Shown one piece after another: positions 1 to 64,000 of a stretch of 64,000 nucleotides of DNA. The number at the start of each line of letters is the position of its first letter. The first letter of the stretch is position 1. The DNA is from Balaenoptera acutorostrata. Lineage: Eukaryota > Chordata > Mammalia > Artiodactyla > Balaenopteridae. Location: NCBI RefSeq assembly GCF_949987535.1, contig NC_080078.1:31950942-32014941 (forward strand). Direction: 5' to 3'. The notes under the pieces were generated by a model. That model was not told the DNA's origin and searched no databases. It saw only the letters and a list, made by a program, of their open reading frames with translations. Both the position numbers and the translations under genes were made by a program.

Positions 1-2136
1 AGTGTTTTAAGGAACAGGTTAAAAAGAGAATCCTAATGTGATTTCTTGATAATGGGTGTGTTCCTTATCTTAACCTAGTGTCTAAACTCTTCTCCATGGC
101 TGGGCCTCCAAATAACATACCTTTACGTGCTAAGGGGTATCTAGAGAGTGGGATAGGTTTAATAACTACCATAACCCTAATGCGTACCCTAACCCTAACT
201 CCTACTCTAACCCTAACGCGTACCGTAATCCTAACCCGTACCCTAAACCGAGCCCTAACCCTAACACTAACCCTAACCCTAACCCTAACCCATACCCTAC
301 GCCGCACCCGAACCCCTTCCCGAACCCGTACCCTAAGCCGTACCCTAACCCTCACCCTCACCCTAACCCTAACCCTAAGCTACCCTTGACTGCTTTGCCT
401 CCAATAGATTTCCTAAGCACTAGTGTTTTAAGGAACAGGTTAAAAAGAGAATCCTAATGTGATTTCTTGATAATGGGTGTGTTCCTTATCTTATCCTAGT
501 GTATAAACTCTTCTCCATGGCTCGTCCCCCAAATAATATTCCTTTAAATGCTAAGGGGTATCTAGAAAGTGGGGTAGGTTTAATAACTACCCTAAACCTA
601 ACGCGTACCCTAACCCTAACCCCTACCCTAACCCTAACGCGTACCGTAATCCTAATCCGTAACCTAAACCGAGCCCTAACCCTAACACTAACCCTAACCC
701 TAACCCATACCCTACGCCTTACCCGAACCCCTCCCCGAACCCGTACCCTAAGCCGTACCCTAAACCTCACCCTAACCCTAACCCTAACACTAAGCTACCC
801 TTGATTGCTTCTGCCTCCAATAGATTTCCTAAGCACTAGTGTTTTAAGGAACAGGTTAAAAAGAGAATCCTAATGTGATTTCTTGATAATGGGTGTGTTC
901 CTTATCTTATCCTAGTGTCTAAACTCTTCTCCATGGCTGGACCCCCAAATAATATTCCTTTACGTGCTAAGGGGTATCTAGAGAGGGGGATAGGTTTAAT
1001 AACTACCCTAACCCTAACGCGTACCCTAACCCTAACCCCATCTTAACACTAATTCGTACCCTAATCCTAACCCGTACCCTAAACCGAGCCCTAACCCTAA
1101 CACAAACCCTAAACCTAACCCTAACCCATAACCTACGCCGTACCCGAACCCGTCCCCGAACCCGTACCCTAAGCCGGACCCTAAACCTCACCCTAACCCT
1201 AACCCTAACCCTAAGCTACCCTTGACTGCTTCTGCCTCCAATAGATTTCCTAAGCACTAGTGTTTTAAGGAACAGGTTAAAAAGAGAATCCTAATGTGAT
1301 TTCTTGATAATGGGTGTGTTCCTTATCTTATCCTATTGTCTAAACTCTTCTCCATGGCTGGACCCCCAAATAATATTCCTTTACATGCTAAGGGGTATCT
1401 AGAAAGTGGGGTAGGTTTAATAACTACCCGAAACCTAACGCGTACCCAAACCCTAACCCCTACCCTAACCCTAACGCGTACCCTAATCCTAACCCGTACC
1501 CTAAACCGAGCCCTAACCCTATCCCTAACCCTAACCCTAACAAGTGCCCTATGCCCTACACGAACCACTCCCCGAACCCGTACCCTAAGCCGTACTCTAA
1601 CCTTCACCCTAAACCTAACCCAAACCCTAACCCTATCCCTAAGCTACCCTTGACTGCTTCTGCCTCCAATAGATTTCCTAAGCACTAGTGTTTAAGGAAC
1701 AGTTTAAAAATAGAATCCTAATGTGATTTCTTTATATGGGTGTTTTCCTTATCTTATCCTAGTGTCTAAACTCTTCTCCATGGCTGGACCCCCAAATAAT
1801 ATTCCTTTACGTGCTAAGGGGTACCTAGAGAGTGGGATAGGTTTAATAACTATCTTAACCTTAAAGCGTACCCTAACCGTAACCCCTACCCTAACACTAA
1901 CGCGTACCCTAACCCTAACCCCTACCCTAACCATAACGCGTTCCGTAATCCTAACCCGTAAACTAAACCGGGCCCTAACCCTAACACTAACCCAAACCGT
2001 AACCCATACCCTACGTCCTACCCGATACCCTCCCCAAACCCGTACCCTAAGCCGTACCCTAACCCTCACCCTAACCCTAACCCTAACCCTAAGCTACCCT
2101 TGACTGCTTCTGCCTCCAATAGATTTCCTAAGCACT
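1..2136 (+). repeat. Region A, units 1-5
   Basis: Unit starts are 1, 422, 838, 1259 and 1687. Unit 1 carries a distinctive head (CTTAACCTAG, GGGCCTCC, AATAACATACC) and a CTCCTACTC block in its body that recurs in units 28, 39 and 67. Unit 2 has GTGTATAAACTC and TTAAATGC; its body is nearly that of units 29 and 40. Unit 3 has a body variant with a deleted base and no close partner in the window. Units 4 and 5 correspond to units 30/41 and 31/42. Confidence 0.85.
1687..2136 (+). repeat. Unit 5, with a 36-bp body expansion
   Basis: The unit is 450 bp long. Its body holds an extra copy of the six-hexamer 36-bp block near the start, so the CCCCTA hexamer occurs twice between CGCGTA-type hexamers. 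The head has small deletions around TTTCTTTATATGGG and starts with AGTGTTTAAGG, one T short. Units 31 (12890-13340, 451 bp) and 42 (17517-17955, 439 bp, with a further 12-bp loss) carry the same expansion and head, so the event predates the duplication of this stretch. Confidence 0.85.
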
Positions 2137-2974
2137 AGTGTTTTAAGGAACAGGTTAAAAAGAGAATCCTAATGTGATTTCTTCATAATGGGTGTGTTCC
2201 TTATCTTATCCTAGTGTCTAAACTCTTCTCCATGGCTGGACCCCCAAATAATATTCCTTTACGTGCTAAGGGGTATCTAGAGAGTGGGATAGGTTTAATA
2301 AGTACCCTAACTCTAACGCGTACCCTAACCCTAACCCCTACCCTAGCCCTAACGCGTACCCTAATCCCAACCCGTAACCTAAACCGAGCCCAAACCCTAA
2401 CACTAACCCTAACCCTAACGCTAACCCATACCCTACGCCGTACCCGATACGCTCCCCAAACCCGTACCCTAAGCCGTACCCTAACCCTCACCCTAAACTT
2501 AACCCTAACCCTAAGCTACCCTTGACTGCTTCTGTCTCCAATAGATTTCCTAAGCACTAGTGTTTTAAGGAACAGGTTAAAAAGAGAATCCTAATGTGAT
2601 TTCTTCATAATGGGTGTGTTCCTTATTTTATCGTAGTGTCTAAACTCTTCTCCAGGGCTGGACCCCCAAATAATATTCCTTTACGTGCTAAGGGGTATCT
2701 AGAGAGTGTGATAGGTTTAATAACTACCCTAACCCTAATGCGTACCCTAACCCTAACCCCTACCATAACCTTAACGCGTACCCTAATCCTAACCCGTACC
2801 GTAAACCGAGCCCTAAACCTAACACTAACCCTAACCCTAACCCTAAACCATACCCTATGCCCTACCCGAACCCCTCCCCGAACCCGTACCCTAAGTCGTA
2901 CCCTAACCGTCACCCTAACCCTAACCCTAAGCTACCCTTGACTGCTTCTGCCTCCAATAGATTTCCTAAGCACT

Positions 2975-3446
2975 AGTGTTTTAAGGAACAGGTTGAAAAG
3001 AGAATCCTAATGTGATTTCTTGATAATGGGTGTGTTCCTTATCTTATCCAAGTGTCTAAACTCTTCTCCATGGCTGGACCCCCAAATAATATTCCTTTAC
3101 GTGCTAAGGGGTATCTAGAGAGTGGGATAGGTTTAATAACTACCCTAACCCTAACGCATACCCTAACTATCTAGAGAGTGGGATAGGTTTAATAACTACC
3201 CTAACCCTAACGCATACCCTAACCCTAACCCCTACCCTAACCCTAACGCGTACCCTAATCCTATCCCGTACCCTAAACCGATCCCTAACTCTAACACTAA
3301 CCCTAACCGAAACCAATACCCTACGCCTTACCGGAACCCCTCCCCGAACCCGTACCCTAAGTCGTACCCTAACCGTCACCCTAACCCTAACCCTAACCCT
3401 AAGCTACCCTTGACTGCTTCTGCCTCCAATAGATTTCCTAAGCAGT
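2975..3446 (+). repeat. Unit 8, with a 56-bp internal duplication
   Basis: The segment at 3112-3167, from TATCTAGAGAGTG across the head-body junction to the first hexamers, is repeated at once at 3168-3223, making the unit 472 bp. Unit 33 (13757-14172, 416 bp) has the same subfamily mutations (CTATCCCG, ACCGATCC, CCTTACCGG) without the duplication. The insertion length is not a multiple of six, unlike most length changes in this array. The duplicate is also present in unit 19 (7719-8190). Confidence 0.92.
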
Positions 3447-5108
3447 AGTGTTTTAAGCAACAGGTTAAAAAGAGAATCCTAATGTGATTTCTTGATAATG
3501 GGTGTGTTCCTTATCTTATCCTAGTGTCTAAACTCTTCTCCATGGCTGGACCCCCAAATAATATTCCTTTACGTGCTAAGGGGTATCTGCAGAGTGGGAT
3601 AGGTTTAATAACTACCCTAACCCTAATGCGTACCCTAACCCTAACCCCTACCCTAACCCTAACGCGTACCCTAATCCTAACCCGTACCCTAAACCGAGCC
3701 CTAACCCTAACACTAACCATAACCCTAACCCTAACCCATACCCTACGCCGTACCCGATACCCTCCCCAAACCCGTACCCTAAGCCGTACCCTAACCCTCA
3801 CCCTAAACTTAACCCTAACCCTAAGCTACCCTTGACTGCTTCTGCCTCCAATAGATTTCCTAAGCACTAGTGTTTTAAGGAACAGGTTAAAAAGAGAATC
3901 CTAATGTGATTTCTTCATAATGGGTGTGTTCCTTATCTTATCCTAGTGTCTAAACTCTTCTCCATGGCTGGACCCACAAATAATATTGCTTTACGTGCTA
4001 AGGGGTATCTAGGGAGTGGGATAGGTTTAATAACTACCCTAACCCTAACGGGTACCCTAACCCTAACCCTACCCTAACCCTAATGCGTACCCTAATCCTA
4101 ACCCATACCCTAAACCGAGCCCTAAACCTAACACTAACCCTAACCCTAACCCTAACACATACCCTACGCCGTACCCGAACCCCTCCCCGCACCCGTACAC
4201 TAAGCCGTACCCTAACCCTCACCCTAACCCTAACCCTAACCCTATGCTACCCTTGACTGCTTCTGCCTCCAATAGATTTCCTAAGCACTAGTGTTTTAAG
4301 GAACAGGTTAAAAAGAGAATCCTAATGTGATTTCTTGATAATGAGTGTGTTCCTTATCTTATCCTAGTGTCTAAACTCTTCTCCATGGCTGGACCCCCAA
4401 ATAATATTCCTTTACGTGCTAAGGGGTATCTAGAGAGTGTGATAGGTTTAATAAGTACCCTAAACTTAACGCGTACCCTAACCCTAACCCCTACCTAACC
4501 CTAACGCGTACCCTAATCCTAACCCGTACCCTAAACCGAGCCCAAACCCTAACACTAACCGTAACCCTAAGCCTAACGCATACCCTACTCCGTACCCGAT
4601 ACCCTCCCAAAACCCGTACCCAAAGCCGTACCCTAACCCTCACCCTAAACCTAACCCTAACACTAAGCTACCCTTGACTCCTTCTGCCTCCAATAGATTT
4701 CCTAAGCACTAGTGTTTTAAGGAACAGGTTAAAAAGAGAATCCTAATGTGATTTCTTGATAATGGGTGTGTTCCTTATCTTATCCTAGTGTCTAAACTCT
4801 TCTCCATGGCTGGACCCCCAAATAATATTCCTTTACGTGCTAAGGGGTATCTAGAGAGTGGGATAGGTTTAATAACTACCCTAAGCCTAACCACTACCCT
4901 AACACTAACGCGTACTCTAATCCTAACCCGTACCCTAAACCGAGCCCTAACCCTAACACTAACCCTAACCCTAACGCATACCCTACGCCGTACCCGAACC
5001 CCTCCCCGAACGCGTACCCTAAGCCGTACCCTAACCCTCACCCTAACCCTAACCCTAACCCTAAGCTACCCTTGACTGCTTCTGCCTCCAATAGATTTCC
5101 TAAGCACT

Positions 5109-5614
5109 AGTGTTTTAAGGAACAAGTTAAAAAGAGAATCCTAATGTGATTTCTTGATAATGGGTGTGTTCCTTATCTTATCGTAGTGTCTAAACTCTTC
5201 TCCATGGCTGGACCCCCAAATAATATACCTTTACGTGATAAGGGGTATCTAGAGAGTGGGATAGGTTTAATAACTACCCTAACCCTAATGCGTACCCTAA
5301 CCCTAACCCCTACCCTAACCCTATCGCGTACCCTAATTCTAACCCATACCCTAAACCGAGCCCTAACCCTAACACTAACCCTAACCCTAACCCATACCCT
5401 ACGCCTTACCGGAACCCCTCCCCGAATCCGTACCCTAAGCCGTACCCTAACCCTCACCCTAACCTTAACCCTAACCCTAACCTATACCCTACGCCATACC
5501 CGAACCCCTCCCCGAACCCGTACCCTAAGCCGTACCCTAAGCCGTACCCTAACCCTAACCCTAACGCTAAACTACCCTTGACTGCTTCTGCCTCCAATAG
5601 ATTTCTTAAGCACT
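5109..5614 (+). repeat. Unit 13, 506-bp unit with a doubled body end
   Basis: After a normal body reaching CCCTCACCC, a second body end follows (CCTATACCC, GCCATACCCG, and GCCGTACCCTAA twice) before the tail. The added piece is about 90 bp and resembles the body end of units such as the one at 25585. Unit 48 (20058-20557, 500 bp) has the same composite end, which ties regions A and B together. Unequal pairing between body segments of two units is the simplest origin. Confidence 0.85.
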
Positions 5615-7718
5615 AGTGTTTTAAGGAACAGGTTAAAAAGAGAATCCTAATGCGATTTCTTGATAATGGGTGTGTTCCTTATCTTATCCTAATGTCTAAA
5701 CTCTTCTCCATGGCTGGACCCCCAAATAATATTCCTTTACGTGCTAAGGGGTATCTAGAGCGTGGGATAGGTTTAATAACTAACCTAACACTAACGCGTA
5801 CCCTAATCCGAACCCCTACCCCAACCGGAACGCGTACCCTAATCCTAACCCGTACCCTAAACCGAGCCCTAACCCTAACACTAACCATAACCCTAACCCT
5901 AACCCATACCCTACGCCGTACCCGAACCCCTCCCCGAACCCGTACCCTAAGCCGTACCCTAACCCTGACCCTAAACCTAACCCTAACTCTAAGCTACCCT
6001 TGACTGCTCCTGCCTCCAATAGATTTCCTAAGCACTAGTGTTTTAAGGAACAGGTTAAAAAGACAATCCTAATGTGATATCCTGATAATGGGTGTGTTCC
6101 TTATCTTATCCTAGTGTCTAAACTCTTCTCCATGGCTGGACCCCCAAATAATATTCCTTTACCTGCTAAGGGGTATCTAGAGAGTGGGATAGGTTTAATA
6201 ACTACCCTAACCCTAACACGTACCCTAACCCTAACCGCTACCCTAACCCTAACGCGTAACCTAATCCTAACCCATACCCTAAACCGAGCCCTAACCCTAA
6301 CACTAACCCTAACCCTAACCCTAACCCATACCCTACGCCGTACCCGATACCCTCCCCAAACCCGTACCCTAACCCGTACCCTAACCCTCACCGTAACCCT
6401 AACCCTAACCCTAAGCTACACTTGACTGCTTCTGCCTCCAATAGATTTCCTAAGCACTAGTGTTTTAAGGAACAGTTTAAAAAGAGAATCCTAATGTGAT
6501 TTCCTGATAATGGGTATGTTCCTTATCCTATCCTAGTGTCTAAACTCTTCTCCATGGCTGGACCCCCAAATAATATTCCTTTACGTGCTAAGGGCTATCT
6601 AGAGAGTGGGATAGGTTTAATAACTACCCTAACCCTAATGCGTACCCTAACCCTAACCCCTACCCTAACCCTAACGCGTACCCTAATCCTAACCCGTACC
6701 ATAAACCGAGCCCTATCCCTAACACTATCCCTAAACCTAACCCCAACCTATACCCTACGCCGTACCCGAACCCCTCCACAAACCCGTACCCTAAGCCGTA
6801 CCCTAACCCTCACCCTAACCCTAACCCTAACTCTAAGCTACCCTTGAGTGCTTCTGCCTCCAATAGATTTCCTAAGCACTAGTGTTTTAAGGAACAGGTT
6901 AAAAAGAGAATCCTAATGTGATTTCTTCATAATGGGTGTGTTCCTTATCTTATCCTAGTGTCTAAACTCTTCTCCATGGCTGGACCCCCAAATAATATTC
7001 CTTTACGTGCTAAGGGGTATCTAGAGAGTGGGATAGGTTTAATAAGTACCCTAACTCTAACGCGTACCCTAACCCTAACCCCTACCCTAGCCCTAACGCG
7101 TACCCTAATCCCAACCCGTAACCTAAACCGAGCCCAAACCCTAACACTAACCCTAACCCTAACGCTAACCCATACCCTACGCCGTACCCGATACGCTCCC
7201 CAAACCCGTACCCTAAGCCGTACCCTAACCCTCACCCTAAACTTAACCCTAACCCTAAGCTACCCTTGACTGCTTCTGTCTCCAATAGATTTCCTAAGCA
7301 CTAGTGTTTTAAGGAACAGGTTAAAAAGAGAATCCTAATGTGATTTCTTCATAATGGGTGTGTTCCTTATTTTATCGTAGTGTCTAAACTCTTCTCCAGG
7401 GCTGGACCCCCAAATAATATTCCTTTACGTGCTAAGGGGTATCTAGAGAGTGTGATAGGTTTAATAACTACCCTAACCCTAATGCGTACCCTAACCCTAA
7501 CCCCTACCATAACCTTAACGCGTACCCTAATCCTAACCCGTACCGTAAACCGAGCCCTAAACCTAACACTAACCCTAACCCTAACCCTAAACCATACCCT
7601 ATGCCCTACCCGAACCCCTCCCCGAACCCGTACCCTAAGTCGTACCCTAACCGTCACCCTAACCCTAACCCTAAGCTACCCTTGACTGCTTCTGCCTCCA
7701 ATAGATTTCCTAAGCACT

Positions 7719-8190
7719 AGTGTTTTAAGGAACAGGTTGAAAAGAGAATCCTAATGTGATTTCTTGATAATGGGTGTGTTCCTTATCTTATCCAAGTGTG
7801 TAAACTCTTCTCCATGGCTGGACCCCCAAATAATATTCCTTTACGTGCTAAGGGGTATCTAGAGAGTGGGATAGGTTTAATAACTACCCTAACCCTAACG
7901 CATACCCTAACTATCTAGAGAGTGGGATAGGTTTAATAACTACCCTAACCCTAACGCATACCCTAGCCCTAACCCCTACCCTAACCCTAACGCGTACCCT
8001 AATCCTATCCCGTACCCTAAACCGATCCCTAACTCTAACACTAACCCTAACCGAAACCAATACCCTACGCCTTACCGGAACCCCTCCCCGAACCCGTACC
8101 CTAAGTCGTACCCTAACCGTCACCCTAACCCTAACCCTAACCCTAAGCTACCCTTGACTGCTTCTGCCTCCAATAGATTTCCTAAGCAGT
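7719..8190 (+). repeat. Unit 19, duplicate of unit 8 with the same 56-bp insertion
   Basis: It has the same length and structure as the unit at 2975. At least two substitutions separate them (GTGTGTAAAC for GTGTCTAAAC, and CCCTAGCCC for CCCTAACCC after the insertion). It fixes the insertion as older than the A1/A2 duplication. Confidence 0.9.
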
Positions 8191-9853
8191 AGTGTTTTAA
8201 GCAACAGGTTAAAAAGAGAATCCTAATGTGATTTCTTGATAATGGGTGTGTTCCTTATCTTATCCTAGTGTCTAAACTCTTCTCCATGGCTGGACCCCCA
8301 AATAATATTCCTTTACGTGCTAAGGGGTATCTGCAGAGTGGGATAGGTTTAATAACTACCCTAACCCTAATGCGTACCCTAACCCTAACCCCTACCCTAA
8401 CCCTAACGCGTACCCTAATCCTAACCCGTACCCTAAACCGAGCCCTAACCCTAACACTAACCATAACCCTAACCCTAACCCATACCCTACGCCGTACCCG
8501 ATACCCTCCCCAAACCCGTACCCTAAGCCGTACCCTAACCCTCACCCTAAACTTAACCCTAACCCTAAGCTACCCTTGACTGCTTCTGCCTCCAATAGAT
8601 TTCCTAAGCACTAGTGTTTTAAGGAACAGGTTAAAAAGAGAATCCTAATGTGATTTCTTCATAATGGGTGTGTTCCTTATCTTATCCTAGTGTCTAAACT
8701 CTTCTCCATGGCTGGACCCACAAATAATATTGCTTTACGTGCTAAGGGGTATCTAGGGAGTGGGATAGGTTTAATAACTACCCTAACCCTAACGGGTACC
8801 CTAACCCTAACCCCTACCCTAACCCTAATGCGTACCCTAATCCTAACCCATACCCTAAACCGAGCCCTAAACCTAACACTAACCCTAACCCTAACCCTAA
8901 CACATACCCTACGCCGTACCCGAACCCCTCCCCGCACCCGTACACTAAGCCGTACCCTAACCCTCACCCTAACCCTAACCCTAACCCTATGCTACCCTTG
9001 ACTGCTTCTGCCTCCAATAGATTTCCTAAGCACTAGTGTTTTAAGGAACAGGTTAAAAAGAGAATCCTAATGTGATTTCTTGATAATGAGTGTGTTCCTT
9101 ATCTTATCCTAGTGTCTAAACTCTTCTCCATGGCTGGACCCCCAAATAATATTCCTTTACGTGCTAAGGGGTATCTAGAGAGTGTGATAGGTTTAATAAG
9201 TACCCTAAACTTAACGCGTACCCTAACCCTAACCCCTACCTAACCCTAACGCGTACCCTAATCCTAACCCGTACCCTAAACCGAGCCCAAACCCTAACAC
9301 TAACCGTAACCCTAAGCCTAACCCATACCCTACTCCGTACCCGATACCCTCCCAAAACCCGTACCCTAAGCCGTACCCTAACCCTCACCCTAAACCTAAC
9401 CCTAACACTAAGCTACCCTTGACTCCTTCTGCCTCCAATAGATTTCCTAAGCACTAGTGTTTTAAGGAACAGGTTAAAAAGAGAATCCTAATGTGATTTC
9501 TTGATAATGGGTGTGTTCCTTATCTTATCCTAGTGTCTAAACTCTTCTCCATGGCTGGACCCCCAAATAATATTCCTTTACGTGCTAAGGGGTATCTAGA
9601 GAGTGGGATAGGTTTAATAACTACCCTAAGCCTAACCACTACCCTAACACTAACGCGTACTCTAATCCTAACCCGTACCCTAAACCGAGCCCTAACCCTA
9701 ACACTAACCCTAACCCTAACCCATACCCTACGCCGTACCCGAACCCCTCCCCGAACGCGTACCCTAAGCAGTACCCTAACCCTCACCCTAACCCTAACCC
9801 TAACCCTAAGCTACCCTTGACTGCTTCTGCCTCCAATAGATTTCCTAAGCACT

Positions 9854-10365
9854 AGTGTTTTAAGGAACAAGTTAAAAAGAGAATCCTAATGTGATTTCTT
9901 GATAATGGGTGTGTTCCTTATCTTATCGTAGTGTCTAAACTCTTCTCCATGGCTGGACCCCCAAATAATATATCTTTACGTGATAAGGGGTATCTAGAGA
10001 GTGGGATAGGTTTAATAACTACCCTAACCCAAAAGCGTACCCTAACCCTAAACCGAACCCTAACACTAATGCGTACCATAATCCTAACCCATTCCCTAAA
10101 CCGAGCCCTAATCCTAACACTAACTCTAACCCTAACCCTAACACATACCCTACGCCGTACCCGAACCCCTCCCCCAACCCGTACCCTAAGCCGTACCCTA
10201 ACCCTCACCCTAACCTTAACCCTAACCCTAACCTATACCCTACGCCATACCCGAACCCCTCCCCGAACCCGTACCCTAAGCCGTACCCTAAGCCGTACCC
10301 TAACCCTAACCCTAACGCAAAACTACCCTTGACTGCTTCTGCCTCCAATAGATTTCTTAAGCACT
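9854..10365 (+). repeat. Unit 24, copy of unit 13 with an interior replaced by another subfamily
   Basis: Its head (AACAAG, ATCGTAG, GTGATAAGG) and doubled body end match unit 13, its positional partner. The body interior from about 10028 to 10185 instead matches unit 45 (18799-19220), including CCCAAAAGCG, AACCGAACCC, TAATGCGTACCATAATCC and TAATCCTAACACTAACTC. The length grows by one hexamer to 512 bp. The pattern of one allele flanked on both sides by another is that of gene conversion. Confidence 0.85.
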
Positions 10366-11631
10366 AGTGTTTTAAGGAACAGGTTAAAAAGAGAATCCTA
10401 ATGCGATTTCTTGATAATGGGTGTGTTCCTTATCTTATCCTAATGTCTAAACTCTTCTCCATGGCTGGACCCCCAAATAATATTCCTTTACGTGCTAAGG
10501 GGTATCTAGAGCGTGGGATAGGTTTAATAACTAACCTAACACTAACGCGTACCCTAATCCGAACCCCTACCCCAACCGGAACGCGTACCCTAATCCTAAC
10601 CCGTACCCTAAACCGAGCCCTAACCCTAACACTAACCATAACCCTAACCCTAACCCATACCCTACGCCGTACCCGAACCCCTCCCCGAACCCGTACCCTA
10701 AGCCGTACCCTAACCCTGACCCTAAACCTAACCCTAACTCTAAGCTACCCTTGACTGCTTCTGCCTCCAATAGATTTCCTAAGCACTAGTGTTTTAAGGA
10801 ACAGGTTAAAAAGACAATCCTAATGTGATATCCTGATAATGGGTGTGTTCCTTATCTTATCCTAGTGTCTAAACTCTTATCCATGGCTGGACCCCCAAAT
10901 AATATTCCTTTACCTGCTAAGGGGTATCTAGAGAGTGGGATAGGTTTAATAACTACCCTAACCCTAACACGTACCCTAACCCTAACCGCTACCCTAACCC
11001 TAACGCGTAACCTAATCCTAACCCATACCCTAAACCGAGCCCTAACCCTAACACTAACCCTAACCCTAACCCTAACCCATACCCTACGCCGTACCCGATA
11101 CCCTCCCCAAACCCGTACCCTAACCCGTACCCTAACCCTCACCGTAACCCTAACCCTAACCCTAAGCTACACTTGACTGCTTCTGCCTCCAATAGATTTC
11201 CTAAGCACTAGTGTTTTAAGGAACAGTTTAAAAAGAGAATCCTAATGTGATTTCCTGATAATGGGTATGTTCCTTATCCTATCCTAGTGTCTAAACTCTT
11301 CTCCATGGCTGGACCCCCAAATAATATTCCTTTACGTGCTAAGGGCTATCTAGAGAGTGGGATAGGTTTAATAACTACCCTAACCCTAATGCGTACCCTA
11401 ACCCTAACCCCTACCCTAACCCTAACGCGTACCCTAATCCTAACCCGTACCATAAACCGAGCCCTATCCCTAACACTATCCCTAAACCTAACCCCAACCT
11501 ATACCCTACGCCGTACCCGAACCCCTCCACAAACCCGTACCCTAAGCCGTACCCTAACCCTCACCCTAACCCTAACCCTAACTCTAAGCTACCCTTGACT
11601 GCTTCTGCCTCCAATAGATTTCCTAAGCACT

Positions 11632-14600
11632 AGTGTTTTAAGGAACAGGTTAAAAAGAGAATCCTAATGTGATTTCTTGATAATGGGTGTGTTCCTTATC
11701 TTAACCTAGTGTCTAAACTCTTCTCATGGCTGGGCCCCCAAATAACATACCTTTACGTGCTAAGGGGTATCTAGAGAGTGGGATAGGTTTAATAACTACC
11801 ATAACCCTAATGCGTACCCTAACCCTAACTCCTACTCTAACCCTAACGCGTACCCTAATCCTAACCCGTACCCTAAACCGAGCCCTAACCCTAACACTAA
11901 CCCTAACCCTAACCCTAACCAATACCCTACGCCGCACCCGAACCCCTCCCCGAACCCGTACACTAAGCCGTACCCTAACCCTCACCCTCACCCTAACCCT
12001 AACCCTAAGCTACCCTTGACTGCTTTGCCTCCAATAGATTTCCTAAGCACTAGTGTTTTAAGGAACAGGTTAAAAAGAGAATCCTAATGTGATTTCTTGA
12101 TAATGGGTGTGTTCCTTATCTTATCCTAGTGTATAAACTCTTCTCCATGGCTGGACCCCCAAATAATATTCCTTTACATGCTAAGGGGTATCTAGAAAGT
12201 GGGGTAGGTTTAATAACTACCCTAAACCTAACGCGTACCATAACCCTAACCCCTACCCGAACCCTAACGCGTACCGTAATCCTAAACCGTAACCTAAACC
12301 GAGCCCTAACCCTAACACTAACCCTAACCCTAACCCATACCCTACGCCTTACCCGAACCCCTCCCCGAACCCGTACCCTAAGCCGTACCCTAAACCTCAC
12401 CCTAACCCTAACACTAAGCTACCCTTGATTGCTTCTGCCTCCAATAGATTTCCTAAGCACTACTGTTTTAAGGAACAGGTTAAAAAGAGAATCCTAATGT
12501 GATTTCTTGATAATGGGTGTGTTCCTTATCTTATCCTAGTGTCTAAACTCTTCTCCATGGCTGGATCCCCAAATAATATTCCTTTACGTGCTAAGGGGTA
12601 TCTAGAGAGTGGGATAGGTTTAATAAATACCCTAACTCTAACGCGTACCCTAACCCTAACCCCTACCCTAACCCTAACGCATACCCTAATCCTAACCCGT
12701 ACCCTAAACCGAGCCCTAAACCTATCCCTAACCCTAACCCTAACAAATGCCCTATGCCCTACACGAACCACTCCCCGAACCCGTACCCTAAGCCGTACCC
12801 TAACCTTCACCCTAACCCTAACCCAAACCCTAACCCTATCCCTAAGCTACCCTTGACTGCTTCTGCCTCCTATAGATTTCCTAAGCACTAGTGTTTTAAG
12901 GAACAGTTTAAAAATAGAATCCTAATGTGATTTCTTTATATGGGTGTTTTCCTTATCTTATCCTAGTGTCTAAACTCTTCTCCATGGCTGGACCCCCAAA
13001 TAATATTCCTTTACGTGCTAAGGGGTACCTAGAGAGTGGGATAGGTTTAATAACTACCTTAACCTTAAAGCGTACCCTAACCGTAACCCCTACCCTAACC
13101 CTAACGCGTACCCTAACCCTAACCCCTACCCTAACCCTAACGCGTACCGTAATTCTAACCCGTAAAGTAAACCGAGCCCTCACCCTAACACTAACCCTAA
13201 CCCTAACCCATACCCTACGCCGTACCCGATACCCTCCCCAAACCCGTACCCTAAGCCGTACCCTAACCCTCACCCTAAACTTAACCCTAACCCTAAGCTA
13301 CCCTTGACTGCTTCTGCCTCCAATAGATTTCCTAAGCACTAGTGTTTTAAGGAACAGGTTAAAAAGAGAATCCTAATGTGATTTCTTCATAATGGGTGTG
13401 TTCCTTATTTTATCGTAGTGTCTAAACTCTTCTCCATGGCTGGACCCCCAAATAATATTCCTTTACGTGCTAAGGGGTATCTAGAGAGTGTGATAGGTTT
13501 AATAACTACCCCAACCCTAATGCGTACCCTAACCCTAACCTCTACCATAACCTTAACGTGTACCCTAATCCTAACCCGTACCCTAAACCGAGCCCTAAAC
13601 CTAACACTAACAGTAACCCTAACCCTAAACCATACCCTATGCCCTACCCGAACCCCTCCCCGAACCCGTACCCTAAGTCGTACCCTAACCGTCACCCTAA
13701 CCCTAACCCTAAGCTACCCTTGACTGCTTCTGCCTCCAATAGATTTCCTAAGCACTAGTGTTTTAAGGAACAGGTTGAAAAGAGAATCCTAATGTGATTT
13801 CTTGATAATGGGTGTGTTCCTTATCTTATCCAAGTGTCTAAACTCTTCTCCAAGGCTGGACCCCCAAATAATATTCCTTTACGTGCTAAGGGGTATCTAG
13901 AGAGTGGGATAGGTTTAATAACTACCCTAACCCTAACGCATAACCTAACCCTAACCCCTACCCTAACCCTAACGCGTACCCTAATCCTATCCCGTACCCT
14001 AAACCGATCCCTAACTCTAACACTAACCCTAACCGAAACCCATACCCTACGCCTTACCGGAACCCCTCCCCGAACCCGTACCCTAAGTCGTACCCTAACC
14101 GTCACCCTAACCCTAACCCTAACCCTAAGCTACCCTTGACTGCTTCTGCCTCCAATAGATTTCCTAAGCACTAGTGTTTTAAGGAACAGGTTAAAAAGAG
14201 AATCCTAATGTGATTTCTTGATAATGGGTGTTTTCCTTATCTTATCCTAGTGTCTAAACTCTTCTCCATGGCTGGACCCCCAAATAATATTCCTTTACGT
14301 GCTAAGGGGTATCTGCAGAGTGGGATAGGTTTAATAACTACCCTAACCCTAATGCGTACACTAACCCTAACCCCTACCCTAACCCTAACGCGTACACTAA
14401 TCCTAACCCGTACCCTAAACCGAGCCCTAACCCTAACACTAACCATAACCCTAAACCTAACCCATACCCTACGCCGTACCCGATACCCTCCCCAAACCCG
14501 TACCCTAAGCCGTACCCTAACCCTCACCCTAAACTTAACCCTAACCCTAAGCTACCCTTGACTGCTTCTGCCTCCAATAGATTTCCTAAGCACTAGTGTT

Positions 14601-16258
14601 TTAAGGAACAGGTTAAAAAGAGAATCCTAATGTGATTTCTTCATAATGGGTGTGTTCCTTATCTTATCCTAGTGTCTAAACTCTTCTCCATGGCTGGACC
14701 CCCAAATAATATTCCTTTACGTGCTAAGGGGTATCTAGAGAGTGGGATAGGTTTAATAACTACCCTAACCCTAACCACTACCCTAACACTAACGCGTACT
14801 CTAATCCTAACCCGTACCCTAAACCGAGCCGTAACACTAAGACTAACCCTAACCCTAACCCTAAACCATACCCTACGCCGTACCCGAACCCCTCCCCTAA
14901 CGCGTACCCTAAGCCGTACCCTAACCCTCACCCTAACCCTAACCCTACCCCTAAGCTACCCTTGACTGCTTCTGCCTCCAATAGATTTCCTAAGCACTAG
15001 TGTTTTAAGGAACAAGTTAAAAAGAGAATCCTAATGTGATTTCTTGATAATGGGTGTGTTCCTTATCTTATCGTAGTGTCTAAACTCTTCTCCATGGCTG
15101 GACCCCCAAATAATATTCCTTTACATGCTAAGGGGTATCTAGAAAGTGGGGTAGGTTTAATAACTACCCTAAACCTAACGCGTACCATAACCCTAACCCC
15201 TACCCGAACCCTAACGCGTACCGTAATCCTAAACCGTAACCTAAACCGAGCCCTAACCCTAACACTAACCCTAACCCTAACCCATACCCTACGCCTTACC
15301 CGAACCCCTCCCCGAACCCGTACCCTAAGCCGTACCCTAAACCTCACCCTAACCCTAACCCTAACACTAAGCTACCCTTGATTGCTTCTGCCTCCAATAG
15401 ATTTCCTAAGCACTAGTGTTTTAAGGAACAGGTTAAAAAGAGAATCCTAATGTGATTTCTTGATAATGGGTGTGTTCCTTATCTTATCCTAGTGTCTAAA
15501 CTCTTCTCCATGGCTGGACCCCCAAATAATATTCCTTTACCTGCTAAGGGGTATCTAGAGAGTGGGATAGGTTTAATAACTACCCTAACCCTAACACGTA
15601 CCCTAACCCTAACCGCTACCCTAACCCTAACGCGTAACCTAATCCTAACCCATACCCTAAACCGAGCCCTAACCCTAACACTAACCCTAACCCTAACCCT
15701 AACCCATACCCTACGCCGTACCCGATACCCTCCCCAAACCCGTACCCTAACCCGTACCCTAACCCTCACCGTAACCCTAACCCTAACCCTAAGCTACACT
15801 TGACTGCTTCTGCCTCCAATAGATTTCCTAAGCACTAGTGTTTTAAGGAACAGTTTAAAAAGAGAATCCTAATGTGATTTCCTGATAATGGGTATGTTCC
15901 TTATCCTATCCTAGTGTCTAAACTCTTCTCCATGGCTGGACCCCCAAATAATATTCCTTTACGTGCTAAGGGCTATCTAGAGAGGGGGATAGGTTAAATA
16001 ACTACCCTAACCCTAATGCGTACCCTAACCCTAACCCCTACCCTAACCCTAACGCGTACCCTAATCCTAACCCGTACCATAAACCGAGCCCTATCCCTAA
16101 CACTATCCCTAAACCTAACCCCAACCTATACCCTACGCCGTACCCGAACCCCTCCACAAACCCGTACCCTAAGCCGTACCCTAACCCTCACCCTAACCCT
16201 AACCCTAACTCTAAGCTACCCTTGACTGCTTCTGCCTCCAATAGATTTCCTAAGCACT
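11632..16258 (+). repeat. Region A, 11-unit block A3 (4627 bp)
   Basis: Unit starts are 11632, 12052, 12462, 12890, 13341, 13757, 14173, 14595, 14999, 15415 and 15837. Compared with the order in 1-6880, these units look like types 1, 2, 4, 5, 7, 8, 9, 12, a 13/2 chimera, 15 and 16, so the order is preserved but some types are missing. Units 37 and 38 at the end repeat units 26 and 27. Unit 28 has CTTCTCATGG with one C lost, a mark shared with unit 39. Confidence 0.85.
14999..15414 (+). repeat. Unit 36, chimeric unit
   Basis: The first part of the head has AACAAG and ATCGTAG like units 13 and 24. From about 15120 onward it has TTTACATGC, CTAGAAAGTGGGGTAGG and the CCATAACCC/CCCGAACCC body of units 29 and 40. 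The switch falls within the head between the GTGTCTAAAC and TTTACATGC motifs. It records an exchange between non-neighbouring units. Confidence 0.75.
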
Positions 16259-19200
16259 AGTGTTTTAAGGAACAGGTTAAAAAGAGAATCCTAATGTGAT
16301 TTCTTGATAATGGGTGTGTTCCTTATCTTAACCTAGTGTCTAAACTCTTCTCATGGCTGGGCCCCCAAATAACATACCTTTACGTGCTAAGGGGTATCTA
16401 GAGAGTGGGATAGGTTTAATAACTACCATAACCCTAATGCGTACCCTAACCCTAACTCCTACTCTAACCCTAACGCGTACCCTAATCCTAACCCGTACCC
16501 TAAACCGAGCCCTAACCCTAACACTAACCCTAACCCTAACCCTAACCCATACCCTACGCCGCACCCGAACCCCTCCCCGAACCCGTACCCTAAGCCGTAC
16601 CCTAACCCTCACCCTCACCCTAACCCTAACCCTAAGCTACCCTTGACTGCTTTGCCTCCAATAGATTTCCTAAGCACTAGTGTTTTAAGGAACAGGTTAA
16701 AAAGAGAATCCTAATGTGATTTCTTGATAATGGGTGTGTTCCTTATCTTATCCTAGTGTATAAACTCTTCTCCATGGCTGGACCCCCAAATAATATTCCT
16801 TTACATGCTAAGGGGTATCTAGAAAGTGGGGTAGGTTTAATAACTACCCTAAACCTAACGCGTACCATAACCCTAACCCCTACCCGAACCCTAACGCGTA
16901 CCGTAATCCTAAACCGTAACCTAAACCGAGCCCTAACCCTAACACTAACCCTAACCCTAACCCATACCCTACGCCTTACCCGAACCCCTCCCCGAACCCG
17001 TACCCTAAGCCGTACCCTAAACCTCACCCTAACCCTAACACTAAGCTACCCTTGATTGCTTCTGCCTCCAATAGATTTCCTAAGCACTACTGTTTTAAGG
17101 AACAGGTTAAAAAGAGACTCCTAATGTGATTTCTTGATAATGGGTGTGTTCCTTATCTTATCCTAGTGTCTAAACTCTTCTCCATGGCTGGATCCCCAAA
17201 TAATATTCCTTTACGTGCTAAGGGGTATCTAGAGAGTGGGATAGGTTTAATAAATACCCTAACTCTAACGCGTACCCTAACCCTAACCCCTACCCTAACC
17301 CTAACGCATACCCTAATCCTAACCCGTACCCTAAACCGAGCCCTAAACCTATCCCTAACCCTAACCCTAACAAATGCCCTATGCCCTACACGAACCACTC
17401 CCCGAACCCGTACCCTAAGCCGTACCCTAACCTTCACCCTAACCCTAACCCAAACCCTAACCCTATCCCTAAGCTACCCTTGACTGCTTCTGCCTCCAAT
17501 AGATTTCCTAAGCACTAGTGTTTTAAGGAACAGTTTAAAAATAGAATCCTAATGTGATTTCTTTATATGGGTGTTTTCCTTATCTTATCCTAGTGTCTAA
17601 ACTCTTCTCCATGGCTGGACCCCCAAATAATATTCCTTTACGTGCTAAGGGGTACCTAGAGAGTGGGATAGGTTTAATAACTACCTTAACCTTAAAGCGT
17701 ACCCTAACCGTAACCCCTACCCTAACCCTAACGCGTACCCTAACCCTAACCCCTACCCTAACCCTAACGCGTACCGTAATTCTAACCCGTAAAGTAAACC
17801 GAGCCCTCACCCTAACACTAACCCATACCCTACGCCGTACCCGATACCCTCCCCAAACCCGTACCCTAAGCCGTACCCTAACCCTCACCCTAACCCTAAC
17901 CCTAACCCTAAGCTACCCTTGACTGCTTCTGCCTCCAATAGATTTCCTAAGCACTAGTGTTTTAAGGAACAGGTTAAAAAGAGAATCCTAATGTGATTTC
18001 TTCATAATGGGTGTGTTCTTTATCTTATCCTAGTGTCTAAACTCTTCTCCATGGCTGGACCCCCAAATAATATTCCTTTACGTTCTAAGGGGTATCTAGA
18101 GAGTGGGATAGGTTTAATAAGTACCCTAACTCTAACGCGTACCCTAACCCTAACCCCTACCCTAACCCTAATGCGTACCCTAATCCTAACCCGTAACCTA
18201 AACCGAGCCCAAACCCTAACACTAACCCTAACACTAACGCTAACCCATACCCTACGCCGTACCCGATACGCTCCCCAAACCCGTACCCTAAGCCGTACCC
18301 TAACCCTCACCCTAAACTTAACCCTAACCCTAAGCTACCCTTGACTGCTTCTGCCTCCAATAGATTTCCTAAGCACTAGTGTTTTAAGGAACAGGTTAAA
18401 AAGAGAATCCTAATGTGATTTCTTCATAATGGGTGTGTTCCTTATCTTATCCTAGTGTCTAAACTCTTCTCCATGGCTGGACCCCCAAATAATATTCCTT
18501 TACGTGCTAAGGGGTATCTAGAGAGTGTGATAGGTTTAATAAGTACCCTAAACTTAACGCGTACCCTAACCCTAACCCCTACCTAACCCTAACGCGTACC
18601 CTAATCCTAACCCGTACCCTAAACCGAGCCCAAACCCTAACACTAACCGTAACCCTAAGCCTAACCCATACCCTACGCCGTACACGATACCCTCCCCAAA
18701 CCCGTACCCTAAGCCGTACCCTAACCCTCACCCTAAACCTAACCCTAACACTAAGCTACCCTTGACTGCTTCTGCCTCCAATAGATTTCCTAAGCACTAG
18801 TGTTTTAAGGAACAGGTTAAAAAGAGAATCCTAATGTGATTTCTTGATAATGGGTGTGTTCCTTATCTTATCCTAGTGTCTAAACTCTTCTCAATGGCTG
18901 GACCCCCAAATAATATTCCTTTACGTGCTAAGGGGTATCTAGAGAGTGGGATAGGTTTAATAACTACCCTAACCCAAAAGCGTACCCTAACCCTAAACCG
19001 AACCCTAACACTAATGCGTACCATAATCCTAACCCATACCCTAAACCGAGCCCTAATCCTAACACTAACTCTAAACCTAACCCTAACACATACCCTACGC
19101 CGTACCCGAACCCCTCCCCCAACCCGTACCCTAAGCCGTACCCTAACCCTCACCCTAACCCTAACCCTAACCCTAAGCTACCCTTGACTTCTTCTGCCTC

Positions 19201-20057
19201 CAATAGATTTCCTAAGCACTAGTGTTTTAAGGAAGAGTTAAAAAGAGAATCCTAATGTGATTTCTTCATAATGGGTGTGTTCCTTATCTTATCCGAGTGT
19301 CTAAACTCTTCTCCATGGCTGGACCCCCAAATAATATTCCTTTACGTGCTAAGGGGTATCTAGAGAGTGGGATAGGTATAATAACTACCCTAACCCAAAC
19401 GCGTACCGTAACCCTAACCCCTACCCTAACCCTAACGCGTACCCTAATCCTAACCCGTACCCTAAACCGAGCCCTAAGCCTAACACTAACCCTAACCCTA
19501 AGCCTAACCCATACCCTACACCGTACCCGAACCCCTCCCCGAACCCGTACCCTAAGTCGTACCCTAACCCTCACCCTAACCCTAACCCTAACCCTAAGCT
19601 TCCCTTGACTGCTTCTGCCTCCAACAGATTTCCTAAGCACTAGTGTTTTAAGGAACAGGTTAAAAAGAGAATCCTAATGTGATTTCTTGATAATGGGTGT
19701 GTTCTTTATCTTATCGTAGTGTCTAAACTCTTCTCCATGGCTGGACCCCCAAATAATATTACTTTACGTGCTAAGGGGTATCTAGAGAGTGGGATAGGTT
19801 TAATAACTACCCTAACCCTAATGCGTACCCTAACCCTAAACCCTACCCTAACCCTATCGCGTACCCTAATTCTAACCCATACCCTAAACCGAGCCCTAAC
19901 CCTAACACTAACCCTAACACTAACCCATACCCTACGCCTTACCGGAACCCCTCCCCGAATCCGTACCCTAAGCCGTACCCTAACCCTCACCCTAAACCTA
20001 ACCCTAACACTAAGCTACCCTTGACTGCTTCTGCCTCCAATAGATTTCCTAAGCAGT
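16259..20057 (+). repeat. Region A, units 39-47
   Basis: Unit starts are 16259, 16679, 17089, 17517, 17956, 18378, 18799, 19221 and 19642. Units 39-42 repeat units 28-31 at an offset of 4627 bp. Units 43 and 44 are of the types seen at 2137 and 4290. Unit 45 carries the body that appears as a patch in unit 24. Unit 46 has GGAAGAGTT with a base lost. Unit 47 resembles unit 13 without its doubled end. Confidence 0.85.
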
Positions 20058-23000
20058 AGTGTTTTAAGGAACAAGTTAAAAAGAGAATCCTAATGTGATT
20101 TCTTGATAATGGGTGTGTTCCTTATCTTATCCTAGTGTCTAAACTCTTCTCCATGGCTGGACCCCCAAATAATATTCCTTTACGTGCTAAGGGGTATCTG
20201 GAGAGTGGGATAGGTTTAATAACTACCCTAACCCTAAAGCGTACCCTAACCCTAACCCCTACCCTTACCCTAACGCGTACCCTAATCCTAACCCGTACCC
20301 AAAACCGAGCCCTAACCCTAACACTAACCCTAACCCATACCCTACGCCGTACCCGAACCCCTCACCGAACCCGTACCCTAAGCCGTACCCTAACCCTCAC
20401 CCTAACTCTAACCCTAACCCTAACCTATACCCTACGCCATACCCGAACCCCTCCCCGAACCCGTACCCTAAGCCGTACCCTAAGCCGTACCCTAACCCTA
20501 ACCCTAACCCTAAACTACCCTTGACTGCTTCTGCCTCCAATAGATTTCCTAAGCACTAGTGTTTTAAGGAACAGGTTAAAAAGAGAATCCTAATGTGATT
20601 TCCTGATAATGGGTGTGTTCCTTATCTTATCGTAGTGTCTAAACTCTTCGCCATGGCTGGACCCCCAAATAATATTCCTTTATGTGCTAAGGGGTATGTA
20701 GAGAGTGGGATAGGTTTAATAACTACCCTAACCCTAATGCGTACCCTAACCCTAACCCCTACCCTAACCCTAACGCGTATCCTCTTCCTAACCCGTACTC
20801 TAAACCGAGCCCTAACCCTAATACGAACCCTAACCCTAACCCTAATCCATACGCTACGCCGTACCCGAACCCCTCCCCGAACCCGTACCCTAAGCCGTAC
20901 CCTAACCCTCACCGTAACCGTATCCCTAACCCTAAGCTACCCTTGACTGCTTCTGCCTTCAGTAGATTTCATAAGCACTAGTGTTTTAAGGAACAGGTTA
21001 AAAAGAGAATCCTAATGTGATTTCTTGATAATGTGTGTGTTCCTTATCTTATCCTAGTGTCTAAGCCCTTCTCCATGGCTGGATCCCCAAATAATATTCC
21101 TTTACGTGCTAAGGGGTATCAAGAGAGTGGGATAGGTTTAATAACTACCCTAACCCTAACGCGTACCCTAACCCTAACCCCTACCCTAACACAAACGCGT
21201 ACCCTAATCCTAACCCGTACACTAAACCGAGCCCTAATCCTAACACTAACTCTAACCCTAACCTTAACCCATACCCTACGCCGTACCCGAACCCCTCACC
21301 GAACCCGTACCCTAAGCCGGACCCTAACCATCACCCTAACCGTAACCCTAACCCTAAGCTACCCTTTACTACTTCTGCCTCCAATAGATTTCCTAAGCAC
21401 TAGGGTTTTAAGGAACAGGTTAAAAAGAGAATCCTAATGTGATTTCCTGATAATGGGTGTGTTCCTTATCTTATCCTAGTGTCTAAACTCTTCTCCATGG
21501 CTGGACCCCCAAATAATATTCCTTTACGTGCTAAGGGGTATCTAGAGAGTGGGATAGGTTTAATAACTACCCTAACCCTAATGCGTACCCTAACCCTAAC
21601 CCATACCCTAATCCTAACGCGTACCCTAATCCTAAACCGTACCCTAAACCGAGCCCTAACCCTAACACTAACCCTAAGACTAAAGCATACCCTACGCCTT
21701 ATCGGAATCCCTCCCCGAACCCGTACCCTAAGCCGTACCCTAACCCTCACCCTAAACCTAACCCTAACACTAAGCTACCCTTGACTGCTTCTGCCTCCAA
21801 TAGATTTCCTAAGCACTAGTGTTTTAAGGAACAAGTTAAAAAGAGAATCCTAATGTGATTTCTTGATAATGGGTGTGTTCCTTATCGTATCCTAGTGTCT
21901 AAACTCTTCTCTATGGCTGAAACCCGAAATAATATTCCTTTACGTGATAAGGGGTATCTAGAGAGTGGGATAGGTTTAATAACTACCCTAACCCTAATGC
22001 GTACCCTAACCCTAACCCCTACCCTAACCCTAACGCGTATCCTATTCCTAACCCGTACCCTAAACCGAGCCCTAACCCTAATACTAACCCTAACCCTAAC
22101 CCTAATCCATACCCTACGCCGTACCCGAACCCCTCCCTGAACCCGTACCCTAAGCCGTACCCTAACCCTCACCATAACCCTAACCCTAACCCTAAGCTAC
22201 CCTTGACTGCTTCTGCCTCCAGTAGATTTCCTAAGCACTAGTGTTTTAAGGAACAGGTTAAAAAGAGAATCCTAATGTGATTTCTTGATAATCGGTGTGT
22301 TCCTTATCTTATCCTAGTGTCTAAAGTCTTCTCCATGGCTGGACCCCCAAATAATATTCCTTTACGTGCTAAGGTCTATGTAGAGAGTGGGATAGGTTTA
22401 ATAACTACCCTAACCCTAACGCGTACCCTAACCCTAAACCCTACCCGAACCCTAACGCGTACCCTAATCCTAACTCGTACCCTAAACCGAGCCCTAACCC
22501 TAACACTAACCCTAACCCTAACCCTAACCCATACCGTACGCCGTACCCGATTCTTTCCTAAAACCCGTACCCTAACCCGTACCCTAACCCTCACCCTAAA
22601 CCTAACCCTAACCCTAAGCTACCCTTGACTGCTTCTGCCTCCAATAGATTTCCTAAGCACTAGTGTTTTAAGGAACAGGTTAAAAAGAGAATCCTTATGT
22701 GATTTACTGATAATGGGTGTGTTCCTTATCTTATCCTAGTGTCTAAACTCTTCTCCATGGCTGGACCCCCAAATAATATTCCTTTACGTGCTAAGGGGTA
22801 TCTAGAGAGTGGGATAGGTTTAATAAATACCCTAACCCTAATGCGTACCCTAACCCTAACCCCTACCCTAACCCTAACGCGTACCCTAATCCTAACCCGT
22901 ACCCTAAACCGAGCCCTAACCCTAACACTAACCCTAACCCTAACCCATACCCTACGCCGTACCCGATTCCCTCCCCAAACCCGTACCCTAACCCGTACCC

Positions 23001-24746
23001 TAACCCTCACCCTAAACGTAACCCTAACCCTAAGCTACCCTTGAGTGCTTCTGCGTCCAATAGATTTCCTAAGCAGTAGTGTTTTAAGGAACAGGTTAAA
23101 AAGAGAATCCTAATGTGATTTCCTGATAATGGGTGTGTTCCTTATCTTATCCTAGTGTCTAAACTCTTCTCCATGGCTGGACCCCCAAATAATATTCCTT
23201 TACGTGCTAAGGGGTATCTAGAGAGTGGGATAGGTTTAATAACTACCCTAACACTAATGCGTACCCTAACCCTAACCCATACCCTAATCCTAACGCGTAC
23301 CCTAATCCTAAACCGTACCCTAAACCGAGCCCTAACCCTAACACTAACCCTAAGACTAAAGCATACCCTACGCCTTATCGGAATCCCTCCCCGAACCCGT
23401 ACCCTAAGCCGTACCCTAACCCTCACCCTAAACCTAACCCTAACACTAAGCTAACCTTGACTGCTTCTGCCTCCAATAGATTTCCTAAGCACTAGTGTTT
23501 TAAGGAACAAGTTAAAAAGAGAATCCTAATGTGATTTCTTGATAATGGGTGTGTTCCTTATCGTATCCTAGTGTCTAAACTCTTCTCTATGGCTGGAACC
23601 CGAAATAATATTCCTTTACGTGATAAGGGGTATCTAGAGAATGGGATAGGTTTAATAACTACCCTAACCCTAATGCGTACCCTAACCCTAACCCCTACCC
23701 TAAACCTAACGCGTATCCTATTCCTAACCCGTACCCTAAACCGAGCCCTAACCCTAATACTAACCCTAACCCTAACCCTAATCCATACCCTACGCCGTAC
23801 CCGAACCCCTCCCTGAACCCGTACCCTAAGCCGTACCCTAACCCTCACCCTAACCCTAACCCTAACCCTAAGCTACCCTTGACTGCTTCTGCCTCCAGTA
23901 GATTTCCTAAGCACTAGTGTTTTAAGGAACAGGTTAAAAAGAGAATCCTAATGTGATTTCTTGAAAATGTGTGTGTTCCTTATCTTATCCTAGTGTCTAA
24001 GCTCTTCTCCATGGCTGGACACCCAAATAATATTCCTTTACGTGCTAAGGGGTATCCAGAGAGTGGGATAGGTTTAATAACTACCCTAACCGTAACGCGT
24101 ACCCTAACCCCTACCCTAACACAAACGCTTACCCTAATCCTAACCCGTACACTAAACCGAGCCCTAACCCTAACACTAACCCTAACCCTAACCCTAAGCC
24201 ATACCCTACGCCGTACCCGAACCCCTCCCCTTAGCCGTACCCTAAGCCGGACCCTAACCCTCACCCTAACCCTAACCCTAACCCTAAGCTACCCTTGACT
24301 GCTTCTGCCCCCAACAGATTTCTTAAGCACTAGTGTATAAGGAAAAGGTTAAAAAGAGAATCCTAATGTGATTTCTTGATAATGGGTGCGTTCCTTATCT
24401 TATCGTAGTGTCTAAACTCTTCTCCATGGCTGGACCCCCAAATAATATTCCTGTACGTGCTAAGGGGTATCTAGAGCGTGGGATAGGTTTAATAACTACC
24501 CTAACCCTAACGCGTACCCTCACCCTAACCCCTACCCTAACCCTAACGCGTACCCTAATCCTAACCCATACCCTAAACCGAGCCCTAACCCTAACACTAA
24601 ACCTAACCCTAAACCATACCCTACGCCTTACCGGAACTCCTCCCCGAACCGGTACCCTAAGCCGTACCCTAACCCTCACCCTAAACCTAACCCTAACACT
24701 AAGCTACCCTTGACTGCTTCTGCGTCCAATAGATTTCCTAAGCACT
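20058..24746 (+). repeat. Region B, units 48-58, with a 4-unit repeat
   Basis: Unit starts are 20058, 20558, 20980, 21402, 21818, 22240, 22662, 23078, 23494, 23916 and 24332. Units 51-52 (21402-22239) recur as units 55-56 (23078-23915), an offset of 1676 bp or four units, sharing CCTTATCGG, AAGCATACC, GAACCCGAAATAAT-type and CCCTCCCTGAAC features. Unit 48 is 500 bp with a doubled body end. Unit 57 ends where the GTGTATAAGG junction variant begins unit 58. Confidence 0.85.
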
Positions 24747-27700
24747 TGTGTTTTAAGGAGCAAGTTAAAAAGAGAATCCTAATGTGATTTCTTGATAACG
24801 GGTGTGTTCCTTATCGTATCCTAGTGTCTAAACTCTTCTCCATGGCTGGAACCCGAAATAATATTCCTTTACGAGATAAGGGGTATCTAGAGAGTGGGAT
24901 AGGTTTAATAACTATCCTAACCCTAATGCGTACCCTAACCGTAACCCCTACCCTAACCCTAACGCGTACCCTATTCCTAACCCGTAGCCTAAACCGAGCC
25001 CTAACCCTAATACTAACCCTAACCCTAACCCTAATCCATACCCTACGCCGTACCCGAACCCCTCCCCGAACCCGTACCCTAAGCCGTACCCTAACACTCA
25101 CCCTAACCCTAACCCTAGCCCTAAGCTACCCTTGACTGCTTCTGCCTCCAGTAGTTTTCCTAAGCACTAGTGCTTTAAGGAACAGGTTAAAAAGAGAATC
25201 CTAATGTGATTTCTTGATAATGGGTGTGTTCCTTATCTTATCCTAGTTTCTAAGCTCTTTTCCATGGCTGGACCACCAAATAATATTCCTTTACGTGCTA
25301 AGGGGTATCTAGAGAGTGGGATAGGTTTAATAACTACCCTAACCCTAACGCGTACCTTCACCCTAACCCCTACCCTAACCCTAACGCGTACCCTAATCCT
25401 AACCCGTACCCTAAACCGAACCCTAACCCTAACACTAACCGTAACCCTAACCCATACCCTACGCCGTACCCGAACCCCTCACCGAACCCGTACCCTAAGC
25501 CGGACCCTAACCCTCACCCTAACCCTAACCCTAACCCTAAGCTACCCTTGACTGCTTCTGCCTCCAATAGATTTCCTAAGCACTAGTGTTTTAAGGAACA
25601 GGTTAAAAAGAGAATCCTAATGTGATTTCTTGATAATCGGTGTGTTCCTTATCTTATCCTAGTGTCGAAACTATTCTCCATGGCTGGACCCCCAAATAAT
25701 ATTACTTTACGTGCTAAGGGGTATCTAGAGAGTGGGATAGGTTTAATAACTACCCTAACCTTAACGCGTACCCTAACCCTAATCCCTACCCTAACCCTAA
25801 GGCGTACCCTAATCCTAACCCATACCCTAAACCGAGCCCTAACCCTAACACTAACCCTAACCCTAACCCTAACCTATACCCTACGCCATACCCGAACCCC
25901 TCCCCGAACCCGTACCCTAAGCCGTACCCTAACCCTCACCCTAACCGTAACCCTAACCCTAAACTACCCTTGACTGCTTCTGCCTCCAATAGATTTCCTA
26001 AGCACTAGTGTTTTAAGGAACAGGTTAAAAAGAGAATCCTAATGCGATTTCTTGATAATGGGTGTGTTCCTTATCTTATCCTAATGTCTAAACTCTTCTC
26101 CATGGCTGGACCCCCAAATAATATTCCTTTACGTGCTAAGGGGTATCTACAGCGTGGGATAGGTTTAATAACTAACCTAACCCTAATGCGTACCCTAATC
26201 CTAACCCCTACCCTAACCGGAACGCGTACCCTAATCCTAACCCGTACCCTAAACCGAGCCCTAACCCTAACACTAACCATAATCCTAACCCTAACCCATA
26301 CCCTACGCCGTACCCGAACCCCTTACCGAACCCTTACCCTAAGCCGGACCCTAACCCTCACCCTCACCCTAACCCTAACCCTAAGCTACCCTTGACAGCT
26401 TCTGCCTCCAATAGATTTCCTAAGCACTAGTGTTTTAAGGAACAGGTTAAAAAGAGAATCCTCATGTGATTTCTTGATAATGGGTGTGTTCCTTATCTTA
26501 TCCTAGTGTCTAAACTCTTCTCCATGGCTGGACCCCCAAATAATATTCCTTTACGTGATAAGGGGTATCTAGAGAGTGGGATAGGTTTAATAACTACCCT
26601 AACCCTAATGCGTACCCTAACCCTAACCCCTACCCTAACCCTAACGCGTACCCTATTCCTAACCCGTACCCTAAACCGAGGCCTAACCCTAATACTAACC
26701 CTAACCCTAACCCTAATCCATACCCTACGCCGTACCCGAACCCCTCCCTGAACCCGTACCCTAAGCCGTACCCTAACCCTCACCCTAACCCTAACCCTAA
26801 CCCTAAGCTACCCTTGACGGCTTCTGCCTCCAGTAGATTTCCTAAGCACTAGTGTTTTAAGGAACAGGTTAAAAAGAGAATCCTAATGTGATTTCTTGAT
26901 AATGTGTGTGTTCCTTATCTTATCCTAGTGTCTAAGCTCTTCTCCATGGCTGGACCCCCAAATAATATTCCTTTACGTGCTAAGGGGTATCTAGAGAGTG
27001 GGATAGGTTTAATAACTACCCTAACCGTAACGCGTACCCTAACCCTAACCGCTACCCTAACACAAACGCGTACCCTAATCCTAACCCGTACACTAAACCG
27101 AGCCCTAACCCTAACACTAAACCTAACCCTAAACCATACCCTACGCCTTACCGGAACCCCTCCCCGAACCGGTACCCTAAGCCGTACCCTAACCCTCACC
27201 CTAACCCTAACCCTAACACTAAGCTACCCTTGACGGCTTCTGCCTCCAGTAGATTTCCTAAGCACTAGTTCTTTAAGGAACAGGTTAAAAAGAGAATCCT
27301 AATGTGATTTCTTGATAATGGGTGTGTTCCTTATCTTATCCTAGTTTCTAAGCTTTTCTCCATGGCTGGACCCCCAAATAATATTCCTTTACGTTCTAAG
27401 GGGTATCTAGAGAGTGGGATAGGTTTAATAACTACCCTAACCCTAACGCGTACCTTCACCCTAACCCCTACCCTAACCCTAACGCGTACCCTAATCCTAA
27501 CCCGTACCCTAAACCGAACCCTAACCCTAACACTAACCGTAACCCTAACCCATACCCTACGCCGTACCCGAACCCCTCCCCGAACCCGTACCCTAAGCCG
27601 GACCCTAACCCTCACCCTAACCCTAACCCTAACCCTAAGCTACCCTTGACTGCTTCTGCCTCCAATAGATTTCCTAAGCACTAGTGTTTTAAGGAACAGG

Positions 27701-28929
27701 TTAAAAAGAGAATCCTAATGTGATTTCTTCATAATCGGTGTGTTCCTTATCTTATCCTAGTGTCGAAACTCTTCTCCATGGCTGGACCCCCAAATAATAT
27801 TACTTTACGTGCTAAGGGGTATCTAGAGAGTGGGATAGGTTTAATAACTACCCTAACCTTAACGCGTACCCTAACCCTAATCCCTACCCTAACCCTAAGG
27901 CGTACCCTAATCCTAACACATACCCTAAACCGAGCCCTAACCCTAACACTAACCCTAACCCTAACCCTAACCTATACCCTACGCCGTACCCGAACCCCTC
28001 CCCGAAGCCGTACCCTAAGCCGTACCCTAACCCTCACCCTAACCCTAACCCTAAGCTACCCTTGACTGCTTCTGCCTCCAACAGATTTCCTAAGCACTAG
28101 TGTATAAGGAACAGGTTAAAAAGAGAATCCTAATGTGATTTCTTGATAATGGGTGTGTTCCTTATCTTAACCTAGTGTATAAACTCTTCTCCATGGCTGG
28201 GCCCCCAAATAACATACCTTTACGTGCTAAGGGGTATCTAGAGAGTGGGATAGGTTTAATAACTACCATAACCCTAATGCGTACCCTAACCCTAACTCCT
28301 ACTCTAACCCTAACGCGTACCCTAATCCTAACCCGTACCCTAAACCGAGCCCTAACCCTAACACTAACCCTAACCCTAACCCATACCCTACGCCTTACCC
28401 GAACCCCTCCCCGAACCCGTACCCTAAGCCGTACCCTAACCCTCACCCTAACCGTAACCCTAACCCTAAACTACCCTTGACTGCTTCTGCCTCCAATAGA
28501 TTTCCTAAGCACTAGTGTTTTAAGGAACAGGTTAAAAAGAGAATCCTAATGCGATTTCTTGATAATGGGTGTGTTCCTTATCTTATCCTAATGTCTAAAC
28601 TCTTCTCCATGGCTGGACCCCCAAATAATATTCCTTTACGTGCTAAGGGGTATCTAGAGCGTGGGATAGGTTTGATAACTACCCTAACCCTAACGCGTAC
28701 CCTAACCCTAACCCCTACCCTAACCCTAAGGCGTACCCTAATGCTAACCCGTACCCTAAACCGAGCCCTAACCCTAACAGTAACCCTAACCCTAACCCTA
28801 ACCTATACCCTACGCCGTACCCGAACCCCTCCCCGAAGCCGTACCCTAAGCCGTACACTAACCCTCACCCTAACCCTAACCCTAAGCTACCCTTGACTGC
28901 TTCTGCCTCCAACAGATTTCCTAAGCACT
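24747..28929 (+). repeat. Region B, 10-unit block B2, 4183 bp
   Basis: Unit starts are 24747, 25169, 25585, 26007, 26429, 26851, 27267, 27683, 28099 and 28514. Its first four units recur from 28930 at about 4182 bp. Inside the block, units 60-61 (25169-26006) recur as 65-66 (27267-28098), an offset of 2098 bp, and again as 70-71 (29351-30182), so a five-unit period underlies the ten-unit one. Shared marks are CCTAGTTTCTAAG, ACCTTCACCC, AACCGAACCC and CCCTAAGGCGTACC. Confidence 0.88.
28099..28513 (+). repeat. Unit 67, region-A type unit inside region B
   Basis: The head has CTTAACCTAG, GGGCCCCC and AATAACATACC, and the body has ACCATAACCC and CTCCTACTC, all diagnostic of units 1, 28 and 39. 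Its body end (CACCCTAACCGTAACCC and CTAAACTACC) is instead that of its region-B neighbours such as units 61 and 71. It is therefore a chimera of two regions' repeats. Confidence 0.8.
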
Positions 28930-31442
28930 AGTGTATAAGGAACAGGTTAAAAAGAGAATCCTAATGTGATTTCTTGATAATGGGTGTGTTCCTTATCGTA
29001 TCCTAGTGTCTAAACTCTTCTCCATGGCTGGAACCCGAAATAATATTCCTTTACGTGATAAGGGGTATCTAGAGAGTGGGATAGGTTTAATAACTACCCT
29101 AACCCTAATGCGTACCCTAACCATAACCCCAACCCTAACCCTAACGCGTACCCTATTCCTAACCCGTACCCTAAACCGAGCCCTAACCCTAATACTAACC
29201 CTAACCCTAACCCTAATCCATACCCTACGCCGTACCCGAACCCCTCCCCGAACCCGTACCCTAAGCCGTACCCTAACACTCACCCTAACCCTAACCCTAA
29301 CCCTAAGCTACCCTTGACTGCTTCTGCCTCCAGTAGATTTCCTAAGCACTAGTGCTTTAAGGAACATGTTAAAAAGAGAATCCTAATGTGATTTCTTGAT
29401 AATGGGTGTGTTCCTTATCTTATCCTAGTTTCTAAGCTCTTCTCCATGGCTGGACCCCCAAATAATATTCCTTTACGTGCTAAGGGGTATCTAGAGAGTG
29501 GGATAGGTTTAATAACTACCCTAACCCTAACGCGTACCCTCACCCTAACCCCTACCCTAACCCTAACGCGTACCCTAATCCTAACCCGTACCCTAAACCG
29601 AACCCTAACCCTAACACTAACCGTAACCCTAACCCATACCCTACACCGTACCCGAACCCCTCACCGAACCCGTACCCTAAGCCGGACCCTAACCCTCACC
29701 CTAACCCTAACCCTAACCCTAAGCTACCCTTGACTGCTTCTGCCTCCAATAGATTTCCTAAGCACTAGTGTTTTAAGGAACAGGTTAAAAAGAGAATCCT
29801 AATGTGATTTCTTGATAATCGGTGTGTTCCTTATCTTATCCTAGTGTCTAAACTCTTCTCCATGGCTGGACCCCCAAATAATATTACTGTACGTGCTAAC
29901 GGGTATCTAGATAGTGGGATAGGTTTAATAACTACCCTAACCTTAACGCGTACCCTAACCCTAATCCCTACCCTAACCCTAAGGCGTACCCTAATCCTAA
30001 CCCATACCCTAAACCGAGCCCTAACCCTAACACTAACCCTAACCCTAACCTATACCCTACGCCATACCCGAACCCCTCCCCGAACCCGTACCCTAAGCCG
30101 TACCCTAACCCTCACCCTAACCGTAACCCTAACCCTAAACTACCCTTGACTGCTTCTGCCTCCAATAGATTTCCTAAGCACTAGTGTTTTAAGGAACAGG
30201 TTAAAAAGAGAATCCTAATGCGATTTCTTGATAATGGGTGTGTTCCTTATCTTATCCTAATGTCTAAACTCTTCTCCATTGCTGGACCCCCAAATAATAT
30301 TCCTTTACGTGCTAATGGGTATCTAGAGCGTGGGATAGGATTAATAACTAACCTAACCCTAATGCGTACCCTAATCCTAACCCCTACCCTAACCGGAACG
30401 CGTACCCTAATCCTAACCCGTACCCTAAACCGAGCCCTAACCCTAACACTAACCATAACCCTAACCCTAACCCATACCCTACGCCGTACCCGAACCCCTC
30501 ACCGAACCCTTACCCTAAGCCGGACCCTAACCCTCACCCTCACCCTAACCCTAACCCTAAGCTACCCTTGACTGCTTCTGCCTCCAATAGATTTCCTAAG
30601 CACTAGTGTTTTAAGGAACAGTTTAAAAAGACAATCCTAATGTGATATCCTGATAATGGGTGTGTTCCTTATCTTATCCTAGTGTCTAAACTCTTCTCCA
30701 TGGCTGGACCCCCAAATAATATTCCTTTACCTGCTAAGGGGTATCTAGAGAGTGGGATAGGTTTAATAACTACCCTAACCCTAACGCGTACCCTAACCCT
30801 AACCCCTACCCTAACCCTAACGCGTACCCTAATCCTAACCCGTAACCTAAATCGAGCCCTAAACCTAACACTAACCCTAACCCTAACCCTAACCCATACC
30901 CTATGCCGTACCCGATACCCTCCCCAAACCCGTACCCTAACCCGTACCCTAACCCTCACCGTAAACCTAACCCTAACACTAAGCTACCCTTGACTGCTTC
31001 TGCCTCCAATAGATTTCCTAAGCACTAGTGTTTTAAGGAACAGGTTAAAAAGAGAATCCTAATGTGATTTCCTGATAATGGGTGTGTTCCTTATCTTATC
31101 GTAGTGTCTAAACTCTTCGCCATGGCTGGACCCCCAAATAATATTCCTTTACGTGCTAAGGGGTATGTAGAGAGTGGGATAGGTTTAATAACTACCCTAA
31201 CCCTAATGCGTACCCTAACCCCTACCCTAACCCTAACGCATACCCTAATCCTAACCAGTACTCTAAACCGAGCCCTAAACCTAACACTAACCCTAACCCT
31301 AACCCTAAACCATACCCTACGCCCTACCCGAACCCCTCCCCGAAACCGTACCCTAAGTCGTACCCTAACCCTCACCCTCAACCTAACCCTAACCCTAAGC
31401 TACCCTTGACTGCTTCTGCCTCCAATAGATTTCCTAAGCACT
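28930..31442 (+). repeat. Region B, units 69-74
   Basis: Unit starts are 28930, 29351, 29767, 30183, 30605 and 31027. Units 69-72 repeat units 59-62 at 4182-4183 bp (4176 for the last, after a one-hexamer loss). Unit 73 (30605-31026) has AAGACAATCC, GTGATATCC and TTTACCTGC, otherwise found only in units 15, 26 and 37 of region A. Unit 74 resembles unit 49. Confidence 0.85.
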
Positions 31443-33935
31443 AGTGTTTTAAGGAAGAGGTTAAAAAGAGAATCCTAATGTGATTTCTTGATAATGGGTG
31501 TGTTCCTTATCTTATCCTAGTGTCTAAACTCTTCTCCATGGCTGGACTCCCAAATAATATTCCTTTACGTGCTAAGGGGTATCTAGAGAGTGGGATAAGT
31601 TTAATAACTACCCTAACCCTAACGCGTACCGAACCCTAACCCCTACCCTAACGCTAACGCGTACCCTTATCCTAACCCATACCCTAAACCGAGCCCTAAC
31701 CCTAACACTAAGCCTAACCCTAACCCTAAACCATACCCTACGCCGTACCCGAACCCCTCCCCGAACCCGTACCCTAAGCCGTACACTAACCCTAACCCTA
31801 ACCCTAACCCTAAGCTACCCTTGACTGCTTCTGTCTCCAATAGATTTCCTAAGCACTAGTGTTTTAAGGAACAGGTTAAAAAGAGAATCCTAATGTGATT
31901 TCTTGATAATGGGTGTGTTCCTTATCTTATCCTAGTGTCTAAACTCTTCTCCATGGCTGGACCCCCAAATAATATTCCTTTACGTGCTAAGGGGTATCTA
32001 GAGAGTGGGATAGGTTTAATAACTACCCTAACCCTAATGCGTATCCTAACCCTAACCCCTACCCTAACCCTAACGCGTACCCTAATCCTAACCCGTACCC
32101 TAAACCGAGCCCTAACCCTAACACTAACCCTAACCCTAACCCTAACCCATACCCTATGCAGTACCCGATTCCCTCGCAAACCCGTACCCTAAGAGGTACC
32201 CTAACGCTCACCCTAACCCTAACCCTAACACTAAGCTACCCTTGACTGCTTCTGCCTCCAATAGATTTCCTAAGCACTAGTGTTTTAAGGAACAAGTTAA
32301 AAAGAGAATCCTAATGTGATTTCTTGATAATGGGTGTGTTCCTTATCTTATTCTAGTGTCTAAGCTCTTCTCCATGGCTGGACCCACAAATAATATTCCT
32401 TTACGTGCTAAGGGGTATCTAGAGAGTGGGATAGGTTTAATAACAACCCTAACCCTAAAGCGTACCCAACCCTATCCCCTACCCTAACCCTAATGCATAC
32501 CCTAATCCTAACCCGTACCCTAAACCGATCCCTAACCCTAACACTAACCCTAACCCTAACCCTAAACCATACCCTACGCCGTACCCGAACCACTCCCCGA
32601 ACCCGTACCATAAGCCGAACCCTAAACCTCACCCTAACCCTAACCCTAACCCTAAGCTACCCTTGACTGCTTCTGTCTCCAATAGATTTCCTAAGCACTA
32701 GTGTTTTAAGGAACAGGTTAAAAAGAGAATCCTAATGTGATTTCTTGATAATGGGTGTGTTACTTATCTTATCCTAGTGTCTAAACTCTTCTCCATGGCT
32801 GGACCCCCAAATAATATTCCTTTACGTGCTAAGGGGTATCTAGAGAGTGGGATAGGTTTAATAACTACCCTAACCCTAATGCGTACCCTAACCCTAACCT
32901 CTACCCTAACCCTAACGCGTATCCTAATCCTAACCCGTACCCTAAACCGAGCCCTAACCCTAACACTACCCCTAACCCTAACCCTAACCCATACCGTACA
33001 CCGTACCCGAACCCCTCCCCGAACCCGTACCCTAAGCCGTACCCTAAGCCTCACCCTAACCCTAACACTAACCCTAAGCTACCCTTGACTGCTTCTGCCT
33101 CCAATAGATTCCCTAAGCACTAGTGTTTTAAGGAACAAGTTAAAAAGAGAATCCTAATGTGATTTCTTGATAATGGGTGTGTTCCTTATCTTATCCTAGT
33201 GTCTAAACTCTTCTCCATGGCTGGATCCCCAAATAATATTCCTTTACGTGCTAAGTGGTATCTAGAGAGTGGGATAGGTTTAATAACTACCCTAACCCTA
33301 ACGCGTACCCTAACCCTAACCCCTACCCTAACCCTAACGCGTACACTAATCCTAACCCCTACCCTAAAACGAGTCCTAACCCTAACACTAACCCTAACCC
33401 TAACCCATACCCTACGCCGTACCCGATCCCCTCCCCAAACCCGTACCCTAAGCCGTACACTAATCCTCACCCTAAACCTAACCCTAACCCTAAGCTACCC
33501 TTGACTGCTTCTGCCTCCAATAGATTTCCTAAGCACTAGTGATTTAAGGAACAGGTTAAAAAGAGAATCCTAATGTGATTTCTTGATAATGGGTGTGTTC
33601 CTTCTCTAATCGTAGTGTCTAAACTCTTCTCCATGTCTGGACCCCCAAATAATATTTCTTTACGTGCTAAGGGGTATCTAGAGAGTGGGATAGGTTTAAT
33701 AACTACCCTAACCCTAATGCGTACACTAAACCTAACCCCTACCCTAACCCTAACGCGTACCCTAAACCGAGCCCTAACCCTAACACTAACCCTAACCCTA
33801 ACCCATAACCTACGCCTTACACGAACCCCTCCCCGAACACGTACCCGAAGCCGTACCCTAACCCTCACCCTAACCCTAACCCTAACCCTAAGCTACCCTT
33901 GACTGCTTCTGCCTCCAGTAGATTTCCTAAGCACT

Positions 33936-34237
33936 AGTGTTTTAAGGAACAAGTTAAAAAGAGAATCCTAATGTGATTTCTTCATAATGGGTGTGTTCCT
34001 TATCTTATCCTAGTGTCTAAACTCTTCTCCATGGCAGGACGCACAAATAATATTCCTTTAGGTGCTAAGGGGTATCTATAGAGTGGGATAGGTTTAATAA
34101 CTACCCTCACCCTAATGCGTACCCTAACCCTAACGCGTACCCTAATCCTATCCCGTACCCTAACCCTCACCCTAACCCTAACCCTAACCCTAAACTACCC
34201 TTGACTGCTTCTGTCTCCAATAGATTTCCTAAGCACT
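33936..34237 (+). repeat. Unit 81, the shortest unit (302 bp)
   Basis: The head and tail are complete, but the body jumps from the CCCGTA hexamer of the first half to the final CCCTCACCC stretch. The loss against 416 bp is 114 bp, exactly 19 hexamers. The body variants ACCGAG, CACTAA, CCCATA and GCCGTA are all missing. Deletion between two similar hexamers, keeping register, explains it. Confidence 0.88.
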
Positions 34238-35055
34238 AGTGTTTTAAGGAACAGGTTAAAAAGAGAATCCTAATGTGATTTCTTGGTAATGGGTGTGTTC
34301 CTTATCTTATCCTAGTGTCTAAACTCTTCTCCATTGCTGGACCCCCAAATAATATTCCTTTACGTGCTAAGGGGTATCTAGAGAGTGGGATAGGTTTAAT
34401 AACTACCCTAACCCTGATGCGTACCCTAACCCCTACCCTAACCCTAACGAGTACCCTAATCCTATCCCGTACCCTAAACCAAGCCCTAACCGTAACACTA
34501 ACCCTAACCCTAACCCTAACCCATACCCTACGCCGAACCCGATTCCCTCGCAAACCCGTACCCTAAGCCGTACCCTAACCCTCACCCTAACCCTAACCCT
34601 AACACTAAGCTACCCTTGACTGCTTCTGCCTCCAATAGATTTCCTAAGCACTAGTGTTTTAAGGAACAAGTTAAAAAGAGAATCCTAATGTGATTTCTTC
34701 ATAATGGGTGTGTTCCTTATCTTATCCTATTGTCTAAACTCTTCTCCATGGCAGGACCCACAAATAATATTCCTTTAGGTGCTAAGGGGTATCTATAGAG
34801 TGGGATAGGTTTAATAACTACCCTAACCCTAATGCGTACCCTAACCCTAACGCGTACCCTAATCCTATCCCGTACCATAAACCGAGCCCTAACACTAATA
34901 CTAACCCTAAACCTAACCCTAACCCATACCGTACGCCGTACCCGATTCCCTCGCAAACCCGTACCCTAAGCCGTACCCTAACGCTCACCCTAACCCTAAC
35001 CCTAACACTAAGCTACCCTTGACTGCTTCTGCCTCCAATAGATTTCCTAAGCACT

Positions 35056-35410
35056 AGTGTTTTAAGGAACAAGTTAAAAAGAGAATCCTAATGTGATTTC
35101 TTGATAATGGTTGTGTTCCTTATCTTATTCTAGTATCTAACCTCTTCTCCATGGCTGGACCCACAAATAATATTCCTTTACGTGCTAAGGGGTATCTAGA
35201 GAGTGGGATAGGTTTAATAACAACCCTAACCCTAAAGCGTACCCAACCCTATCCCCTACCCTAACCCTAACCCTAAACCATACCCTACGCCGTACCCGAA
35301 CCACTCCCCGAACCCGTACCATAAGCCGAACCCTAAACCTCACCCTAACCCTAACCCTAACCCTAAGCTACCCTTGACTGCTTCTGTCTCCAATAGATTT
35401 CCTAAGCACA
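35056..35410 (+). repeat. Unit 84, 355-bp shortened unit
   Basis: The body start carries AACAACCC, TAAAGCGTACCCAACC and TATCCCC like units 77 and 89. It then skips to AAACCATACCC, losing about ten hexamers relative to its relatives. Its tail has GTCTCC and the next junction reads AGCACAAGTG instead of AGCACTAGTG. Confidence 0.82.
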
Positions 35411-35578
35411 AGTGTTTTAAGGAACAGGTTAAAAAGAGAATCCTAATGTGATTTCTTGATAATGGGTGTGTTACTTATCTTATCCTAGTGTCTAAACTCT
35501 TCTCCATGGCTGGACCCCCAAATAATATTCCTTTACGTGCTAAGGGGTATCTAGAGAGTGGGATAGGTTTAATAACTA
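35411..35578 (+). repeat. Non-telomeric head segment of the reference unit
   Basis: This 168-bp segment is mixed-sequence DNA, AT-richer than the body, without hexamer periodicity. Landmarks in order are the AGTGTTTTAAGGAACAGG start, an A-rich stretch, CCATGGCTGGA, CAAATAATATT, TTTACGTGCTAAGGGG, TCTAGAGAGTGGGATAGG and TTTAATAACTAC just before the first CCCTAA. It is strongly conserved between units, with scattered substitutions that define subfamilies. It is open in a frame on each strand, but nothing in it resembles a known protein domain. Its origin is unknown; it may be old subtelomeric sequence captured next to a telomeric tract. Confidence 0.85.
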
Positions 35579-35782
35579 CCCTAACCCTAACGCGTACCCT
35601 AACCCTAACCCCTACCCTAACCCTAACGCGTACCCTAATCCTAACCCGTACCCTAAACCGAGCCCTAACCCTAACACTAACCCTAACCCTAACCCATACC
35701 CAACGCCGTACCCGATCCCCTCACCAAACCCGTACCCTAAGCCGTACCCTAACCCTCACCCTAACCCTAACCCTAACCCTAA
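35579..35782 (+). repeat. Degenerate telomere body of the reference unit (34 hexamers)
   Basis: Cut into sixes from 35579, the segment gives 34 hexamers with no register slip, and 18 of them are exact CCCTAA. Variant hexamers sit at fixed places: CGCGTA at 3 and 9, CCCCTA at 6, TCCTAA at 11, CCCGTA at 12 and 26, ACCGAG at 14, CACTAA at 17, CCCATA at 20, GCCGTA at 22 and 28, CCCTCA at 30. Most units elsewhere in the window carry the same variants at the same positions. The first twelve hexamers form an imperfect 36-bp direct repeat, and every third hexamer there ends in TA, giving an 18-bp super-period. The tract reads as an old telomeric stretch whose mutations were fixed before amplification. 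Confidence 0.92.
35759..35782 (+). repeat. Four uninterrupted CCCTAA hexamers at the body end
   Basis: The last four hexamers of the body are exact, preceded by a CCCTCA. Three or four perfect hexamers at this position are common across units. Four C3 tracts are the minimum for an intramolecular i-motif on this strand and a G-quadruplex of the human-telomere type on the complement. If the host has TRF-like Myb proteins, these are also the best binding sites in the unit. Folding and binding are inference from known behaviour of telomeric repeats. Confidence 0.6.
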
Positions 35783-35826
35783 GCTACCCTTGACTGCTTC
35801 TGCCTCCAATAGATTTTCTAAGCACT
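35783..35826 (+). repeat. Non-telomeric tail of the reference unit
   Basis: These 44 bp follow the body and run into the next head. Landmarks are GCTACCCTTGACTGC, TTCTGCCTCCAATAGATTT and CCTAAGCACT. Substitutions here (GTCTCC for GCCTCC, CCAGTAG for CCAATAG, CCAACAG, AACCACT for AAGCACT) are shared by groups of units and help to track copies. Confidence 0.85.
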
Positions 35827-37476
35827 AGTGTTTTAAGGAACAGGTTAAAAAGAGAATCCTAATGTGATTTCTTGATAATGGGTGTGTTCCTTATCTTATC
35901 CTAGTGTCTAAACTCTTCTCCATGGCTGGATCCCCAAATAATATTCCTTTACGTGCTAAGGGGTATCTAGAGAGTGGGATAGGTTTAATAACTACCCTAA
36001 CCCTAACGCGTACCCTAACCCTAACCCCTACCCTAACCCTAACGCGTACCCTAATCCTAACCCCTACCCTAAAACGAGCCCTAACCCTAACATTAACCCT
36101 AACCCTAACCCATACCCTACGCCGTACCCGATCCCCTCCCCAAACCCGTACCCTAAGCCGTACCCTAATCCTCACCCTAATCCTAACCCTAACCCTAAGC
36201 TACCCTTGACTGCTTCTGCCTCCAATAGATTTCCTAAGCACTAGTGATTTAAGGAACAGGTTAAAAAGAGAATCCTAATGTGATTTCTTGATAATGGCTG
36301 TGTTCCTTCTCTAATCCTAGTGTCCAAACTCTTCTCCATGTCTGGACCCCCAAATAAAATTCCTTTACGTTCTAAGGGTTATCTAGAGAGTGGGATAGGT
36401 TTAATAACTACCCTAACCCTAATGCGTACACTAAACCTAACCCCTACCCTAACCCTAATGCGTACCCTAAACCGAGCCCTAACCCTAACACTAACCCTAA
36501 CCCTAACACATAACCTACGCCTTACCCGAACCCCTACCCGAACACGTACCCGAAGCCGTACCCTAACCCTCACCCTAACCCTAACCCTAACCCTAAGCTA
36601 CCCTTGACTGCTTCTGCCTCCAGTAGATTTCCTAAGCACTAGTGTTTTAAGGAACAAGTTAAAAAGAGAATCCTAATGTGATTTCTTCATAATGGGTGTG
36701 TTCCTTATCTTATCCTAGTGTCTAAACTCTTCTCCATGACAGGACCCACAAATAATATTCCTTTACGTGCTAAGGGGTATCTATAGAGTGGGATAGGTTT
36801 AATAACTACCCTAACCCTAATGCGTACCCTAACCCTAACCACTACCCTAACCCTAACGCGTACCCTAATCCTATCCCGTACCCTAAACCGAGCCCTAACA
36901 CTAACACTAACCCTAACCCTAACCGTAACCCATACCCTACGCCGTACCTGATTCCCTCGCAAACCCGTACCCTAAGCCGTACCCTAACACTCACCCTAAC
37001 CCTAACCCTAACACTAAGCTAGCCTTGACTGCTTCTGCCTCCAATAGATTTCCTAACCACTAGTGTTTTAAGGAACAAGTTAAAAAGAGAATCCTAATAT
37101 GATTTCTTGATAATGGGTGTGTTCCTTATCTTATCCTAGTGCCTAAGCTCTTCTCCATGGCTGGACCCACAAATAATATTTCTTTACGTGCTAAGGGGTA
37201 TCTAGAGAGTGGGATAGGTTTAATAACAACCCTAACCCTAAAGCGTACCCAACCCTATCCCCTACCCTAACCCTAATGCATACCCTAATCCTAACCCGTA
37301 CCCTAAACCGAGCCCTAACCCTAACACTAACCCTTACCCTAACCCATACCCTACGCCGTATCCGATCCCCTCCCCAAACCCGTACCCTAAGCCCTACACT
37401 AATCCTCACCCTAAACCTAACCCTAACCCTAAGCTACCCTTGACTGCTTCTGCCTCCAATAGATTTCCTAAGCACT

Positions 37477-37964
37477 AGTGATTTAAGGAACAGGTTAAAA
37501 AGAGAATCCTAATGTGATTTCTTGATAATGGGTGTGTTCCTTATCTAATCCTAGTGTCTAAACTCTTCTCCATGGCTGGACCCCCAAATAATATTCCTTT
37601 ACGTGCTAAGGGGTATCTAGAGAGTGGGATAGGTTTAATAACTACCCTAACCCTAACGCGTACCCTAACCCCTACCCTAACACTAACGCGTACCCTAATC
37701 CTAACCCGTACCCTAAACCGAGCCCTAACTCTAACACTAACTCCAACCCTAACCCTAACGCGTACCCTAATCCTAACCCGTAACCTAAACCGAGCCCTAA
37801 CCCTAACACTAACCCTAACCCTAACCCTAACCCATACCCTACGCCATACCCGAACCCCTCCCCGAACTCGTACCCTATGCCGTACCCTAACCCTCACCCT
37901 AACCCTAACCCTAACCCTAAGCTACCCTTGACTGCTTCTTCCTCCAATAGATTTCCTAAGCACT
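37477..37964 (+). repeat. Unit 90, 488-bp unit with a doubled body middle
   Basis: The stretch from ACGCGTACCCTAATCC through ACCGAGCCC to CACTAAC occurs twice, adding 72 bp or 12 hexamers. The same doubling is present in unit 143 (59566-60053, 488 bp) and, in diverged form, in unit 150 (62521-63014, 494 bp), so it is a subfamily feature. The C2 copy is at 48729-49216. Confidence 0.87.
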
Positions 37965-38380
37965 AGTGCTTTAAGGAACAGGTTAAAAAGAGAATCCTAA
38001 TGTGATTTCTTGATAATGGGTGTGTTCCTTATCTTATCCTAGTGTCTAAACTCTTCTCCATGGCTGGACCCCCAAATAATATTCCTTTACGTGCTAAGGG
38101 GTATCTAGAGAGTGGGATAGGTTTATTAACTACCCTAAGCCTAACGTGTATCCTAATCCTAACCCCTACCCTAACCCTAACGCGTACCCTAATCCTAACC
38201 CGTATCCTAAACCGAGCCCTAACCCTAACACTAACCCTAACCCTAACCCATACCCTACGCCGTACCCGATCCCCTCTCCAAACCCGTACCCCAAGCCGTA
38301 CCCTAACCCTCACCCTAACCCTAACCCTAACCCTAAGCTACCCTTGACTGCTTCTGCCTCCAATAGATTTCCTAAGCACT

Positions 38381-38718
38381 AGTGTTTTAAGGAACAAGTT
38401 AAAAAGGGAATCCTAATGTGATTTTTTGATAATGGGTGTGTTCCTTATCTTATCCTAGTGTCTAAACTCTTCTCCATGGCTGGACCCCCAAATAATATTC
38501 CTTTACGTGCTAAGGGGTATCTAGAGAGTGGGATAGGTTTAATAACTACCCTAACCCTAACACTAACCCTAACCCTAACTCTAACCCATATCCTACGCCG
38601 TACCCGAACCACTCCCCGAACCCGTACCCTAAGCCGTACCCTAACCCTCACCCTAACCCTAACCCTAACCCTAAGCTACCCTTGACTACTTCTGCCTCCA
38701 ATAGATTTCCTAAGCACT
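38381..38718 (+). repeat. Unit 92, 338-bp shortened unit
   Basis: Relative to 416 bp, 78 bp or 13 hexamers are missing: the body passes from the first CCCTAACCCTAA directly to CACTAA, losing both CGCGTA hexamers and ACCGAG. The head has AAAAAGGGAATCC and a T-rich GATTTTTTGA. A sister of the same length lies 2429 bp on at 40810-41147, and both recur in C2 at 49633-49970 and 52062-52399. Confidence 0.88.
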
Positions 38719-40809
38719 AGTGTTTTAAGGAACAAGTTAAAAAGAGAATCCTAATGTGATTTCTTCATAATGGGTGTGTTCCTTATCTTATCCTAGTGTC
38801 TAAACTCTTCTCCATGGCAGGACCCAAAAATAATATTCCTTTACGTGCTAAGGGGTATCTAGAGAGTGGGATAGGTTTAATAATGACCCTAACCCTAATG
38901 CGTACCCTAACCTTAACCCCTACCCTAACCCTAACCCGTGTCCTAATCCTAACCCGTACCCTAAACCGAGCCCTAACCCTAACACTAAACCTAACCCTAA
39001 CCCATACCCTACGTTTACCCGATCCCCTCCCCAAACCCGTATCCTAAGCCGTACCCTAACCCTCACCCTAAACCTAACACTAACCCTAAGCTACCCTTGA
39101 CTGCTTATGCCTCCAATAGATTTCCTAAGCACTAGTGTTTTAAGGAACAGGTGAAAAAGAGAATCCTAATGTGATTTCTTGATAATGGGTGTGTTCCTTA
39201 TCTTATCCTAGTGTCTAAACTCTTCTCCATGACTGGACCCCCAAATAATATTCCTTTACGTGCTAAGGGGAATCTAGTGAGTGGGATAGGTTTAATAACT
39301 ACCCTAACCCTAACCCCTACCCTAAACCTAACGCGTACCCTAACCCTAACCCCTACCCTAACCCTAACGCGTACCCTAATCCTAACCCGTACCCTAAACC
39401 GAGCCCTAACCCTAACACTAACCCTAACCCTAACCCTAAACCATACCCTACGCCGTACCCGAACCACTCCCCGAACCCGTACCATAAGCCGAACCCTAAA
39501 CCTCACCCTAACCCTAACCCTAACCCTAAGCTACCCTTGAGTGCTTCTGTCTCCAATAGATTTCCTAAGCACAAGTGTTTTAAGGAACAGGTTAAAAAGA
39601 GAATCCTAATGTGATTTCTTGATAATGGGTGTGTTCCTTATCTGATCCTAGTGTCTAAACTCTTCTCCATGGCTGGACCCCCAAATAATATTCCTTTACG
39701 TGCTAATGGGTATCTAGAGAGTTGGATAGGTTTAAGAACTACCCTAACCCTATCGCGTACCCTAACCCTAACCGGTACCCTAAACTTAACGCGTACACTA
39801 ATCCTAACCCGTACCCTAAACCGATCCCTAACCCTAACACTAACCCTAACCCTAACCCATACCCTACGCCGTACCCGATCCCCTCCCCAAACCCGTACCC
39901 TAAGCCGTACCCTAACCCTCACCCTCACACTAAACCTAACCCTAAGCTACCCTTGTCTGCTTCTTCCTCCAATAGATTTCCTAAGCAGTAGTGTTTTAAG
40001 GAACAGGTTAAATAGAGAATCCTAATGTGATTTCTTGATAATGGGTGTGTTCCTTATCTTATCCTAGTGTCTAAACTCTTCTCCATGGCTGGACCCCCAA
40101 ATAATATTCCTTTACGTGCTAAGGGGTATCTAGAGAGTGGGATAGGTTTAATAACTACCCTAACCCTAACGCGTACCCTAACCCTAACCCCTACCCTAAC
40201 CCTAACGCGTACCCTAATCCTAACCCGTAGCCTAAACCGAGCCCTAACCCTAACACTAACCCTAACCCTAACCCTACGCCTTACCCGAACCCCTCCCCGA
40301 ACCCGTACCCTAAGCCGTACCCTAACCCTCACCCTAACCCTAACCCTAAGCTACCCTTGAGTGCTTCTGCCTCCAATAGATTTCCTAAGCACTAGTGTTT
40401 TAAGGAACAGGTTAAAAAGAGAATCCTAATGTGATTTCTTCATAATGGGTGTGTTCCTTATCTTATCCTAGTGTCTATTCACTTCTCCATGGCTGGACCC
40501 CCAAATAATATTCCTTTACGTGCTAAGGGGTATCTAGAGAGTGGGATAGGTTTAATAACTACCCTAACCCTAACGCGTACCCTAACCCTAACCACTACCC
40601 TAACCCTAACGCGTACCCTAATCCTAACCCGTACCCTAAACCGAGCCCTAACCCTAACACTAACCCTAACCCTAACCCATACCCTACGCCGTACCCGATC
40701 CCCTCTCCAAACCCGTACCCCAAGCCGTACCCTAACCCTCACCCTAACCCTAACCCTAACCCTAAGCTACACTTGACTGCTTCTGCCTCCAATAGATTTC
40801 CTAAGCACT

Positions 40810-41147
40810 AGTGTTTTAAGGAACAAGTTAAAAAGGGAATCCTAATTTGATTTTTTGATAATGGGTGTGTTCCTTATCTTATCCTAGTGTCTAAACTCTT
40901 CTCCATGGCTGGACCCCCAAATAATATTCCTTTACGTGCTAAGGGGTATCTAGAGAGTGGGATAGGTTTAATAACTACCCTAACCCTAACACTAACCCTA
41001 ACCCTAACCGTAACCCATATCCTACGCCGTACCCGAACCCCTCCCCGAACCCGTACCCTAAGCCGTACCCTAACCCTCACCCTAACCCTAACCCTAACCC
41101 TAAGCTACCCTTGACTACTTCTGCCTCCAGTAGATTTCCTAAGCACT
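40810..41147 (+). repeat. Unit 98, sister of the 338-bp unit
   Basis: It has the same deletion and head marks as the unit at 38381, with small differences (CTAATTTGA for CTAATGTGA, AACCGTAACCC for AACTCTAACCC, CCAGTAG for CCAATAG). Its neighbours 97 and 99 match 91 and 93, so 37965-39133 and 40394-41563 are a three-unit stretch duplicated at a six-unit spacing before the 11-kb duplication. Confidence 0.87.
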
Positions 41148-41563
41148 AGTGTTTTAAGGAACAAGTTAAAAAGAGAATCCTAATGTGATTTCTTCATAAT
41201 GGGTGTGTTCCTTATCTTATCCTAGTGTCTAAACTCTTCTCCATGGCAGGACCCAAAAATAATATTCCTTTACGTGCTAAGGGGTATCTAGAGAGTGGGA
41301 TAGGTTTAATAATGGCCCTAACCCTGATGCGTACCCTAACCCTAACCCCTACCCAAACCCTAACGCGTGTCCTAATGCTAATCTGTACCCTAAACCGAGC
41401 CCTAACCCTAACACTAAACCTAACCCTAACCCATACCCTACGCCGTACCCGATCCCCTCCCCAAACCCGTATCCTAAGCCGTACCCTAACCCTCACCCTA
41501 AACCTAACACTAACCCTAAGCTACCCTTGACTGCTTCTGCCTCCAATAGATTTCCTAAGCACT

Positions 41564-42110
41564 AGTGTTTTAAGGAACAAGTTAAAAAGAGAATCCTAAT
41601 GTGATTTCTTGATAATGGGTGTGTTCCTTATCTTATCCTAGTGTCTAAACTCTTCTCCATGGCTGGACCCCCAAATAATATTCTTTTACGTGCTAAGCGG
41701 TATCTAGAGAGTGGGATAAGTTTAATAACTACCTTAAACCTAACGCGTACCGAACCCTAACCCCTACCCTAACCCTAACGCGTACCCTAATCCTAACCCA
41801 TACCCTAAACCGAGCCCTAACCCTAACACTAAGCCTAACCCTAACCCTAAACCATACCCTACGCCGTACCCGAAACCCTCCCCGAACCCTTACCCTAAGC
41901 CGTACCCTAACCCTCACCCTAACCCTAACCCTAACCCTAAACCGAGCCATAACCCTAACACTAACCCTAAACCTAACCCATACCCTACGCCGTACCCGAT
42001 CCCCTCCCCAAACCCGTACCCTAAGCCGTACCCTAACCCTCACCCTCACACTAAACCTAACCCTAAGCTACCCTTGACTGCTTCTGCCTCCAATAGATTT
42101 CCTAAGCACT
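41564..42110 (+). repeat. Unit 100, the longest unit (547 bp)
   Basis: One head and tail enclose a body with two ACCGAG blocks and two CCCATACCC or CCATACCC to CCCTCACCC ends, one of the GAAACCCTCCCC kind and one of the GATCCCCTCCCC kind. The body is thus two body ends fused after a run of four CCCTAA hexamers at about 41914-41940. It looks like a recombination between two different body types with loss of the intervening tail and head. Its C2 copy is 52816-53362. Confidence 0.85.
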
Positions 42111-45100
42111 AGTGTTTTAAGGAACAGGTTAAAATGAGAATCCTAATGTGATTTCTTCATAATGGGTGTGTTCCTTATCTTATCCTAGTGTCTAAACTCT
42201 TCTCGATGGCTGGACCCCCAAATAATATTCCTTTACGTGCTAAGGGGTATCTAGAGAGTGGGATAGGTTTAATAACTACCCTAACTCTAACGCGTACCTT
42301 AACCCTAACCCCTACCCTAACCCAAACGCGTACTCTAATCCTAACCCGTACCCTAATCCGAGCCATAACCCTAACACTAACCCTAACCCTAACCCTAACC
42401 CATAACCTACTCCGTACCCGATCCCCTCTCCAAACCCGTATCCTAAGCCGTACCCTAACCCTCACCCTCACCCTAAACCTAACCCTAAGCTACCCTTGAC
42501 TGCTTCTGCCTCCAATAGATTTCCTAAGCACTAGTGTTTTAAGGAACAATTTAAAAAGAGATTCCTAATGTGATTTCTTCATAATGGGTGTGTTCCTTAT
42601 CTTATCCTACTGTCTAAACTCTTCTCCATGGCAGGACCCACAAATAATATTCCTTTACGTGCTAAGGGGTATCTAGAGAGTGCCATAGGTTTAATAACTA
42701 CCCTAACCCTAATGCGTAACCTAAACCTAACCACTACCCTAACCCTAACGCGTACCCTAAACCTATCCCGTACCCTAAACCAAGCCCTAACCGTAACACT
42801 AACCCTAACCCTAACCCTAACCCATACCCTACGCCGAACCCGATTCCCTCGCAAACCCGTACCCTAAGCCGTACCCTAATCCTCACCCTAACCCTAACCC
42901 TAAGCTACCCTTGACTGCTTCTGCCTCCAATAGATTTTCTAAGCACTAGTGTTTTAAGGAACAAGCTAAAAAGAGAATCCTAATGTGATTTCTTGATAAT
43001 GGGTGTGTTCCTTATCTTATCCTAGTGTCTAAACTCTTCTCCATGGCTGGACCCCCAAATAATATTCCTTTACGTGCTAAGGGGTATCTAGAGAGTGGGA
43101 TAGGTTTAATAACTGCCCTAACCCTAACGCGTACCCTAACCCTAACCCCTACCCTAACCCTAACGCGTACCCTAATCCAAACCCCTACCCTAAAACGAGC
43201 CCTAACCCTAACACTAACCCTAACCCTAACCCATACCCTACGCCGTACCCGATCCCCTCCCCAAACCCGTATCCTAAGCTGTACACTAATCCTCACCCTA
43301 AACCTAACCCTAACCCTAAGGTACCCTTGACTGCTTCTGCCTCCAATAGATTTCCTAAGCACTAGTGATTTAAGGAACAGGTTAAAAAGGGAATCCTAAT
43401 GTGATTTCTTGATAATGGGTGTGTTCCTTCTCTAATCCTAGTGTCTAAACTCTTCTCCATGTCTAGACCCCAAATAAAATTCCTTTACGTGCTAAGGGGT
43501 ATCTAGAGAGTGGGATAGGTTTAATAACTACCCTAACCCTAATGCGTACACTAAACCTAACCACTACCCTAACCCTAACGCGTACCCTAAACCGAGCCCT
43601 AACCCTAACACTAACCCTAACCCTAACCCATAACCTACGCCTTACCCGAACCCCTCCCCGAACACGTACCCGAAGCCGTACCCTAACCCTCACCCTAACC
43701 CTAACCCTAAGCTACCCTTGACTGCTTCTGCCTCCAGTAGATTTCCTAAGCACTAGTGTTTTAAGGAACAAGTTAAAAAGAGAATCCTAATGTGATTTCT
43801 TCATAATGGGTGTGTTCCTTATCTTATCCTAGTGTCTAAACTCTTCTCCATGACAGGACCCACAAATAATATTCCTTTACGTGCTAAGGGGTATCTATAG
43901 AGTGGGATAGGTTTAATAACTACCCTAACCCTAATGCGTACCCTAACCCTAAACACTACCCTAACCCTAACGCGTACCCTAATCCTATCCCGTACCCTAA
44001 ACCGAGCCCTAACACTAACACTAACCCTAACCCTAACCCTAACCCATACCCTACGCCGTACCCGATTCCCTCGCAAACCCGTACCCTAAGCCGTACCCTA
44101 ACGCTCACCCTAACCCTAACCCTAACACTAAGCTACCTTTGACTGCTTCTGCCTCCAATAGATTTCCTAACCACTAGTGTTTTAAGGAACAAGTTAAAAA
44201 GAGAATCCTAATATGATTTCTTGATAATGGGTGTGTTCCTTATCTTATCCTAGTGCCTAAGCTCTTCTCCATGGCTGGACCCACAAATAATATTCCTTTA
44301 CGTGCTAAGGGGTATCTAGAGAGTGGGATAGGTTTAATAACAACCCTAACCCTAAAGCGTACCCAACCCTATCCCCTACCCTAACCCTAATGCATACCCT
44401 AATCCTAACCCGTACCCTAAACCGAGCCCTAACCCTAACACTAACCCTAACCCTAACCCTAACCCATACCCTACGCCGAAGCCGATTCCCTCGCAAACCC
44501 GTACCCTAAGCCGTACCCTAATCCTCACCCTAACCCTAACCCTAACACTAAGCTACCCTTGACTGCTTCTGTCTCCAATAGATTTCCTAAGCACTAGTGT
44601 TTTAAGGAACAGGTTAAAAAGAGAATCCTAATGTGATTTCTTGATAATGGGTGTGTTACTTATCTTATCCTCGTGTCTAAACTCTTCTCCATGGCTGGAC
44701 CCACAAATAATATTCCTTTACGTGCTAAGGGGTATCTAGAGAGTGGGATAGGTTTAATAACTACCCTAACCCTAACGCGTACCCTAACCCTAACCCCTAC
44801 CCTAACCCTAACGCGCACCCTAATCCTAACCCGTACCCTAAACCGAGCCCTAACCCTAACACTACACCTAACCCTAACCCATACCCTACATCGTACCCGA
44901 ACCCCTCCCCGAACCCGTACCCTAAGCCGTACCCTAACCCTCACCCTAACCCGAACACTAACCCTAAGCTACCCTTGACTGCTTCTGCCTCCAATAGATT
45001 CCCTAAGCACTAGTGTTTTAAGGAACAAGTTAAAAAGAGAATCCTAATGTGATTTCTTGATAATGGGTGTGTTCCTTATCTTATCCTAGTGTCTAAAGTC

Positions 45101-47494
45101 TTCTCCATGGCAGGACCTAAAAATAATATTACTTTACGTGCTAAGGGGTATCTAGAGAGTGGGATAGGTTTAATAACTACCGTAACCCTAATGCGTACCG
45201 TAACCCTAACCCCTACCCTAACCCTAACGCGTACCCTAATCCTAAACCGTACCCTAAACCGAGCCCTAACCCTAACAGTAACCCTAACCCTAACCCATAC
45301 CCAACGCCGTACCCGATCCCCTCCCCAAACCCGTACCCTAAGCCGTACCCTAACCCTCACCCTAAACCTAACACTAACCCTAAGCTACCCTTGACTGCTT
45401 CTGCCTCCAATAGATTTCCTAAGCACTAGTGTTTTCAGGAACAGGTTAAAAAGAGAATCGTAATGTGATTTCTTGATAATGGGTGTGTTCCTTATCTTAT
45501 CCTAGTGTCTAAACTCTTCTCTATGGCTGGATCCCCAAATAATATTCCTTTACGTGCTAAGGGGTATCTAGAGAGTGGGATAGGTTTAATAACTACCCTA
45601 ACCCTAACGCGTACCCTAACCCTAACGCCTACCCTAACCCTAATGCGTACCCTAATCCTAACCCCTACCCTAAAACGAGCGCTAACCCTAACACTAACCC
45701 TAACCCTAACCCATACCCTACGCCGTATCCGATCCCCTCCCCAAACCCGTACCCTAAGCCGTACACTAATCATCACCCTAAACCTAACACTAACCCTAAG
45801 CTACCCTTGACTGCTTCTGCCTCCAATAGATTTCCTAAGCATTAGTGATTTAAGGAACAGGTTAAAAAGAGAATCCTAATGTGATTTCTTGATAATGGCT
45901 GTGTTCCTTATCTAATCCTAGTGTCTAAACTCTTCTCCATGGCTGGTCCCCCAAATAATATTCCTTTACGTGCTAAGGGGTATCTAGAGAGTGGGATAGG
46001 TTTAATAACTACCCTAACCCTAACGAGTACCCAACCCTATTCCCTACCCTAACACTGACGCGTACCCTAATCCTAATCCGTACCCTAAACAGAGCCCTAA
46101 CCCTAACCCTAACCCATACCCTACGCCTTACCCGAAACCCTCCCCGAACCCGTAACCTAAGCCGTACCCTAAGCCTCACCCTAACCCGAACACTAACCCT
46201 AAGCTACCCTTGACTGCTTCTGACTCCAATAGATTCCCTAAGCACTAGTGTTTTAAGGAACAGGTTAAAAAGAGAATCCTAATGTGATTTCTTGATAATG
46301 GGTGTGTTCCTTATCATATCCTAGTGTCTAAACTCTTCTCCATGGCTGGACCCCCAAATAATATTCCTTTACATGCTAAGGGGTATCTAGAGATTTGGAT
46401 AGGTTTAATAACTACCCTAACCCTAACGCGTACCCTAACCCTAACCCCTACCCTAACCCTAACGCGTACCCTAATCCTATCCCGTACCCTAAACCTAGCC
46501 CTAACCCTAACCCTAACCCTAACCCATACCCTACGCCGTACCCGAACCCCTCCCCGAACCCGTACCCTAAGCCGTACCCTAACCCTCACCCTAACCCTAA
46601 CCCTAACACTAAGCTAGCCTTGACTGCTTCTGCCTCCAATAGATTTCCTAAGCACTAGTGTTTTAAGGAACAGGGTAAAAAGAGAATCCTAATGAGATTT
46701 CTTGATAATGGGTGTGTTCCTTATCTTATCCTAGTCTCTAAACTCTTCTCCATGGCTGGACCCCCAAATAATATTCCTTTACGTGCTAAGGGGTATCTAG
46801 AGAGTGGGTTAGGTTTAATAACTACCCTAACCCTAACACGTACCCTAACCCTAACCCCTACCCTAACCCTAACGCGTACCCTAATCCTAACCCGTACCCT
46901 AAAACGAGCCCTAACCCTAACACTAACCCTAACCCTAACCCTAACCCATACCCTACGCCTTACCCGAACCCCTCCCCGAACCCGTAACCTAAGCCGTACC
47001 CTAAGCCTCACCCTAACCCGAACACTAACCCTAAGCTACCCTTGACTGCTTCTGCCTCCAATAGATTCCCTAAGCACTAGTGTTTTAAGGAACAAGTTAA
47101 AAAGAGAATCCTAATGTGATTTCTTGATAATGGGTGTGTTCCTTATCTTATCCTAGTGTCTAAAGTCTTCTCCATGGCAGGACCTAAAAATAATATTCCT
47201 TTACGTGCTAAGGGGTATCTAGAGAGTGGGATAGGTTTAATAACTACCGTAACCCTAATGCGTACCGTAACCCTAACCCCTACCCTAACCCTAACGCGTA
47301 CCCTAATCCTAAACCGTACCCTAAACCGAGCCCTAACCCTAACAGTAACCCTAACCCTAACCTATACCCAACGCCGTACCCGATCCCCTCCCCAAACCCG
47401 TACCCTAAGCCGTACCCTAACCCTCACCCTAAACCTAACACTAACCCTAAGCTACCCTTGACTGCTTCTGCCTCCAATAGATTTCCTAAGCACT

Positions 47495-50400
47495 AGTGAT
47501 TTAAGGAACAGGTTAAAAAGAGAATCCTAATGTGATTTCTTGATAATGGCTGTGTTCCTTCTCTAATCCTAGTGTCCAAACTCTTCTCCATGTCTGGACC
47601 CCCAAATAAAATTCCTTTACGTTCTAAGGGTTATCTAGAGAGTGGGATAGGTTTAATAACTACCCTAACCCTAATGCGTACACTAAACCTAACCCCTACC
47701 CTAACCCTAATGCGTACCCTAAACCGAGCCCTAACCCTAACACTAACCCTAACCCTAACACATAACCTACGCCTTACCCGAACCCCTACCCGAACACGTA
47801 CCCGAAGCCGTACCCTAACCCTCACCCTAACCCTAACCCTAACCCTAAGCTACCCTTGACTGCTTCTGCCTCCAGTAGATTTCCTAAGCACTAGTGTTTT
47901 AAGGAACAAGTTAAAAAGAGAATCCTAATGTGATTTCTTCATAATGGGTGTGTTCCTTATCTTATCCTAGTGTCTAAACTCTTCTCCATGACAGGACCCA
48001 CAAATAATATTCCTTTACGTGCTAAGGGGTATCTATAGAGTGGGATAGGTTTAATAACTACCCTAACCCTAATGCGTACCCTAACCCTAACCACTACCCT
48101 AACCCTAACGCGTACCCTAATCCTATCCCGTACCCTAAACCGAGCCCTAACACTAACACTAACCCTAACCCTAACCGTAACCCATACCCTACGCCGTACC
48201 TGATTCCCTCGCAAACCCGTACCCTAAGCCGTACCCTAACACTCACCCTAACCCTAACCCTAACACTAAGCTAGCCTTGACTGCTTCTGCCTCCAATAGA
48301 TTTCCTAACCACTAGTGTTTTAAGGAACAAGTTAAAAAGAGAATCCTAATATGATTTCTTGATAATGGGTGTGTTCCTTATCTTATCCTAGTGCCTAAGC
48401 TCTTCTCCATGGCTGGACCCACAAATAATATTTCTTTACGTGCTAAGGGGTATCTAGAGAGTGGGATAGGTTTAATAACAACCCTAACCCTAAAGCGTAC
48501 CCAACCCTATCCCCTACCCTAACCCTAATGCATACCCTAATCCTAACCCGTACCCTAAACCGAGCCCTAACCCTAACACTAACCCTTACCCTAACCCATA
48601 CCCTACGCCGTATCCGATCCCCTCCCCAAACCCGTACCCTAAGCCCTACACTAATCCTCACCCTAAACCTAACCCTAACCCTAAGCTACCCTTGACTGCT
48701 TCTGCCTCCAATAGATTTCCTAAGCACTAGTGATTTAAGGAACAGGTTAAAAAGAGAATCCTAATGTGATTTCTTGATAATGGGTGTGTTCCTTATCTAA
48801 TCCTAGTGTCTAAACTCTTCTCCATGGCTGGACCCCCAAATAATATTCCTTTACGTGCTAAGGGGTATCTAGAGAGTGGGATAGGTTTAATAACTACCCT
48901 AACCCTAACGCGTACCCTAACCCCTACCCTAACACTAACGCGTACCCTAATCCTAACCCGTACCCTAAACCGAGCCCTAACTCTAACACTAACTCCAACC
49001 CTAACCCTAACGCGTACCCTAATCCTAACCCGTAACCTAAACCGAGCCCTAACCCTAACACTAACCCTAACCCTAACCCTAACCCATACCCTACGCCATA
49101 CCCGAACCCCTCCCCGAACTCGTACCCTATGCCGTACCCTAACCCTCACCCTAACCCTAACCCTAACCCTAAGCTACCCTTGACTGCTTCTTCCTCCAAT
49201 AGATTTCCTAAGCACTAGTGCTTTAAGGAACAGGTTAAAAAGAGAATCCTAATGTGATTTCTTGATAATGGGTGTGTTCCTTATCTTATCCTAGTGTCTA
49301 AACTCTTCTCCATGGCTGGACCCCCAAATAATATTCCTTTACGTGCTAAGGGGTATCTAGAGAGTGGGATAGGTTTATTAACTACCCTAAGCCTAACGTG
49401 TATCCTAATCCTAACCCCTACCCTAACCCTAACGCGTACCCTAATCCTAACCCGTATCCTAAACCGAGCCCTAACCCTAACACTAACCCTAACCCTAACC
49501 CATACCCTACGCCGTACCCGATCCCCTCTCCAAACCCGTACCCCAAGCCGTACCCTAACCCTCACCCTAACCCTAACCCTAACCCTAAGCTACCCTTGAC
49601 TGCTTCTGCCTCCAATAGATTTCCTAAGCACTAGTGTTTTAAGGAACAAGTTAAAAAGGGAATCCTAATGTGATTTTTTGATAATGGGTGTGTTCCTTAT
49701 CTTATCCTAGTGTCTAAACTCTTCTCCATGGCTGGACCCCCAAATAATATTCCTTTACGTGCTAAGGGGTATCTAGAGAGTGGGATAGGTTTAATAACTA
49801 CCCTAACCCTAACACTAACCCTAACCCTAACTCTAACCCATATCCTACGCCGTACCCGAACCACTCCCCGAACCCGTACCCTAAGCCGTACCCTAACCCT
49901 CACCCTAACCCTAACCCTAACCCTAAGCTACCCTTGACTACTTCTGCCTCCAATAGATTTCCTAAGCACTAGTGTTTTAAGGAACAAGTTAAAAAGAGAA
50001 TCCTAATGTGATTTCTTCATAATGGGTGTGTTCCTTATCTTATCCTAGTGTCTAAACTCTTCTCCATGGCAGGACCCAAAAATAATATTCCTTTACGTGC
50101 TAAGGGGTATCTAGAGAGTGGGATAGGTTTAATAATGACCCTAACCCTAATGCGTACCCTAACCTTAACCCCTACCCTAACCCTAACCCGTGTCCTAATC
50201 CTAACCCGTACCCTAAACCGAGCCCTAACCCTAACACTAAACCTAACCCTAACCCATACCCTACGTTTACCCGATCCCCTCCCCAAACCCGTATCCTAAG
50301 CCGTACCCTAACCCTCACCCTAAACCTAACACTAACCCTAAGCTACCCTTGACTGCTTATGCCTCCAATAGATTTCCTAAGCACTAGTGTTTTAAGGAAC

Positions 50401-53400
50401 AGGTGAAAAAGAGAATCCTAATGTGATTTCTTGATAATGGGTGTGTTCCTTATCTTATCCTAGTGTCTAAACTCTTCTCCATGACTGGACCCCCAAATAA
50501 TATTCCTTTACGTGCTAAGGGGAATCTAGTGAGTGGGATAGGTTTAATAACTACCCTAACCCTAACCCCTACCCTAAACCTAACGCGTACCCTAACCCTA
50601 ACCCCTACCCTAACCCTAACGCGTACCCTAATCCTAACCCGTACCCTAAACCGAGCCCTAACCCTAACACTAACCCTAACCCTAACCCTAAACCATACCC
50701 TACGCCGTACCCGAACCACTCCCCGAACCCGTACCATAAGCCGAACCCTAAACCTCACCCTAACCCTAACCCTAACCCTAAGCTACCCTTGAGTGCTTCT
50801 GTCTCCAATAGATTTCCTAAGCACAAGTGTTTTAAGGAACAGGTTAAAAAGAGAATCCTAATGTGATTTCTTGATAATGGGTGTGTTCCTTATCTGATCC
50901 TAGTGTCTAAACTCTTCTCCATGGCTGGACCCCCAAATAATATTCCTTTACGTGCTAATGGGTATCTAGAGAGTTGGATAGGTTTAAGAACTACCCTAAC
51001 CCTATCGCGTACCCTAACCCTAACCGGTACCCTAAACTTAACGCGTACACTAATCCTAACCCGTACCCTAAACCGATCCCTAACCCTAACACTAACCCTA
51101 ACCCTAACCCATACCCTACGCCGTACCCGATCCCCTCCCCAAACCCGTACCCTAAGCCGTACCCTAACCCTCACCCTCACACTAAACCTAACCCTAAGCT
51201 ACCCTTGTCTGCTTCTTCCTCCAATAGATTTCCTAAGCAGTAGTGTTTTAAGGAACAGGTTAAATAGAGAATCCTAATGTGATTTCTTGATAATGGGTGT
51301 GTTCCTTATCTTATCCTAGTGTCTAAACTCTTCTCCATGGCTGGACCCCCAAATAATATTCCTTTACGTGCTAAGGGGTATCTAGAGAGTGGGATAGGTT
51401 TAATAACTACCCTAACCCTAACGCGTACCCTAACCCTAACCCCTACCCTAACCCTAACGCGTACCCTAATCCTAACCCGTAGCCTAAACCGAGCCCTAAC
51501 CCTAACACTAACCCTAACCCTAACCCTACGCCTTACCCGAACCCCTCCCCGAACCCGTACCCTAAGCCGTACCCTAACCCTCACCCTAACCCTAACCCTA
51601 AGCTACCCTTGAGTGCTTCTGCCTCCAATAGATTTCCTAAGCACTAGTGTTTTAAGGAACAGGTTAAAAAGAGAATCCTAATGTGATTTCTTCATAATGG
51701 GTGTGTTCCTTATCTTATCCTAGTGTCTATTCACTTCTCCATGGCTGGACCCCCAAATAATATTCCTTTACGTGCTAAGGGGTATCTAGAGAGTGGGATA
51801 GGTTTAATAACTACCCTAACCCTAACGCGTACCCTAACCCTAACCACTACCCTAACCCTAACGCGTACCCTAATCCTAACCCGTACCCTAAACCGAGCCC
51901 TAACCCTAACACTAACCCTAACCCTAACCCATACCCTACGCCGTACCCGATCCCCTCTCCAAACCCGTACCCCAAGCCGTACCCTAACCCTCACCCTAAC
52001 CCTAACCCTAACCCTAAGCTACACTTGACTGCTTCTGCCTCCAATAGATTTCCTAAGCACTAGTGTTTTAAGGAACAAGTTAAAAAGGGAATCCTAATTT
52101 GATTTTTTGATAATGGGTGTGTTCCTTATCTTATCCTAGTGTCTAAACTCTTCTCCATGGCTGGACCCCCAAATAATATTCCTTTACGTGCTAAGGGGTA
52201 TCTAGAGAGTGGGATAGGTTTAATAACTACCCTAACCCTAACACTAACCCTAACCCTAACCGTAACCCATATCCTACGCCGTACCCGAACCCCTCCCCGA
52301 ACCCGTACCCTAAGCCGTACCCTAACCCTCACCCTAACCCTAACCCTAACCCTAAGCTACCCTTGACTACTTCTGCCTCCAGTAGATTTCCTAAGCACTA
52401 GTGTTTTAAGGAACAAGTTAAAAAGAGAATCCTAATGTGATTTCTTCATAATGGGTGTGTTCCTTATCTTATCCTAGTGTCTAAACTCTTCTCCATGGCA
52501 GGACCCAAAAATAATATTCCTTTACGTGCTAAGGGGTATCTAGAGAGTGGGATAGGTTTAATAATGGCCCTAACCCTGATGCGTACCCTAACCCTAACCC
52601 CTACCCAAACCCTAACGCGTGTCCTAATGCTAATCTGTACCCTAAACCGAGCCCTAACCCTAACACTAAACCTAACCCTAACCCATACCCTACGCCGTAC
52701 CCGATCCCCTCCCCAAACCCGTATCCTAAGCCGTACCCTAACCCTCACCCTAAACCTAACACTAACCCTAAGCTACCCTTGACTGCTTCTGCCTCCAATA
52801 GATTTCCTAAGCACTAGTGTTTTAAGGAACAAGTTAAAAAGAGAATCCTAATGTGATTTCTTGATAATGGGTGTGTTCCTTATCTTATCCTAGTGTCTAA
52901 ACTCTTCTCCATGGCTGGACCCCCAAATAATATTCTTTTACGTGCTAAGCGGTATCTAGAGAGTGGGATAAGTTTAATAACTACCTTAAACCTAACGCGT
53001 ACCGAACCCTAACCCCTACCCTAACCCTAACGCGTACCCTAATCCTAACCCATACCCTAAACCGAGCCCTAACCCTAACACTAAGCCTAACCCTAACCCT
53101 AAACCATACCCTACGCCGTACCCGAAACCCTCCCCGAACCCTTACCCTAAGCCGTACCCTAACCCTCACCCTAACCCTAACCCTAACCCTAAACCGAGCC
53201 ATAACCCTAACACTAACCCTAAACCTAACCCATACCCTACGCCGTACCCGATCCCCTCCCCAAACCCGTACCCTAAGCCGTACCCTAACCCTCACCCTCA
53301 CACTAAACCTAACCCTAAGCTACCCTTGACTGCTTCTGCCTCCAATAGATTTCCTAAGCACTAGTGTTTTAAGGAACAGGTTAAAATGAGAATCCTAATG

Positions 53401-56400
53401 TGATTTCTTCATAATGGGTGTGTTCCTTATCTTATCCTAGTGTCTAAACTCTTCTCGATGGCTGGACCCCCAAATAATATTCCTTTACGTGCTAAGGGGT
53501 ATCTAGAGAGTGGGATAGGTTTAATAACTACCCTAACTCTAACGCGTACCTTAACCCTAACCCCTACCCTAACCCAAACGCGTACTCTAATCCTAACCCG
53601 TACCCTAATCCGAGCCATAACCCTAACACTAACCCTAACCCTAACCCTAACCCATAACCTACTCCGTACCCGATCCCCTCTCCAAACCCGTATCCTAAGC
53701 CGTACCCTAACCCTCACCCTCACCCTAAACCTAACCCTAAGCTACCCTTGACTGCTTCTGCCTCCAATAGATTTCCTAAGCACTAGTGTTTTAAGGAACA
53801 ATTTAAAAAGAGATTCCTAATGTGATTTCTTCATAATGGGTGTGTTCCTTATCTTATCCTACTGTCTAAACTCTTCTCCATGGCAGGACCCACAAATAAT
53901 ATTCCTTTACGTGCTAAGGGGTATCTAGAGAGTGCCATAGGTTTAATAACTACCCTAACCCTAATGCGTAACCTAAACCTAACCACTACCCTAACCCTAA
54001 CGCGTACCCTAAACCTATCCCGTACCCTAAACCAAGCCCTAACCGTAACACTAACCCTAACCCTAACCCTAACCCATACCCTACGCCGAACCCGATTCCC
54101 TCGCAAACCCGTACCCTAAGCCGTACCCTAATCCTCACCCTAACCCTAACCCTAAGCTACCCTTGACTGCTTCTGCCTCCAATAGATTTTCTAAGCACTA
54201 GTGTTTTAAGGAACAAGCTAAAAAGAGAATCCTAATGTGATTTCTTGATAATGGGTGTGTTCCTTATCTTATCCTAGTGTCTAAACTCTTCTCCATGGCT
54301 GGACCCCCAAATAATATTCCTTTACGTGCTAAGGGGTATCTAGAGAGTGGGATAGGTTTAATAACTGCCCTAACCCTAACGCGTACCCTAACCCTAACCC
54401 CTACCCTAACCCTAACGCGTACCCTAATCCAAACCCCTACCCTAAAACGAGCCCTAACCCTAACACTAACCCTAACCCTAACCCATACCCTACGCCGTAC
54501 CCGATCCCCTCCCCAAACCCGTATCCTAAGCTGTACACTAATCCTCACCCTAAACCTAACCCTAACCCTAAGGTACCCTTGACTGCTTCTGCCTCCAATA
54601 GATTTCCTAAGCACTAGTGATTTAAGGAACAGGTTAAAAAGGGAATCCTAATGTGATTTCTTGATAATGGGTGTGTTCCTTCTCTAATCCTAGTGTCTAA
54701 ACTCTTCTCCATGTCTAGACCCCAAATAAAATTCCTTTACGTGCTAAGGGGTATCTAGAGAGTGGGATAGGTTTAATAACTACCCTAACCCTAATGCGTA
54801 CACTAAACCTAACCACTACCCTAACCCTAACGCGTACCCTAAACCGAGCCCTAACCCTAACACTAACCCTAACCCTAACCCATAACCTACGCCTTACCCG
54901 AACCCCTCCCCGAACACGTACCCGAAGCCGTACCCTAACCCTCACCCTAACCCTAACCCTAAGCTACCCTTGACTGCTTCTGCCTCCAGTAGATTTCCTA
55001 AGCACTAGTGTTTTAAGGAACAAGTTAAAAAGAGAATCCTAATGTGATTTCTTCATAATGGGTGTGTTCCTTATCTTATCCTAGTGTCTAAACTCTTCTC
55101 CATGACAGGACCCACAAATAATATTCCTTTACGTGCTAAGGGGTATCTATAGAGTGGGATAGGTTTAATAACTACCCTAACCCTAATGCGTACCCTAACC
55201 CTAAACACTACCCTAACCCTAACGCGTACCCTAATCCTATCCCGTACCCTAAACCGAGCCCTAACACTAACACTAACCCTAACCCTAACCCTAACCCATA
55301 CCCTACGCCGTACCCGATTCCCTCGCAAACCCGTACCCTAAGCCGTACCCTAACGCTCACCCTAACCCTAACCCTAACACTAAGCTACCTTTGACTGCTT
55401 CTGCCTCCAATAGATTTCCTAACCACTAGTGTTTTAAGGAACAAGTTAAAAAGAGAATCCTAATATGATTTCTTGATAATGGGTGTGTTCCTTATCTTAT
55501 CCTAGTGCCTAAGCTCTTCTCCATGGCTGGACCCACAAATAATATTCCTTTACGTGCTAAGGGGTATCTAGAGAGTGGGATAGGTTTAATAACAACCCTA
55601 ACCCTAAAGCGTACCCAACCCTATCCCCTACCCTAACCCTAATGCATACCCTAATCCTAACCCGTACCCTAAACCGAGCCCTAACCCTAACACTAACCCT
55701 AACCCTAACCCTAACCCATACCCTACGCCGAAGCCGATTCCCTCGCAAACCCGTACCCTAAGCCGTACCCTAATCCTCACCCTAACCCTAACCCTAACAC
55801 TAAGCTACCCTTGACTGCTTCTGTCTCCAATAGATTTCCTAAGCACTAGTGTTTTAAGGAACAGGTTAAAAAGAGAATCCTAATGTGATTTCTTGATAAT
55901 GGGTGTGTTACTTATCTTATCCTCGTGTCTAAACTCTTCTCCATGGCTGGACCCACAAATAATATTCCTTTACGTGCTAAGGGGTATCTAGAGAGTGGGA
56001 TAGGTTTAATAACTACCCTAACCCTAACGCGTACCCTAACCCTAACCCCTACCCTAACCCTAACGCGCACCCTAATCCTAACCCGTACCCTAAACCGAGC
56101 CCTAACCCTAACACTACACCTAACCCTAACCCATACCCTACATCGTACCCGAACCCCTCCCCGAACCCGTACCCTAAGCCGTACCCTAACCCTCACCCTA
56201 ACCCGAACACTAACCCTAAGCTACCCTTGACTGCTTCTGCCTCCAATAGATTCCCTAAGCACTAGTGTTTTAAGGAACAAGTTAAAAAGAGAATCCTAAT
56301 GTGATTTCTTGATAATGGGTGTGTTCCTTATCTTATCCTAGTGTCTAAAGTCTTCTCCATGGCAGGACCTAAAAATAATATTACTTTACGTGCTAAGGGG

Positions 56401-58746
56401 TATCTAGAGAGTGGGATAGGTTTAATAACTACCGTAACCCTAATGCGTACCGTAACCCTAACCCCTACCCTAACCCTAACGCGTACCCTAATCCTAAACC
56501 GTACCCTAAACCGAGCCCTAACCCTAACAGTAACCCTAACCCTAACCCATACCCAACGCCGTACCCGATCCCCTCCCCAAACCCGTACCCTAAGCCGTAC
56601 CCTAACCCTCACCCTAAACCTAACACTAACCCTAAGCTACCCTTGACTGCTTCTGCCTCCAATAGATTTCCTAAGCACTAGTGTTTTCAGGAACAGGTTA
56701 AAAAGAGAATCGTAATGTGATTTCTTGATAATGGGTGTGTTCCTTATCTTATCCTAGTGTCTAAACTCTTCTCTATGGCTGGATCCCCAAATAATATTCC
56801 TTTACGTGCTAAGGGGTATCTAGAGAGTGGGATAGGTTTAATAACTACCCTAACCCTAACGCGTACCCTAACCCTAACGCCTACCCTAACCCTAATGCGT
56901 ACCCTAATCCTAACCCCTACCCTAAAACGAGCGCTAACCCTAACACTAACCCTAACCCTAACCCATACCCTACGCCGTATCCGATCCCCTCCCCAAACCC
57001 GTACCCTAAGCCGTACACTAATCATCACCCTAAACCTAACACTAACCCTAAGCTACCCTTGACTGCTTCTGCCTCCAATAGATTTCCTAAGCATTAGTGA
57101 TTTAAGGAACAGGTTAAAAAGAGAATCCTAATGTGATTTCTTGATAATGGCTGTGTTCCTTATCTAATCCTAGTGTCTAAACTCTTCTCCATGGCTGGTC
57201 CCCCAAATAATATTCCTTTACGTGCTAAGGGGTATCTAGAGAGTGGGATAGGTTTAATAACTACCCTAACCCTAACGAGTACCCAACCCTATTCCCTACC
57301 CTAACACTGACGCGTACCCTAATCCTAATCCGTACCCTAAACAGAGCCCTAACCCTAACCCTAACCCATACCCTACGCCTTACCCGAAACCCTCCCCGAA
57401 CCCGTAACCTAAGCCGTACCCTAAGCCTCACCCTAACCCGAACACTAACCCTAAGCTACCCTTGACTGCTTCTGACTCCAATAGATTCCCTAAGCACTAG
57501 TGTTTTAAGGAACAGGTTAAAAAGAGAATCCTAATGTGATTTCTTGATAATGGGTGTGTTCCTTATCATATCCTAGTGTCTAAACTCTTCTCCATGGCTG
57601 GACCCCCAAATAATATTCCTTTACATGCTAAGGGGTATCTAGAGATTTGGATAGGTTTAATAACTACCCTAACCCTAACGCGTACCCTAACCCTAACCCC
57701 TACCCTAACCCTAACGCGTACCCTAATCCTATCCCGTACCCTAAACCTAGCCCTAACCCTAACCCTAACCCTAACCCATACCCTACGCCGTACCCGAACC
57801 CCTCCCCGAACCCGTACCCTAAGCCGTACCCTAACCCTCACCCTAACCCTAACCCTAACACTAAGCTAGCCTTGACTGCTTCTGCCTCCAATAGATTTCC
57901 TAAGCACTAGTGTTTTAAGGAACAGGGTAAAAAGAGAATCCTAATGAGATTTCTTGATAATGGGTGTGTTCCTTATCTTATCCTAGTCTCTAAACTCTTC
58001 TCCATGGCTGGACCCCCAAATAATATTCCTTTACGTGCTAAGGGGTATCTAGAGAGTGGGTTAGGTTTAATAACTACCCTAACCCTAACACGTACCCTAA
58101 CCCTAACCCCTACCCTAACCCTAACGCGTACCCTAATCCTAACCCGTACCCTAAAACGAGCCCTAACCCTAACACTAACCCTAACCCTAACCCTAACCCA
58201 TACCCTACGCCTTACCCGAACCCCTCCCCGAACCCGTAACCTAAGCCGTACCCTAAGCCTCACCCTAACCCGAACACTAACCCTAAGCTACCCTTGACTG
58301 CTTCTGCCTCCAATAGATTCCCTAAGCACTAGTGTTTTAAGGAACAAGTTAAAAAGAGAATCCTAATGTGATTTCTTGATAATGGGTGTGTTCCTTATCT
58401 TATCCTAGTGTCTAAAGTCTTCTCCATGGCAGGACCTAAAAATAATATTCCTTTACGTGCTAAGGGGTATCTAGAGAGTGGGATAGGTTTAATAACTACC
58501 GTAACCCTAATGCGTACCGTAACCCTAACCCCTACCCTAACCCTAACGCGTACCCTAATCCTAAACCGTACCCTAAACCGAGCCCTAACCCTAACAGTAA
58601 CCCTAACCCTAACCTATACCCAACGCCGTACCCGATCCCCTCCCCAAACCCGTACCCTAAGCCGTACCCTAACCCTCACCCTAAACCTAACACTAACCCT
58701 AAGCTACCCTTGACTGCTTCTGCCTCCAATAGATTTCCTAAGCACT
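47495..58746 (+). repeat. 27-unit higher-order repeat C2, 11252 bp
   Basis: This is the second copy of the block at 36243-47494; add 11252 to each unit start given there. Shared sequence actually runs from 36189 to 47498 against 47441 to 58750. On the left the match stops at 36188/47440 (C against A), and on the right at 47499/58751 (A against T). The 58 bp at 36189-36246 are therefore the interval in which the exchange occurred. Confidence 0.95.
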
Positions 58747-61700
58747 AGTGTTTTAAGGAACAGGTTAAAAAGAGAATCCTAATGTGATTTCTTGATAATG
58801 GGTGTGTTCCTTATCTTATCCTAGTGTCTAAACTCTTCTCTATGGCTGGATCCCCAAATAATATTCCTTGAAGTGCTAAGGGGTATCTAGAGAGTGGGAT
58901 AGGTTTAATAACTACCCTAACCCTAACGCGTACCCTAACCCTAACCCCTACCCTAACCCTAACGCGTACCCTAATCCTAACCCCTACCCTAAAACGAGCC
59001 CTAACCCTAACACTAACCCTAACCCTAACCCATACCCTACGGCGTATCCGTTCCCCTCCCCAAACCCGTACCCTAAGCCGTACACTAATCCTCACCCTAA
59101 ACCTAACCCGAACCCTAAGCTACCCTTGACTGCTTCTGCCTCCAATAGATTTCCTAAGCACTAGTGATTTAAGGAACAGGTTAAAAAGAGAATCCTAATG
59201 TGATTTCTTGATAATGGGTGTGTTCCTTATCTAATCCTAGTGTCTAAACTCTTCTCCATGGCTGGTCCCCCAAATAATATTCCTTTACGTGCTAAGGGGT
59301 ATCTAGAGAGTGGGATAGGTTTAATAACTACCCTAACCCTAACGAGTACCCAACCCTATTCCCTACCCTAACCCTGACGCGTACCCTAATCCTAATCCGT
59401 ACCCTAAACCGAGCCCTAAACCTAACCCTAACCCTAACCCATACCCTACGCCTTACCCGAAACCCTCCCCGAACCCGTATCCTAAGCCGTACCCTAACCC
59501 TCACCCAAACCCTAACCATAAGCTACCCTTGACTGCTTCTGCCTCCAGTAGATTTCCTAAGCACTAGTGTTTTAAGGAACAAGTTAAAAAGAGAATCCTA
59601 ATGTGATTTCTTGATAATGGGTGTGTTCCTTATCTTATCCTAGTGTCTAAACTCTTCTCCATGGCTGGACTCCCAAATAATATTCCTTTACATGCTAAGG
59701 GGTATCTAGAGAGTGGGATAGGTTTAATAACTACCCTAACCCTAACGCGTACCCTAACCCCTACCCTAACACTAACGCGTACCCTAATCCTAACCCGTAC
59801 CCTAAACCGAGCCCTAACTCTAACACTAACCCCTACCCTAACCCTAACGCGTACCCTAATCCTAACCCGTACCCTAAACCGAGCCATAAACCTAGCACTA
59901 ACCCTAACCCTTACCCTAAACCATACCCTACTCCGTACCCGATCCCCTCCCCAAACCCGTACGCTAAGCCGTACCCTAACCCTCACCCTCACCCTAAACC
60001 TAACCCTAAGCTACCCTTGACTGCTTCTGCCTCCAATAGATTTCCTAAGCACTAGTGTTTTAAGGAACAAGTTAAAAAGAGAATCCTAATGTGATTTCTT
60101 CATAATGGGTGTGTTCCTTATCTTATCCTAGTGTCTAAACTCTTCTCCATGGCAGGTCCCACAAATAATATTCCTTTACGTGCTAAGGGGTATCTATAGA
60201 GTGGGATAGGTTTAATAACTACCCTAACCCTAATGCGTACCCTAACACTAACCACTACCCTAACCCTAATGCGTGCCCTAATCCTATCCCGTACCCTAAA
60301 CCGAGCCCTAACACTAACACTATCCCTAACCCTAACCCTAACCCATACCCTACGCCGTACCCGATTCCCTCGTAAACCCGTACCCTAAGCCGTACCCTAA
60401 CCCTCACCCTAACCCTAACCCTAACACTAAGCTACCCTTGACTGCTTCTGCCTCCAATAGATTTCCTAAGCACTAGTGTTTTAAGGAACAAGTGAAAAAG
60501 AGAATCCTAATGTGATTTCTTGATAATGGGTGTGTTCCTTATCTTATCCTAGTGTCTAAGCTCTTCTCCATGGCTGGACCCGCAAATAATATTCCTTTAC
60601 GTGCTAACGGTATCTAGAGAGTGGGATAGGTTTAATAACAACCCTAAGCCTAAAGCGTACCCAACCCTATCCCCTACCCTAACCTTAATGCATACCCTAA
60701 TCCTAACCCGTACCCTAAACCGAGCCCTAACCCTAACACTAACCCTAACCCTCAACCATACCCTACGCCGTACCCGAACCCCTCCCCGAACCCGTACCAT
60801 AAGCCGAACCCTAAACCTCACCCTAACCCTAACCCTAGCCCTAAGCTACCCTTGACTGCTTCTGCCTCCAATAGATTTCCTAAGTACTAGTGTTTTAAGG
60901 AATAGGTTAAAAGTGAATCCTAATGTGATTTCTTGATAATGGGTGTTTTCCTCATCTTATCCGAGTGTCTAAACTCTTCTCCATGGCTGGACACCCAAAT
61001 AATATTCCTTTACGTGCTAAGGGGTATCTAGAGAGTGGGATAAGTTTAATAACTACTCTAACCCTAACGCGTACACTAACCCTAACCCCTACCCTAACCC
61101 TAGGGCGTACCATAATCCTAACCCGTACCCTAAACCGAGCCCTAACCCTAACACTAACCCTAACCCTAACCCTAACCCATACCCTACGCCGTACCCGATC
61201 CCCTCCCCAAACCCGTACCCTAAGCCGTACCCTAACCCTCACCCTCACACTAAACCTAACCCTAAGCTACCCTTGACTGCTTCTGCCTCCAATAGATTTC
61301 CTAAGCACTAGTGTTTTAAGGAACAGGTTAAAAAGAGAATCCTAATGTGATTTCTTCATAATGGGTGTGTTCCTTATCTTATCCTAGTGTCTAAACTCTT
61401 CTCCATGGCAGGACCCACAAATAATATTCCTTTACGTGCTAAGGGGTATCTAGAGAGTGGGATACGTTTAACAACTACCCTAACCCTAACGCGTAACCTA
61501 ACCCTAACCACTACCCTAACACTAACGCGTACCCTAATCCTAACCCGTAACCTAAACCGAGCGCTAACCCTAACACTAACCCTAACCCTAACCCTAACGC
61601 ATACCCTACGCCGTACCCGAACACCTCCCCGAACCCGTACCCTAAGCCGTACCCTAAACCTCACCCTAACCCTAACCCTAACCCTAAGCTACCCTTGACT

Positions 61701-64000
61701 GCTTCTGCCTCCAATAGATTTCCTAAGCACTAGTGATTTAAGGAACAGGGTAAAAAGAGAATCCTAATGTGATTTCTTGATAATGGGTTTCTTCCTTATC
61801 TTATCCTAGTGTCTAAACTCTTCTCCATGGCTGGACCCCCAAATAATAATCCTTTACGTGCTAAGGGGTATCTAGAGAGTGGGTTAGGTTTAATAACTAC
61901 CCTAACCCTAATGCGTACCCTAACCCTAACCCCTACCCTAACACTAATGCGTACCCTAATCCTAACCCGTACCCTAAACCGAGCCCTAATGCTAACACTA
62001 ACCGTAACCCTAACCCATACCCTAAGCCGTACCCGATCCCCTACCCAAACCCATACCCTAACCGTCACCCTAACCCTAACCCTAACCCTAAGCTACCCTT
62101 GACTGCTTTGCCTCCAATAGATTTCCTAAGCACTAGTGTTTTAAGGAACAGGTTAAAAAGAGAATCCTAATGTGATTTCCTGATAATGGGTGTGTTCCTT
62201 ATCTTATCCTAGTGTCTAAACTCTTCTCCATGTCTGGACGCCCAAATAATATTTCTTTACGTGCGAAGGGGAATCTAGAGAGTGGGATAGGTTCAATAAC
62301 TACCCTAACCCTAACCCCTACCGTAACCCTAACGCGTACCCTAAACCGAGCCGTAACCCTAAAAATAACCCTAACCCTCACCCTAACCCATACCCTACGC
62401 CGTACCCGAACCCCTCCCCGAACCCGTACCCTAAGCCGTACCCTAAACCTCACCCTAAACCTAATCCTAACCCTAAGCTACCCTTGACTGCTTCTGCCTC
62501 CAATAGATTTATTAAGCCCTAGTGTTTTAAGGAACAGGTTAAAAAGAGAATCCTAATGTGATTTCTTGATAATGGGTGGGTTCCTTATCTTATCCTAGTG
62601 TCTACACTCTTCTCCATGGCTGGACCCCCAAATAATATTCCTTTACGTGCTAAGGGGTGTCTAGAGAGTGGGATAGGTTTAATAACTACCCTAACCCTAA
62701 TGCGTACCCTAACCCTAACCCCTACCCTAACCCTAACGCGTACCCTAATCCTAACCCGTACCCTAAACCGAGCCCTAACTCTAACACTAAACCCTACCCA
62801 AACCCTAACGCGTACACTAATCCTAAACCGTAACCTAAATCGAGCTCTAACCCTAACACTAACCCTAACCCTAACCCTAACCCATACCCTACGCCATACC
62901 CGAACCTCTCCCCGAACTCGTACCCTAAGCCGTACCCTAACCCTCACCCTAACCCTAATCCTAACCCTAAGCTACCCTTGACTGCTTCTGCCTCCAATAG
63001 ATTTCCTAAGCACTAGTGTTTTAAGGAACAGGTTAAAAAGAGAATCCTAATGTGATTTCTTGATAATGGGTGTGTTCCTTATCTTATCCTAGTGTCTAAA
63101 CTCTTCTCCATGGCTGTACCCGCAAATAATATTCCTTTACGTGCTAAGGGGTATCTAGAGAGTGGGATAGGTTTAATAACTACCCTAACCCTAACGCGTA
63201 CCCTAATCCTAACCCCTACCCTAACCCTAACGTGTACCCTAATCCTAACCCGTACCCTAAACCGAGCCCTAACCCTAGCACTAACCCTAACCCTAACCCT
63301 AACCCATACCCTACGCCTTACCCGAACCCCTCCCCGAACCCGTACCCTAAGCCGTATCCTAACCCTCACCCTAACCCTAACCCTAACACTAAGCTACCCT
63401 TGACTGCTTCTGCCTCCAATAGATTTCCGAAGCACTAGTGTTTTAAGGAACAGGTTAAAAAGAGAATCCTAATGTGATTTCTTCATAATGGGTGTGTTCT
63501 TTATCTTATCCTAGTGTCTAAACTCTTCTCCATGGCAGGACCCACAAATAATATTCCTTTACGTGCTAAGGGGTATCTAGAGAGTGGGATAGGTTTAATA
63601 ACTACCCTAACCCTAATGCGTACCCTAACCCTAACCCCTACCCTAACCCTAACGCGTATCCTAAACCGAGCCCTAAACCTAACACTAACCCTAACCCTAA
63701 ACCTAACACATACCCTACGCCCTACCCGAACCCCTCCCCGAACCCGTACCCTATGCCGTACCCTAACCCTCACCCTAACCCTAACCCTAACCCTAAGCTA
63801 CCCTTGACTGCTTCTGTCTCCAATAGATTTCCTAAGCACTAGTGTTTTAAGGAACAGGTTAAAAAGAGAATCCTAAAGTGATTTCTTGATAATGGGTGTG
63901 TTCCTTATCTTATCCTAGTGTCTAAACTCTTCTCCATGGCTGGACCCCCAAATAATATTCCTTTACATGCTAAGGGGTATCTAGAGAGTTTGATAGGTTT
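58747..64000 (+). repeat. Region C right flank, units 141-153
   Basis: Unit starts are 58747, 59163, 59566, 60054, 60475, 60889, 61310, 61732, 62135, 62521, 63015, 63437 and 63841; the last is cut by the window end. Units 141 and 142 match units 109 and 110 (GGATCCCC, AACGAGTACCC, CTATTCCC), while unit 113 matches unit 108, which shows that 113 was once followed directly by 141. Unit 149 is 386 bp, with a shortened body. Heads with GCAGGACCCACAAAT occur at 61310 and 63437, and a GCAGGTCCCACAAAT form at 60054. Confidence 0.85.
59566..60053 (+). repeat. Unit 143, 488-bp unit with doubled body middle outside the duplication
   Basis: Structure and length equal those of the unit at 37477, but the second half of the body is of another kind (CATAAACCTAGCAC, GATCCCCTCCCC) and the head has GGACTCCCAAAT and TTTACATGC. 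It shows that the doubled middle spread before the 11-kb duplication and then recombined with other body ends. Confidence 0.8.

Follow-up and report, generated by a model that had tools for sequence, protein, structure and literature searches.

What kind of DNA joins telomere-type hexamers to an unrelated sequence, unit after unit, across a whole 64-kb window (the entire stretch of DNA analysed), and by what steps would its nested periods have arisen? The window is a single satellite array and holds the array alone, without flank outside it. Head matches found with nhmmer numbered 155, all on the + strand; two are 33-bp fragments, leaving 153 heads, and 151 units are complete. The initial annotation had described a tandem satellite with units of about 416 bp, each joining about 210 bp of non-telomeric sequence to about 204 bp of hexamers, in 152 units. 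The tandem period is borne out by autocorrelation (0.531 at lag 416, 0.526 at lag 422; base-composition expectation, 0.271), and so is the architecture; the exact figures are replaced by a consensus unit of 422 bp, with a 216-bp non-telomeric head and a 206-bp body of CCCTAA-type hexamers. Unit lengths of 416 bp (40/151) and 422 bp (34/151) are the commonest.

Heads measure 216 bp in 134 of the 151 units, with ends extrapolated to those of the model, and 214–216 bp in each complete unit, which separates the array, as had been proposed, from a simple interstitial telomeric sequence, that is, continuous spacer-free (TTAGGG)n. The median body length is 200 bp. Units agree with the consensus at a mean ungapped identity of 0.965, and mean column identity is 0.976 for heads and 0.951 for bodies. 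In register, the body consensus agrees with CCCTAA at 0.838; the median telomere identity of 30-bp body windows is 0.80 (shuffled bodies, 0.47), and no window of the head consensus exceeds 0.50, the head resembling telomere at the shuffled level. Pooled heads are CpG-poor (observed/expected 0.158). Other DNA between units was considered and rejected on the eight body windows that resemble telomere least, all of them from the units at 2929 and 7673, which both carry a 56-bp duplication.

Table 1 Features of the satellite array; zone limits in the example unit were transferred from the consensus, to which that unit aligns gap-free. Hexamers are numbered from 0.
Feature	Position	Strand	Basis
Satellite array, 153 heads, 151 complete units, same orientation	1..64000	+	nhmmer, unit calls, autocorrelation
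Example 422-bp unit, without indels relative to the consensus	2091..2512	+	nhmmer, unit alignment
Head of example unit, 216 bp, non-telomeric	2091..2306	+	nhmmer, unit calls
Zone A, hexamers 0-11, 18-bp period inside two 36-bp copies; indel steps 18/36	2311..2382	+	example unit
Zone B, hexamers 12-18, mostly CCCTAA; copy number changes by 6-bp steps	2383..2424	+	example unit
Zone C, hexamers 19-27, position-5 T in alternate hexamers, 12-bp period	2425..2478	+	example unit
Zone D, hexamers 28-32, CCCTAA in 4/5 (consensus); 6-bp length steps	2479..2508	+	example unit
11-unit block, tandem copies: 1972-4093 / 6716-8837 (lag 4,744 bp); 4041-5366 / 8786-10111 (lag 4,745 bp)	1972..10111	+	
Another copy of the 1972..10111 block type: 5350-6997 / 10101-11748 (lag 4,751 bp)	5350..11748	+	
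11-unit block, tandem copies: 10622-13235 / 15249-17862 (lag 4,627 bp)	10622..17862	+	
27-unit, 11,252-bp block, tandem duplication	35928..58962	+	

Periods of 6, 18, 36 and 416/422 bp, together with multi-kilobase blocks, are present in the array, in line with the periods named in the initial annotation (6, 18, 36, about 416 bp and several kb); in the autocorrelation, lag 18 (0.492) exceeds lags 6 (0.455), 12 (0.470) and 24 (0.411), and lag 36 stands at 0.460. Within the 33 hexamers of the consensus body, T occupies hexamer position 5 in hexamers 1, 4, 7 and 10, an 18-bp period (permutation p = 0.012) that agrees with the earlier observation that every third hexamer in the first part ends in TA; hexamers 0-5 and 6-11 share 34 of 36 bases (scan p = 0.041), as expected from the 36-bp repeat seen there in the first twelve hexamers. 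Both the 18-bp permutation test and the 36-bp scan were chosen after the pattern had been seen. Permutation of hexamers across the whole consensus body gave no significance at lags 18 and 36 (p = 0.10 and 0.09), because the 18/36-bp period does not extend beyond the first part of the body. A 12-bp period in hexamers 19-27 (p = 0.005) had been missed previously; the 18-bp and 12-bp runs occur jointly in 6e-5 of shuffles. The variant hexamers of the body sit at the same places in unit after unit, and units must therefore have been copied whole rather than built by adding telomere to each in turn.

The hexamers had been said never to leave the 6-bp register, which does not hold: indels that are not multiples of 6 break the register inside the tract in 31 of 151 units, and body length equals 2 mod 6 in 119. 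Where indels are multiples of 6, their sizes differ by zone, multiples of 18 making up 13 of 22 in zone A and the junction but 3 of 60 in zones B and D (Fisher 4e-7, a value that is too small since events among the 109 of 151 units compared, second block copies omitted, are partly shared by descent). Because indels come in the sizes of the period around them, the nested periods resemble marks left by slippage or unequal exchange.

The grouping of units into multi-unit blocks, also proposed earlier, is real for blocks of 11 and 27 units, and it is local. They are tandem duplications of limited extent, of about 4.7 kb for 11 units and 11,252 bp for 27 units, and there is no array-wide higher-order repeat with a fixed multi-unit period. 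The 11-unit blocks are confined to about 2.0-17.9 kb, the 27-unit duplication is single, at 35.9-59.0 kb, and shorter pairs (97-98%) are found elsewhere. Mean unit-to-unit similarity is flat (0.922-0.927) across lags 1-59 except at 11 and 27, and pairs with at least 0.99 similarity occur chiefly at lags of 11 units (14/140) and 27 units (27/124), such near-identical pairs stemming from the local duplications. The 11,252-bp copies show 0 mismatches over 11,310 bp (36189-47498 compared with the sequence 11,252 bp downstream); the smaller blocks show 23 mismatches in 7,031 bp compared, over ranges trimmed by hand.

No ORF of at least 150 aa was found in the window among closed ORFs starting with ATG, GTG or TTG, and no Rfam family reached gathering scores in positions 1-5500, the part searched. 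An origin from microbial or viral DNA was rejected: viral_contigs and genome_contigs gave no exact match to a 20-base head pattern, and plasmids and phages gave none of any kind to the head at 792-1007; all of these are non-animal collections and carry little weight for identity. A literature search for two head strings and for wordings of a 422-bp repeat found no paper, and the 422-bp unit is not described in the available portions of PMC3975639, PMC7763226, PMC10919930, PMC5615363, PMC5088352, PMC9498494 and PMC6182297.

Several satellites and arrays related to telomeres are known, and the implied novelty of the array finds no support. The 'heavy' satellite of mysticetes reportedly has a 422-bp unit, about half of it telomere-like, a length equal to that of the consensus here; the unit of the Sparidae satellite is said to be about 187 bp, unlike the 422 bp found here; the potato arrays are reportedly of plant telomere type, and those of the Chinese hamster are said to consist largely of hexamers and to lack a 216-bp head. 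The available text of PMC3975639 gives papers on baleen whales (Adegoke 1993), on Sparidae fish and on Chinese hamster as sources for telomere-related sequence in satellite DNA; excerpts of PMC3975639 and PMC5088352 refer for such sequence to a satellite of baleen whales 'with terminal chromosome localization', a further likeness to the present unit with its telomere-like (TTAGGG) body. The work of Adegoke, Arnason and Widegren (1993, Chromosoma 102:382) is cited in the accessible parts of PMC3975639, PMC7763226 and PMC5088352. The Sparidae satellite (Garrido-Ramos 1998) resembles the present array by description in being tied to telomeric repeats, and the potato centromeric arrays (Tek and Jiang 2004) and the internal telomeric sequences of Chinese hamster (Faravelli 2002) are likewise large telomere-type arrays off the telomere proper (all as cited in the same portions of PMC3975639). 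Telomere-related sequence within satellite DNA is thus a kind already described, and the array is probably not new.

We consider it likely that the array is a non-coding satellite, subtelomeric or in terminal heterochromatin, which came from an amplified chromosome-end junction and is most probably the 'heavy' satellite of baleen whales, likened to it by description (reported length and structure; the whale satellite's terminal location as cited). If so, the window reveals long-range structure beyond single cloned units (period zones, period-matched indels, duplications of 11 and 27 units) and offers a clear example of satellite change at several scales; knowledge of telomeres would be unaltered.

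It is rather improbable that the array is instead a centromeric or pericentromeric satellite that acquired telomeric repeats, for example at an old chromosome fusion, and was then amplified (het-ITS): the CENP-B box, a motif not required at centromeres, occurs 0 times on either strand of the window, and with 155/155 nhmmer hits on the + strand there is within this window no head-to-head arrangement, a possible trace of fusion. The single orientation of all units is itself compatible with a centromeric or a terminal location alike, and telomeric repeats in centromeric heterochromatin are known from frogs, rodents and Solanum (PMC3975639, as far as its available text goes). A satellite of the same kind and mechanism that shares no descent with the whale one and sits in a different host with TTAGGG telomeres is unlikely, although the low share of transitions (see below) is unexpected for a mammal and telomeres of this type are found among vertebrates, marine invertebrates and some plants (PMC5615363, available portions); the consensus length, equal to that reported for the whale satellite, speaks against it, and the low head CpG ratio fits a CpG-methylated vertebrate genome. 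Compatible with any of these readings, and about as doubtful as a separate host, is the suggestion that part of the block structure, notably the 11,252-bp duplication, stems from misassembly: its copies are free of mismatches where units of the array otherwise differ by several per cent, but the divergence of the smaller blocks indicates that block duplication followed by divergence does occur here.

Under the preferred reading, that of an amplified chromosome-end junction, subtelomeric sequence (216 bp) next to degenerate proximal telomere (about 200 bp) would have become the tandem unit, which was then amplified; the 18/36-bp pattern of zone A and the 12-bp pattern of zone C are most readily taken as older expansions inside that founding tract. 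The array changes at three scales: the near-canonical zones lose or gain whole hexamers, zone A loses or gains steps of 18/36 bp, and blocks of 11 or 27 units are duplicated in tandem, with unequal exchange, slippage or break-induced replication as the presumed agent. The likely role is that of passive bulk heterochromatin near chromosome ends, in which the remaining TTAGGG sites are putative shelterin-binding sites; TAACCCTAA sites number 1,034 in the window.

Divergence is lower at the 17 canonical hexamers of the consensus than at the 16 variant ones (3.9% vs 6.1%; p = 0.012, 123 units), which no more than hints at selection on canonical hexamers and is confounded by CpG. Change of the C>T/G>A type affects 5.7% of body CpG positions and 1.9% of other C; as many variant hexamers contain CpG, this higher rate could explain the gap. 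Mammalian variants are expected to be about two thirds transitions, and the head variants are transversion-rich, with transitions at 62 of 203 distinct variants. Sequencing error was judged an unlikely source, the commoner variants (those shared by over 5 of 123 units) showing the same excess, with transitions at 8 of 19 in heads and 19 of 62 in bodies; the agreement of the 11,252-bp copies also speaks against such error, unless the duplication is an artefact. That canonical TTAGGG sites are kept as a shelterin-binding reserve beside the chromosome end, repeated break repair leaving the transversion-rich variants, seems highly improbable, even with the lower divergence of canonical hexamers, the remaining TAACCCTAA sites and the transversion-rich head variants in its favour; the low transition share is found in heads as well, where there are no telomeric sites to preserve.

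The window is filled end to end by a single satellite array, as traced with a profile of the non-telomeric part (the head) of the unit; 155 profile matches, two of them 33-bp fragments, give 153 heads, all on the + strand, and 151 units are complete. When head limits are extrapolated to both ends of the profile model, 134 of the 151 heads measure 216 bp, 16 measure 215 bp and one measures 214 bp. Bodies, built of CCCTAA-type hexamers, span 86-331 bp, with peaks at 200 bp (43/151) and 206 bp (39/151), and the consensus unit is 422 bp long (head, 216 bp; body, 206 bp). Long arrays with a period of 416-422 bp are found among the 150 of 302 Tandem Repeats Finder matches listed.

A satellite with a 422-bp unit, formed in part by telomere-like subrepeats, was reportedly described by Adegoke, Arnason and Widegren (1993) at chromosome ends in all living baleen whales. 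The array fits it, as so described, in unit length and telomere part, and the CpG depletion of the heads (observed/expected, 0.158; bodies, in excess at 1.637) fits as well. PMC3975639 cites Adegoke 1993 where it names telomere-related sequences as a component of satellite DNA, and cites it together with Arnason and Widegren 1989 for the view that the repetitive DNA of cetaceans has telomeric repeats as a primordial component; PMC5088352 refers to it for telomeric sequences within satellite DNA, and PMC7763226 in connection with whale heterochromatin. The best explanation, which we hold to be probable, is that a subtelomeric junction (head plus degenerate telomere) was amplified into terminal heterochromatin, the array being most probably the baleen-whale satellite. 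That a centromeric satellite took in telomeric repeats instead appears unlikely; no CENP-B box was found in the window. The alternatives overlap, and their likelihoods need not sum to one: an origin in another host shares the mechanism of junction amplification, and an assembly artefact concerns one block only. Judged by the reported features and these citations, the window holds a striking satellite that is most probably already known; should the whale identity fail, the array would be a further example of a known satellite kind. Useful detail from the window comes from the zoned bodies, the rule that indel sizes follow and the duplicated blocks.

Autocorrelation at lags 6, 12, 18, 24, 30 and 36 is 0.455, 0.470, 0.492, 0.411, 0.419 and 0.460, respectively (composition baseline, 0.271), and at lags 416, 838 and 11,252 it is 0.531, 0.427 and 0.441. 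The consensus body has 33 hexamers, numbered from 0 (zone A, 0-11; B, 12-18; C, 19-27; D, 28-32), nine of them with T at position 5. By statistics picked post hoc, with the hexamers already inspected, this T recurs in hexamers 1, 4, 7 and 10 (18-bp period, p = 0.012) and in hexamers 19, 21, 23, 25 and 27 (12-bp period, p = 0.005), both runs occurring jointly in a fraction of 6e-5 of 100,000 shuffles; hexamers 0-5 and 6-11 are identical at 34/36 bases (scan p = 0.041). Over the whole consensus body, lags 18 and 36 are not significant (p = 0.10 and 0.09), so the periods are zone-specific; the 18-bp and 36-bp patterns hold, as the initial annotation has them, for the first part of the body. The 12-bp period of variant hexamers in zone C, in the second part, is absent from that annotation. 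Shared variants suggest that all units may descend from one founder, in which case the period tests concern a single ancestral tract.

The 6-bp register, initially said never to be left, is usually, not always, maintained: body lengths leave a remainder of 2 on division by 6 in 119/151 units (1 in 28, 0 in two, 4 in two), and 31/151 carry an indel inside the hexamer tract whose size is no multiple of 6. Relative to the consensus, in all 151 units, indels are multiples of 6 in 69/69 cases in zone B, 21/21 in zone D, 19/38 in zone A, 1/16 in zone C and 10/29 in the head, those 10 lying at most 5 bases from the head-body junction. Among the multiple-of-6 indels of 109/151 units (second copies of large blocks left out), multiples of 18 make up 13/22 in zone A plus the junction vs 3/60 in zones B and D (Fisher 4e-7, too small a value because some events are shared by descent). 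Indel size tracks the local period, as expected from slippage or unequal exchange.

The alignment score per base, taken as the similarity between units, averages 0.922-0.927 at lags 1-59 except 11 and 27; pairs of at least 0.99 occur chiefly at lags of 11 units (14/140) and 27 units (27/124), with one or two at a few other lags. The annotated multi-kb blocks exist as tandem duplications at these two lags, and no higher-order repeat spans the whole array. Copies of the 11,252-bp duplication have 0 mismatches over 11,310 bp, so it is either very recent or an assembly artefact.

Positions of duplications and of a period example in the window
Feature	Position	Detail
Tandem duplications	first 18 kb	lags 4,744/4,745, 4,751 and 4,627 bp
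Tandem duplication	35,928-58,962	11,252 bp (27 units)
Shorter pairs		0.8-1.2 kb, 97-98%; other lags
56-bp tandem duplication	3112-3223 and 7856-7965	over head-body junction; in both 4,744-bp block copies
12-bp period, zone C	2425-2478	example

Head variants, counted in 107 ungapped heads out of 123 considered, are transversion-rich, with transitions in 62/203 distinct variants and 193/520 by occurrence. Transition share by frequency class, in heads and bodies, is 0.28 to 0.42, and 5/23 differences between recent blocks are transitions. About two thirds transitions are expected in mammals; the transversion-rich variants do not fit and are unexpected for a vertebrate genome. At body CpG positions, C>T/G>A change averages 5.7% (median, 1.8%), vs 1.9% (median, 0.7%) for C>T at the remaining C positions. 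No ORF of 150 aa was found in the window, and no Rfam family in 1-5500, the region searched. Non-overlapping quadruplex motifs in the window number 356 on the - strand and 0 on the + strand, and TAACCCTAA sites 1,034. C and G sites are more variable than A and T in heads and bodies (window 1-64000).
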